DNA of 49,191 bases from Acidobacteriota bacterium (GCA_016213695.1 JACQZV010000172.1:1-49191); one strand, 5' to 3'. Numbered from the stretch's first letter, positions 1 through 49,191 are shown. The notes: generated by a model not told the origin, from the letters alone. Numbers and translations are program-made.

Positions 1-995
1 CCATGGATGGCGGCGCGCAGTTCGTCGGCGCTCACGGTGGCGGTGCCGCGCTTCATGACGACGAGGCCGCCGGCGACGTTGGCGAGCCGCGCCGCCGCCT
101 CGAAGCTGCCGCCCGCGGCGAGCGCCAGCGCCACCGTCGACACGACCGTGTCGCCCGCGCCGGTGACATCGACGATGAATTCGCTGCCGTAAATCGGGAC
201 GTGCACGGTGGGCGCGCCGGTGACGAAGAGCGCCATGCCGCGGCTGCCGCGCGTGACGAGCACCGCCTGCATGTTCGTGCGCGTGAGAATCTCCCGGCCC
301 GCGCGCTCGAGCGCCCGCGGGCTGTCGCCGATGCGGACGCCGAGCGCCTGCTCCACCTCCGACTGATTCGGGGTGCTCATCGTCAGGCCCGTGTAGTCGA
401 GCAGCCGGTACCGGCTGTCGATGAGCACGGGCACGGGCGTGCCCGCGCGCCTGAGTTCGGCCCGGATCCGGCGCGCGAGCGCCGGCGTCACCAGGCCCGA
501 CCCGTAGTCGGACATCAGCACGGCGTCGGCGCGCCGGATCGCCGCCAGCACCGCGCGGTCGAAGGCCTGCCGCGTCTTCGTGTCGACGGTGCGCTGGACG
601 GCGCGGTCGATCCGCACGATCTGCTGTTTGGCCGAGTGGACGCCGCCCGCCAGGATGCGCGTCTTGATCGGCGTCGGCGACCCGTGCCGGCGGACCAGGT
701 GCGTCGGATCCACGCGGCCGTGCAGCGCCCCGACCACGCGCCGCCCCGGATCGTCGCGGCCGACGAGGGCCACAAGCGCCGCGCGGCCGCCGAGCGCCGC
801 GACGTTGTTGGCGGCGTTGCCGGCGCCGCCGGGCACGATCTCGGTGGAGTCGTACTCGAGAATCAGCACCGGCGCCTCGCGCGACACGCGCGCCACCCGG
901 CCGTAGACGAACTCGTCGGCCACCACGTCGCCGATGACGGCGACGCGCCGGGCGCGGAACGCGCCGGTCAGCGCGACGAGGTGCGCAGGATCCAC
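1..995 (-). CDS. hldE: D-glycero-beta-D-manno-heptose-7-phosphate kinase, partial (window edge)
   Basis: This ribokinase-like (PfkB) sugar kinase phosphorylates D-glycero-D-manno-heptose 7-phosphate at C1 on the way to ADP-heptose for the LPS inner core. About 331 residues are visible: the substrate-side motif PGGAGNAANN, a STPNQSE segment, and the DVTGAGDT anion-hole/catalytic-Asp motif near the C-terminus. The GTG start at 995 has GGAGG seven bases upstream and overlaps the end of gmhB by 28 bp. The C-terminus runs off the window, so I cannot tell a kinase-only protein (about 330 residues) from a kinase-cytidylyltransferase fusion. It is the last visible gene of the leftward LPS operon. Confidence 0.88.
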   Translation of the reverse strand, partial: MDPAHLVALTGAFRARRVAVIGDVVADEFVYGRVARVSREAPVLILEYDSTEIVPGGAGNAANNVAALGGRAALVALVGRDDPGRRVVGALHGRVDPTHLVRRHGSPTPIKTRILAGGVHSAKQQIVRIDRAVQRTVDTKTRQAFDRAVLAAIRRADAVLMSDYGSGLVTPALARRIRAELRRAGTPVPVLIDSRYRLLDYTGLTMSTPNQSEVEQALGVRIGDSPRALERAGREILTRTNMQAVLVTRGSRGMALFVTGAPTVHVPIYGSEFIVDVTGAGDTVVSTVALALAAGGSFEAAARLANVAGGLVVMKRGTATVSADELRAAIH

Positions 996-1549
996 CCGAC
1001 TGCCTCCATCAGATTGTTGAGAATAGCATCAGCGCTCGCGCCGGCCGGCCGGTGCTCGATCTCGTGGCCGCCGTGCCCGGTCCGGACGAGCACGGTGCGC
1101 GTGCCGGCGGACCGGCCGCAGGCGACGTCGAGCCAGCGATCGCCCACCATGACCGACCGCGCCGGATCGATCCGCAAATCGCGGCAGGCCTGCTCGACAA
1201 GTCCCGGCTGCGGCTTGCGGCAGCGGCACACCTGGCGGTACGCGTCGAGCTCGGCGTCGGGATGGTGCGGGCAGAAGTAGTACGCGTCCATCCGGGCGCG
1301 CCCGGCGGCCAGCCGCGCGTCGATGGCGGCGTGGACCTGGTTGAGAAACGGCTCGTCGATGATCCCGCGGCCGATCGCCGACTGGTTCGTGACCACCACG
1401 GTGAGGAAACCCGCGCGGTTGAGGAGGCGGATCGCCTCGACGGTCCAGGGGAACAGCTCGAGCAGATCGAGGCGGTCGAGATAGCCGCGCTCCTCGATGA
1501 GGGTACCGTCGCGGTCGAGAAACACCGCGCGCACAAGGCTCTCAGGCAC
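968..1549 (-). CDS. gmhB: D-glycero-D-manno-heptose-1,7-bisphosphate 7-phosphatase
   Basis: This is a HAD-superfamily phosphatase of 193 residues, the usual GmhB size. It removes the 7-phosphate from heptose 1,7-bisphosphate, the step after the neighbouring kinase. Motif I is FLDRDGTL with the nucleophile and acid/base Asp at 12 and 14. VVTNQSAIGRG is motif II. A Cys/His-rich zinc loop (CPHHPDAELDAYRQVCRC) and the motif IV segment MVGDRWLD follow. The GTG start overlaps the waaF stop by 8 bp (GTGCCTGA), which implies translational coupling. Confidence 0.93.
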   Translation of the reverse strand: MPESLVRAVFLDRDGTLIEERGYLDRLDLLELFPWTVEAIRLLNRAGFLTVVVTNQSAIGRGIIDEPFLNQVHAAIDARLAAGRARMDAYYFCPHHPDAELDAYRQVCRCRKPQPGLVEQACRDLRIDPARSVMVGDRWLDVACGRSAGTRTVLVRTGHGGHEIEHRPAGASADAILNNLMEAVGWILRTSSR

Positions 1550-2594
1550 GGGCCGACTCCATCAGCCGGGTCACCTCGTCGTACACGCGCGCAGGGGGAA
1601 TCCCCTTCATGCAGCGGTGGTCGATGGGGCACTCGCGCAGCATGCAGGGGCGGCACCAGACCTGGTGCATCAGGACGGCCGCCGGGCGCCCGTCGCGCGC
1701 GAGCGGCGCCGTTTCATATTCGTTGGTCGGGCCGAAGAGCGCCACCACCGCCGTCCCTGCGGCCGCTGCCAGGTGCATCGCGCCGGAGTCGTTCGACACG
1801 CAGACGCGCGCCGCGCCCAGGACGGCCGCGAGCAGCTCGATCGAGGTGGCGCCGGCCAGATCGATCACATGCGGCCGCGCCGCCTCCTCCACCGCGCCCG
1901 CGATCCCCGCCGTCGTTTCGCGGTCGCCGGCGCTGCCGACAAGGACGCAGGTGGCGTCGCGACCGCGCACGAGCGCCGCGGCAAGTCCGGCGACGTGTGC
2001 AGGGATCCAGCGCTTGGCGGTGCCGTACGCCGCGCCGGGCGCGAAGACCACGAGCGGGCGCGCCCCGTCCCACCCGCGGGACACAAGCAGCTCGCGCGCC
2101 GAGGCGACGAGCGGGGCAGGCACCGTCACGGCGGGTTCGAGCGGACCGCTGTCGATCCCCAGTTCGCGCGTCAGGTACTGGTAGTAGGCGCCCTGGTGCA
2201 TGCTGCCCGACGGGCGCGGCACGGCACGCGAGAGCAGCCGCCGGCGCAGATCGGCCGCGTAGCCCCATCGATCGGGCACCATCGCCCGCTGCACCAGCCA
2301 GGCGCTCGCAAACGAATTCGGCAGCAGGATGGCCAGCTCCGCACCGATCTCGCGTATCTGCGCGACGTCTGCCTCGAAGAGGCGGCGCTGCCACCACCGC
2401 CCGCTCCAGCGGAGCGGCACGAACTGGTCGACGAACGGCACGAGCGCGAACACGCCGGCCACGCCGCGGCGGGCGGCCACCGTCAGCGTCGAGGACGGAA
2501 ACGCGCCGCGGATATCAGTCATGGCCGGCAGCGCCATCACGGCGTCGCCGAGCCAGTTGGGCGCGAGCACGAGGACGCTCGCCGGATCAGACAT
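1542..2594 (-). CDS. waaF: ADP-heptose:LPS heptosyltransferase (family 9)
   Basis: This GT-B glycosyltransferase of family GT9 adds L-glycero-D-manno-heptose to the LPS inner core from ADP-heptose on the cytoplasmic face. The N-terminus carries the typical APNWLGDAVMALPAM segment (N13 to D17 region). The C-terminal ADP-heptose site shows VSNDSGAMHLAAA and ALFGPTNEYETAP. I chose the ATG at 2594, giving 350 residues, because it overlaps the lpxL stop by 8 bp like the other junctions here. An upstream in-frame start at 2636 would add 14 unconserved residues. It resembles WaaF (heptosyltransferase II) more than WaaC, but that split is a judgement. Confidence 0.88.
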   Translation of the reverse strand: MSDPASVLVLAPNWLGDAVMALPAMTDIRGAFPSSTLTVAARRGVAGVFALVPFVDQFVPLRWSGRWWQRRLFEADVAQIREIGAELAILLPNSFASAWLVQRAMVPDRWGYAADLRRRLLSRAVPRPSGSMHQGAYYQYLTRELGIDSGPLEPAVTVPAPLVASARELLVSRGWDGARPLVVFAPGAAYGTAKRWIPAHVAGLAAALVRGRDATCVLVGSAGDRETTAGIAGAVEEAARPHVIDLAGATSIELLAAVLGAARVCVSNDSGAMHLAAAAGTAVVALFGPTNEYETAPLARDGRPAAVLMHQVWCRPCMLRECPIDHRCMKGIPPARVYDEVTRLMESARA

Positions 2595-3516
2595 CCGCCT
2601 CTGCGTCGCTGCGTGCGTCGGCGGCCGTCGAGGCACCCGCTTCGTGGGCGCGCCAGCGCCGGTGCATCCAGAGCCAGCGATCCGGGTGCCGGCGGACGTA
2701 CATCTCGAGCACGTCGGTGCAGCGCTGCGTGAACTCGCGTACCGCGTCCGGCGTCCCTGCCGGCGGCGGCTCCACCGCGTGCTCGTAGATCAGCCGGTAG
2801 CGTCCGCCGGGCAGCGGCAGGGCAAAGACCGGAATCACCGGCGCGCCGGTCCGCAGCGCAAGCGCCGCCAGCGCGGACGTCGTCGCGGCCGGACGCTGAA
2901 AAAACGCCACGGAGACGGCGTCAGCCTCGTGGAGATGCTGGTCGATGAGAATGGCGATGCCGCGGCCCGACGCGAGATCGCGCAGAATCCGGCGCACCGC
3001 GCCCCGGCGCTGAATCACACGGTTGCCGGTGGACGTCCGGATCTCCTCCAGCATCGCGTCGAGCCGTGCGTTGTCGAGCGGCCGGGCCAGCACCGAGATC
3101 GGCTCGATGCAGAGCGCATGCGCGATGGCGTGAATCTCCCAGTAGCCGAAGTGCCCGGTGAAGAAGAGGACGCCATGCCCGACGGCCAGCGCCTGGCGGA
3201 CGCGGTCCTCGCCTTCGACCTCGACAGCCGCCACCATCCGCTCGCGCGGCCAGGTGCCGAACTTCAGCAGCTCGAACAGCAGGCCGCCGAAATGCGCGAA
3301 CATGCTGCGCACCAGCGCGCGCCGCTCCGCGGCAGGCCGTCCCGGAAACGCGTGCTCGACGTTCTCGAACGCCGTCCGCCGGTGCGGCGCGTCCACCAGA
3401 TACGCCAGCGTGCCGACGCCCCGCCCGATGGCGCGCACCGCCGTCATCGGCAGGAGCCGGACGGCCGCGCGGGTGGCCGCGGCCAGGGCCGCTTCGATTC
3501 GATGGCGGAGCTTCAT
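2587..3516 (-). CDS. lpxL: Lipid A late acyltransferase (LpxL/HtrB family)
   Basis: This 309-residue membrane-associated acyltransferase transfers a secondary acyl chain to Kdo-lipid A, or a related precursor, on the inner membrane. The HX4E catalytic motif is GHFGYWE (His122, Glu127), followed by VLARPLDN and an ILIDQ segment typical of the LPLAT family. The N-terminus is basic and amphipathic without a clear cleavable signal. The ATG overlaps the lpxK stop by 4 bp (ATGA). Chain-length specificity cannot be told from sequence, so LpxL rather than LpxM is assigned mainly by family resemblance and operon position. Confidence 0.87.
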   Translation of the reverse strand: MKLRHRIEAALAAATRAAVRLLPMTAVRAIGRGVGTLAYLVDAPHRRTAFENVEHAFPGRPAAERRALVRSMFAHFGGLLFELLKFGTWPRERMVAAVEVEGEDRVRQALAVGHGVLFFTGHFGYWEIHAIAHALCIEPISVLARPLDNARLDAMLEEIRTSTGNRVIQRRGAVRRILRDLASGRGIAILIDQHLHEADAVSVAFFQRPAATTSALAALALRTGAPVIPVFALPLPGGRYRLIYEHAVEPPPAGTPDAVREFTQRCTDVLEMYVRRHPDRWLWMHRRWRAHEAGASTAADARSDAEADV

Positions 3517-4538
3517 GCCGCGACCCGCCGCCGGCGCGCGGCCGCCAGCCGGCCGGCCAGCCAGGCGGCAAACACCTCGGGCGGCTCGATCGTCAGCTCC
3601 AGTGGAAGAACGGCCCAGGGAATCCGCGGGGACATAAGGTCCCGCCCCACGCTTGCAGGAAGGCGCGCGGCATCTTTTTCGGTGGTGATCACCACGTCGG
3701 CGCCCGCGGCGGCCGCGGCCCGCTCGATCGCCTCGACATCGCGCGCGGTGAACCAGTGGTGATCGCGGAACACCATTTCGCCCGCGACATCGACGCCGCG
3801 CTCGCGCAGCGCGGTCAGGAAGGGCTCGGGACGGGCGATGCCGGCAACAGCGAGAGCGCGACCCGGCATGCCAGCCGATGACGCCGCCGGCGAGATCGCC
3901 CGCAGCGGATGGTAGCGAGCGGCCACGCGAAACACCGTCTCGACGCCGAGGGCGCGCGCCAGCGCGCCGGCATCCTCGTCGCTGCCGGCCACGAGCAGCG
4001 CATCGGCCGCGCGCGCGGCCGACAGCGGTTCGCGCAGACGGCCGAACGGCAGCAGCCGCTCGCCCAGATCCGACGCCCTCACCGCGAGCAGGTCGATGTC
4101 GCGTGCCAGCCGCACGTGCTGAAAGCCGTCATCGAGCAGGTGCACCGTGGATCCAAAGCGCCGCTCGGCCAGTCGTCCGGACAGGTAGCGATCCGGAGAG
4201 ACGAACACCGGGACGCCGGCGAGCGCGCGCGCCAGCATGCAGGGCTCGTCACCCGCCTGCGCCGCCTCCGCCAGCACCTGCTCGCCGTCGCTCACCACGA
4301 GTACACCGTCGGCCGCCCTCTGCCGGCCGTAGCCGCGGCTCAGAATGGAGGGGCGCTCGCCGGCGGCCGACAGCAGCCGGGCCAGTGCGGCGACGAGCGG
4401 CGTCTTGCCGCTTCCGCCGAGCACGAGGTTGCCGACGCTGATGACGGGACGATCGAGGCGGCGCACGCGGTCCGGGCGCCCGTACCACGCGCGGCGCCAC
4501 TCGGTGGCGCGGCCGTAGGTCGCGCTGAGCACGTTCAA
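3513..4538 (-). CDS. lpxK: Tetraacyldisaccharide 4'-kinase
   Basis: LpxK phosphorylates the 4' position of the lipid A disaccharide to give lipid IVA. The Walker A motif is GNLVLGGSGKTP (about residues 36-47), followed by LSRGYGR and a LLDDGFQH motif that in LpxK binds Mg/ATP. The reading frame stays open far upstream over waaA, so the start must be chosen. A TTG at 4538 overlaps the waaA stop by 4 bp (TTGA) and matches the overlaps elsewhere in the operon, giving 341 residues. A GTG at 4532 is almost as good. Neither has a Shine-Dalgarno sequence, which suggests coupled translation. The N-terminus lacks the long membrane helix of E. coli LpxK. Confidence 0.92.
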   Translation of the reverse strand: MNVLSATYGRATEWRRAWYGRPDRVRRLDRPVISVGNLVLGGSGKTPLVAALARLLSAAGERPSILSRGYGRQRAADGVLVVSDGEQVLAEAAQAGDEPCMLARALAGVPVFVSPDRYLSGRLAERRFGSTVHLLDDGFQHVRLARDIDLLAVRASDLGERLLPFGRLREPLSAARAADALLVAGSDEDAGALARALGVETVFRVAARYHPLRAISPAASSAGMPGRALAVAGIARPEPFLTALRERGVDVAGEMVFRDHHWFTARDVEAIERAAAAAGADVVITTEKDAARLPASVGRDLMSPRIPWAVLPLELTIEPPEVFAAWLAGRLAAARRRRVAA

Positions 4539-5875
4539 TGGATCACGCGGAAGGGACGCACCACGGCGCTGTGCTCGCGGGTCTCGGGCGGCACAAGGGC
4601 GGCGACGACCGCCATGGTCTTCTCCTTCGCTCCTCGATTGGCGTCGATGAGCGCGCTGGCGGCCGCGCCCACGCGCGCCCGCCGCACCGGATCGCCCATC
4701 AGGCCGACGATGGCATCGTCCAGATCGCGTTCGGATCGCACCTGGACCGCTGCATCGTTGGCGAGAAACGTGTCCACGATCTCGGCAAAATTCTGCATGT
4801 GGGGGCCGAACACGATCGGCTTGCCGAACACGGCCGGCTCCAGAATGTTGTGGCCGCCGAGGGGGACGAGGCTGCCGCCGACGAACACGACGGTGGCAAT
4901 CTGGTAGACCTCGGCGAGCTCGCCGATCGTGTCGAGCACCACCGCATCGGCGCGCGGCTCGGCGTCGATGGCCAGCTCCGTCCGGCGGATCGTCGACAGT
5001 CCCTCCTGCCGGCACAGACGCTCGACCTCGGCGAACCGCTCCGGCTGGCGCGGCGCCACCACGAGCAGCGGACTGGCGCCGGCCGCGGCCCGGTTGCGCA
5101 GCCGGTTGAACGCGCGGATGACGGCGGCCTCCTCCCCCTTCATCGTGCTGCCCGCCATCAGCACGGGACGGTTGGGCGACAGCCGGAAGAACCGGAGCAC
5201 GCGCTGGCGGCCGCGCCCCGGCGGGACGCTCTCGAGCGCGTCGAACTTGAGGCTGCCGGTCACCGTCACGCGGGACGGATCGGCGCCGAGCCCGGCGAGC
5301 CGCCGCGCGGCCTCCTCGCCCTGGACGCAGAACCGATCGACGTCGGCGAGCACGCGGCGGAAGAACGGCCGGACGAGGCGGTAGCGCGGAAAGGAGCGGT
5401 ACGAAATGCGTCCGTTGACGAGCAGCGTCGGGACGCCGCGCCGCCGGCACTCGCGGAGCAGGTGCGGCCAGATCTCGGTCTCGATCATGACGAACAGGCG
5501 CGGCTTCACCACGTCCAGCGTGCGCCGCACGGTGAACGCCCAGTCGAACGGAAAGTAGAACACGTCGTCCACCTCACCGACGCTCCGGCGCGCCAGCTCG
5601 TAGCCGGCGCGGGTTGTGGCCGACAGAAACAGGCGCAGCCGCGGGTAGCGGCCGCGCAGCTCCGCCAGGAGCGGCCGCGCCGCGAGCACCTCGCCCACCG
5701 ACACCGCGTGCACCCAGATCGACGCGTCGCCGTCGAGATTGAACGACACCGGCAGATAGCCGAGCCGCTGCTTCAGGCTGCCGACGTACTTGTGGTGGCG
5801 CAGCGCCTGGTAGAGGAAGTACGGCGACAGCGCGACCAGCGCCGCCAGCGTGACCAGACTGTAGAGCAGGTACAC
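4535..5875 (-). CDS. waaA: 3-deoxy-D-manno-octulosonic acid transferase (Kdo transferase)
   Basis: WaaA (KdtA) attaches Kdo to lipid IVA at the inner membrane. The 446-residue length is normal for a GT30 enzyme. An N-terminal membrane anchor (residues 1-25) is followed by WVHAVSVGE with the catalytic Glu at 62. IETEIWPHLL, MAGSTMKGEE, and the C-terminal GGHNILEPA with FGPHMQNF are family signatures. The GTG start at 5875 has no Shine-Dalgarno; a TAAACT hexamer lies 7 bases upstream, so the mRNA may be leaderless. It is the first gene of the leftward LPS operon and diverges from the gap operon. Confidence 0.95.
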   Translation of the reverse strand: MYLLYSLVTLAALVALSPYFLYQALRHHKYVGSLKQRLGYLPVSFNLDGDASIWVHAVSVGEVLAARPLLAELRGRYPRLRLFLSATTRAGYELARRSVGEVDDVFYFPFDWAFTVRRTLDVVKPRLFVMIETEIWPHLLRECRRRGVPTLLVNGRISYRSFPRYRLVRPFFRRVLADVDRFCVQGEEAARRLAGLGADPSRVTVTGSLKFDALESVPPGRGRQRVLRFFRLSPNRPVLMAGSTMKGEEAAVIRAFNRLRNRAAAGASPLLVVAPRQPERFAEVERLCRQEGLSTIRRTELAIDAEPRADAVVLDTIGELAEVYQIATVVFVGGSLVPLGGHNILEPAVFGKPIVFGPHMQNFAEIVDTFLANDAAVQVRSERDLDDAIVGLMGDPVRRARVGAAASALIDANRGAKEKTMAVVAALVPPETREHSAVVRPFRVIH

Positions 5876-5882
5876 CGTAGAT

Positions 5883-5925
5883 AGTTTACCGGTACAATTG
5901 GTGGTTGCTCAGGCGCGTCCTGAGC
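5883..5925. promoter_or_regulatory. Divergent waaA/gap promoter region with leader hairpin
   Basis: Back-to-back -10-like hexamers are seen: TAAACT on the minus strand (5883-5888, facing waaA) and TACAAT on the plus strand (5893-5898, facing gap). No convincing -35 box accompanies either. In the gap leader, 5907-5913 (GCTCAGG) and 5919-5925 (CCTGAGC) form a perfect 7-bp inverted repeat around a 5-nt loop, ending about 7 bases before the gap ribosome site. It could be an operator or an mRNA hairpin. Confidence 0.4.
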
Positions 5926-5942
5926 GACTTTGGAGGACGCGG

Positions 5943-6946
<1,004 letters not shown>

Positions 6947-6950
<4 letters not shown>

Positions 6951-8134
6951 AGACGACCATTCGCGACCTCGACCTGGCGGGTCGCCGCGTCTTCGTGCGC
7001 GTGGATTTCAACGTCCCGCTCAACGGCGGTGTCATCGGCGACGACACGCGCATCCGGGAATCGCTGCCCACCATCCGGTACGCGAGAGATGCCGGCGCGC
7101 GCGCGGTGATCGTGGCGTCGCATCTTGGCAGGCCCGGAGGGAAACCGAATGTGGAGCTGAGCCTGAAGCCGGTGGCGGCGCGGCTCGGCGAGCTGCTCGG
7201 CAGCCCGGTCGTGTTTGCGCCCGACTGCGTGGGGCCCGAGGCGGAGCGGGCCGTCGACAGCGCGCCGCCAGGGGGCGTGGTCCTGCTCGAGAATCTGCGG
7301 TTTCATCCGGAAGAAGAGAACGATGACCCGGCGTTCGGCCGGGCGCTGGCGGCGCGTGCCGATGTGTACGTGGACGACGCGTTTGGCGCGGCGCATCGCG
7401 CCCACGCATCGGTCGACGCCATCGTCCGGGCGGTGCCCGAGGCGGCCGCCGGGTTGCTGATGGACAAGGAGCTGCGGTATCTGGGCGAGGCGCTCGGCAG
7501 CCCGGCGCGTCCCTTCGTGGCCGTGCTCGGCGGCGCCAAGGTCTCGGACAAGATCGACGTGATCGAGAACCTCGTCCCGCGCATCGACCGGCTGCTCATC
7601 GGCGGCGCCATGGCGTACACCTTCTTCAAGGCCATGGGGAAACCGGTTGGTCGATCCCTGGTGGAAGACGACAAACTCGACGCCGCGCGCAACATCATGA
7701 CGCGGGCGCAGGGGCGACGCCTGCAACTGCTGCTCCCCCTGGATCACGTTGTCGCTGAGAGGATCGGGGCGGGGGTGCCGACCGAGACGCTGAGCGTCGA
7801 TGACGGCGCGATTGGCGGCCGCATGGGGCTCGACATCGGCCCGCGGACCGTGGCCGCCTACGCCGGCGCGCTCCGCGACGCGCAGACGGTGGTCTGGAAC
7901 GGGCCGATGGGCGTGTTCGAGATTGACGCGTTCGCGCAGGGCACGATTGGCGTGGCGACGGCCGTGGCCGCCGTGCGCGGGACGACCATCGTCGGCGGCG
8001 GTGATTCGATTGCGGCGATCCGGAAGGCCGGGGTGGCCGACCGCATCACGCACATCTCGACCGGCGGCGGCGCGTCGCTGGAGTTTCTCGGCGGCCGCAC
8101 GCTGCCGGGTGTCGCGGTGCTGCCAGATGCCTAA
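6947..8134 (+). CDS. pgk: Phosphoglycerate kinase
   Basis: Pgk transfers the acyl phosphate of 1,3-bisphosphoglycerate to ADP. The 395-residue protein begins at GTG 6947, inside the gap stop (GTGA), and shows RVDFNVPL near residue 20, SHLGRPGG, LLENLRFHPEE, the hinge VLGGAKVSDKI, and the nucleotide-binding WNGPMGVFE plus GGGDSIAA close to the C-terminus. The frame remains open upstream across gap, so translational overlap sets the start. Its stop overlaps the tpiA start by 8 bp, so the three glycolytic genes form one coupled unit. Confidence 0.97.
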
Positions 8135-8903
8135 ACTCCCGTTTATCTGCGCGAACTGGAAGATGTACAAGACGGTCGGCGAGGCCGTGCAGTACGTCGC
8201 GGCGTTTCGCGGGCTCGTCCGGGATCTCGACGGCGTCGAGATCGTGCTGGCGCCGGCGTTCACCGCGCTGCACGCTGCGGCGGAGGCGGCGCGCGGCAGC
8301 AACATCGGCATCGCGGCGCAGGATCTTCACTGGGAGCGCGAGGGCGCCTACACAGGCGAAGTGAGCGGCGCGATGGCGCGCGAGGCGGGCGCGTCGTACG
8401 CGATCATCGGCCACTCGGAGCGGCGCACGCTGTTCGCCGACACCGATGCCACCGTGAACCGGAAGATTGCGGCGGCCTTCGCGGCCGGACTCGGGCCGAT
8501 TGCCTGCATCGGCGAGACGCTCGACCAGCGCGAGCGGCAGGAGACCTTCGACGTGCTCGACCGGCAGATCAAGCTCGGGTTCGACGGCCTGACGGGCGAT
8601 CAGATCGGACGGATGGTGATTGCCTACGAGCCGGTGTGGGCCATCGGGACGGGACAGAACGCCACGCCTGCGCAGGCGGCCGCGGCACACGGCCACATCC
8701 GCCGGCGGCTGCGCCAATGGTTCGGGGAGGAGGCGGCGGGGCGGTGCCGCATCATCTATGGCGGAAGCGTGAAGCCGGACAACATCCGGGATCTGGCGTC
8801 GCAGCCCGACGTGGACGGCGCGCTGGTGGGCGGGGCGAGCCTGGACGTGCGCAGTTTTCTCGAGATCGTAAAGGCCGCGGCCGGCGGCGGGGCGGCTATA
8901 TAA
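8127..8903 (+). CDS. tpiA: Triosephosphate isomerase
   Basis: TpiA interconverts dihydroxyacetone phosphate and glyceraldehyde 3-phosphate. The 258-residue TIM barrel has Lys12 in ANWKMYK, the electrophile His96 in IGHSERR, and the catalytic Glu168 in AYEPVWAIGTG. The phosphate-binding loops YGGSVKPDN and GALVGGASL follow. The ATG at 8127 overlaps the end of pgk by 8 bp. A TATAAT hexamer (8899-8904) overlaps the stop codon just before secG. Confidence 0.97.
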   Translation: MPKLPFICANWKMYKTVGEAVQYVAAFRGLVRDLDGVEIVLAPAFTALHAAAEAARGSNIGIAAQDLHWEREGAYTGEVSGAMAREAGASYAIIGHSERRTLFADTDATVNRKIAAAFAAGLGPIACIGETLDQRERQETFDVLDRQIKLGFDGLTGDQIGRMVIAYEPVWAIGTGQNATPAQAAAAHGHIRRRLRQWFGEEAAGRCRIIYGGSVKPDNIRDLASQPDVDGALVGGASLDVRSFLEIVKAAAGGGAAI

Positions 8904-8931
8904 TAGGACTTTCCCGGACAGGTCACATCCC

Positions 8932-9336
8932 ATGCTGTACTACCTCGCTGCGGTGCTTTACGTGCTCGCCTGCTTCCTGCTGATGATGGTCATCCTCCTG
9001 CAGCAGGGAAAGGGGGGCGATCTGGCCAGCGCGTTTGGCGGCGGGGGCGGCTGTCAGACGGCATTCGGCGCGCGCAGCGGGGCGACAGTGCTCACGCGCG
9101 CGACGACGGTGCTGGCGATTCTGTTCCTGGTGGGCGCGCTGACGCTGAACATCCTGGCGCAGCGCGGACCGGGGTCGGTGGTAGGCGGCCGGGCGGCGCC
9201 GGCACCAGCGGGCGCGCCTGCGCCGGTGCTGCCGACGGGGGCGAAGCCGGCGGTACCTGCTCCCGCGGCGCAGCAGCAGGCGCCGGCCACGCCTGCGCCG
9301 CAGTCGCAGCCGGCACAGCCCGCGCCGCAGCCGTAG
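8932..9336 (+). CDS. secG: Preprotein translocase subunit SecG
   Basis: SecG is the small two-helix subunit of the SecYEG channel. Helix 1 is at about residues 1-23, followed by the hallmark cytoplasmic loop VILLQQGKGGDLASAFGGG. Helix 2 (about 52-72) leads into a long Ala/Pro/Gln-rich tail that makes the protein 134 residues, longer than the usual 75-110. The tail is low-complexity and typical of high-GC lineages. The gene follows tpiA by 28 bp, the common gap-pgk-tpiA-secG order. Confidence 0.92.
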   Translation: MLYYLAAVLYVLACFLLMMVILLQQGKGGDLASAFGGGGGCQTAFGARSGATVLTRATTVLAILFLVGALTLNILAQRGPGSVVGGRAAPAPAGAPAPVLPTGAKPAVPAPAAQQQAPATPAPQSQPAQPAPQP

Positions 9337-9353
9337 TTCTCCTCAGTACGCAG

Positions 9354-9379
9354 GGCGGGTCCCGCGGAGCGGACCCGCC
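9354..9379 (+). terminator. Strong hairpin after secG
   Basis: GGCGGGTCC (9354-9362) and GGACCCGCC (9371-9379) form a perfect 9-bp GC-rich stem with an 8-nt loop, 17 bases after the secG stop and 10 bases before the tRNA. No T-run follows, so this is a terminator-like or processing hairpin rather than a textbook intrinsic terminator. Confidence 0.5.
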
Positions 9380-9389
9380 GCAAGGCCAC

Positions 9390-9476
9390 GCGGAAGTGGC
9401 GGAATTGGCAGACGCACCAGCTTGAGGGGCTGGCGGTAGCAATACCGTAGGGGTTCGAGTCCCCTCTTCCGCACCA
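9390..9476 (+). tRNA. tRNA-Leu, anticodon GAG
   Basis: A complete class II tRNA of 87 nt. The acceptor arms GCGGAAG (9390-9396) and CTTCCGC (9466-9472) pair fully, followed by discriminator A and an encoded CCA (9474-9476). The anticodon stem CCAGC/GCTGG encloses the loop TTGAGGG with anticodon GAG, which reads CUC and CUU leucine codons. The long variable arm and the GGTTCGAGTCC T-arm fit tRNA-Leu. Confidence 0.96.
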
Positions 9477-9576
9477 TCACTCGCTCGCGCTCGCTCTGGT
9501 GCCGAAGCCGGTCTCAGGCACTCGGCCATCGCGCTGCGCGCTCGGCCTTCGGGCACGAGTCCCCTCTTCCGCACCA
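9456..9576 (+). repeat. 21-bp direct repeat of the tRNA-Leu 3' end
   Basis: The last 21 bases of the tRNA gene including CCA (9456-9476) occur again, exactly, at 9556-9576, a 100-bp period. The three G residues at 9451-9453 also recur at 9551-9553 with two mismatches between. The intervening 79 bp is a simple GC-rich stretch without a gene. A duplicated tRNA 3' end is the classic trace of site-specific integration, but a local duplication gives the same picture. Confidence 0.8.
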
Positions 9577-9704
9577 AGACGCAACCATTCGCATCGGGAC
9601 GGGAGCGGAGGTATATTTCGCAACACCGGTGGGGCGGAACGAACAGCCGCCACCTGCAGCGTGTGCGAACGCCTGGCCGTGGTGCTGCCGGAAGGAGGCC
9701 TCTC

Positions 9705-10085
9705 ATGAGAAATACGCTTCGGTCGAGTGTGCTCGTGGCCGTCGTCCTGTCAGCCTTGTCGATTCCGCTGTCGGCACATCACGGAAACGCCTCGTACGAC
9801 AACAAGGACGTGACGATCAAGGGGACCGTCACCGCGTGGATCTGGGCGAATCCCCATACCTTCCTGAAGGTCGATGTGAAGGACGACAACGGCAACATCG
9901 TGCATTGGGTCTGCGAGAACAATGCCCCGTCTACGCTCGTCAACTTTGGCTTCACCGCGAAGACGTTCAAGGCTGGAGACGAGGTGACGGTTGTGATGTC
10001 GGCGACCTCCAAGACCGCGCCGGTCGGCCGTATCAGCCGGATCATCCTGGCCAACGGCTATGTGATGCATGCATCAGTGCAGTAG
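9705..10085 (+). CDS. DUF6152 family secreted protein, copy 1
   Basis: A 126-residue exported protein of unknown function. A signal peptide (about residues 1-24) ends in SA, followed directly by HHGNASYD. The mature part has a short beta-rich pattern: GTVTAWIWANPH, then VHWVCENN and FKAGDEVTVV. The HH pair, the NPH motif and the GTV strand are shared with the copies at 19491 and 25603. The ATG at 9705 has AAGGAGG 6-12 bases upstream. A TATATT hexamer at 9612-9617 may be its promoter. It is followed 84 bp later by a GRW-family gene. The family name is from memory of DUF6152; no function is established. Confidence 0.85.
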   Translation: MRNTLRSSVLVAVVLSALSIPLSAHHGNASYDNKDVTIKGTVTAWIWANPHTFLKVDVKDDNGNIVHWVCENNAPSTLVNFGFTAKTFKAGDEVTVVMSATSKTAPVGRISRIILANGYVMHASVQ

Positions 10086-10169
10086 GGACTGGTGGAAAGG
10101 GCCCCTGGCCCCGCCGCATCGCGAGACCGAGTCGGGTGACGGCCTACACGATGAAGAGGATTGCCGAAC

Positions 10170-11078
10170 ATGCCACAGCGACTTGTCGGTCCAACAATCG
10201 TTCTTGCGGCGCTGACGTTTTCGCCCCTTGCACGGGCCCAGACCGCTCCTCCGACGCCGCAGGCGGACGCGGCTGCGAGCGGCCAGAACGAGAATATTCA
10301 TGTCGACGGCTGGAACCGCCCGCAGACGCCCCTGGAGGCGTCCGGCAGGAAGCCGGGGCCCGCTCCCGTCCGTGATCTGTCCGGGTTGTGGGAGCCGGTC
10401 CCAAGATACAGGGACGGCGTCTTCGCGAGCGGCCCGCGGGACATGCCCTCGGATCCGGCGCATGAAGCCATGATGCCGTATACGGCATTGGGAAAAGAAA
10501 CGATGGATTCTCACAAGGCGGGATTCGGAGTCAACATGGCTCCGATCTCGCAGATCAACGACCCCTTTGACACCTGCGATCCGATTGGGTTTCCGCGGAT
10601 CAATCTGTTCAACCTGAGGGCGGTGCAGATCGTGCAAACCCCGAGACAGGTGCTGCTCCTTTATCAAAACACCAGGACGTGGCGCAACATCTGGACGGAC
10701 GGGCGAGAACTGCCCACGGTGATTACCGAGCCGCGGTGGTTCGGCTACTCGGTTGGCAAGTGGGTGGACCCGACCACGCTGGTGGTCACGACGATCGGGC
10801 TGGATGAAAGCACCTGGATCGACAACACGGGGCGGCCACACAGCGACCAACTGTCCGTGGAGGAAATCTATCATCGCGTGGACGAATTCAACATCGACCT
10901 GACGGTGACCATTACCGACCCGAAGATGTATACGAAGCCGTGGGTGCCGCTGAACAAGTTCCGTCTGGGGATGAATTCTCCGGACTTCGACATTCGGGAG
11001 ATGATTTGCTCGGTCTCGCAGCAGCTCCTCTTCAACGAACTGATGAAGGATGTCGTCCCTGCGTCTTCGAACAAGTAA
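10170..11078 (+). CDS. Secreted GRW-motif family protein, paralogue A
   Basis: A 302-residue exported protein whose family I cannot name. It has a signal peptide (to about residue 25), then SGLWEPVP, CDPIGFPRI, a QIVQ...LLLYQ strand pair, IWTDGRELP, and the block GYSVGKWVDPTTLVV, TWIDNTGRPHSDQL, ITDPKMYTKPW. These blocks recur in order in six other genes of this window. This copy is divergent (GKWVDP for GRWEGD) and is closest to the copy at 26055. The ATG at 10170 has GAGGA nine bases upstream; an in-frame TTG at 10161 is less likely. It lies between DUF6152 and SMP-30 genes on the same strand. Confidence 0.75.
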   Translation: MPQRLVGPTIVLAALTFSPLARAQTAPPTPQADAAASGQNENIHVDGWNRPQTPLEASGRKPGPAPVRDLSGLWEPVPRYRDGVFASGPRDMPSDPAHEAMMPYTALGKETMDSHKAGFGVNMAPISQINDPFDTCDPIGFPRINLFNLRAVQIVQTPRQVLLLYQNTRTWRNIWTDGRELPTVITEPRWFGYSVGKWVDPTTLVVTTIGLDESTWIDNTGRPHSDQLSVEEIYHRVDEFNIDLTVTITDPKMYTKPWVPLNKFRLGMNSPDFDIREMICSVSQQLLFNELMKDVVPASSNK

Positions 11079-11115
11079 CCTGACGCCGTTGGGGTCTGCT
11101 CGGATCCCCGGCACC

Positions 11116-11144
11116 TTGACAGTACGACGAGCCGAGCGTATAGC
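11116..11144 (+). promoter_or_regulatory. Sigma-70-type promoter for the SMP-30 gene
   Basis: A perfect TTGACA (11116-11121) is followed after 17 bases by TATAGC (11139-11144). Transcription would start near 11151, 18 bases before the ATG at 11169, with GGAGGG between. It is the best promoter match seen in the window, and it suggests this SMP-30 gene can be transcribed apart from the two genes before it. Confidence 0.72.
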
Positions 11145-11168
11145 CTGAGGCACTGGAGGGCACGGTTC

Positions 11169-12188
11169 ATGAGACGGACGGCAACGATCCTTGCGGTGGT
11201 ATCCCTGTTCGGTTCGGCAGCTGCAGTGATCCACGGACAAGGCCAGGTGAGACCTCCAGAGGTGCCGCCAACCGACACGATGGCGGTGGAGATCCCTGGG
11301 GTCATCAGAGGCGGGGCAAGGATAGAAGTGGTCATCGCCAACGTGGCCGGACACGGCGACCCCGGCGTGACGCTGCAAGGCACGGAAGGGCCGATCGCCC
11401 TGCCCGACGGCACCATGGTGTTCTGCGAAACCATCCTGGCCCGCGTGGCCAAAGTCGAGAAGGACGGGACCGAGTCCGTCTTCGTGGATGCCGCCCTTGC
11501 GGGCGGTCCGAATGGCCTGACCTGGGGCCCCAGGGGCCGGCTCATCGGTGCGACGACGGCTCCGGGCAAGGTGGGGGTCAGAGTGGTGTACCCCAGGGGC
11601 AGCGAAGCGATGCTGGCCGATAATTTCGAAGGGAAGCCGTTCGTCCGCCCCAACGACCTCATCGCCGACAAGAAAGGCGGTGTCTATTTCACCGATCCGG
11701 CCAACACGCCCAACCCGTCCCTGCCGCCGGCCGTCTACTACCTTCCACCGAGCGGAGGCACGGTCATCAAGGTGGTCGACAACGTGAATCCCAACGGCGT
11801 GACGCTCAGCCCCGATGAGAAAACGCTCTACGTGAACAGCGGCGGCACCGGGTATGTGCTCGCGTTCGACGTCCAGAACAACGGCACGCTGACGAATCGC
11901 CGCAACTTCGCCAGGTATGAAGGCCTGACCGTGACCGACGGCAAAGTGATCGGAGGAGGAGACGGCTTCACGGTCGATACGCAGGGCCGGCTGTACACGG
12001 CGGCCGCGGGGGCCATTCAGGTCTTCACTCCGCAGGGCGCCTATCTGGGCTCCATCACGCCGTCGAGAAGACCGCAGAACCTGGCCTTCGCCGGTCCGGA
12101 TATGAAGACGCTGTATATCGTGGGGGGCGGGACGGTGTTCAAGGTCCCGATGCTGGCGCAGGGAATCAAGAGCCGCGGCGGGAAGTAA
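11169..12188 (+). CDS. Exported SMP-30/gluconolactonase-like beta-propeller protein, copy 1
   Basis: A 339-residue protein with a signal peptide (about residues 1-25) and a six-bladed SMP-30/gluconolactonase fold. The expected metal ligands are present: Glu in TEGPIALPDG, Asn in VRPNDLIAD, Asn in NPNGVTLSPDE, and Asp in GGGDGFTVD. Family members hydrolyse sugar lactones or other esters; the exported forms common in Acidobacteriota have no proven substrate. The second copy at 17711 matches block for block, including the ending YIVGGGTVFKVPML. GGAGGG precedes the ATG, and it ends exactly where a 25-bp repeat begins. Confidence 0.88.
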   Translation: MRRTATILAVVSLFGSAAAVIHGQGQVRPPEVPPTDTMAVEIPGVIRGGARIEVVIANVAGHGDPGVTLQGTEGPIALPDGTMVFCETILARVAKVEKDGTESVFVDAALAGGPNGLTWGPRGRLIGATTAPGKVGVRVVYPRGSEAMLADNFEGKPFVRPNDLIADKKGGVYFTDPANTPNPSLPPAVYYLPPSGGTVIKVVDNVNPNGVTLSPDEKTLYVNSGGTGYVLAFDVQNNGTLTNRRNFARYEGLTVTDGKVIGGGDGFTVDTQGRLYTAAAGAIQVFTPQGAYLGSITPSRRPQNLAFAGPDMKTLYIVGGGTVFKVPMLAQGIKSRGGK

Positions 12189-12231
12189 TCGCGTAGTACA
12201 GCCCTTTCTCCTGACTTGGGAGGAATAGGTG

Positions 12232-12416
12232 TAGAATCATGGGTAGCCCGCACTAGCAGTTCAGAAGCCATCCCAACGACACCCTTAAGCCACTTACAGA
12301 ACTCACGCTGGGGAACCGGCCCTGTTGCCTCGATTCGCGACTGGTGTGCGACGAGACCAGGAACCATGCGGTACATCACGCGGCCAATTTCGGCCAATTC
12401 CCCAGAGGATCTACGT
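12232..12416 (+). promoter_or_regulatory. Promoter and long leader of the cold-shock gene
   Basis: TAGAAT (12232-12237) is a -10-like hexamer shared with several other upstream regions here. It would start an mRNA with a leader of about 170 nt, as expected for CspA-type messages. The leader contains a short hairpin (CTGGT 12341-12345 with ACCAG 12356-12360) and a tandem 10-bp repeat CGGCCAATTT/CGGCCAATTC (12381-12400), ending in AGAGGA ahead of the ATG. No gene is seen in 12189-12416. Confidence 0.5.
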
Positions 12417-12620
12417 ATGTCAGCAACCAACGGCACGATCAAGCGCATCACGGACAAAGGCTTCGGCTTTATCGCCACGCCTGACGGCACCGAATATTTC
12501 TTTCACCAGTCCGCATGCACGAGTACGCCGTTCGACTCGATGCGCGAAGGCGAGAACGTGACATTCACCGTCGGCCAGGGCCCGAAAGGCCCGCGCGCCG
12601 AGAACGTCGTCCCGGCCTAG
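12417..12620 (+). CDS. Cold-shock domain protein
   Basis: A 67-residue single cold-shock domain, the normal Csp length. It binds single-stranded RNA/DNA and melts mRNA structure. RNP1 is KGFGFIA (residues 14-20) and RNP2 is EYFFHQSA (about 26-33), with the ending GPRAENVVP typical of the family. The frame is open upstream to 12216, but only the ATG at 12417 gives the conserved N-terminus. The last third (ENVTFTVGQGPKG) is slightly diverged from CspA. Confidence 0.93.
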   Translation: MSATNGTIKRITDKGFGFIATPDGTEYFFHQSACTSTPFDSMREGENVTFTVGQGPKGPRAENVVPA

Positions 12621-12659
12621 CCTGCTCCACACCCGAGCCCCGGTGACCACGCAGGCCAT

Positions 12660-12682
12660 CGGGGTTCTGGTCCCCGCTTTTC
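12660..12682 (+). terminator. Probable intrinsic terminator after the cold-shock gene
   Basis: CGGGG (12660-12664) pairs with CCCCG (12672-12676) around a 7-nt loop and is followed by CTTTTCC. An alternative longer pairing uses CCCCGGTG near 12637 with CATCGGGG. The remaining bases to 12811 hold no gene that I can see. Confidence 0.5.
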
Positions 12683-12811
12683 CACACCACCTCTGGCAAG
12701 ACCCGGCCCGGCGTCCGCATGCACTCGCAGCTATCGTGGTACGACCGGCGCGGTAGTGGCTCCGGGGGACCGGGTTTCTCGGACCACTAAACTCACCGCG
12801 GCGGGAAATAA

Positions 12812-14596
12812 TCAGGCGAGCGCGACCTTCCGCGCCGGCACCGCGACCGGCGCCGTCCGCTTCTCCCCGATCTGCTGCCGCCACATCGCGTAGTACAGCC
12901 CTTTCTCCTCCAGCAGCTGCGCGTGCGTGCCGGACTCGGTGATGCTGCCCCGCTCCAGCACGAGAATCCGATCCGCGTGCATGATCGTCGACAGCCGGTG
13001 GGCGATCAGGATCGTCATGACGTCCTGGCTCGTCCCGACGTCGCGGATCGTCTGGCCGATCTCTTCCTCGGTCAGCGAGTCCAGCGACGATGTGGCTTCG
13101 TCGAACACCAGGAGGTGGGGCCGGCGCAGGAGCGCGCGGGCAATCGACAGGCGCTGCTTCTCGCCGCCCGACACCTTCACGCCCCCCTCGCCAATCACCG
13201 TATCCAGCCCGTTCGACGCGCGCGCCAGGAGGCTCCCGCACGACGCCTTGTGCAGCACGTCGAGGCACTCCGCATCGGTGGCCTTCGGGCTGACAAACAG
13301 CAGGTTCTCCCGGATCGTGCCGGAGAAGAGCTGCGTGTCCTGCGTGACAAAGCCGATCCGCTCGCGAAGCTGGTTCAGATCCACGTCCGAGGCGGAGTGG
13401 CCGTTGTACAGGATGTCGCCGGTCTGCGGGCGATAGAGTCCGACCAGCAGCTTCACGAGCGTGGTCTTTCCAGCGCCGGAGGGACCGACGAAGGCTATCG
13501 TGTCGCCACGCGCCACGCTGAACGAGATGCCGGTGAGGGCGGGTGACGAGGCCGACTGGTGCTGGAAGCTGACGCGGTCGAAGGCCAGGTGGTGCAACTC
13601 GGGCAGCGGCACCGGGTTGAGCGGCCGCGGCTCCTTCTTCATGTCGAGGATGTCCTGGAAGTTCTTCAGCGACACCTCGGCCTCGCGGTAGATGTTGATG
13701 ATGTTCCCGAGCTCCTGCAGCGGGCCGAAGATGAAGAAGGAGTAGATGAAGAGCGAGAAGAATTGCCCCACCGTGATGGCCTGCACGTAAATGAGGTAGA
13801 GCATCAGGAACATGATGGTCGTGCGCAGCGCGTTGACGACGGTGCCCTGGATGAAGCTGAGGCTCCGGATGTAGCGGACCTTCTTCAGCTCCAGCTGGAG
13901 GATCTTGCCGGTCGTGCCGTTGAGGCGCGCGATCTCCTGCGCCGCCAATCCCAGGCTCTTCACCAGCTCGATGTTCCGCAACGACTCCGTCGTCGCTCCC
14001 GCCAGCGCCGTCGTCTCGGCCACGATGGTCTTCTGAATGACCTTGATCTTCCTGCTGAGCACCGAGCTGAGGATGCCGAGCGCCGGCACCGTGAGGAAGT
14101 AGATCGGCGCAATCAGCCAGTGCACGCTCCAGGCGTAGGCCATCACGAAGATGATCCCGACGAGCGACGTGAACAGGATGTTGATCGACGCCGCGATCAG
14201 CTTCTCGACGTCGGTGCGGACCTTCTGGAGTTTGCCGAGCGTCTCGCCGCTCCGCTGGTCCTCGAATACCGAGTACGGGAGCTCGAGGGAGTGCTGGATG
14301 CCGTCGGAGTAGAGCCGCGCGCCCAGCCGCTGGGTGATGACGTTGATGAAGTAGTCCTGGAAGTTCTTTGCCACTCGCGAGACGAAGGCAACCCCCACCG
14401 CCGCGGCGAGCAGCAGGCTGACGCCGCGGAAGAATTCCGCGGTCGTGTACTCCGAGAAGCGCGTCGCGTACTGGTCGATGACGTAGCGGAAGATCAGCGG
14501 GTCGAGCAGCGAGAAGATCTGGTTCGTCGCCGCCAGGACGAGGGCGAGCACGACCAGGCGCCAGTAGTCGGCGAGATACGCGGCCAGCAGCTTCAT
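12812..14596 (-). CDS. ABC exporter half-transporter (membrane domain fused to ATPase)
   Basis: A 594-residue inner-membrane exporter of the MsbA/lipid or multidrug type, working as a dimer. Residues 1-310 carry the six-helix transmembrane domain (for example LVVLALVLAATNQIF and LIAPIYFLTVPALGIL). The ATPase domain shows Walker A GPSGAGKTTL, Q-loop IGFVTQDTQLFSG, signature VSGGEKQRLSIARAL, Walker B LLVFDEATSSLD and switch IAHRLST. The substrate is not decidable from sequence. It lies 63 bp after katG on the same strand. The codons for EKGLYYAM are duplicated outside the gene at 12188-12212. Confidence 0.92.
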   Translation of the reverse strand: MKLLAAYLADYWRLVVLALVLAATNQIFSLLDPLIFRYVIDQYATRFSEYTTAEFFRGVSLLLAAAVGVAFVSRVAKNFQDYFINVITQRLGARLYSDGIQHSLELPYSVFEDQRSGETLGKLQKVRTDVEKLIAASINILFTSLVGIIFVMAYAWSVHWLIAPIYFLTVPALGILSSVLSRKIKVIQKTIVAETTALAGATTESLRNIELVKSLGLAAQEIARLNGTTGKILQLELKKVRYIRSLSFIQGTVVNALRTTIMFLMLYLIYVQAITVGQFFSLFIYSFFIFGPLQELGNIINIYREAEVSLKNFQDILDMKKEPRPLNPVPLPELHHLAFDRVSFQHQSASSPALTGISFSVARGDTIAFVGPSGAGKTTLVKLLVGLYRPQTGDILYNGHSASDVDLNQLRERIGFVTQDTQLFSGTIRENLLFVSPKATDAECLDVLHKASCGSLLARASNGLDTVIGEGGVKVSGGEKQRLSIARALLRRPHLLVFDEATSSLDSLTEEEIGQTIRDVGTSQDVMTILIAHRLSTIMHADRILVLERGSITESGTHAQLLEEKGLYYAMWRQQIGEKRTAPVAVPARKVALA

Positions 14597-14659
14597 CGAG
14601 TCGATGATACCGCCCAGGGCGAATCGCCACTCACGACATCTATTCCGACGACGCCGGGA

Positions 14660-16888
<2,229 letters not shown>

Positions 16889-16942
16889 CTAATGATATGT
16901 CGCACGCACGATCTGATTCATTGCCTGTCCGGCGGCCGGCCG

Positions 16943-17650
16943 TCAGTCTTTCGGGTTCGTGGCAAAGACGGTCAGCTCGGTGATAAACCCGCGGTCGTCC
17001 ATCTCGAGCGCCGACTGGACGGCGTGCGCGATGTCGTCGCCCCGCAGCTTGGTCGGGTTCTCCGTGTTCTGGGGAAGTCCGGCCGCCGCGTAGAAGTCGG
17101 TCAGCACCTCGCTCGGATTCACCAGAATCACGCGCACGTTAAACGGCCGCAGCTCGGCGCGCCAGCATTCGGTCATCCCCCGCAGCGCGAACTTGCTGCC
17201 GTAGTAGGCCGTGCCCTTCGCCGCCCCCCGCACAGCCGCCGTCGACCCGATGTTGACGATGTGGCCGCTCTTCCGCTGGACAAAATGCCGCGCGGCCTCC
17301 CGCGCCATCAGCATCGCCCCGGCCACGTTGGTCGCGAACACCCGTTCGAAGTCGGCCAGCTCCATCTCGACGAGCGGCTTGATCACGCCGAAGCCGGCGT
17401 TGTTCACCAGAAGGTCCAGGTGATCGAACTGCCGAACCATGTCGGTGTAGGTGCGCAGAACATCCGCCTCCTTCGCCACGTCCGCGCGGATGGGATGGGC
17501 GCCGAGCGCCCGGGCGGCGGCGGCCAGCCGCCGCTCGTCGCGGCCCGTGATGGCCACCTTCGCCCCGGCCGCCGTCAATCGCTTCGCGATGGCGAGGCCG
17601 ATGCCGTTCGACCCGCCCGTGACTAACGCTGTCGCGCCCTTCAGATTCAT
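16943..17650 (-). CDS. Short-chain dehydrogenase/reductase
   Basis: A classical 235-residue SDR. Cofactor motif TGGSNGIG is at residues 11-18, NNAG at 83-86, catalytic Ser in NIGSTAA (136) and YxxxK as YYGSK (Tyr149, Lys153). The Arg in ITGRDERR after the second strand suggests NADP(H). The substrate is unknown. The ATG at 17650 was chosen because it starts the Rossmann fold. The frame stays open upstream across the divergent SMP-30 gene but shows nothing conserved. It is 60 bp divergent from that gene and upstream of katG. Confidence 0.9.
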   Translation of the reverse strand: MNLKGATALVTGGSNGIGLAIAKRLTAAGAKVAITGRDERRLAAAARALGAHPIRADVAKEADVLRTYTDMVRQFDHLDLLVNNAGFGVIKPLVEMELADFERVFATNVAGAMLMAREAARHFVQRKSGHIVNIGSTAAVRGAAKGTAYYGSKFALRGMTECWRAELRPFNVRVILVNPSEVLTDFYAAAGLPQNTENPTKLRGDDIAHAVQSALEMDDRGFITELTVFATNPKD

Positions 17651-17710
17651 CGTCGCTCCCCCTATGGCATACTGCGCTGCCGGGCCCGGGTTCAGTGTGA
17701 AGGAGACTCC

Positions 17711-18709
17711 ATGTCCAGAACCGCTGCGTTGCTGCTGGTCACCCTCGCGCTCTGTTCGACGTCCCTGTCGAGCCAGGCGCAGACGGGGTTCCCGCGGCTG
17801 CCGGCCCCGCCGGTCAAGTCCCCACCCGATACTACTGCGCCGGCCATCCCGGGCGTCGTGGCCGGCGGCACGAAGGTCCAGCTGATTCGGGATCTGTTTC
17901 AGAGCACCGAGGGGCCGATTGCGATGCCGGACGGAAGCCTGCTCTTCACCGAGCAGGACGCCGGCGACGGACGGCTGGTCAGGATCGACAAGGACGGGAA
18001 CATCTCGACATTCCTCGACAACACGAACCGCACGATCGGTCTCGGCTACGACCCGAAAGGCCGGCTGATTGGCGCGCAGTCGAACATCCCCCGCATCGGC
18101 GTGCTGCATCCGGCGCGCATGACGCTCGCCGAGTCGTTCGAAGGGGTGCCGCTTGTCGCTCCGAACGATCTCGTCATCGACAAGCGCGGCGGAATCTACT
18201 TCACCGATCAACTGGGCGGACGGTTCAGGCCGGTGCCCGCCGGCCGGACACGGCCGATGATCTTCTACGTCCGTCCCGAAGACGGGAAGCTCGTGAAGGC
18301 CAGCGACGCCGTGGACCGTCCCAACGGCATTACGTTGAGCCCCGATGAGAAAGTGCTCTACGCGGCCAACGGCGACACGATCTCCGCGTTCGACGTGCAG
18401 CCGGACGGGACGCTCCGCAATTTCCGGACATTCGCGACGCTGGCCGGGACAACCCGGACCGCGCAGGGCGAGGTCCAGGGCGGGGCCGACAGCATGTGCG
18501 TGGACGAGGCCGGGCGCGTGTACGTCGCCGCCGGCGGCGTCCAGGTGTTCAGTCCTCAGGGGCAGCACCTGGGCACGATTCCGACGCCGCTCCGGGCCCA
18601 GGCCCCCGCCTTTGCCGGACCCGACAGGAAAACCCTCTACGTCGTCGGCGGCGGCGCGGTGTACAAGATCGCGATGCTGGCGCGTGGCGTCCAGGGACGC
18701 GCGAAGTAG
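17711..18709 (+). CDS. Exported SMP-30/gluconolactonase-like protein, copy 2
   Basis: A 332-residue paralogue of the gene at 11169. A signal peptide ending SSQAQ (about residue 24) precedes the propeller. Metal-site motifs are STEGPIAMPDG, VAPNDLVIDK, DRPNGITLSPDE and GGADSMCVDEAG, and the ending is LYVVGGGAVYKIAML. AAGGAGA precedes the ATG. A CATACT hexamer at 17668-17673 may be its -10. Twelve bases separate it from a GRW gene, so the two are probably co-transcribed. Confidence 0.88.
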   Translation: MSRTAALLLVTLALCSTSLSSQAQTGFPRLPAPPVKSPPDTTAPAIPGVVAGGTKVQLIRDLFQSTEGPIAMPDGSLLFTEQDAGDGRLVRIDKDGNISTFLDNTNRTIGLGYDPKGRLIGAQSNIPRIGVLHPARMTLAESFEGVPLVAPNDLVIDKRGGIYFTDQLGGRFRPVPAGRTRPMIFYVRPEDGKLVKASDAVDRPNGITLSPDEKVLYAANGDTISAFDVQPDGTLRNFRTFATLAGTTRTAQGEVQGGADSMCVDEAGRVYVAAGGVQVFSPQGQHLGTIPTPLRAQAPAFAGPDRKTLYVVGGGAVYKIAMLARGVQGRAK

Positions 18710-18721
18710 CGGACCGCAAAC

Positions 18722-19459
18722 ATGACCATACGCTCTTTCGCCGCCGCGTTCCTGCTGCTGACGGCCGCCGGACATCCAGCGCCCACGGCGGCCCAGTCAG
18801 CACCGCAGTCCCGCCCGGACTTCAGCGGGATCTGGATTGCGAGCACAGCGGATATTTCCACGCTCCTGCTGCCGGGAGAGGAGATCTCCCTCACGCCCTA
18901 TGGCGCCGAGCGGTACAAGAAGCTCGACATGGCGGACTCCCCCTCCTACAAGTGCCTGCCGTACGGGCCGACGCGGGGCCTCCAGTCCACCAATCCGTTC
19001 CAGATCATCCAGTCCGGCGGTCTGTTCACGATCCTGACCGAGCACATCGACTATCGATTGATCTACACCGACGGACGCGGCCACCCCGAGGACATCCTCG
19101 ACTATCCGGAATGGATGGGACATTCGATCGGCCGGTGGGAGGGAGACACCCTGGTCGTCGACACGGTCGGGACCAGGGAAGAGACGTGGCTCGACACCGC
19201 GGGGTTCGAACACAGCGCGAAGCTGCATCTGACGGAACGGCTGCAGAAAACCGGAGCAGACAACTTCCGGATCACCGTCACCGTCGAAGACCCGGTGTTC
19301 TTTACCAGGCCGTTCACGTACTCGCGCGTGGCCCGGCGGATGGCGAAGGACGTGCGCCTGATGCCGGCGCGCTGCGCGGACAACGAGAATTCGCTGGCCG
19401 ACGCCGTGCGCGGCGTGCAGGGCCCCGAACACAAGAATCCGCCGAAGCTCCCCCGGTAG
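18722..19459 (+). CDS. Secreted GRW-motif family protein, paralogue B
   Basis: At 245 residues this is the shortest member of the seven-gene family. After a signal peptide (to about residue 22) it shows DFSGIWIAS, KCLPYGPTRG, the QIIQ...FTILTE strands, LIYTDGRGHP, GHSIGRWEGDTLVVDTVG, TWLDTAGFEHSAKL and EDPVFFTRPF. It carries the consensus GxSxGRWxGDTLVV exactly. Function unknown. It follows the SMP-30 gene by 12 bp and converges on a DUF6152 gene 31 bp away, the same trio as at 9705-12188. Confidence 0.77.
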   Translation: MTIRSFAAAFLLLTAAGHPAPTAAQSAPQSRPDFSGIWIASTADISTLLLPGEEISLTPYGAERYKKLDMADSPSYKCLPYGPTRGLQSTNPFQIIQSGGLFTILTEHIDYRLIYTDGRGHPEDILDYPEWMGHSIGRWEGDTLVVDTVGTREETWLDTAGFEHSAKLHLTERLQKTGADNFRITVTVEDPVFFTRPFTYSRVARRMAKDVRLMPARCADNENSLADAVRGVQGPEHKNPPKLPR

Positions 19460-19490
19460 CGCGGGAGCGCGGGCGCCCCCGGACCTGGCC

Positions 19491-19892
19491 CTATCGGTCG
19501 CTGGCCGCCGACCCGCCGAAGACCCGCCGGCCGTCAGCCAGCGTCAGCGTGCCGCCGTACGCCTTCGGTGTGCCGTTTCTGGCGGGAGACGAGCCGGTCA
19601 CCGTCACCGTGTCGCCGACGTTCAGATCGCTCTTCCTCCACCCCGCGCGGTACAGCTGGTTGGGTGTGGAGCCTTCGATCGCCCAGTTCGTCACGGCGCC
19701 AGACGAGTCCGCCACGTCGATGAAGTAGAAGACGTGCGGGTTCTTCCACTCCAGCCTCGTCACGGTGCCTTTGAACGTGACCTTCTTGTCCGTGTCGTAC
19801 GCCGCCGCGGCGCTGTGATGGGCCAGCAGGGACGCCCCGCCACAGAGCACGCCCAGAGTGAGTGCCAGGCCCGCAAGCAGGTTCCGTGTCAT
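19491..19892 (-). CDS. DUF6152 family secreted protein, copy 2
   Basis: A 133-residue paralogue of the 9705 and 25603 products. The signal peptide ends LLA, followed by HHSAAAAYD, FKGTVTRLEWKNPHVF, TNWAIEGSTPNQL and LNVGDTVTVTG. The C-terminal GGTLTLADGRRVFGG is its own. I chose the ATG at 19892 because GAGGAG lies six bases upstream; the ATG six bases earlier leaves no spacer. It starts 22 bp after the propeller/phosphatase gene stop on the same strand, suggesting one operon. Function unknown. Confidence 0.85.
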   Translation of the reverse strand: MTRNLLAGLALTLGVLCGGASLLAHHSAAAAYDTDKKVTFKGTVTRLEWKNPHVFYFIDVADSSGAVTNWAIEGSTPNQLYRAGWRKSDLNVGDTVTVTGSSPARNGTPKAYGGTLTLADGRRVFGGSAASDR

Positions 19893-19914
19893 TGCCATCT
19901 CCTCTGATACGGCG

Positions 19915-21459
19915 CTATTTCGTGGTGTGCGCGTTGATGTATTCCTGCGCGAACTTCCACTGCAGGGGCGCGGTCGGGTTGTCGTTGATGAGCCCGCTCG
20001 CCGCCGCCTCGGCGCCCGCCTCCTCCACCGTCCACCCGTCCTTCACCACGCGTTTGATCATCCAGAGCATCGCCGTCCGGTGGCCGTTACCCGAGTGCAT
20101 GAAGACCGGATAGTTGGCCGGGTCGCTCAACGCGTCGACGGCGCGCTCCACACGCGCCGGATCGTACTGCCCCTGGGGCGCGCCGTCCGGCGCAATCGTC
20201 AGCACGTAGTACTTCATGCCGGCCGCGCGCACCGCGGCGCCCTCCGCCTCGGCGTCGGGCCCGCCCGCCACGTTCACCACCGACCTGACGCCGCGGCGGA
20301 CCAGTTCGGGAATCGCCTGCTCGCGCGACTGGAACTGACTGCCGTTGGCGGCGGTGGCGTCGATGCGGAAGTACCGCGTGAGTCCCGGAAACGGCTCGCG
20401 GCCGGTCTTGGGACGCGCCCCGCCGCGCGCCTGCCCCGACGCCGCCGGCGAGGCCGCCGCGGCCGCCCAGTTGATGCAACCCGGCCCCGAGTCGGGACCC
20501 ATCGGGAAACGCTTCTCGGTCTCGAGCGTCTTCAGGTTCACCACCACCACGCTGTGGTCGTCCCTGAGGCCAAGGTACACGCGCGACCCGTCCGGCATGA
20601 CGAACATCCCGCCGTCGCCGGTGTCCCGGTCGGCAACCTTGAGCCGCTTGATCTCCTTGCGCGAGGCCGCGTCCACAACGACCAGCGTGCCGGTGCCGCC
20701 GTCCAGGATGAGGACTTTGCCGTCCGGTGTGAACTTCAGGCGGTTGGCGTCGGTGAGCTTCAGATTGAACGACTGGATGACCTTCCGGCTGGCGGTGTCG
20801 ATGATGGACACGCCGCCGTCGCCGCGCGTCGCCGTCCAGAGTTCCCGGCCGTCGGGCGAGAGGTCGATGCCTTCCGGTGTCTTGCCCGGCACCGGGATCG
20901 CCGACGTCTTGAACTTCGGCGGCCCGCCCGCCACGGCGTCGATCACCGAGACGCTGTTGGACCCGCGGTTCGGCACCCACATCGTCTGCTGATCCTTGGC
21001 CAGCACCAGCAGGTGCGTGCCGTCCTGGCCGATCCCGAGCATCCATTCGACCTTGTCCGCGACCGGGTCGTAGCGGCCGATGGTCTTGTAGCCCTCGGCC
21101 GTGAAGTAGAGCTTCCCGCCGGCGTAGAGCACGTCGTGCGGCGCGCTGAGGGCGCCAGGACTGATGCGCCGAAGCTCCTTCATGGCCCGCACGTCGATCA
21201 CCGAAATGCCTTCGCGGGGGCTGGCCACAAACGCCATGCTTCCGTCGGGCGTGACCGCCACCTCGTGCGGGTCCACGCCGACCGGGACGCGGCCGAGGAC
21301 GGTGCCCGACGCCGGGTCGACAAAGGCGAGCGCGCTGGCGTTCCTGAGCAGCACGAGCAGACGCGCGGCCGGCGGGGACTGGGCGGCGGCGCTGTTGGCG
21401 ACAGCCACGAGGACGAGACACGACAGGGCACGCCGAAGGGAACGCCAGGCAAGCTTCAT
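19915..21459 (-). CDS. Exported YVTN-type beta-propeller fused to a phosphatase-like domain lacking Cys
   Basis: A 514-residue secreted fusion. A signal peptide (about residues 1-27) is followed by a YVTN/WD-like propeller (about 30-330) with repeats such as VDPHEVAVTPDGSMAFVA and SVIDAVAGG. The C-terminal part (about 365-490) resembles the DUF442/dual-specificity phosphatase fold: SREQAIPELVRRGVRSVVNV, YVLTIAPDG, then MHSGNGHRTAMLW. In related domains this last segment is HCxxGxR with nucleophilic Cys. Here Ser456 (codon TCG at 20092-20094) replaces it, so ordinary phosphatase activity is unlikely. It may be a binding module. Confidence 0.75.
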   Translation of the reverse strand: MKLAWRSLRRALSCLVLVAVANSAAAQSPPAARLLVLLRNASALAFVDPASGTVLGRVPVGVDPHEVAVTPDGSMAFVASPREGISVIDVRAMKELRRISPGALSAPHDVLYAGGKLYFTAEGYKTIGRYDPVADKVEWMLGIGQDGTHLLVLAKDQQTMWVPNRGSNSVSVIDAVAGGPPKFKTSAIPVPGKTPEGIDLSPDGRELWTATRGDGGVSIIDTASRKVIQSFNLKLTDANRLKFTPDGKVLILDGGTGTLVVVDAASRKEIKRLKVADRDTGDGGMFVMPDGSRVYLGLRDDHSVVVVNLKTLETEKRFPMGPDSGPGCINWAAAAASPAASGQARGGARPKTGREPFPGLTRYFRIDATAANGSQFQSREQAIPELVRRGVRSVVNVAGGPDAEAEGAAVRAAGMKYYVLTIAPDGAPQGQYDPARVERAVDALSDPANYPVFMHSGNGHRTAMLWMIKRVVKDGWTVEEAGAEAAASGLINDNPTAPLQWKFAQEYINAHTTK

Positions 21460-21537
21460 CTGCGACCTCCGGGGCGAATCATCGCACGATTGCGGCCGCG
21501 GTTATACTCACCCCCTGACGAAATCGGAGGCCATGGC

Positions 21538-22194
21538 ATGCGTCTGAATCCGTTCGTTCCGGCCGCGGTGATCCTGTGCATGGCGGCGCCGGCCGTCGCC
21601 CAGGAATGGGTCGAGTACTCGAGCCGGCAGGATCTCTTCACCGTCAATTTTCCCGTTCAACCGGCCGTGCGGGACGTCACCTACGCCACCGAATTCGGCA
21701 TCACGCTGCCGGCGCGGGTCTACACCGCCGAGAACCGGTCGGGCCGCTACGCGGTCACCGTGGTCGATTACACGGTCGCGGAACGGATCCATACCGAACG
21801 GGCCAAGGGCTGCCAGGGATACCCCGACACCTGCACCAACCGCACGAACAACGATCTGCGCGGGGCGCTCGACTATGCGGTGTCGCCGTTCCTGCAGCGG
21901 GACGCGAAGGTCACCTACTACGCCTTTGCCGACACGGACCGGGTGGAAGGACGCCGTATCCAGCTCGCCAACGCCGACCGGTCGAGGACGTTTGTCGCGA
22001 TCTACATGCACGACAACCGCCTCTATATCCTCGAGGGCACGGTCCCGCCGGACCTGCCGCCGCCGGCGCAGTTTCAGCAGTCGCTCGGATTCTTCGATGC
22101 TGACGGGGAGCGCGTTCGCTATCGCACGCTCTACCGCAACGGCCTTCCCCCGCCGCCACGCGAGCAGACTCGCGGCCGGTTTGGCGGCTGCTGA
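21538..22194 (+). CDS. Hypothetical secreted protein
   Basis: A 218-residue protein with a signal peptide (MRLNPFVPAAVILCMAAPAVAQ). I do not recognise a named family. It begins with EWVEYSSRQDLFTVNFP, a pattern seen in proteins with a single-domain alpha/beta fold that start 'F.v.fP..P'. It has a CQGYPDTC cysteine pair, a VYMHDNRLYILEG-like strand, and a Pro-rich tail ending GGC. The ATG at 21538 follows CGGAGG by seven bases, and TATACT at 21503-21508 is a plausible -10. The frame is open far upstream with no conservation. It is divergent from the propeller gene. Confidence 0.7.
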   Translation: MRLNPFVPAAVILCMAAPAVAQEWVEYSSRQDLFTVNFPVQPAVRDVTYATEFGITLPARVYTAENRSGRYAVTVVDYTVAERIHTERAKGCQGYPDTCTNRTNNDLRGALDYAVSPFLQRDAKVTYYAFADTDRVEGRRIQLANADRSRTFVAIYMHDNRLYILEGTVPPDLPPPAQFQQSLGFFDADGERVRYRTLYRNGLPPPPREQTRGRFGGC

Positions 22195-22214
22195 GAGTGT
22201 AAACGCCCGAACGA

Positions 22215-22688
22215 TCAGCGGAACGTGTAACCCACGCCCAGCTTGACACCCGGACTGTCCACGACTCCGACCTTGAATTCCACGAACAGCCCGGAATCGT
22301 ACGCCGCACCCACCAGCATATTGAATCCGCCGCCGGCGTTGGTGTCGCGCGATGTGTCGATGATGTTCAGCGCCGGCCCTCCACCGGCGTAGAGATTCCA
22401 CGCCCGCCTCGGCGACGGCTTGAAGTAGTAGGCAAACTCGATGTTGAATCCGACCCGTGTCGTGCCGCTGCCGAGGCCAATCTCGACGTTGGGCCGGAAC
22501 CGCAGTCGATCCGCGACGGGCTCGGTTTCCACATGGCCGCCGAAGTAAAACTGACTCGGATCAGCCGACACGCCGGCCCGGATGCCGGCACGTGTCTGAG
22601 CCGCGGCCGGTTGAGCGAATAAGACGACGCCAAGCACAACCAGTAGCCCGGCACGCCACAGTGCGCACGTCCAACACGTCATAGGCAT
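22215..22688 (-). CDS. Small outer-membrane beta-barrel protein
   Basis: A 157-residue protein with a signal peptide ending PAAAQ (about residue 30) and alternating amphipathic strands: AGIRAGVSADPSQFYFGGHVE, FRPNVEIGLG, VGFNIEFAYYF, WNLYAGGGPAL, LVGAAYDSGLFVEFKVG. The last strand is VKLGVGYTFR, so the terminal aromatic recognised by the BAM machinery is shifted by one residue. It is about the size of eight-stranded OmpW/OmpA-like barrels. A second ATG six bases downstream is possible. Role unknown. It converges on the preceding gene. Confidence 0.65.
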   Translation of the reverse strand: MPMTCWTCALWRAGLLVVLGVVLFAQPAAAQTRAGIRAGVSADPSQFYFGGHVETEPVADRLRFRPNVEIGLGSGTTRVGFNIEFAYYFKPSPRRAWNLYAGGGPALNIIDTSRDTNAGGGFNMLVGAAYDSGLFVEFKVGVVDSPGVKLGVGYTFR

Positions 22689-23002
22689 TCATCCTCCAGC
22701 CGCTCGTGAAGCCATGACGCAAGACGCGTGCCCTCGATCGCTCATGCGAACGGGTTTCAGTGGATCAACTTGCATTACAGCAGGTTCGGGGACGGACGCA
22801 GCTCATCCACGGGAGGGGTCACCGGGATCCAATCCGCTATTCGGTCAGCAGAACTTACACAACCGAACTTGGACGTCGAACCTGTCCGAGGAACGGTCAG
22901 CGTCGGGACGGCTGGCACGCCACGGTTGCCGTAGAATGCCCCTGCCAGTGGCGCTCGTCCGCGGGCACGCGTTCAACGCGGGGTAATCTGATGGAGTCGC
23001 AC
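22689..23002. other. Intergenic region upstream of the lectin-like pair
   Basis: No credible gene lies in these 314 bp. Base composition is lower in GC than the neighbours around 22750-22880. A -10-like TAGAAT (22932-22937) sits within GTTGCCGTAGAATGCCC, nearly the same as the sequence before the DUF6152 gene at 25603. This suggests the promoter of the lectin-like pair, with a leader of about 60 nt. Confidence 0.45.
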
Positions 23003-23776
23003 ATGAAAACGGTCTGGGTCCTCGCCGCCGTCCTGGCCCTGTCCAGCCCGGCGTCCTCGGTGGCGACCGCGCAGCACGGGATGCCGGGCGGCACGCCGAT
23101 GACGTTCTTCGTCACGAGCGAACCCATCGGCAACGGCGGCAATCTCGGCGGCCTGGCCGGCGCCGATGCGCACTGTCAGCAGCTCGCCCGGGCCGTCGGC
23201 GCGGGCAACCGGACCTGGCACGCGTACCTCAGCACGCAAGCGCGCCCGGGGCAGCCGGCGGTCAACGCGCGCGATCGGATCGGTGCAGGACCCTGGTACA
23301 ACTCCGAGGGCGTGATGATCGCCCGTGACCTCGCGCATCTTCATGGAGACACGCTGGAACTCGCGCGGCTCGGCAACAACCTGACGAAGCGCACGGGATT
23401 GACGGAGAAAGGTCAGATCGTGCCGGGGCTCAACGACTACCAGGTTCCCCGGGACTCCGACTGGGAGTACACGAAGACGACGCCCTATACGAACCGGCAC
23501 GAGATGCTGACCGGCTCGCAGCTCGACGGCCGGGCGTACCCGCCGGGCGTCGACTACACGTGCAACAACTGGACGAGCAGCAGCGACCCCGCTCCCGGAG
23601 GGCCCCAGGTGCTCGAAGGCGGCGCTGGCAGGCCGAATGCGCAGATCGGATTCCCCGATCGCAACGGCGGCGGCAACGGCTCGTGGAATTCATCGCATGG
23701 CACGACCGGCTGCAGTCAGACCGCGCTCAACAGGACCCACGGCATCGGCATGTTCTACTGCTTCGCGACGAACTGA
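23003..23776 (+). CDS. Secreted DUF1554/lectin-like domain protein, first of tandem pair
   Basis: A 257-residue exported protein (signal to about residue 24, ATAQ). The core is MTFFVTSEPIGNGGNLGGLAGADAHC, then AGNRTWHAYLST, ARDRIGAGPWYN, LTGSQLDGRAYP, TCNNWTSS, GSWNSSHGTTGC and GMFYCFATN. This order of blocks and paired cysteines fits the C-type-lectin/endostatin-like domain of DUF1554 proteins (from memory, not searched). Ligand unknown. The start at 23003 has GGAG six bases upstream; an in-frame ATG at 22991 is less likely. A paralogue follows 8 bp downstream. Confidence 0.7.
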   Translation: MKTVWVLAAVLALSSPASSVATAQHGMPGGTPMTFFVTSEPIGNGGNLGGLAGADAHCQQLARAVGAGNRTWHAYLSTQARPGQPAVNARDRIGAGPWYNSEGVMIARDLAHLHGDTLELARLGNNLTKRTGLTEKGQIVPGLNDYQVPRDSDWEYTKTTPYTNRHEMLTGSQLDGRAYPPGVDYTCNNWTSSSDPAPGGPQVLEGGAGRPNAQIGFPDRNGGGNGSWNSSHGTTGCSQTALNRTHGIGMFYCFATN

Positions 23777-23784
23777 GACGGATC

Positions 23785-24510
23785 ATGAAGCACATCCTGC
23801 TGTGGACATCGATCGGCGCCCTTGTCGCGGCGAGCGCGGCGGTCGCCCAGGACCGGGGCAGAATGCCGGCCTCCGACCGCATTCCCTCGAGCCTGATGAC
23901 GTTCTTCGTGACCAGCGAGCCTCTCGGAAACGGAGGCAACCTTGGTGGGTTGGCGGGTGCGGATGCGCACTGCCAGGCGCTGGCCGCCGCCGCGGGCGCC
24001 GGTGGCAGGACGTGGCGCGCGTATCTCAGCACACAGGCCCGGCCCGGTCAGCCGGCCGTCAACGCACGAGACCGCATCGGCACCGGTCCCTGGTACAACT
24101 CGAAAGAGAGGCTTCCGGACTATCTGAACCGCCGGCTCAACCGGCCGATCGTCCAGTCCGAAATACACGGAGACACCCTGGATGAAGCGCGACGCGGCAG
24201 CAACCTGACGAAGGAATTCGCGCTCACCGAAAAGGGCGAACTCGTCAACGGGATTGGCGATCCGCTGCCGACCCGCCACGACATCCTGACCGGCTCGCAG
24301 CCGGATGGACGCGCCTTCACCGACGCGGCCGACCACACGTGCAACAACTGGACAAGCAACGGCGCCGGCTCCGCGCAGGTCGGCCACTCCGATCGCGTGG
24401 GCAACGGGAACCAGTCGTGGAACTCCTCGCACGCCACGACGGGGTGCGGTCAGAAGGATCTCGTCAGCTGGGGCGGTGTCGGGCTGTTCTACTGCTTCGC
24501 GGTGGATTAG
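23785..24510 (+). CDS. Secreted DUF1554/lectin-like domain protein, second of tandem pair
   Basis: A 241-residue paralogue of the preceding gene. The signal peptide ends AAVAQ (about residue 22). It keeps FFVTSEPLGNGGNLGGLAGA, RAYLSTQARPGQPAVNARDR, LTGSQPDGRAF, CNNWTSN, SWNSSHATTGC and LFYCFAVD, all nearly identical to the upstream copy. The middle (LPDYLNRRLNRPIVQSEIHG) differs in sequence and length. The weak ribosome site and 8-bp gap imply coupled expression. The high identity in some blocks points to a fairly recent tandem duplication followed by change in the central loop. Confidence 0.7.
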   Translation: MKHILLWTSIGALVAASAAVAQDRGRMPASDRIPSSLMTFFVTSEPLGNGGNLGGLAGADAHCQALAAAAGAGGRTWRAYLSTQARPGQPAVNARDRIGTGPWYNSKERLPDYLNRRLNRPIVQSEIHGDTLDEARRGSNLTKEFALTEKGELVNGIGDPLPTRHDILTGSQPDGRAFTDAADHTCNNWTSNGAGSAQVGHSDRVGNGNQSWNSSHATTGCGQKDLVSWGGVGLFYCFAVD

Positions 24511-24526
24511 CCGTCAGCCCGACGCT

Positions 24527-25480
24527 TCACGATTTCACCACTTCCGGCGCGCGCGGCAGCGCGAGCAGCTGGCGTGCGTCGTCGGGCGACGCGATCTCGC
24601 GCCCCAGGCTGCGCGCGAGCTGGACGATCCGCTGCACGCATTCGCCCTGCGTCCTCGCCGGTCTGCCCGGCGCGAGCTCCACGTCGTTCTCCAGGCCGGT
24701 CCGCACGTGCCCGCCCCTGGCAATCGCCACCGCCGCCATGTCGAGATGCTTCGGCCCCCTGACGCACACGGTCCAGTGCGTGTTCGGCGGCAGCATCGCC
24801 ACCATCGCCTCGAGCTGCACCGGCGTCGCCGGCACTCCGTAGTAGCGGGTGTAGTTCAGGAAGACCGTGACGCAATAGGGCGGACGCAGCAGGCCCGTCT
24901 CGACGAACGCGAGGAAGTTCGCGACGTCGCCGGTATGGAAGACCTCCACTTCCGGCAGCACGCCCGCCGCGAGGTAGTCGATCCCGTACTGCTTCTGGGC
25001 GTCGGCGGGCACGACCATCCCGCCGTAGTGATGCCCGACGAGGAAGGAGCCGGCCTCCGGCTTCAGCGCGAGCAGCGTCTTGCGGACGGGCGGCGTCATC
25101 GCCGACGCGCCGTAATTGACGATGACCTTCGACTTCGACCTGACCGCCTCGGTGAGGCGCCGCCAGTTCTCGAGATCCGGCTCGTTGAGCACGCTCACGC
25201 CACGCCCCTGCGCGACGTTCCTGCTCGCGCCGCGCAGGTGGACGATCGCGGCGCCGGCGTTGATCCCGTCGAGCGCCGCGGCGGCGTGCGCCTGGACATC
25301 TCCGGCCTCGTACTGCGAGCCCCGCGGCAGCAGCGTGCTCTGGCCGCTTGGTGACAGGGTGATCACCAGTTTCTCGTGCGCCCCGCCCTGCGCGGCCGCG
25401 CCGACGCCGCCCAACCCGACCGCCGCGGCCCTGACGAACTCCCGGCGCGACGGGTTGGGGATGCGGTCACGACGGGTCAT
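24527..25480 (-). CDS. Tat-exported DUF849/BKACE-like protein with altered metal site
   Basis: A 317-residue TIM-barrel protein of the beta-keto-acid cleavage enzyme family (BKACE, DUF849), which normally condenses beta-keto acids with acetyl-CoA. The start at 25480 gives a twin-arginine signal, PSRREFVRAAAVGLGG (residues 10-25); the frame is open to 25627 but unconserved. The usual HxH metal pair (AxxVHxHxR) is here AAIVHLRGAS with His81 kept and Arg83 in the second position. The other ligand Glu264 in GGHVRTGLEND is kept. A periplasmic place without CoA and a missing ligand make the classic reaction doubtful. Confidence 0.78.
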   Translation of the reverse strand: MTRRDRIPNPSRREFVRAAAVGLGGVGAAAQGGAHEKLVITLSPSGQSTLLPRGSQYEAGDVQAHAAAALDGINAGAAIVHLRGASRNVAQGRGVSVLNEPDLENWRRLTEAVRSKSKVIVNYGASAMTPPVRKTLLALKPEAGSFLVGHHYGGMVVPADAQKQYGIDYLAAGVLPEVEVFHTGDVANFLAFVETGLLRPPYCVTVFLNYTRYYGVPATPVQLEAMVAMLPPNTHWTVCVRGPKHLDMAAVAIARGGHVRTGLENDVELAPGRPARTQGECVQRIVQLARSLGREIASPDDARQLLALPRAPEVVKS

Positions 25481-25572
25481 CGATCTGGCCTTTCGCCTCG
25501 CTGAATCCGAAAAACAGGCTCGAACGGCCGGATCATACGCCGAGCCCGGGTGATTAGCGCGCCCCGTTGCGC

Positions 25573-25578
25573 TAGAAT
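25573..25578 (+). promoter_or_regulatory. -10-like element TAGAAT before the third DUF6152 gene
   Basis: TAGAAT within GTTGCGCTAGAATGCCC, 25 bases before the ATG at 25603. It is the likely start of the 25603-30097 operon. The same hexamer in nearly the same context precedes the lectin-like pair. Confidence 0.45.
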
Positions 25579-25602
25579 GCCCGCCACAAAGGGAGAACCG
25601 GC

Positions 25603-26028
25603 ATGACAAAGACACGTGCGACGGCATTCACGGCGGCGGTCGGTCTTCTGATCCTGTCGGGTCCGCTGCTGGCCCACCACGCCAACGCCATCTTCGACGT
25701 CGGCAAGCGGGTCACGGTCACAGGCACGGTCACCGAGTGGTTCTGGGCCAACCCGCATTGCCTCCTGCGGTTCGACGCCAAGGACGACAAGGGCCAGATG
25801 GTGCACTGGGTCGCGGAAACCCAGGCGCCGCCCAACATGATCCCCTTCGGCTGGAGCAAGCTGTCCTTCAAGGCCGGGGATGTCGTGACGCTCACGCTCG
25901 AACCGGTCAAGAGCGGCCAGGCACTCGGACGCATCCTGCAGGCCGTGCTCCCGGATGGCACGACGCTCGTCGCCGGTGCAACGGCCGTCCCTGCCGGAAC
26001 GGCCGGCGGGCCGCCACCCACACGATAG
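25603..26028 (+). CDS. DUF6152 family secreted protein, copy 3
   Basis: A 141-residue exported protein. The signal peptide ends GPLLA and is followed by HHANAIFD; the body has VTGTVTEWFWANPHCLL, MVHWVAETQAPPNM and FKAGDVVTLTL. It is closest to copy 1 (shared WANPH, VHWV, FKAGD). The C-terminal tail is longer and Ala/Gly/Pro-rich. GGGAGA lies upstream of the ATG at 25603. It opens a five-gene plus-strand cluster with a GRW gene 26 bp downstream, just as copy 1 does. Function unknown. Confidence 0.86.
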   Translation: MTKTRATAFTAAVGLLILSGPLLAHHANAIFDVGKRVTVTGTVTEWFWANPHCLLRFDAKDDKGQMVHWVAETQAPPNMIPFGWSKLSFKAGDVVTLTLEPVKSGQALGRILQAVLPDGTTLVAGATAVPAGTAGGPPPTR

Positions 26029-26054
26029 CCGCCAGTCACTGACGGGGACGCACC

Positions 26055-26954
26055 ATGACACACCGAGTTGTCGTTCCGGCGCTTGCCGCGGTCGCACTTG
26101 TGGCGCTGCTGTCCCCTGTGGCGCGCGGTCAGCAGGGGTTCCGGCGCGCGCCCGGAGCCGTGTACGACGTGGATTTCGCAGGCAGGAAGTCGGGGCCCGC
26201 TCCGCGACGCAGCATCTCCGGCATCTGGGAATTCGCCAAAGGCGGCGCCGAGGGGATTCAGGCGGATGGGGTGAAGGCCATGCCGTCGGACGGCAAGCCG
26301 GAACACGAGCTGCCGTTCACGGCCGAAGGGCGGGCGGCTTTCATGGCCAACAAGCCGACCTTTGGCGTCACGCTGGTGCCCTCGGCCTTCACCAACGATC
26401 CGATGCCCGGCTGCGATCCGCAGGGGTTTCCGCGCATCACGCTCCACAACGCCCACACGGAGCAGATCCTCCAGACCACCACGCAGGTGGTGATCCTGTA
26501 TCAGTTCAACAAGAAATGGCGCGTCATCTGGACCGACGGCCGCGCGCTCCCGAAGAATCCGGAAGTGCCCGCGTGGGACATCAAGGACTCCCCCCCGCCT
26601 GAATCCCGCTGGTGGGGGTACTCGGTCGGCCGGTGGGTGGACGACTACACGTTCGTCGGGGAGTCGAATGGCTTCGACGATCGAGCCTGGCTCGACAATG
26701 CCGGCCGTCCGCACAGCGACGCGATGCGCGTGGTGGAGACGTACCACCGTGTCGACGCCGACCACCTGGAGAAGACGATCACGATTGACGATCCGAAGTA
26801 CTACACCAGGCCGTGGGTGGCGCTCGACAAGCTTCCGTACAGACTGCAATCGGCCAGCTTCGAAATTCCCGAACAGGAATGCGTCCCTTCGGAAACGGCG
26901 AAATACGACAAGCTGTTCGGCAACCCGGCTGCCGGCGTCGACAGCGCGCGTTGA
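26055..26954 (+). CDS. Secreted GRW-motif family protein, paralogue C
   Basis: A 299-residue exported protein closest to paralogue A. The signal peptide ends VARGQQ (about residue 27). Blocks: SGIWEFAKGG, CDPQGFPRITL, QILQTTTQVVILYQ, IWTDGRALP, GYSVGRWVDDYTFVG, AWLDNAGRPHSDAM, YHRVDADHLEKTITIDDPKYYTRPW. Relative to the consensus it reads VDDYTFV where others read EGDTLVV, as in paralogue A. A and C therefore form a subgroup, each directly downstream of a DUF6152 gene. Function unknown. Confidence 0.76.
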   Translation: MTHRVVVPALAAVALVALLSPVARGQQGFRRAPGAVYDVDFAGRKSGPAPRRSISGIWEFAKGGAEGIQADGVKAMPSDGKPEHELPFTAEGRAAFMANKPTFGVTLVPSAFTNDPMPGCDPQGFPRITLHNAHTEQILQTTTQVVILYQFNKKWRVIWTDGRALPKNPEVPAWDIKDSPPPESRWWGYSVGRWVDDYTFVGESNGFDDRAWLDNAGRPHSDAMRVVETYHRVDADHLEKTITIDDPKYYTRPWVALDKLPYRLQSASFEIPEQECVPSETAKYDKLFGNPAAGVDSAR

Positions 26955-26965
26955 CGCGCCGCCGC

Positions 26966-28249
26966 ATGCGCCTTGCCGCCGCGCTGGCCGTTCTGTTCGC
27001 GCTCGCCGCACCGGCGTCGGCGCGCGCGGCGACGACCGCCATCAGGTTCGGCACGCTCGTTGACGGGCAGGGGCACGTCTTCGCCAATGCCGTCGTGGTC
27101 GTCGTCGACGATCGCGTGCAGAGCGTCACGAGCGGCGGGCCGATTGCGGGCGGCGCCGAGCTCATCGACCTGTCCCGATACACCGGCATCCCGGGCCTCA
27201 TCGACGCGCACACGCACATCACCTATTACTGGGACGGCACGACGACGCCGCGCAGCGAGCCGCCCCGGCATCCGGCGGTCACGGCCGTCCTCGCGCAGGA
27301 GAACGCGCTGAAGGCGCTCGAGGCGGGCGTCACGACGATTCGCGATCTCAATGCCGCCGGCGGCGTGGACCTGGCCATGCGGGACCTCATCAAGATGGGA
27401 AAGATGATCGGTCCGCGCATGTTCGTCTCCGGAACCACGATTCGCATCACCAGCAGTGCCGGACCGCCTGCGCCGATCGGCCTCATGGCGGACGGCGTCG
27501 ACGGCGTGATCCGCGGCGTGCGCCAGGTGATCGCCTCGGGCGCCGACTGGGTGAAGATGCACGCCTCGACCGGCGGCTTCGACGATCTGAGCCAGACGCA
27601 GACATTCACGTTCGAGGAACTGAAGGCCGGTATCGACGCCGCCCACGCCCTCGGGAAGAAGGTGGCGGTGCACTCCTACGGACCCGCCGGCGCGCGCGAG
27701 GCCGTCCGCGCCGGCGCCGATTCGCTCGAGCACCCCACCGACATGGACGACGAGACCATTGCGGAGATGGTCCGGCGCAGGACGTATTACAGCCCGACGA
27801 TCGATCACAATCAGTACTACGTGGAGAACGCCGACGCGGTCTACCATTTTCCGCCCGGTACGAAGGAGCGGCTCGGCGACTTCATCCGGCGCAATGTGGA
27901 CACGGCGCGGAAGGCGTTCCGCGCCGGCGTGCACATCGTCATGGGGTCCGACGCCGTCTATAACGGCTGGGGATTGAACACGCGCGAGCTCGACTGGTTC
28001 GTGAAGATCGGCATGACGCCGGAGCAGGCACTCGGAGCGGCCACCAGCGAGCCCGCGGCCCTGCTCGGCATGGAGCGCAGCCTGGGCGCCGTGGCGCCCG
28101 GCTTCTTCGCCGACATCGTCGCCGTGGACGGCAACCCGCTCGCCACTATCACCGCGGTGTCGAAGCGGGATAATGTCCGCTGGGTGATGAAGGCCGGCCG
28201 CGTGGTCGTCGACAAGACCAGGAGAATCGACACGAACACCGGACGATGA
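26966..28249 (+). CDS. Exported metal-dependent amidohydrolase (imidazolonepropionase/prolidase-like)
   Basis: A 427-residue amidohydrolase-superfamily enzyme with a signal peptide (to about residue 20, ARAA). Metal-site motifs: DAHTHI, the carbamylated-Lys candidate in VKMHAST, VAVHSYG, LEHPTDMDD and the late Asp in MGSDAVYNGW; the ending GAVAPGFFADIVAVDGNPL is typical. These exported homologues cleave unknown amides, dipeptides or lactones. A TTG at 26951 (TTGA overlap with the previous stop, adding a basic MTRRR) is an alternative start. It sits between GRW genes and its stop is within 18 bp of the next start. Confidence 0.88.
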   Translation: MRLAAALAVLFALAAPASARAATTAIRFGTLVDGQGHVFANAVVVVVDDRVQSVTSGGPIAGGAELIDLSRYTGIPGLIDAHTHITYYWDGTTTPRSEPPRHPAVTAVLAQENALKALEAGVTTIRDLNAAGGVDLAMRDLIKMGKMIGPRMFVSGTTIRITSSAGPPAPIGLMADGVDGVIRGVRQVIASGADWVKMHASTGGFDDLSQTQTFTFEELKAGIDAAHALGKKVAVHSYGPAGAREAVRAGADSLEHPTDMDDETIAEMVRRRTYYSPTIDHNQYYVENADAVYHFPPGTKERLGDFIRRNVDTARKAFRAGVHIVMGSDAVYNGWGLNTRELDWFVKIGMTPEQALGAATSEPAALLGMERSLGAVAPGFFADIVAVDGNPLATITAVSKRDNVRWVMKAGRVVVDKTRRIDTNTGR

Positions 28250-28263
28250 ACAGGGAGGCGCAG

Positions 28264-29247
28264 ATGAGCCGTCGATTGCCCGCTTTGCTCGTATTCGTGC
28301 TGGCGCTCGCGCCGTCGCTGGCTGCCGCGCAGTCGCAGCGCTGGACGCCGCCGCGCACGCCCGACGGACAGCCCGACCTGCAGGGCTTCTGGACCAACAA
28401 CACGTACACGCCCCTGGAGCGGCCGAAGAACGTCACCCAGGAGTTCTTTACGAAAGAGCAGGCCGCTGACGTCGTCAGGCGGGCGGCGGCGGAGGAATCG
28501 GCCCAGACCGAACCGGGCACCGTCGCCGACGTGCACTATGACTTCACGCAGTTCGGGCTGGACCGCAATCAGTCGCCGGCCGCGTCAACTCTTCGCACGT
28601 CGCTCGTCGTCGATCCGGCCGATGGCCGGCTGCCTCCATTGAGCGCGGAAGGACAGCGGCGGGCGGCGGCGCGCGCCGAGGCGCTCAAGGGCGTCGGTCG
28701 ATGGGACTCGGTCCAGACCAACGAGCTCGACGACCGCTGCATGATTTTTGCGGGCGCCGGTCCCCCGATGCTTCCGCAGACCTACAACAGCAATTACCAG
28801 ATCGTGCAGGCGCCTGGCTACGTGATGATCCTGTTCGAGATGGCGCACGACTTCCGGGTCGTCCCGCTCGACGGCCGGCCGCACGTGCCGCCGGAGATCC
28901 GGCAGTGGATCGGCGACTCACGCGGCCGCTGGGACGGCGACACGCTCGTCGTGGAGACCACGAACTTCAACGGCAGGAATCCGCTGCGCGGGTCGAGCGA
29001 GCACATGCGGGTCGTCGAGCGGTTCACGCGCGTGAACGCCGACACGATTCGGTATCAGTTCACCATCGACGATCAGGCGACGTGGACGCGGCCGTGGTCG
29101 GCGGAGCTGCTCATGCGCAAGACGATCGGGCCGCTCTTCGAGCACGCCTGCCACGAGGGGAATTACGGTCTCTACAACACGCTCGTGGGCGCCCGCCTCG
29201 AGGACAAGAAAGCGGCCGAAGCGGCCGCCGCCAGGGGCGCCAAGTAG
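28264..29247 (+). CDS. Secreted GRW-motif family protein, paralogue D
   Basis: A 327-residue exported member. I chose ATG 28264 because GGGAGG lies six bases upstream; an ATG at 28246 overlaps the previous stop (ATGA). The signal peptide ends LAAAQ. Blocks: GQPDLQGFWTNN, DRCMIFAGAGPPMLPQ, YQIVQAPGYVMILFE, VPLDGRPHVPP, GDSRGRWDGDTLVVETTNF, RVVERFTRVNADTIRYQFTIDDQATWTRPW. It lacks the usual TWLDxxG block, replaced by RNPLRGSSEH. D, F and G share PDLQGxW and GxSRGRWxGxTLVV and form a second subgroup. Confidence 0.77.
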   Translation: MSRRLPALLVFVLALAPSLAAAQSQRWTPPRTPDGQPDLQGFWTNNTYTPLERPKNVTQEFFTKEQAADVVRRAAAEESAQTEPGTVADVHYDFTQFGLDRNQSPAASTLRTSLVVDPADGRLPPLSAEGQRRAAARAEALKGVGRWDSVQTNELDDRCMIFAGAGPPMLPQTYNSNYQIVQAPGYVMILFEMAHDFRVVPLDGRPHVPPEIRQWIGDSRGRWDGDTLVVETTNFNGRNPLRGSSEHMRVVERFTRVNADTIRYQFTIDDQATWTRPWSAELLMRKTIGPLFEHACHEGNYGLYNTLVGARLEDKKAAEAAAARGAK

Positions 29248-29272
29248 GGCACGCGGAACGGAGGGTAGTGGA

Positions 29273-30097
29273 ATGCGGATGCTGCTCGCGGTCGTGGCCG
29301 CCGGAGTGCTGTCAGCCCCGTTGTTCGCGCAGGGCATCGTGTCCGGACAGGGCGGCGGCGAGGACGTCGGTGCGCTCGGTCCGGTCAACGCCCTGGGACA
29401 GGAGATCCGTCGCGCGGCGCCCCCGACCGATCCCCCGCCCCGGCTGCCCGACGGCACGATCAACCTTGGCGACGGCCTCTGGATTGGCGGCGGCCCCGGC
29501 GACATGGCATCGGCGCTCCCCAAGGGCGAATCGCTGCCGCTGCTGCCGTGGGGAGAGGCGCTCCTGGACGATCGCGTCAAGCGGCCCGCCGACGATCCGT
29601 ATTACTGGTGCCTGCCGATGGGCGTGCCGCGCGTGACGCCGTATCCGTGGCGGTTCGTGCAGAACTACACGCACGCGAAGCCGACGCACCTCTTCATCCT
29701 GCACGAGGCGATCATCCACACCTACCGCCAGATCTTCATGGACGGCCGCGCGCACCCGCCCGACCTCGACCCCACCTGGTTCGGCCATTCCATCGGCCGG
29801 TGGGAGGGCGACACGCTCGTCATCGACACGGTCGGCTACAACGACAAGTTCTGGTTCGACCGCAAAGGCACGCCGCACACCGAGCAGCTCCACACGGTCG
29901 AGCGGTGGACGCGCGTCACCCGGGGCACGCTCGTCAACGCGATCACCATCGACGACCCGGGCGCGTACTCCAGACCGTTTGTGGCGACGTTCAACGCGCG
30001 GCTCGCGCCAGCCGGGGATGAGCTGATGGAGAACTTCTGCCAGGAGAACAACCAGTTCGGCACCGCCGGAGGCCATACGCATCCGTTCGCACGCTGA
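29273..30097 (+). CDS. Secreted GRW-motif family protein, paralogue E
   Basis: A 274-residue exported member (signal to about residue 18, LFAQ). It has a Gly/Pro-rich N-terminal stretch without the usual G-x-W block, then YWCLPMGVPRVTPY, RFVQNYTHAKPTHLFILHE, IFMDGRAHPPDLDP, GHSIGRWEGDTLVIDTVG, FWFDRKGTPHTEQL, ERWTRVTRGTLVNAITIDDPGAYSRPF. It is closest to paralogue B. GGAGGG precedes the ATG. It is the last intact gene of the 25603-30097 cluster. Function unknown. Confidence 0.77.
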   Translation: MRMLLAVVAAGVLSAPLFAQGIVSGQGGGEDVGALGPVNALGQEIRRAAPPTDPPPRLPDGTINLGDGLWIGGGPGDMASALPKGESLPLLPWGEALLDDRVKRPADDPYYWCLPMGVPRVTPYPWRFVQNYTHAKPTHLFILHEAIIHTYRQIFMDGRAHPPDLDPTWFGHSIGRWEGDTLVIDTVGYNDKFWFDRKGTPHTEQLHTVERWTRVTRGTLVNAITIDDPGAYSRPFVATFNARLAPAGDELMENFCQENNQFGTAGGHTHPFAR

Positions 30098-30133
30098 TCA
30101 CCAGACATTCAATCGTTCCAGCGGGAGGCCGTC

Positions 30134-30199
30134 ATGAAGTTTCTGTTCTAGAGACAGAAGTTCCCCGTCGGCCGCCGGAGTTTTCTCGCTACCGCCTGA
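30134..30199 (+). pseudogene. Decayed Tat-signal gene start
   Basis: A good ribosome site (GGGAGG, 30123-30128) precedes ATG AAG TTT CTG TTC and then TAG (30149-30151). Reading on in the same frame gives RQKFPVGRRSFLATA, a twin-arginine signal core, then TGA at 30197-30199. This is best read as the start of a former exported gene broken by a nonsense codon and truncated. Nothing recognisable follows in this frame. Confidence 0.45.
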
Positions 30200-30211
30200 G
30201 AAATCGCGTAT

Positions 30212-30232
30212 TTCCGGCCTGTGCGGCCGGAA
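30212..30232. terminator. Perfect 8-bp hairpin after the 25603-30097 cluster
   Basis: TTCCGGCC (30212-30219) and GGCCGGAA (30225-30232) pair perfectly around the 5-nt loop TGTGC. It may end the plus-strand operon. No T-run follows. The rest of the 30098-30485 gap contains only the decayed gene start and a doubtful small ORF. Confidence 0.45.
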
Positions 30233-30266
30233 CGCGACTTGCCTGCACGGACGGCAGGAGGGTAGC

Positions 30267-30458
30267 GTGGCGCTCCAACCGACTTCGTACACCGCGCCGA
30301 TGATGTGCCGGTGGCTGCAGTTCAAAGAACAGCCGAACGTGCCGACCAGCAACTGGACCCAGGCGACCTGCGTTCGCATCCGTACTCAGGCGCGGGTGGT
30401 GTCTCCCGCCCGTGATTGCGTCGGGTGTCGTTACTGGGAAGTTGCGCCGAAAGCGTAG
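30267..30458 (+). CDS. Possible small cysteine-containing protein (doubtful)
   Basis: A 63-residue frame starting at GTG with a strong AGGAGGG (30256-30262) four bases upstream. The product has four Cys, including a final CVGC, and four Trp, with no signal peptide or membrane segment. Third-position GC is high, as in real genes of this window. There is no recognised family, so it is listed only because the ribosome site is good and the 388-bp gap is otherwise empty. Confidence 0.28.
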   Translation: MALQPTSYTAPMMCRWLQFKEQPNVPTSNWTQATCVRIRTQARVVSPARDCVGCRYWEVAPKA

Positions 30459-30485
30459 CCCCGACGGGATCACGCAAATACGAGA

Positions 30486-31964
30486 TCACCCGCGCTGCAG
30501 CAGCGGCCGAAGCGTCCGGATGTCTGTGACCGTCTCGACCGCGAGCACGGTGTCGATCAGCTTCTGCGCGGTCGCCGCCCCGAGCACCGGGCCGATGAGA
30601 TCGCGGGCCTTGTCCACCACCTCGCCGCGCGGCATCGGGTTGCGCACGGTGCCCCGCACCGCCTCCACGCGGTCGGAGAGCTGCGCCCCGTCGTTCAGCG
30701 CGATCTCGACGACCGCCACGCGCGCCGGCAGGAGCCGCGCGAGCGAGGCGTCGGGCACGTAGGTCACCTTGCTGCGCTGGCGGAGGACGGCCAGGTCCTG
30801 CATGCGCGGCTTGTCGTGCGCCGCCTTGAACGAGGCGGTCCTGTCGAGGAGCATCACCGCCACCATGTGCTGCAGGCAGATGTCCGGCAGCTCGCGGTTG
30901 TCCACGACGGCGCCAACAGTCGGCGCGAGGCGCACGACGACGGCCTTCACGTCGCCGGCGTCGAAGGGACGCTTCCGCCGGAGATTTTCAATGGCGTCGA
31001 GCGGCGCCTGAATCGGGGTGCCGACGGTCCACTTCTTGATATCGGTGTTGACCACTTCGTACCGCTCGCCAAGGGCGTCCACGAGCACGGACGGCGAGCC
31101 TTTCGGCGCGTTGACCTGAAAGAAATTGTCCTCGCCCGAGAACACGTCGTCCACGCCGGTCCACCCGGAGCGCACGAGCAGCGCGGCGGTCACGCCGTTG
31201 CGGGCCGGCATCCCGCCGAAGACGAATCCCTTTTCGATGTGGTCGGTGTCGCGGCCCCACACCGCGTAGCCGGCCGCCTGCTGCGTCGCATAGTCGAGGA
31301 GCCATCGCATCTGCTGCGCATTGAACCCGGCGACACAGCCCGCGGCCGCCGACGATCCGAAGTTCCCCGCGAAGGCGTGCGTGCTGCGGCGGCTCTCGTC
31401 TCGAAACGTCATGCCGCCGAGCGCCATCGTCAGGCGGCAGCCGACGTCGTAGCCGAGCGCCACCGCGCGCAGATAGCGCTCGCCGGTCGCGCCGAGATCC
31501 TCGCCGAGCGCCAGCGCCGCCGGCACGATCGAGGCGCCCGGATGCGACTGCGACGGCCCGTGCGAGTCGTCTGTTTCGTCGGAATGCGCGAGGACGCCGT
31601 TGACGAGCGCGGCGTCGATCGGTCCGGTCAGGACGCTCGAACCGACCACGGTGGCCACCGCGCGGCCCGCCTGCGCCCGCGCCATGGTCAGCGCGGCCCG
31701 GCCCGCCGGGAGCTCCGACCCCGACACCATCGCGGCGAGCGTGTCGAGGATGTGGTGCTTCGCCTTCTCGACGACCTCCGGCGGCAGCGCGCGATCCTTC
31801 GCGGCAGCCATGTACAGGCTGAGCGTGGCCATCACGGGGCTCACGGCCGACGTCGCGGCCTGCGCCCGCAGCCGGATCGACGGCAGCGCGGCCGCGCAGA
31901 GGGCGAGGGCGCCACGGCCGAGCAGGCCGCGGCGGGACAACCGGGCGCGAGGAAGCGGTGACAT
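30486..31964 (-). CDS. Tat-exported MmgE/PrpD family protein
   Basis: A 492-residue member of the MmgE/PrpD (2-methylcitrate dehydratase-like) family. After a twin-arginine signal (ARLSRRGLLGRGALALCAAA, about residues 7-26) the helical domain shows HHILDTLAAMVSGSELPAG, VNGVLAHSDETDDSHGPSQSHPGA and AVALGYDVGCRL, matching the family core. Family members isomerise or dehydrate small acids in the cytoplasm; export here is unusual. It follows the alpha/beta hydrolase by 30 bp on the same strand. Confidence 0.86.
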   Translation of the reverse strand: MSPLPRARLSRRGLLGRGALALCAAALPSIRLRAQAATSAVSPVMATLSLYMAAAKDRALPPEVVEKAKHHILDTLAAMVSGSELPAGRAALTMARAQAGRAVATVVGSSVLTGPIDAALVNGVLAHSDETDDSHGPSQSHPGASIVPAALALGEDLGATGERYLRAVALGYDVGCRLTMALGGMTFRDESRRSTHAFAGNFGSSAAAGCVAGFNAQQMRWLLDYATQQAAGYAVWGRDTDHIEKGFVFGGMPARNGVTAALLVRSGWTGVDDVFSGEDNFFQVNAPKGSPSVLVDALGERYEVVNTDIKKWTVGTPIQAPLDAIENLRRKRPFDAGDVKAVVVRLAPTVGAVVDNRELPDICLQHMVAVMLLDRTASFKAAHDKPRMQDLAVLRQRSKVTYVPDASLARLLPARVAVVEIALNDGAQLSDRVEAVRGTVRNPMPRGEVVDKARDLIGPVLGAATAQKLIDTVLAVETVTDIRTLRPLLQRG

Positions 31965-31994
31965 GTGCAGCGAAGTATAGGCCGCCGGGCGCGA

Positions 31995-33341
31995 TCAGTC
32001 GAAATAGCCCGACTCGATGTAGCGCAGCCAGACACTGCCAACCACCACGATCGCATCCTGCGTGAAGAGGTAGTGGTGCCACCCCTGGATGCGGCCGACG
32101 CGGTACGTCTTCGCATAGGGCTCCATGACCCTCCGGTTGGCATCGACGGTTGACGGCGGCAGCGCCTCGTCTTCGGTGCCGTTCAGATCGAGCACCGGCA
32201 CCGCCTTGAGCGCCGCCGGCGGATAGCTCGGCTCGAACATCGCCTGCATGAAGGCGGCGAGCCCTCCGGCGCGGTCGGCCGCCGGCAGAAACCCCGACTG
32301 CCACAGGCGCACGGCGTGCTCGGTGAGCGCGCCGGCGCCGAACTGCATCGCGGCGTCCTCCGTGCTCTTGAAGCGCGGCGACTTCAGCGCCATCGTCCAC
32401 CACCGCGCGCGGGTGCCGGCGTCGACGTGCTTCGTGTAGACCTCGAAGTCGTCCAGGCCGCGCTCGCGGACGCGCAGCGCCATCCGCTCGTACGGGTCGT
32501 TGATGGCGCCGCCGAGCGCGCGGTTGTTCACATACGCCAGGCCGGTGGAACTCGTGCCCCAGCCGAGATACCCGTCCGGCGTGTACTGCTTCGCCAGCGG
32601 ATAGAGACTCGCGCCGCCGGTTGACATCCCCCAGAACAGCACGAACGCGCCGCGCCGATTCGGAATCGCCTTCTCCAGCGCGAGGCGGTACCCCTCGAGA
32701 AACACCCGCGGCGTCGCCGCGAGCATCTGCGCCTCCAGATCGGTGCCCGTCTTCGGAAAACGGTAGATGGCGCTCATGCTGGGCGAGGTGCCGGCCGCCG
32801 CGCCGGAACGCCGCACCTCGTAGTCGCCGGCCGACCAGCGCTCGCGCCGGGTGCGGCTGAAGATCGGCATGCGCTCGCCAATCGGCACGTCTTCCCACGA
32901 GCCGTCACCCGTGGGCGCCAGAAAATTCCAGCGCCCGACGCGCGTGAGCGCGACGAAGGTGATGCCGCGCCTGGCGAGCCAGACGCCGGGACCGTCCTTC
33001 CCTTCGACGGTCCAGACGAAGTCCATGCCGTACTCGCTGCCAGGCTCCGCGCCGACGACCACGATCCGCCGGCCGTTCCGCAGCCGGGGCCGGTCCGGCG
33101 TCAGCGTGACGACGACCTGCGTGAAGCGCTGGCCGTGGGCCGTGAAATCGATGAAGTCGGTCCGCTGCGTATAGGCACTGGTCTCGGGATAGTCGCGTCC
33201 GGCGAGGATGGCGGCGATCGCCTCCCGGCCCAGCGTGCCGTTATCGGGCGGAAGGTCCCAGGCGCCCGCCGGAACAGCAACGAGCAGCAGGAGAAAAAGA
33301 ACGGGCGGGCCGTACGGGCCCGCCCGGCGGAGGTGGAACAC
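31995..33341 (-). CDS. Exported alpha/beta-hydrolase-fold protein
   Basis: A 448-residue secreted hydrolase. The nucleophile elbow is GMSTGG (about residue 236), the acid is probably Asp in VLDLNGTEDEALPP, and the base His is in GWHHYLF near the C-terminus. The signal peptide core is VLFLLLLVAVPAGAW. The GTG at 33341 lies three bases after the FAH stop and has no Shine-Dalgarno. The DNA encoding residues 6-22 is a near-perfect intrinsic terminator (see 33289-33326), so this start, or the gene's expression, is odd. The substrate is unknown. Confidence 0.72.
   Translation of the reverse strand: MFHLRRAGPYGPPVLFLLLLVAVPAGAWDLPPDNGTLGREAIAAILAGRDYPETSAYTQRTDFIDFTAHGQRFTQVVVTLTPDRPRLRNGRRIVVVGAEPGSEYGMDFVWTVEGKDGPGVWLARRGITFVALTRVGRWNFLAPTGDGSWEDVPIGERMPIFSRTRRERWSAGDYEVRRSGAAAGTSPSMSAIYRFPKTGTDLEAQMLAATPRVFLEGYRLALEKAIPNRRGAFVLFWGMSTGGASLYPLAKQYTPDGYLGWGTSSTGLAYVNNRALGGAINDPYERMALRVRERGLDDFEVYTKHVDAGTRARWWTMALKSPRFKSTEDAAMQFGAGALTEHAVRLWQSGFLPAADRAGGLAAFMQAMFEPSYPPAALKAVPVLDLNGTEDEALPPSTVDANRRVMEPYAKTYRVGRIQGWHHYLFTQDAIVVVGSVWLRYIESGYFD
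33289..33326 (-). terminator. Intrinsic terminator overlapping the signal-peptide codons
   Basis: Read on the minus strand, CGGGCGGGCC and GGCCCGCCCG form a perfect 10-bp stem around CGTAC, followed at once by TTCTTTTTCTCC. This is a textbook Rho-independent terminator, 18 bases after the FAH stop. It also encodes residues of the next protein's signal peptide. It could end the FAH transcript or attenuate the downstream genes. Confidence 0.78.
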
Positions 33342-33344
33342 GTG

Positions 33345-34469
33345 CTAGCGCGTGGCGGTCGTCGCCTCGGCGACCACCGGGTTGATCAGCGCGCCGATAC
33401 CTTCGATCTCGCACTTGGCGATATCGCCCGCGCGCATCCAGCGCGGGTCGGCGCGCTCGATGTTGGTGCCGGCCGGGCTCCCGCCCGAGATCACGTCGCC
33501 GACGTGGAGCGTCAGGTTGTTCGACGCGAAGTGCAGCAGTTCGGAGATGTTGTGGCTCATCCGATCGGTGTTCGAGTCCTGCATCACGACGTTATTGAGG
33601 TACATCGTGTGCCGCGTGTGCATCGGATCCTTGATGAACTCCTTCGGCACGATGTACGGACCGAGCGGGCCGAACGTGTCGTGATTCTTGCCGACGAGCC
33701 AGTCCGAGCCGCCCATCTTCCGGTCGCCGCGCCCGGCGCGATCGGACACGTCGTGATGCGCGGTGTAGCCGAAGATATAGTCGCCGGCGCTGGCCACCGG
33801 AACGTGACTGGCCGTCCTCCCGATCACGGTCGCGAACTCGCACTCGAAGTCGACCTGCGTGCGCCCGCGCGGCATCACAATCTGATCGTTGGCGCCGATG
33901 ATCACGGTGGGCGACTTGAGGAAGAGGTACGGGTTGTCGCGCGTGTCGCCCGCCTTCCGCTCCCAGAGGCCCGGCGCCGACTGCGCGGTCGGTGCGGCCG
34001 CCGCCGCGGCCCGGCCGCCGCGCGCCTGGTTGGTCGCGATGCCCTGCTCGTGCTCGACATAGTTGCCGCCGGCGTTCAACTGCACGGAGGGCCGCACGGG
34101 CGGCAGGACCTTCAACGAGCTGACGGGATAGGCGTAGGCGGGCGCGCTGCCGGCGCTCGACACCACCTTCGCGATCGCGCCCAGCCGCTGCCGCCACTCG
34201 GCGTCATAGCGGGCGATGAGCTGCTTCATGTCGCCCGGGGCGGTCAGGCGCGGCGCCGACGCGTTCGTCTTCTCGTAGGCCGCGTTCGCCTGCGCAATGT
34301 CCACCGCCTGGGTGTCGCGCACGACCAGCCCGAGAAACGTCCGGCCGTTCTGCTCGAACGTCCCGAGCTTGAACGGGACCGCCGCCCCGCCCGTCTGCGC
34401 GATCATGTGAGCCGACGCCGAGAAGGCCATCGCGAGGGCGAGCCCCGCCAGGATACGTCGTGGTGCCAC
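33345..34469 (-). CDS. Exported fumarylacetoacetate hydrolase (FAH) family protein
   Basis: A 374-residue FAH-fold enzyme. Family members cleave C-C bonds or hydrate and decarboxylate keto acids with a divalent metal. Metal and active-site motifs: VDFECEFATVIGR (Asp/Glu ligands), YTAHHDVSDR, GKNHDTFGPLGPYIV and GGSPAGT. An N-terminal signal peptide (LAGLALAMAFSASAHMIAQ) makes it exported, unlike typical cytoplasmic FAH proteins. I chose the GTG at 34469 because GGAGG lies five bases upstream; an ATG at 34484 would contain that ribosome site. TAGAAT (34499-34504, minus) is a likely -10. Confidence 0.84.
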   Translation of the reverse strand: MAPRRILAGLALAMAFSASAHMIAQTGGAAVPFKLGTFEQNGRTFLGLVVRDTQAVDIAQANAAYEKTNASAPRLTAPGDMKQLIARYDAEWRQRLGAIAKVVSSAGSAPAYAYPVSSLKVLPPVRPSVQLNAGGNYVEHEQGIATNQARGGRAAAAAAPTAQSAPGLWERKAGDTRDNPYLFLKSPTVIIGANDQIVMPRGRTQVDFECEFATVIGRTASHVPVASAGDYIFGYTAHHDVSDRAGRGDRKMGGSDWLVGKNHDTFGPLGPYIVPKEFIKDPMHTRHTMYLNNVVMQDSNTDRMSHNISELLHFASNNLTLHVGDVISGGSPAGTNIERADPRWMRAGDIAKCEIEGIGALINPVVAEATTATR

Positions 34470-34498
34470 AGTCACCTCCATCAAGAAACGAAGAGCGA

Positions 34499-34504
34499 AT
34501 TCTA
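34499..34504 (-). promoter_or_regulatory. -10-like element TAGAAT before the FAH gene
   Basis: On the minus strand TAGAAT lies 29 bases before the GTG start at 34469, within the 45-bp gap after the lipoprotein gene. It implies that the FAH/hydrolase/MmgE run can be transcribed independently. Confidence 0.4.
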
Positions 34505-34514
34505 CCTGTCTGAC

Positions 34515-35996
34515 TCAGCGCGTCGCCAGCGCCGGCGACGGCGTGACCTCGAACATGAAGCGAAGCGCCGGAATCCTGTTCCCCGGGTGATCGTCCGCGT
34601 AGGTGAGCTGCGGCAGACGATACAGCTGCTGCACCTCGGTGGCGGGGCCCTGGTAGATGCCGGGGTACAGATCGATGATGTGCACGCCGGGCGCCCCGCT
34701 CGCGGTGAAGTTGATCACCACGTCGCCCTGGCTGTTGAACCCGCACGCATACCCCATGTAGGCGTTGTCGTAGGTGGCCACGTAGATGTTGTCGTATTCG
34801 GTCCAGCCGACGCCCTTGAGGTGAATCGTGACGGGCGTGCCTGCCGGTCCCGACAGCGGCGTGATGCCGACGACGCTCGTCTCGATGACGAAGTGCGCGC
34901 GTGCCAGGGTCTTGTCGCCCGCCCTCAGCGATACGTCGTGCAGCCCGCCGAGATCCTCGGGCACGGCGATCGGCATCTCGAGCGTGCCGTCACCGCGAAC
35001 CGTGGCGCGCGTCAGATCCTTGCCGACCGGCGCGAAGCCGTCGGCAACGCGGTTGCCCTCCGACGTGCCCCACACGAGCTGCACGGCCGTCCCCGGGGCG
35101 AAGCCCTGCCCGCGCAGCACGACCCTGGTCCCCACGGGTCCCTGCGTCGCGCTCAACGCCACCTTCGCGCCAGGGACGCTGACGTCGGTCTCGGGCACCG
35201 GCTGCCGCTGGTACGGCTCGGCGTACGCCGCCGGCGTCGCCGTCCGCCCCGGCGTCGTCCTGAACACGAACTGGGGCCGCGGCAGGTGCGCCACGGGGGA
35301 CTGCTCGTAGTTGAGATACCCCTGCCCCTGCCACGCCGTCAGGAGCTTGACAACGTGATCGCCGGCCGGGCCGGCGGCGCGAACGCGCGCCACGCCGGAA
35401 CCGCGGGTCGTGACCGCCGACACGAAGCCGGCGTTGTGGTTGTCCCAGTTGACGACCCACGTGTTTTCCATGGTGCGCCAGCCGAGCCCGGTGACCTTCA
35501 CCTCGACAAGCGTGCCCACGGGGCCCGATCGCGGCGTCATGTCGAAGGTCTGCGTCACTTCGATGCCGCCGTGCGCCACGGGCGTGCCGTTGACGAGCGC
35601 GGTGATCTCATGAACGCCGCCGTAGTCCTCGGGGATCGTGAACGCCGCGTCGAGACGGCCGCCCGCGTCCACGTCGAACCGCCCGAGCGACGTCGTCGTC
35701 TCGGAGAACTTGCGGCCGCGGAAGTGATAGTAATCCTCGATCACCCAGCCGCCGGCGACCGTGCCCCACTGCAATTCGACGTTCGACCGCGGCGGCAGGC
35801 CGCTGGCGGCGGCACGCACGCGCGCGCCGACGACGGCCGGCCGGTCGTAGGTCAGCGCGAGGGCGGCCGACGAAGCAGGCGCAGCGGGTTCGGCCGCGGC
35901 GGCCGCCACGGCGCCGGCGTCCGTCGATGACTCGACGCTCGAGCAGGCGGGAAGCACCACGGCGAAGAGGACGAGCGCAGGCAGCGTGAATCGCAC
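34515..35996 (-). CDS. Lipoprotein with duplicated Ig/TIG-like beta domains
   Basis: A 493-residue predicted lipoprotein of unknown function. The GTG at 35996 gives a short signal with lipobox LPAC (Cys18); the frame is open to 36107, which would remove a proper signal. After an Ala-rich linker there is an A-B-A'-B' layout: A (about 50-160, ELQWGTVAGG, IPEDYGGVHEI), B (about 165-235, SGPVGTLVEVKVTGLGW, VNWDNHNAGFVS), A' (about 305-395, QLVWGTSEGN, VPEDLGGLHDV) and B' (about 396-465, SGPAGTPVTIHLKGVGW, ATYDNAYMGY). The domains look like IPT/TIG folds. It diverges from the DUF6351 gene 73 bp away. Confidence 0.75.
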   Translation of the reverse strand: MRFTLPALVLFAVVLPACSSVESSTDAGAVAAAAAEPAAPASSAALALTYDRPAVVGARVRAAASGLPPRSNVELQWGTVAGGWVIEDYYHFRGRKFSETTTSLGRFDVDAGGRLDAAFTIPEDYGGVHEITALVNGTPVAHGGIEVTQTFDMTPRSGPVGTLVEVKVTGLGWRTMENTWVVNWDNHNAGFVSAVTTRGSGVARVRAAGPAGDHVVKLLTAWQGQGYLNYEQSPVAHLPRPQFVFRTTPGRTATPAAYAEPYQRQPVPETDVSVPGAKVALSATQGPVGTRVVLRGQGFAPGTAVQLVWGTSEGNRVADGFAPVGKDLTRATVRGDGTLEMPIAVPEDLGGLHDVSLRAGDKTLARAHFVIETSVVGITPLSGPAGTPVTIHLKGVGWTEYDNIYVATYDNAYMGYACGFNSQGDVVINFTASGAPGVHIIDLYPGIYQGPATEVQQLYRLPQLTYADDHPGNRIPALRFMFEVTPSPALATR

Positions 35997-36038
35997 GCCC
36001 CTATTCTTGTAGCGGCGCGGCACCCTTGTCCACCCGGC

Positions 36039-36044
36039 TATAAT
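36039..36044 (+). promoter_or_regulatory. -10 element TATAAT for the DUF6351 gene
   Basis: A perfect TATAAT lies 25 bases before the ATG at 36070, with GGAGGG (36061-36066) between. No good -35 hexamer is visible at the usual distance. Confidence 0.55.
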
Positions 36045-36069
36045 CAGCTGCCTTTTGACAGGAGGGCCC

Positions 36070-38214
36070 ATGCGTACTGCTCTGATCACTCTGGCGGCCG
36101 CGGTCATGATCGCGCCGTCCGCCGCCTACGCGCAGCAGCGCGCGCTGAAGCTGGCCGCGGTGTCGAGCCGGCCCGAATTCGTCACTGGCGGCGACGTCCT
36201 CGTGCGCGTCGAAGTGCCGCCCGGCACACCGGCCGGCGGCGTGCGCCTGTCCGTCAACGGCGCCGACGTCACGGCGAGGCTCCGCGCCGACGCAGGCTGC
36301 CGCTCGCTGACCGGCCTGGTCGCCGGCCTGGCCGTCGGCCCCAACGAGATCGTCGCGACGAGCGGGGGCGCCTCCGCCCGGCTGGCGGTCGTGAACCATC
36401 CGATCGAGGGCCCGGTGCTCTCGGGACCCCAGGAGCAGCCGTTTGTCTGCATGACCGGGCGCTTCAAGCTGCAGGCGGGCGGGACGCTCGGCGCGCCGCT
36501 CGATGCGAACTGCTCGATCGCCACGCGCGTCGACTACGTCTACCGGCCGACGACCGGCGCCGATTTCAAGGCGCTGGCCGATCCGAAAGCGGCGCCGGCA
36601 GACGCTGCCATGGTGACCGTCAACGGGAAGCAGGTGCCGTTCGTCGTCCGCATCGAGACCGGCACGATCGACCGCGCGGTCTATCAGATCGCGATGCTCC
36701 ACAACCCGGCCGTGGATCCGGCGCCGGATTTCGCGTCGCGGAGCGCGGGCTGGAACGGGAGGCTCATCTACACGTTCGGCGGCGGCTGCGAGCCCGGCTG
36801 GTATCAGCAGGGAGGCACGACCGGCGGCGTCATGGACGACGTGCAGCTGCGCCTGGGGTACGCGGTGGCGTCGGCGTCGCTCAACGTGGCCGGCAACAAC
36901 TGCAACGACGTGATCTCGGCCGAGACGATGATGATGGTGAAGGAGCATTTCATCGAGGCGTACGGCGCGCCGCTCTTCACGATCGGCTGGGGCTCGTCGG
37001 GCGGCGCCATCCAGCAGTATCAGATCGCCGACAACTATCCGGGGCTCCTCGACGGCCTCATCACCGGGCGCAGTTTCATGGACTCGCCGTTCGCCAGCTC
37101 GCTCAGCAGCGGCGACAGCCGCCTGCTCCTGACGTATTTCGACAAGAACGCGGGCGTGCCGTACACCGCCGAGCAGAAGCGCGCGGTCGCGGGCTTCAGG
37201 ACGGTTGAGACGATCAGCAACCTCTCGCGCGTGCGCGCGCCGCGCTTCAACGCCACCGAGCGGTGCCCCGAGGGGCTCGCGCCGGAGCTGCGGTACCACC
37301 CGGCGAGCAACCCGAAGGGCGCCCGCTGCACCATCTGGGACCACGGGTCGGTCGTCTACGGCCGCGACCCGAAGACCGGCTTCGCGCGGCGGCCCCTCGA
37401 CAACGTGGGCGTGCAGTACGGCCTGGAGGCGCTCAACAGCGGCGCCATCACGAAGGAGCAGTTCCTCGATCTGAACGAAAAGATCGGCGGCTTCGACATC
37501 GACGGCAACGTCGCCCCGCCGCGCATGGCGGCCGACCTGGCGGCGACGCGCGCCGCCTACCGCACGGGCCGCATGGGCAACGGCGGCGGCGGCCTCGCCA
37601 CGACGCCGATTATCGACTACCGCACCTACTACGACGACCAGCCGGGCGGCGACGTCCACCTGCGCTTCCACTCGTTCTCGACACGCGCGAGGCTCGAGAA
37701 GGCCAACGGCTACTCCGACAACATGGTCATGCTGCTGCAGGACAAGCGGTACGGCGACTTCGACACCACCAGCCCGGTGCTGGTGCAGGCGCTCGCGCAG
37801 ATGGACCAGTGGCTGACGACCCTGTCGAAGGACACGTCGGCGGACCCGGCGATTGCGAGGCTTCGCCGCGCCAGGCCGGCCGAGCTCGTCGAGGGCTGCT
37901 GGAGCAAGGACGAGGCGCCGCAGCGGATCGCGGAAAAGCTGCAGTACCGATCCGGCCGCTGCAACGAGCTCTACCCCGCCTTTTCGTTCCCGCGCGGGGT
38001 GGCGGGGGCGCCAATCTCGAACGACGTCATCAAGTGCCAGCTCAAGCCGCCGAGCGCCGCCGATTACAAGGCGGCGTTCAGCGCCGACGAGACGGCGCGG
38101 CTGCGCCGGATCTTCCCGGAAGGCGTGTGCGACTGGTCGAAGCCGGGCGTCGGGCAGGAGCGGCTGACGGGGACGTGGCAGGTGTTCAAGGCCGGCAGCA
38201 GCGGCACGGAATAG
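36070..38214 (+). CDS. DUF6351 family exported alpha/beta-hydrolase-like protein
   Basis: A 714-residue secreted protein with a signal peptide ending AAYAQQ (about residue 20). It starts with a small beta domain (LKLAAVSSRPEFVTGGDVLVRVEVP, VNGADVT) and continues as an alpha/beta-hydrolase-like body: IYTFGGGCEPGWYQQGG, FTIGWGSSGGAIQQYQIADNYPGLLDG with nucleophile elbow GSSGG, and RSFMDSP. Many Cys residues are spread along the chain, as in secreted enzymes. I recognise it as DUF6351 from memory; the substrate is unknown. ATG 36070 follows GGAGGG. Confidence 0.84.
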   Translation: MRTALITLAAAVMIAPSAAYAQQRALKLAAVSSRPEFVTGGDVLVRVEVPPGTPAGGVRLSVNGADVTARLRADAGCRSLTGLVAGLAVGPNEIVATSGGASARLAVVNHPIEGPVLSGPQEQPFVCMTGRFKLQAGGTLGAPLDANCSIATRVDYVYRPTTGADFKALADPKAAPADAAMVTVNGKQVPFVVRIETGTIDRAVYQIAMLHNPAVDPAPDFASRSAGWNGRLIYTFGGGCEPGWYQQGGTTGGVMDDVQLRLGYAVASASLNVAGNNCNDVISAETMMMVKEHFIEAYGAPLFTIGWGSSGGAIQQYQIADNYPGLLDGLITGRSFMDSPFASSLSSGDSRLLLTYFDKNAGVPYTAEQKRAVAGFRTVETISNLSRVRAPRFNATERCPEGLAPELRYHPASNPKGARCTIWDHGSVVYGRDPKTGFARRPLDNVGVQYGLEALNSGAITKEQFLDLNEKIGGFDIDGNVAPPRMAADLAATRAAYRTGRMGNGGGGLATTPIIDYRTYYDDQPGGDVHLRFHSFSTRARLEKANGYSDNMVMLLQDKRYGDFDTTSPVLVQALAQMDQWLTTLSKDTSADPAIARLRRARPAELVEGCWSKDEAPQRIAEKLQYRSGRCNELYPAFSFPRGVAGAPISNDVIKCQLKPPSAADYKAAFSADETARLRRIFPEGVCDWSKPGVGQERLTGTWQVFKAGSSGTE

Positions 38215-38233
38215 ATCTGCCAGCAGTGGCGCG

Positions 38234-39199
38234 TTACTTCGGCGGCGTCACCCCGCTGAACCACTTGAAGCCGAGCGAGTGCACACCAATGACCGTCCGG
38301 TCATTCCCCTCGTAGCAGGCCCGCTCCCAGAGCTCCTTGTCGTACGGATTGTTCTCCACCGGGGGCAGGCTCGACGCGATGCTGGTGCCTCGCGGCCCCC
38401 GCGGGCCGGTCCCGGGGCGCCGCTTCGGGAAGGTCATCGTCCTGGGTCTCGTGTAGATCGTCGGATCCTCGATCGTCACCTGGTAGTCGATCGTGTTCGC
38501 ATCGACGAGCCGCCACCGCTCGATCATGCGCGTGTTCTCGCTGTAGAACTGCCCGGTGCTGTCGAACCATCCCCTGCCGTTGAGGCCGGTCACTTCGACG
38601 ACCAGCGTGTCGCCGTCCCAGCGGCCGCGCGACACCCCCAGCCAGAACTTCGCGCTCTGGCTGACCGCCGGACGTCCGTCCGTGGGGATGACGCGATAGG
38701 TGTCATCGCTCAACATGATCACGGAGCCCGGCTTCTGCACGATCTCCTGCGCGTCGAACGAGAAGACCGGCATGTAGTTCAGGCAGAACGCCCCCGGAGA
38801 GACGTGCAGGTGCTCGCCGGTCTCGCCGGGCCATCCGCGTGCGAGACCTCGCAGGATCTCGTTCCGTTTCGCGAGCGCCCACGGCTGGTAGGGAACCTTC
38901 CCGTCCGTGGGATCGGACACGAAGCTCTCCTGGGACGGCGTCGTCCCGTCCACGTACTCGTGGTCTTCGAGATAGCTGTTGTTGTCGCCCCCGGCGCCGT
39001 TCCACACCCCCTGCAGGTCGGGCACGCCGTCCCTCGTCCGCGGCGCCGTGTAGGGTGGGAGCTTCGCCTTCTCGGCGACCCAGGTTTTCGCCATCGGGAG
39101 CTTCGGCGTGTCCCTGGGCCAGAAGGCCTGCCCCGTCGCAAATCCTGGAGCCAGCAGCAGAATCGAGAACGCCAACGCGAGCGGTGTGGTGTATGTCAT
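38234..39199 (-). CDS. Secreted GRW-motif family protein, paralogue F
   Basis: A 321-residue exported member (signal to about residue 23, ATGQ). Blocks: GVPDLQGVWNGAGG, FCLNYMPVFSFDAQEIVQKPGSVIMLSDD, VIPTDGRPAV, GVSRGRWDGDTLVVEVTG, GWFDSTGQFYSENT, ERWRLVDANTIDYQVTIEDPTIYTRPRT. The ATG at 39199 was chosen for the signal peptide; the frame is open far upstream. It follows paralogue G by 8 bp in the same direction, so the pair is one transcript and may stem from a tandem duplication. No DUF6152 gene is near. Function unknown. Confidence 0.77.
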   Translation of the reverse strand: MTYTTPLALAFSILLLAPGFATGQAFWPRDTPKLPMAKTWVAEKAKLPPYTAPRTRDGVPDLQGVWNGAGGDNNSYLEDHEYVDGTTPSQESFVSDPTDGKVPYQPWALAKRNEILRGLARGWPGETGEHLHVSPGAFCLNYMPVFSFDAQEIVQKPGSVIMLSDDTYRVIPTDGRPAVSQSAKFWLGVSRGRWDGDTLVVEVTGLNGRGWFDSTGQFYSENTRMIERWRLVDANTIDYQVTIEDPTIYTRPRTMTFPKRRPGTGPRGPRGTSIASSLPPVENNPYDKELWERACYEGNDRTVIGVHSLGFKWFSGVTPPK

Positions 39200-39207
39200 A
39201 CACGAAC

Positions 39208-40008
39208 TCAACGCTTCTCGAAGAAGCTCGACGCGGGATTGTTCCACTCCTGCTCCATGAGGTACGCGTTGCACTGGTATTCGAGCAGCTCGGCGTCCCG
39301 CTCCTGACGCCGGTAGAGCGGCATGCGGATCGTCCACGGCCGCGTGAACACGTTCGGGTCCTCGATCGTCGCCTCGTAGAGCAGGTGATCCGGACTGGTC
39401 CGCGTGTAGCGCTCGACGACGTGCAGGGCGCCGCTGTGGAAGTTCCCTGCACGATCGAACCAGGTGCGGTCGTTGAAATGGATCACATCCACAACGAGTG
39501 TGTTCCCCTCCCAGCGCCCGCGCGAGTCTCCCATCCACCATTCGATCGGACCGTCCGGATGCGGATTCCCGTTCGTATAGATGTAGCGCACGGCCTGCAG
39601 GTACTCGTAGAGGATCGAGACCTTGTCGGCCTGCTGCACGATCTGGAGCGGATGGGGCATGTAGGTGATGCGCGGCACGCCGGGGAGGTAACACTTCGCT
39701 TCCGGATCGAGCGTCGCCCGATTGGCGATGTTCTCCTTCTTCCGTGCGAGGGCCGACGGCTGGTACGGGATGATGCCCCCTTCGACGACACCCCGCCCCG
39801 CAGGAACGCCGAGGCTGGCGCCGTGATCCTCGAGATCCCACGCGGCCGTGTTGAGCACCTGCCAGACGCCCTGCAGGTCGGGCTGTCCCTCCCGCGTGCG
39901 CGGAGGTGCATAGGCGCCCGCCGCCGGGGTCTGCCCCACCGCAGGCGTCGGCGCGAGCAGGCAGAGCGCCGCCACGCCGAACGCCAAGGCCACCAGGCAA
40001 CGCTTCAC
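39208..40008 (-). CDS. Secreted GRW-motif family protein, paralogue G
   Basis: A 266-residue exported member. The GTG at 40008 has GGAGG seven bases upstream and opens a signal peptide ending AVGQ (about residue 26). Blocks: GQPDLQGVWQVL, KCYLPGVPRITYMPHPLQIVQQADKV, YIYTNGNPHPDGP, GDSRGRWEGNTLVVDVIHF, TWFDRAGNFHSGAL, ERYTRTSPDHLLYEATIEDPNVFTRPW. TAGAAT on the minus strand (40053-40058) lies 44 bases upstream and is the probable -10 for the G-F pair. Function unknown. Confidence 0.77.
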   Translation of the reverse strand: MKRCLVALAFGVAALCLLAPTPAVGQTPAAGAYAPPRTREGQPDLQGVWQVLNTAAWDLEDHGASLGVPAGRGVVEGGIIPYQPSALARKKENIANRATLDPEAKCYLPGVPRITYMPHPLQIVQQADKVSILYEYLQAVRYIYTNGNPHPDGPIEWWMGDSRGRWEGNTLVVDVIHFNDRTWFDRAGNFHSGALHVVERYTRTSPDHLLYEATIEDPNVFTRPWTIRMPLYRRQERDAELLEYQCNAYLMEQEWNNPASSFFEKR

Positions 40009-40052
40009 GGAAGAACCTCCTCTGCAGGCCGCCTCCGGCCCCGACGGCGCTG

Positions 40053-40058
40053 ATTCTA
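40053..40058 (-). promoter_or_regulatory. -10-like element TAGAAT before the G-F pair
   Basis: On the minus strand the context is GCGATAGAATCAGCGC, 44 bases before the GTG at 40008. The hexamer is shared with the other TAGAAT sites listed here. Confidence 0.4.
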
Positions 40059-40098
40059 TCGCAGCGCCGCCTGGTTGAGGCGAGACCGACTGCACAAC

Positions 40099-40821
40099 TC
40101 AAGACATGAAGGGGTCGTCCCCGGGGCGCAGGTCGAGCTCCTGCGTCCATGCCCGCGGGCTTTGCAGATGGATCTGCCAATACATCTCGGCGATGGCTTC
40201 CGGTGCCATCCGCTGGGCCCCGGTCAAGTGTGGAAACCTGCCTCGCGTGCGCTCGTTGTCAATGGCCCCCTGGATGATGATGTGGGCCACGTGGATCCCC
40301 TGCGGGCCGCACTCCTTCGCGAGAACTTGCGCCAGCGCGCGTAACCCGAACTTCCCGACGCTCAGGGTGTACAGGTCTCTGATGCCGTGGATCGATGCTG
40401 GCGCACCGGTGAACAGGATCGTGCCACAGCCGCGCGCGCGCATGGCCGGCAGCACCTCGCGCGTCGCGAGAAAGGCGCCGTAGCAGCAGGTTCGCCAGCT
40501 CGTTTCCAGCGCCTCGGGCGACAGATCGAGGATGCCGCCCGGCACGAAGGCACCGGCGTTGTAGACGAGGACCGTCGGCGCGCCAAGAACGCTCCGAACC
40601 CGGACGAACGCGGCGGCGAGGGCGGCTGGGTCACCCGCGTCCACGGGAATCGCCGCCGCGCGCCCGCCCTTGTCGTTGATCTCCGTTTCGATCGCGCGAA
40701 GCGCCTCCTCGCGACGCGCCATCAGGCCAACGGCGAATCCTGCCCGGGCGAAGCGGCGACCGAGCGCGGCGCCCAGACCTGGCCCCACCCCGACCACGAC
40801 TGCGATATCGTGTTGATGCAT
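40099..40821 (-). CDS. SDR-fold oxidoreductase without the catalytic Tyr
   Basis: A 240-residue Rossmann-fold SDR. The cofactor loop is VVGVGPGLGAAL (about residues 9-20), with Arg36-Arg37 suggesting NADP(H), and YNAG at 87-90. At the usual YxxxK position it reads LSVGK: Lys157 is kept but Leu153 stands where Tyr should be. Such atypical SDRs form a recognised-looking subgroup with KFGLRALAQ and GIHVAHIII, so this is probably not decay. GGAGG lies 10 bases upstream of the ATG. It is divergent from an AraC-type regulator 42 bp away that may control it. Confidence 0.82.
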   Translation of the reverse strand: MHQHDIAVVVGVGPGLGAALGRRFARAGFAVGLMARREEALRAIETEINDKGGRAAAIPVDAGDPAALAAAFVRVRSVLGAPTVLVYNAGAFVPGGILDLSPEALETSWRTCCYGAFLATREVLPAMRARGCGTILFTGAPASIHGIRDLYTLSVGKFGLRALAQVLAKECGPQGIHVAHIIIQGAIDNERTRGRFPHLTGAQRMAPEAIAEMYWQIHLQSPRAWTQELDLRPGDDPFMS

Positions 40822-40844
40822 CCGAGGTTTACCTCCATATGCAT
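40816..40844. promoter_or_regulatory. Possible operator between SDR and AraC-type genes
   Basis: Two ATGCAT palindromes (40816-40821 and 40839-40844) are spaced 23 bp apart, about two helical turns, with the inverted repeat GAGGT-TT-ACCTC (40824-40835) between them. The first ATGCAT contains the SDR start codon. The spacing suits a dimeric regulator such as the divergent AraC-type protein. This is inference only. Confidence 0.3.
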
Positions 40845-40863
40845 TTGTACGCGGGGAGCGGCA

Positions 40864-41664
40864 GTGAGAGATTGGAAGAAACGGACATCGCGGCTTGTCG
40901 CTGACATCCGCGTTCGCAGATCCAAACGTCCCGGCGAGGTGAAACGGGTCGAGTTGCTGCCGGACGGAACGTTAGGTCTGTTGTTTCAGATCACCGATGG
41001 CAGCGTGGCGCGGCCCGGCTCACGCGACGGCAATCTGTATGTCGTGGGCACGCGCACGACGGCCTTGTACAAAACGACGCAGGCGGTCCCGCTCGCCGTG
41101 ATGCTCCGATTCCGTCCGGGTACGGCATCCGCAATTCTCGGCGTGCCGGCACAGCAATTGACCGATCGCATCGTTGGTCTGGAGGACCTGTGGGGTGCGG
41201 ATGGCAGACACCTGCGCCGGACCATGCTGTCGGTCGCGGAGATCCCGGACATGATCGCCCTGCTGCAGGCCACGATCGAGGCTCGGGCAATTCGCGCGGG
41301 CCAGTCACCGTCGCTGCACCTCGCGCAACAGGCAGTGTCCCTGATCACGCGGCGGCCGACACCGATATCGGTTGCCGATCTGGCCGCACGCCTTGAGGTC
41401 ACGACCAGGCATCTTCGACGGGTCTTCACAACGGAGGTAGGAATCGGGCCGAAGGAGTTTCTGCGCGTCATCCGGTTTCAACGCGCCGCCGGCGCGGCTG
41501 CGCCGCAGAACTGGGCCAGTGTTGCTGCGGAGGCCGGTTACTACGACCAGGCCCACATGATCCGCGACTTCCGGGCGCTGACGGGACGTACCCCGTCGCG
41601 GCTGCAGGCCGCAGCACACGTTAGGAGGCACAAGTCACAAGGCACAACCATGGTGGTGCCCTGA
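40864..41664 (+). CDS. AraC-family transcriptional regulator (DUF6597-type N-terminus)
   Basis: A 266-residue regulator. The N-terminal half (VELLPDGTLGLLFQITDG, VPLAVMLRFRPGTASAILGVPAQQLTDRIVGLEDLWG) matches the DUF6597 sensor found in a subset of AraC proteins. The C-terminal double helix-turn-helix covers about residues 160-250: ISVADLAARLEVTTRHLRRVFTTEVGIGPKEFLRVIRFQ and AAEAGYYDQAHMIRDFRALTGRTP. The GTG at 40864 has GGGGAG upstream; the frame is open earlier but unconserved. Its likely target is the divergent SDR gene. Confidence 0.86.
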   Translation: MRDWKKRTSRLVADIRVRRSKRPGEVKRVELLPDGTLGLLFQITDGSVARPGSRDGNLYVVGTRTTALYKTTQAVPLAVMLRFRPGTASAILGVPAQQLTDRIVGLEDLWGADGRHLRRTMLSVAEIPDMIALLQATIEARAIRAGQSPSLHLAQQAVSLITRRPTPISVADLAARLEVTTRHLRRVFTTEVGIGPKEFLRVIRFQRAAGAAAPQNWASVAAEAGYYDQAHMIRDFRALTGRTPSRLQAAAHVRRHKSQGTTMVVP

Positions 41665-41683
41665 GTCTTGTGCCTTGATTGGT

Positions 41684-43267
41684 CTAGTTCGTCCCCGTCT
41701 TGCCGACAAACCGCAGGAAGTCGCTCCAGGGCACCGCCCGGCCGTGCAGCCCGGCAATGGTCGCGACATCCAGCTTGTAGTTCATCACGTTGTTATACAG
41801 GTTCAGCGCCGCGGGCGGAGGCGTCGCCGGCATCTGCGCGTCCGGCGCCGGCGGCGTGTAGACGTCGGCCTCGACGAGGATCTTCTCCTTCGGCAGATAC
41901 GCCATCAGCATCCCCTCGGCGTGCGGACTCCCCTGCACGTAGTAGACGTCGAGGTTCCGCGTGCCGTCGCTGATCGTGCCGCGCATGTCGACCGTTTCGA
42001 GCTGGTAGCCTTCGGCGAACTCGGTCGGCGGATAGAGCGACAGGCGATCCGGCTCCAGCGTCCGCGCCGCATAGGTCAGCACTTCCTGCTTGTAGAATTC
42101 GCGGTTGCTGTGGTGCGTGACGATCGTCGCCCCCTCGTGGAACGCCGTCCGGATGCCGCCCAGGTGGTCGAAGTGGTTGTGCGAGTTCACCACGTAGCGG
42201 ATCGGCTTGTTCGGAATCACCTTGTACACCGCCTCGATGACCGCCAGCGTCCGCCGCTCGTCCTGCGGCGCCTCGATGAGCGCCGTGAAGTCACGGAACT
42301 CCACGGCCATGCTGTGGTGCGAGCCGCCGGTGAGGTAGTAGACGCCGTCGCCCATCTTCGTCGTCTCGACGCGCACCGGCGGGACCGTGGCGGTGCGGGC
42401 CGCCTCGGGCACCGGCGTCGCGGCGCACTGATTGACCATGACGTCCTTCACCGTGAACGTGATCCGGTTGTGCCCGCCGCTGTAGTTGGGCGGCTGCGTC
42501 TCATCGTCCCAGTCCTGGTGATGATGGAAGTTGCCGGGGAACTTGATGCCGCTGACGTCGCGCCACTGGCTGAATTCCCCCTCGTAGTTCATGTCGCCGC
42601 GCACCGGGTTCGGCACCCACGTCTGCACGCGCTCGACGAGGTTCTGCTCGTTGATCGTGCCGTTCACGCGGTACTTGCCGAGCGCGGTGAACGAGATGAT
42701 GCGCAGCCGGCGCATCGGCACGGAGCTCAGCCCGCCGAGCGCGCCGCTCTCCCACCGCGTGATGAGCACGGGGTTGGCGCCGGGCGCCATGGCCGCCTTG
42801 ACGAAGCCGTGCGGGTTCAGCCACATGTCGAGCTGCCGCATTTCGGCCGCCGCGGGAGCCGGCACCGGCATGGTGTTCGCGCCCTGCAGGGTCCACGCCG
42901 CGCGATCGACCACGAACTCGACGACGCGCTGTTCGCCCTGAATCGGAATGCCCCCACCGCCGCGGGGCGGGTAGCTGCCCTGCCGGATCACGCGCTCTTC
43001 CCGAGACGACTTCTCCTCGAAGTTGAGCGTCCGCGAGTAATTCGCCAGCTCGACGCGCGGCCAGTCGTCTCTGATGTCGTAGGCCTGCCCCACCATGCCG
43101 ACGTAGCCCGCGCCGTTGTACGTCACGCATTTCAGGGTATTCGTGCCCTGCGCCTGCGCCACGGCCTGCAACACCGCCTGGGCGGTCTGCGCCTGCGCCG
43201 ACGGCCTCGCCACCATCGCGGTGACCAGCACCAGGGCTCCGCACAGCGCCGTGATATATCTCGCCAT
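41684..43267 (-). CDS. Exported metallo-beta-lactamase-fold hydrolase
   Basis: A 527-residue secreted protein. A signal peptide (ending SAQAQ, about residue 27) and a long N-terminal beta-rich part (about 30-300) precede the metallo-beta-lactamase domain: VVNSHNHFDHLGG (HxHxDH metal site), IVTHHSNREF, VYYVQGSPHAEGM and LHGRAVPW. The N-terminal half has no name I can give. The size suggests a two-domain secreted hydrolase rather than a lactamase. GGAGG precedes the ATG at 43267. It is 20 bp downstream of the cyclase gene on the same strand. Confidence 0.85.
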   Translation of the reverse strand: MARYITALCGALVLVTAMVARPSAQAQTAQAVLQAVAQAQGTNTLKCVTYNGAGYVGMVGQAYDIRDDWPRVELANYSRTLNFEEKSSREERVIRQGSYPPRGGGGIPIQGEQRVVEFVVDRAAWTLQGANTMPVPAPAAAEMRQLDMWLNPHGFVKAAMAPGANPVLITRWESGALGGLSSVPMRRLRIISFTALGKYRVNGTINEQNLVERVQTWVPNPVRGDMNYEGEFSQWRDVSGIKFPGNFHHHQDWDDETQPPNYSGGHNRITFTVKDVMVNQCAATPVPEAARTATVPPVRVETTKMGDGVYYLTGGSHHSMAVEFRDFTALIEAPQDERRTLAVIEAVYKVIPNKPIRYVVNSHNHFDHLGGIRTAFHEGATIVTHHSNREFYKQEVLTYAARTLEPDRLSLYPPTEFAEGYQLETVDMRGTISDGTRNLDVYYVQGSPHAEGMLMAYLPKEKILVEADVYTPPAPDAQMPATPPPAALNLYNNVMNYKLDVATIAGLHGRAVPWSDFLRFVGKTGTN

Positions 43268-43287
43268 ACTGCCTCCGTTCGTGTGTC

Positions 43288-44328
43288 TCAGAAAATTGCC
43301 AGCGGGTTGAGCGGCGATCCCGTTCCGCCTTCGACAGGCAGCGGTGCAAACGTGATCAGGAATTCGTACCGCTTCAGCTTGCGCGCGATCCCGACCGCCT
43401 GTTCGAGATCGAGGCACTCGACGATGTTGATGCCCATCCAGTTGAGAACGGCGACGTGGATCGGATTGCGCATCCCCTCCCAGCCGGGCCGCGGATTCCA
43501 GTCGATGTTGAAATCATGGCCGATGAACGCGGGCATCCGCTCGTGCATCCAGGGAATCGTGTCGGCATAATAGCCCGCCACTGGCGCCGCCGCCGGCCCC
43601 TCGGCCGCGCGCCGCTTCCACCGCCCGATGTACAGCAGCACGACGTCGCCCGGGCCGGCCTTCACGCCCGACTTCTTCTCCCATGCTTCGAGGTCGGCGC
43701 GGCGGATCGGCGTGTTCGGATCGGCCCACTCGACGCCCTTGAGCTGCGCGATGTCGTACAGGACGGCGCGCGTGGCGATGCCGTCCTTCCAGTTCATGAT
43801 GCCCCCCTGCTTGCACCCTTCCTCGTTGCTCAGGTTCCCCTTGACGGGCACGCCGTTGTACATCAGCCCGTTCTCGAAGAAGTGGCACCAGCTGTCCATG
43901 TGCGCCACGGTCAGGCCGTGGTAGCTGACCGAGTAGTTGTCGGTCGTGCCGCCGTCGGTGATGTTATTCGTCGTGCGGCGGAACAGCCCGTTCGGATTGA
44001 CGTCGGCCGCCGCCACCTGCGGTTCGGCGTGCGCCAGCGACACGACGGTGCCGGTCCGCACCAGCCGGACGGCGTTCAGCACCTTCTGCGGCGTGATCAG
44101 GTTCGACGTGCCCTTGTTGTCGGCGGTGCCCCACTTGCCCCACGTCTTGAACTCCTTCCGCCACTGCTCGTACTGGGCACGCATCGCCGCCGTGTCGGCG
44201 GGCGGAGCCGGCGCGGGCGCCTGCGCCGGCGCCCCGCCGGCGGGAGCCTGGGCGCGCAGCTGGAAGCCGCCGGCCACGCCGGCGAGCACCAGGGCCATTC
44301 CGAGAACCATCGACTTCACACGCGGCAT
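43288..44328 (-). CDS. Exported cyclase (kynurenine-formamidase-like) family protein
   Basis: A 346-residue member of the metal-dependent cyclase family, whose members hydrolyse cyclic or formyl amides and lactones. After a signal peptide (to about residue 27, LRAQ) and an Ala/Pro-rich linker come WGKWGTADNKGTSNLITP, a family start, then the metal motif LTVAHMDSWCHFF (HxDxxxH), VLYDIAQLKGVEW, LEAWEKKSGVKAGPGDVVLLYIG and IGHDFNIDW. ATG 44328 follows GGAGG; the upstream open frame crosses a repeat and is not coding. TAGAAT (44441-44446, minus) may be its promoter. Confidence 0.87.
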   Translation of the reverse strand: MPRVKSMVLGMALVLAGVAGGFQLRAQAPAGGAPAQAPAPAPPADTAAMRAQYEQWRKEFKTWGKWGTADNKGTSNLITPQKVLNAVRLVRTGTVVSLAHAEPQVAAADVNPNGLFRRTTNNITDGGTTDNYSVSYHGLTVAHMDSWCHFFENGLMYNGVPVKGNLSNEEGCKQGGIMNWKDGIATRAVLYDIAQLKGVEWADPNTPIRRADLEAWEKKSGVKAGPGDVVLLYIGRWKRRAAEGPAAAPVAGYYADTIPWMHERMPAFIGHDFNIDWNPRPGWEGMRNPIHVAVLNWMGINIVECLDLEQAVGIARKLKRYEFLITFAPLPVEGGTGSPLNPLAIF

Positions 44329-44342
44329 ATGCGACCTCCAGA

Positions 44343-44427
44343 CAGTGGGCGGTGGGCAGTGGGCAGTGGGCGGTGGGCTCTCAGCAGCGATGTCGACTGC
44401 CCGCTGTCCACTGCCGACTGCCCACTC
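44343..44427. repeat. Imperfect inverted repeat of AGTGGGC units
   Basis: Bases 44343-44379 are direct iterations of CAGTGGG/CGGTGGG heptamers. Bases 44395-44427 hold the complementary units (ACTGCCC, CACTGCC), so the stretch can fold into a long imperfect hairpin. It lies in the leader of the cyclase gene, between its TAGAAT and its start. It resembles dispersed intergenic repeats more than a terminator. Confidence 0.6.
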
Positions 44428-44443
44428 TAAAGCGGCGCCAATT

Positions 44444-44956
44444 CTAGCGCATCCCCCCCGACGCGCGCTCCCGGTAAAACGCAATCAAGTCCATGGCTGT
44501 CGGCGGCGCCTGGCCGAGCTGCCGCATCATGGTCGTCACCTGCCCGCGGTGATACGACCCGTGGTTCACCAGGTGCTGCAGCATCTGCCAGAAGACTTGC
44601 GCCTGGGGTGTGCCGTCCATCGTCCGGTACTCGATGGATTTCGCGACGCCGTCCTCGCCGAGCCGGTCGAGCAGCGCACGCATGCGACGCTCGTGCCCGG
44701 TCCAGGCGCGGCCAATGGCGGCCACGTCCGGGAAGCCGGCCGGATCGGGCATCGAGTGCGGTGTCTCGCCTTCCCAGCGGGCGCACCAGATCCGGTCGGC
44801 GCCGTACAGGTGCACCAGCGTGTCGCGAATCGAGGGGAAGCTGTTCCCGACGTCTCGGGTGAACTGCTCGGCCGGGAGGCGCTCGACGGCGGCGAGCAGG
44901 CGGTCCCGCGCCCAGTAGTGATAGTCGAGCAAGGTTCGCAACTCCGGGAGATTCAT
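44444..44956 (-). CDS. DinB family protein
   Basis: A 170-residue four-helix-bundle protein of the DinB/YfiT type; members bind a metal with three His and act as thiol-dependent transferases or have no known role. The likely ligands are His in TLVHLYGAD (about residue 49) and the two in HLVNHGSYHRGQV. No signal peptide, so cytoplasmic. AGGAGG lies seven bases upstream of the ATG. The stop codon overlaps a TAGAAT that may be the promoter of the next gene. It is divergent from the M20 gene. Confidence 0.88.
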   Translation of the reverse strand: MNLPELRTLLDYHYWARDRLLAAVERLPAEQFTRDVGNSFPSIRDTLVHLYGADRIWCARWEGETPHSMPDPAGFPDVAAIGRAWTGHERRMRALLDRLGEDGVAKSIEYRTMDGTPQAQVFWQMLQHLVNHGSYHRGQVTTMMRQLGQAPPTAMDLIAFYRERASGGMR

Positions 44957-44992
44957 AGGAGGTCCTCCTGCGCTGACTTATGATCGACCTCG

Positions 44993-46309
44993 ATGCGCAC
45001 CCACCACCTTGCCGCTCTCCTGCTGCTGCTCGCACCCGCCTTCCATGCCGCGCCGCTGCGCGGACAGACCGCGGCGGTCGCGCAGCGGTCGATCGATGAA
45101 CTCTATCCGGAATTGGCGGCGCTGTACCAGGACCTGCACCGGAACCCGGAGCTGGCGTTTCAGGAAACCCGCACGGCCGGCGCGCTGGCGGCGCGTCTCC
45201 GGGCGCTCGGGTACGAGGTGGCCACGGGCGTCGGAGGCACCGGCATCGTGGCGCTCCTCCGCAACGGCCAGGGCCCCACCGTCATGCTGCGAACCGAGCT
45301 CGACGCGCTGCCGGTGCAGGAAAAGACCGGCGTTCCGTTCGCGAGCACGGTGACGACAAAGACCGCCGCGGGCCAGGTGGTGCCGGTCATGCACGCGTGC
45401 GGACACGACCTGCACATGACCGCCTGGGCCGGGACGGCGGCCTGGATGGCGGGCCACCGGCCGCAGTGGAAGGGCACGCTGATGCTCGTCGGACAGCCCG
45501 CGGAAGAAACCGTCAGCGGCGCGGCGGCCATGCTCACGGACGGCCTGTTCACGCGCTTTCCCAGACCGGACGCCGTGCTCGGCGTGCACGACGATGACAC
45601 GCTGCCGGCCGGAACGGTGGGGTACCACGCCGGCTTCTTCCGCGCGTCGATGAGCGCGCCGGTCATTACCTTGTTCGGCCGCGGGGGCCACGGAGCGGTG
45701 CCGCAGAACACGATCGATCCGGTGGTGATGGCCGCCCGCACGGTGATGAGCCTGCAGACGATCGTCGCGCGCGAGACCAATCCGCTCGAGCCGCTTGTCG
45801 TGACCATCGGATCGATCCACGGCGGCACGCAGGGCAACATCATTCCCGACCAGGTCAGGATGGAGCTGAGCGTCCGCACCTTCAGCGAGGACGTGCGCGC
45901 GCGGACCGTGGCGTCGATCGCGCGCATGGCGAAGGCCGAGGCGCTCGCCGCGGGCGCGCCGCGCGAGCCGCTCGTCGAGTTCGCGAACGCCGGCATCGGT
46001 CCGGTGTTCAACGATCCGGCGCTGACGGGCAGGCTGGCCTCGGCGCTCCGCACCGCGATGGGGGCGGAGCGTGTCGTCGAGATGCCCGCCAAAATGACGT
46101 CCGAGGATTTTGCGGAGTACGGCCGGGCGGGCGTGCCCGCGGTGCTGCTGCATGTCGGCGCCGTCAACCCCGCGCGCCTCGCCGAGGCGAAGCGCACCGG
46201 CGTCCCGGTGCCGGCGCCGCATTCGCCCGAGTGGCTCCCCGATCTGGAACCGACGCTGAAGGGCGCCATCCAGGCCGAGACGGCGGCCCTGCTCGATATG
46301 TTGCGCTGA
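44993..46309 (+). CDS. Exported M20-family amidohydrolase (M20D-like)
   Basis: A 438-residue metallo-amidohydrolase with a signal peptide (to about residue 25, LRGQ). Members cleave N-acyl amino acids or aminobenzoyl-glutamate-type amides. Motifs: HRNPELAFQE, LRTELDALPV, the metal motif HACGHDLHM (about residues 133-141), GQPAEE with the catalytic Glu, the dimer-domain GRGGHGAVPQNTIDP, and SEDFAEYGRAGVP. The ATG at 44993 has no Shine-Dalgarno; TATGAT (44979-44984) ends eight bases earlier, so the mRNA may be leaderless. Confidence 0.9.
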   Translation: MRTHHLAALLLLLAPAFHAAPLRGQTAAVAQRSIDELYPELAALYQDLHRNPELAFQETRTAGALAARLRALGYEVATGVGGTGIVALLRNGQGPTVMLRTELDALPVQEKTGVPFASTVTTKTAAGQVVPVMHACGHDLHMTAWAGTAAWMAGHRPQWKGTLMLVGQPAEETVSGAAAMLTDGLFTRFPRPDAVLGVHDDDTLPAGTVGYHAGFFRASMSAPVITLFGRGGHGAVPQNTIDPVVMAARTVMSLQTIVARETNPLEPLVVTIGSIHGGTQGNIIPDQVRMELSVRTFSEDVRARTVASIARMAKAEALAAGAPREPLVEFANAGIGPVFNDPALTGRLASALRTAMGAERVVEMPAKMTSEDFAEYGRAGVPAVLLHVGAVNPARLAEAKRTGVPVPAPHSPEWLPDLEPTLKGAIQAETAALLDMLR

Positions 46310-46319
46310 GGTTGAGGTC

Positions 46320-47093
46320 CTACCGGGTTCCGACGACCCTCGGGTGCTGTTTGAAGAAGGCAACAATCCGATCGGAGGTGTCGCGCGGATAGACGTGCCC
46401 ACCCGGGTGGATCCAGGCCATCACGGGGTTCGGCGTCTCCTGCCCGTAGATCGTGCAGCCATCTCCGCACTTCGCCGAGCTGTCCCGCACGCCGTTGACG
46501 CCCACCGCCGTGACGATGGCGGCCTTCTGATCGGCGAAGGCGACCTGCTCGTCGGCCGCGCCCGCGACGTGGAAAAGGGGACGCGGCTGCTTCGGCTGCA
46601 CGGACGGACGGAGACGGCCTGCCACGGCCGCGTACGCGGCAAACACCGTCGGGCGCTCGGCCCACAGCAGATAGGTGAACATCGCGCCGTTGGAGAACCC
46701 GGTGGCGTAGATCCGGTCGGCGTCCACGGCGTACTTGCCGCGAGCCCAGGCGAGCGCCGCGTCCACGAGCTTCAGATCGCGGTCGCTGTTCTGGCCGCGC
46801 TCCACCTGCCATCCGGCCAGCCCCCGATCCTCGAGTCCCTGGAAGTACACGACGACGGCCTCGGGCCAGGCGCGATGCAGGAGCGTGAACTGGAAGTTCT
46901 GCGCGACGTCACCGCGGCCGTGAAAGGCAAAGATGACCGGCACCCTGCCCTCGGCCGACGCCGCCGCACGCGCGTACACGATCGCGGTGCGCGCGACGCC
47001 GTCGACGGGGCAGACCACTTCTTCGGCCAAGGCGGCGCGCCCCCACAACAGGAGCGCGCAGGCGACGGCCAGCGTGGAGATCCTACGGCTCAT
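46320..47093 (-). CDS. Secreted polyhydroxybutyrate-depolymerase/feruloyl-esterase-like hydrolase (LpqC type)
   Basis: A 257-residue exported esterase. The signal peptide ends AALA (about residue 23). The oxyanion segment is FAFHGRGD, the nucleophile elbow ATGFSNGAMF (Ser134), the acid is probably Asp in VAGAADEQVAF, and the base His is in IHPGGHVYP. CGDGC suggests a disulphide. These enzymes act on hydroxyalkanoate or feruloyl esters; which one is undecided. The start overlaps the end of the H1-like gene by 11 bp. Confidence 0.87.
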   Translation of the reverse strand: MSRRISTLAVACALLLWGRAALAEEVVCPVDGVARTAIVYARAAASAEGRVPVIFAFHGRGDVAQNFQFTLLHRAWPEAVVVYFQGLEDRGLAGWQVERGQNSDRDLKLVDAALAWARGKYAVDADRIYATGFSNGAMFTYLLWAERPTVFAAYAAVAGRLRPSVQPKQPRPLFHVAGAADEQVAFADQKAAIVTAVGVNGVRDSSAKCGDGCTIYGQETPNPVMAWIHPGGHVYPRDTSDRIVAFFKQHPRVVGTR

Positions 47094-47481
47094 CGATGTC
47101 GCTGCCGGGGTCCAGGTCGTCCTCGTCCGACAGGTACCCCTGACCGGTATCCCCTCCCCAGCCGGTCGACATCGGCTCGGTGCCGAACATGTCGCCCTGG
47201 TCGCCCAGGCCCATCAGCGGCTCGGGGGCCAGAGCCGCCGCGGGCGCCCGCGCCGGGAGCCGTCGCGCGGGCTTGCGCGGCGCAGCCTTCCGCGGCGCGG
47301 CCTTACGCGGCGCGGCCTTGCGCGGCGCCGGCTTCCGGCTGCGCGTCGCCTTCCGCGCTCGCGCGGGCTTGCGGGCGGCTTTGCGGGCGGCCTTCTTCTT
47401 CGTTCCCGTCCGCGACGCCGCACGCGTCGCCGCGCGCTTCGGCGCCTTGCGTTTCCTCTTCGCGCTCTTCTTCGGGCTCAT
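47083..47481 (-). CDS. Histone H1-like Lys/Arg/Ala-rich protein with acidic tail
   Basis: A 132-residue DNA-binding-type protein. Residues 1-80 are Lys/Arg/Ala/Pro-rich (SPKKSAKRKRKAPKRAA, then PRKAA repeats), like bacterial H1 homologues that condense DNA. The last 45 residues switch to an acidic tail ending SDEDDLDPGSDIDEP, which could shield the basic part. The DNA has four tandem 15-bp units (47272-47331) encoding the repeats. The ATG at 47481 follows GGAG. It overlaps the esterase gene by 11 bp. Confidence 0.75.
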   Translation of the reverse strand: MSPKKSAKRKRKAPKRAATRAASRTGTKKKAARKAARKPARARKATRSRKPAPRKAAPRKAAPRKAAPRKPARRLPARAPAAALAPEPLMGLGDQGDMFGTEPMSTGWGGDTGQGYLSDEDDLDPGSDIDEP

Positions 47482-47511
47482 CGTGTTGTCTCCTCAACGG
47501 GTCAGAACAGC

Positions 47512-48831
47512 CTACCGCGTCGCCGCCGCCGGGCCCATGAACTTTGCCCGCAGGCCGGCCCGATCGACCGCCGCGCCGCGCATATACACGGCGTTGATGC
47601 GGCGGGTGTTCGCGATGTCATCGAGCGGATTCGCATCGAGCACAACGAAGTCGGCGCTCTTGCCCGCCGCGACCGTGCCCAGATTGTCCAGCTTCATCAG
47701 CTCCGCGGAATTGCGCGTGGCCGCGACCAGCACCTGGGCTGGCGTCATGCCCGAGCGAACCATGTCGGCCATTTCGAGGTGCATGCCATAGGGCGTGTTG
47801 CCGTCGGTGCCGGCGGCAATCTTCACGCCCGCCGCGGCGAGCTTGGCCAGATTCCGCGCCTGGATACCGAACATCTTCTGCGCCGCCGGGTCGGGCTTGG
47901 ACGCCTCCGCCTGCAGCTTCTGCAGCTCGGCGGCCGGCACCGTGTCGGCGGCGAGGCTGAGATCGACGGGCACGCCCGGGCTCGGCAGGTTGGGCACGAG
48001 GATGATCTCGGGACGCGCCGTGATCAGCTTCACGAACTCCTCGTCGATGTCGCGGTCGCGGACGCCGTGCGCGAACGCGTCGAGGCCGGCCTTGATCAGC
48101 CCTTTGCCGTCCACGAGCTCGAAGATGTGCGCGGTCGCACGCAGGCCGTTCTTGTGCGCCTCGTCGATGACCGCGCCGTACAGCTCGGGCGTGAGCTTCT
48201 TGTACTTGTCGTCGCGATCGTCAACCCAGATCTTGATGATGTCGACCTTCCGCTTGGCGTTGTCCTGAACCGCCGCGCGGGCTTCGGCGTCGGTCGTGAC
48301 CCAGATCGGCACTTCCGTGCGTCCCGGCTCCGGCGCCGTGATGCCGCGCCCCGCCGTCAGGAACCGCGCGGTGTTCGGCATGGTCGCGCTCTCGGTCCGA
48401 ACCTGGTACGGCACGTCGCCCTGATCCTGTCCCATGCTGAAGGCCGCGACGACGCCGTAATAGGCGCGGCGCTGCAGATCCTCGACGAGCGTCTCGCGCA
48501 TCTGCGAGCGCAGATGCACGTGGGCGTCCAGCAGGGCCGGGATCACGGTCTTGCCAGCCAGGTCGACCCGGGCGGCGCCTTCCGGTACCTGCACCTGGCC
48601 GCTCGGACCAACCTCGGCGAACTGCGATTCGCGGACGACGATCGTAGCGTTCTCGATCGGGGCGCTCCCGTCGCCGACGATGACCCGTGCCCCTTCGAAC
48701 ACGGTGACATTGGCCGCCGCCGGCGCCTGCTCACTCGCCGGCCGGCTGCACGCCGCGAGGCCGGACACGCTGGCCAGCAGCAGCCCCACGACAATGATCC
48801 TCGGACGACATGCCATCTGCATCAGCCTCAT
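47512..48831 (-). CDS. Lipoprotein amidohydrolase
   Basis: A 439-residue amidohydrolase-superfamily enzyme. The ATG at 48831 opens a signal with lipobox LAAC (about residue 28), so it is probably anchored to a membrane. Metal-site motifs: LLDAHVHLR, carbamylated-Lys candidate in DIIKIWVDD, ATAHIFE, FAHGVRD and the Asp in AAGTDGNTPYG; the ending LGTVAAGKSADFVVLDANPL is typical. It is related to the enzyme at 26966 but distinct. GGAGAGG precedes the start; an upstream in-frame start at 48861 is unlikely. Substrate unknown. Confidence 0.88.
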   Translation of the reverse strand: MRLMQMACRPRIIVVGLLLASVSGLAACSRPASEQAPAAANVTVFEGARVIVGDGSAPIENATIVVRESQFAEVGPSGQVQVPEGAARVDLAGKTVIPALLDAHVHLRSQMRETLVEDLQRRAYYGVVAAFSMGQDQGDVPYQVRTESATMPNTARFLTAGRGITAPEPGRTEVPIWVTTDAEARAAVQDNAKRKVDIIKIWVDDRDDKYKKLTPELYGAVIDEAHKNGLRATAHIFELVDGKGLIKAGLDAFAHGVRDRDIDEEFVKLITARPEIILVPNLPSPGVPVDLSLAADTVPAAELQKLQAEASKPDPAAQKMFGIQARNLAKLAAAGVKIAAGTDGNTPYGMHLEMADMVRSGMTPAQVLVAATRNSAELMKLDNLGTVAAGKSADFVVLDANPLDDIANTRRINAVYMRGAAVDRAGLRAKFMGPAAATR

Positions 48832-48878
48832 GTGACCTCTCCTCCCGCGAATCGCGCGCATGGACCGCCCTTATACCA

Positions 48879-49191
48879 CTAAATCTGCGCTTCGTACCTC
48901 CGCACCGCGGCCTCGTTCCAGGCCAGGCCAAGGCCGGGCTCGCGCGACGGCACGGCCAGGCCGTCCACCACGGCAAGGGGGGTGAGCAGCAGCGGGCTCA
49001 TCCAGTCCACGTACTCCAGCCAGTGCGCCGTCGGAGTGGCGGCCAGCAGGTGCACGCTCACTTCCGGATAGAGGTGCGACGACATCGGCAGCCGTGCCCC
49101 GGCGGCCAGCGCGGCCGCCCGGCGCCATCCGGTGACGCCGCCGATGCGCTCGAGATCGGGCATCACGCAGTCGCACGCCCGCGCGTCCAGC
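48879..49191 (-). CDS. Mandelate racemase/muconate-lactonizing enzyme family protein, C-terminal part
   Basis: The last 103 codons of an enolase-superfamily sugar-acid dehydratase or racemase; the N-terminus lies beyond the window. VMPDLERIGGVTGWRRAAAL carries the third metal-ligand region, and MSSHLYPEVSVHLLAA holds the His that acts as general base in the mandelate racemase group. LAATPTAHWLEYVDW is a strong subgroup signature. No frameshift is seen. The reaction cannot be set from this part. Confidence 0.88.
   Translation of the reverse strand, partial: LDARACDCVMPDLERIGGVTGWRRAAALAAGARLPMSSHLYPEVSVHLLAATPTAHWLEYVDWMSPLLLTPLAVVDGLAVPSREPGLGLAWNEAAVRRYEAQI

Follow-up and report, generated by a model that had tools for sequence, protein, structure and literature searches.

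Described enzyme families and gene clusters

The BKACE family (DUF849, PF05853), represented by the 3-keto-5-aminohexanoate cleavage enzyme Kce (PDB 2y7d), has zinc ligands comprising a His-x-His motif and a glutamate and uses acetyl-CoA, and BsfD displays a further non-canonical chemistry within the family (PMC12871164). Other described relatives of the proteins considered here are HpcE/HpaG, the L-2,4-diketo-3-deoxyrhamnonate hydrolase (8gsr) and acylpyruvase of the FAH superfamily, iminodisuccinate epimerase (2hp0) and cis-aconitate decarboxylase (6r6u, 12vt) of the MmgE/PrpD family, and the putative cyclase family (PF04199; 5ibz), with cytoplasmic members in Rhodococcus, Rhizobium and Streptomyces. 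Export is common among amidohydrolases and SMP-30 proteins. Many unclassified signal-bearing proteins have been recorded in Acidobacteriota in a secretome study (PMC11495043), and the literature searched contained nothing on exported BKACE, exported PrpD or the function of DUF6152. The polysaccharide utilisation locus of Bacteroidota resembles the system described below in being a cluster of exported hydrolases, and TonB-type receptors were found here beside related genes elsewhere. In contrast to such loci, the window (the whole stretch of 49,191 nucleotides analysed) lacks glycan enzymes, SusD and, among its genes, a TonB receptor, and no transport gene was identified in it.

Genomic setting and gene content

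The window is contig C130 of the genome of a soil-type Acidobacteriota bacterium (GCA_016213695.1; 3.75 Mb, 203 contigs; GC 68%). Gene calling used a codon-usage script, and names were assigned from Pfam and NCBIfam. All the families named in a sequence-only reading of the region were found, namely BKACE/DUF849, MmgE/PrpD, FAA_hydrolase, Cyclase, Peptidase_M20, two Amidohydro_1, Lactamase_B, DUF6351 and an esterase (Table 1). Two SMP-30 proteins, which that reading had placed in the same interval, are present but outside it. A tandem pair of similar, DUF1554-like exported proteins is located at 22991-24510. ARAGORN called a tRNA-Ser (cga) at 34944-35035, on the opposite strand inside the TIG-protein gene; the call is possibly false.

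Table 1. Features of the island and their positions in the window.
Feature	Position	Strand	Basis or remark
DUF849/BKACE TIM-barrel, Tat signal, degenerate zinc site	24527..25480	-	Pfam, PDB matches, alignment, G028 orthologue
DUF6152, exported	25603..26028	+	
TRPW copy 1 (300-aa exported family, no Pfam or NCBIfam model)	26055..26954	+	
Amidohydrolase (Amidohydro_1), Sec signal	26966..28249	+	Pfam, G028 orthologue
TRPW copy 2, exported	28246..29247	+	G028 orthologue
TRPW copy 3, exported	29273..30097	+	
MmgE/PrpD, Tat signal	30486..31964	-	Pfam, alignment, tree, G028 orthologue
HYP32, exported, no known family	31995..33341	-	Motifs
FAH-family hydrolase, signal peptide, exported FAH clade	33345..34481	-	Pfam, alignment, tree, G028 orthologue
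TIG-like protein, secreted	34515..36023	-	
DUF6351 (tannase-like), signal peptide	36070..38214	+	
TRPW copy 4	38234..39199	-	
TRPW copy 5	39208..40008	-	AF2 model, pLDDT 84
SDR oxidoreductase, NAD(P)-type, no credible signal	40099..40821	-	
AraC-type regulator, cytoplasmic	40803..41664	+	
Metallo-beta-lactamase-fold protein (MBL), two-part, Sec signal	41684..43267	-	Pfam Lactamase_B
Cyclase-family metal hydrolase, Sec signal	43288..44331	-	Pfam Cyclase, G028 orthologue
M20 amidohydrolase/peptidase, Sec signal	44993..46309	+	Peptidase_M20
PHB-depolymerase-type esterase, secreted	46320..47093	-	G028 orthologue
Amidohydrolase lipoprotein (Amidohydro_1)	47512..48831	-	G028 orthologue
SMP-30 proteins, two	11169-12188; 17711-18709		Both before 24.5 kb

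Export signals

Signals were assessed with a home-made scorer, with 3.4% false positives on internal segments and a cut-off of 11 for counting, in genes of at least 100 aa within 24.5-48.9 kb. A signal was present in 19 of the 21 genes scored. The proportion in contigs sampled from the same genome was 92/228 (Fisher p = 9e-6 against the island), or 63/191, about a third, when two contigs picked for holding island paralogues were omitted; the scorer takes N-terminal membrane anchors as signals, so this background is overestimated. The SDR, the AraC regulator and a DinB protein of the interval have no credible signal.

The nearest relative used for comparison, G028, is apparently Acidobacteria bacterium RIFCSPLOWO2_12_FULL_68_19, judging by the shared DUF849 neighbourhood. 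The kind of signal was kept in all nine orthologue pairs between the window and G028, and identity was 30-68% in the signal versus 65-84% in the mature part (n = 9); the G028 orthologue of HYP32 scores 9.8, just under the counting cut-off. The mature parts of the seven pairs tested had dN/dS values of 0.15-0.33, corresponding to purifying selection. Signals that are kept and yet diverge faster than the mature protein argue against misread starts. The latter explanation, in which the signals are artefacts of start choice and the proteins are cytoplasmic, draws on the uncertainty of some starts, such as that of FAH, where TTG, ATG and GTG codons lie near 34475-34484. However, the sole internal ATG of FAH (34406) showed no conservation in the orthologue comparison, so a downstream start is unsupported, distant PrpD proteins keep twin-arginine motifs, and a good Shine-Dalgarno-like sequence precedes the signal starts of the cyclase, MBL and AHyd2. 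Misread starts as the source of the signals were rejected on the orthologue comparison, and an artefact of this kind is extremely improbable. Judged by sequence, export of the island enzymes is close to certain, and the signals read from the sequence at the outset are real.

The same reading regarded the families concerned as normally cytoplasmic, which is not supported for all of them. M20 homologues across the phylum bear a signal in 23 of 30 loci, and exported M20 is ordinary in Acidobacteriota; the exported FAH described below differs in this respect.

DUF849

The DUF849 protein matches PF05853 with 153 bits (cut-off 24.8) and is the only BKACE of its genome. Among the genomes compared, G028 alone yielded an orthologue, which shares both the twin-arginine signal and the altered site. 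Tat-DUF849 was thus seen in two genomes and is apparently rare; when named genomes were scanned with DUF849, one locus was obtained among the matches listed. Like Kce, the protein is a TIM-barrel and keeps the first zinc histidine H81, Arg260 and Glu264. It differs from Kce in being Tat-exported and in its active site: in both orthologues the zinc motif is HLR instead of the family HLH, with Arg83 in place of the second zinc histidine, and the His-x-His motif is therefore absent; the STGG loop near the active site is lost through a three-residue deletion (VNY---GAS), ED is replaced by EN and TGAE by SGQ. With the zinc histidine and the STGG loop lost, along with further conserved residues, acetyl-CoA-type keto-acid cleavage is unlikely, as judged from these residues. 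Acetyl-CoA is not expected outside the cytoplasm. Periplasmic keto-acid cleavage by DUF849 is contradicted by the active site and was rejected. A cis-epoxysuccinate hydrolase among the PDB matches represents another chemistry in the family.

FAH and cyclase

The FAH protein contains the catalytic domain of the superfamily with the active-site motifs DFECEF, HHDVSDR, FLKSP and VGKNHDTFGP, which, by alignment, provide the metal ExE...D set and the catalytic Lys. It differs from HpcE/HpaG, 8gsr and acylpyruvase in the signal and in an N-terminal part of ~180 residues common to exported relatives. In a quick tree, exported FAH formed one clade apart from cytoplasmic FAH (24 rows, several acidobacterial families, SH-aLRT 98), with a signal-less Streptomyces FAH as its neighbour, and the export trait changed once on the tree, against a mean of 12 after shuffling. 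The cyclase carries the metal motif HxDxxxH as AHMDSWCHF and shares AHMDSWCH and an N-terminal WGKWG/WGRWG with cytoplasmic members of PF04199. Unlike the latter, the cyclases of Acidobacteriota have a Sec, Tat or lipoprotein signal, and that of Novosphingobium a Sec signal; within the subfamily, such signals were found in 26 of 30 loci.

The genes for PrpD, HYP32 and FAH are packed in the window with gaps of ~30 and 3 bp. In G028, HYP32, FAH, cyclase, esterase, amidohydrolase and enolase genes lie together, with FAH adjoining the cyclase, and amidohydrolase-TRPW2, PrpD and DUF849-MBL are found elsewhere. In genomes of a distant family (f49), exported FAH, lipoprotein cyclase and MBL lie within 6-16 kb, and FAH adjoins a TonB-type outer-membrane protein. 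A paralogous island of the window's own genome has FAH beside a CarboxypepD_reg protein, together with DUF6152, TRPW, MBL and SMP-30 genes. Streptomyces sp. NBC_01237 has an aromatic-degradation-like operon in which FAH and cyclase, both unsignalled, are adjacent (L152 7965-9910) and are followed by genes for a flavin monooxygenase, an amidohydrolase, a VOC protein, a second FAH, an SDR and CoA-transferase subunits; the neighbours were named from their sequences because the record is unannotated there. The exported cyclase of Novosphingobium is located between likely TonB receptors, near an unsignalled BKACE. Within Acidobacteriota, FAH and cyclase were seen to be linked in no more than two lineages, and the two genes lie on separate contigs in several genomes.

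MmgE/PrpD

Both family domains, N-terminal PF03972 and C-terminal PF19305, exceed their cut-offs in the PrpD protein, as in iminodisuccinate epimerase and cis-aconitate decarboxylase. Alignment showed that it keeps the equivalents of H103, H159, K207 and K272, which are the catalytic His and Lys residues in cis-aconitate decarboxylase; it differs from 2hp0, 6r6u and 12vt in having a Tat signal, Glu for D93 and Ser for T97. Tat-PrpD was found in the window, in G028, in two genomes of a distant, possibly Terriglobia-like family (f17), as a second copy in the window's own genome, and on plasmids of Caballeronia and Sphingobium; no Tat signal was found in a 46% relative from Pacificitalea. A quick tree, in which three proteins were labelled as exported on visual inspection because of twin-arginine motifs missed by the scorer, divided exported PrpD into two clades, each mixing acidobacterial and proteobacterial members. 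Two exported PrpD lie close together in f17 and in Caballeronia, and the f17 operon encodes a Tat alpha/beta hydrolase, a Tat PrpD, a Tat bicupin and a Tat PrpD (L124 5764-11242 and L167). The Sphingobium Tat-PrpD has carboxylesterases, a TonB receptor and a PQQ dehydrogenase as neighbours. Its RefSeq start lies 76 residues downstream of the Tat signal (L154 8025), so annotation may hide such exported enzymes.

The second Tat-PrpD of the window's genome (L131) adjoins genes reading as pyrimidine or hydantoin breakdown. In a PrpD paralogue of G028, the Tat region is broken by an in-frame TGA (L163 near 7430), and an exported cyclase lies ~4 kb away.

Multicopy families and HYP32

TRPW, an exported protein of 300 aa, matches no Pfam or NCBIfam model and is encoded at least 21 times in the genome, frequently next to DUF6152; its window copies include 10161-11078, 18722-19459, 26055-30097 and 38234-40008. 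DUF6152 is present in at least 38 copies and the two-part MBL protein in at least 13. TRPW was found in 11 of 119 genomes and DUF6152 in 10 of the 119, all of them TRPW carriers. The co-occurrence of both families with exported cyclase and FAH is strong, with p-values that ignore phylogeny. Compared with the PDB, the predicted TRPW fold had no match reaching E 0.001, and the nearest PDB folds were fatty-acid-binding-type barrels with a low TM-score. HYP32, found in only two of the genomes compared, contains the motifs GMSTG, NGTxDE and HH, which hint weakly at an alpha/beta hydrolase; its fold was assigned from motifs only, the structure model being unusable (pLDDT 35).

Possible role of the island

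It is likely, judging by linkage and co-distribution, that the island enzymes share a catabolic role. DUF6351, the PHB-type esterase and possibly HYP32, together with the amidohydrolases and MBL, would release or open esters, lactones and cyclic amides. Exported FAH and cyclase might then hydrolyse diketo or ring-fission-type acids, as their unsignalled relatives probably do in the aromatic-degradation-like operon. Tat-PrpD could dehydrate, decarboxylate or epimerise a polycarboxylic acid, DUF849 would act as a repurposed barrel rather than a CoA-dependent keto-acid cleavage enzyme, and the products would be imported, possibly via TonB-type receptors of the sort found beside related genes. The exported enzymes need at most a metal and would thus be able to work outside the cytoplasm; the nucleotide-dependent SDR, lacking a signal, stays inside, which fits extracytoplasmic work by cofactor-free or metal-only enzymes. 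This explanation as a whole, in which the genome has several catabolic islands working outside the cytoplasm and this is one of them, is the most likely, at about even odds. As to the joint extracytoplasmic pathway proposed earlier, export is well supported and a shared function is backed by linkage and co-distribution, but no substrate emerged from the sequence.

The enzymes may also be exported without forming a pathway, as duplicated paralogous hydrolases gathered in accessory islands and acting independently on mixed soil organic matter. This is a serious possibility, falling somewhat short of probable: the same families occur in many copies across contigs, several other contigs of the genome match the island in signal richness, M20 export is general in the phylum, and gene order differs between G000 and G028. 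As very many proteins of this genome are exported, a general habit may account in part for the co-location. Against independent action, FAH and cyclase are paired in three distant settings, in one of them without signals, and the PrpD, HYP32 and FAH genes are packed in the manner of an operon. Extracellular detoxification or signal quenching directed at lactones, antibiotics or cyclic amides, instead of growth on carbon, would accord with the lactonase or amidase activities generally known in the MBL-fold, amidohydrolase, cyclase and SMP-30 families. It seems quite improbable, because no role of this kind is known for FAH and PrpD and the genes are linked to TonB-type receptors and to the Streptomyces catabolic operon.

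Returning to catabolism, exported relatives adjoin TonB-type receptors or CarboxypepD_reg proteins in other loci. A broader proposal is rather doubtful: several scattered acidobacterial lineages would have in common an undescribed system for breaking down non-sugar small molecules outside the cytoplasm, analogous to the polysaccharide utilisation loci and combining exported FAH, cyclase and PrpD, repurposed Tat-DUF849, amplified DUF6152/TRPW modules, MBL and TonB-type receptors.

FAH and PrpD belong to exported branches of their families, and some of the exported branches represented in the island were not found described in the literature searched. FAH, PrpD and DUF849 are usually taken to be cytoplasmic, and their reactions are accordingly assigned to the cell interior in metabolic models and annotation. 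DUF6152 and TRPW, which are co-distributed, multi-copy and without described function, are testable partners. The results suggest that part of the bacterium's breakdown of small organic molecules takes place outside the cytoplasm; if so, part of soil carbon turnover would be extracytoplasmic as well, and goods shared between species would arise.
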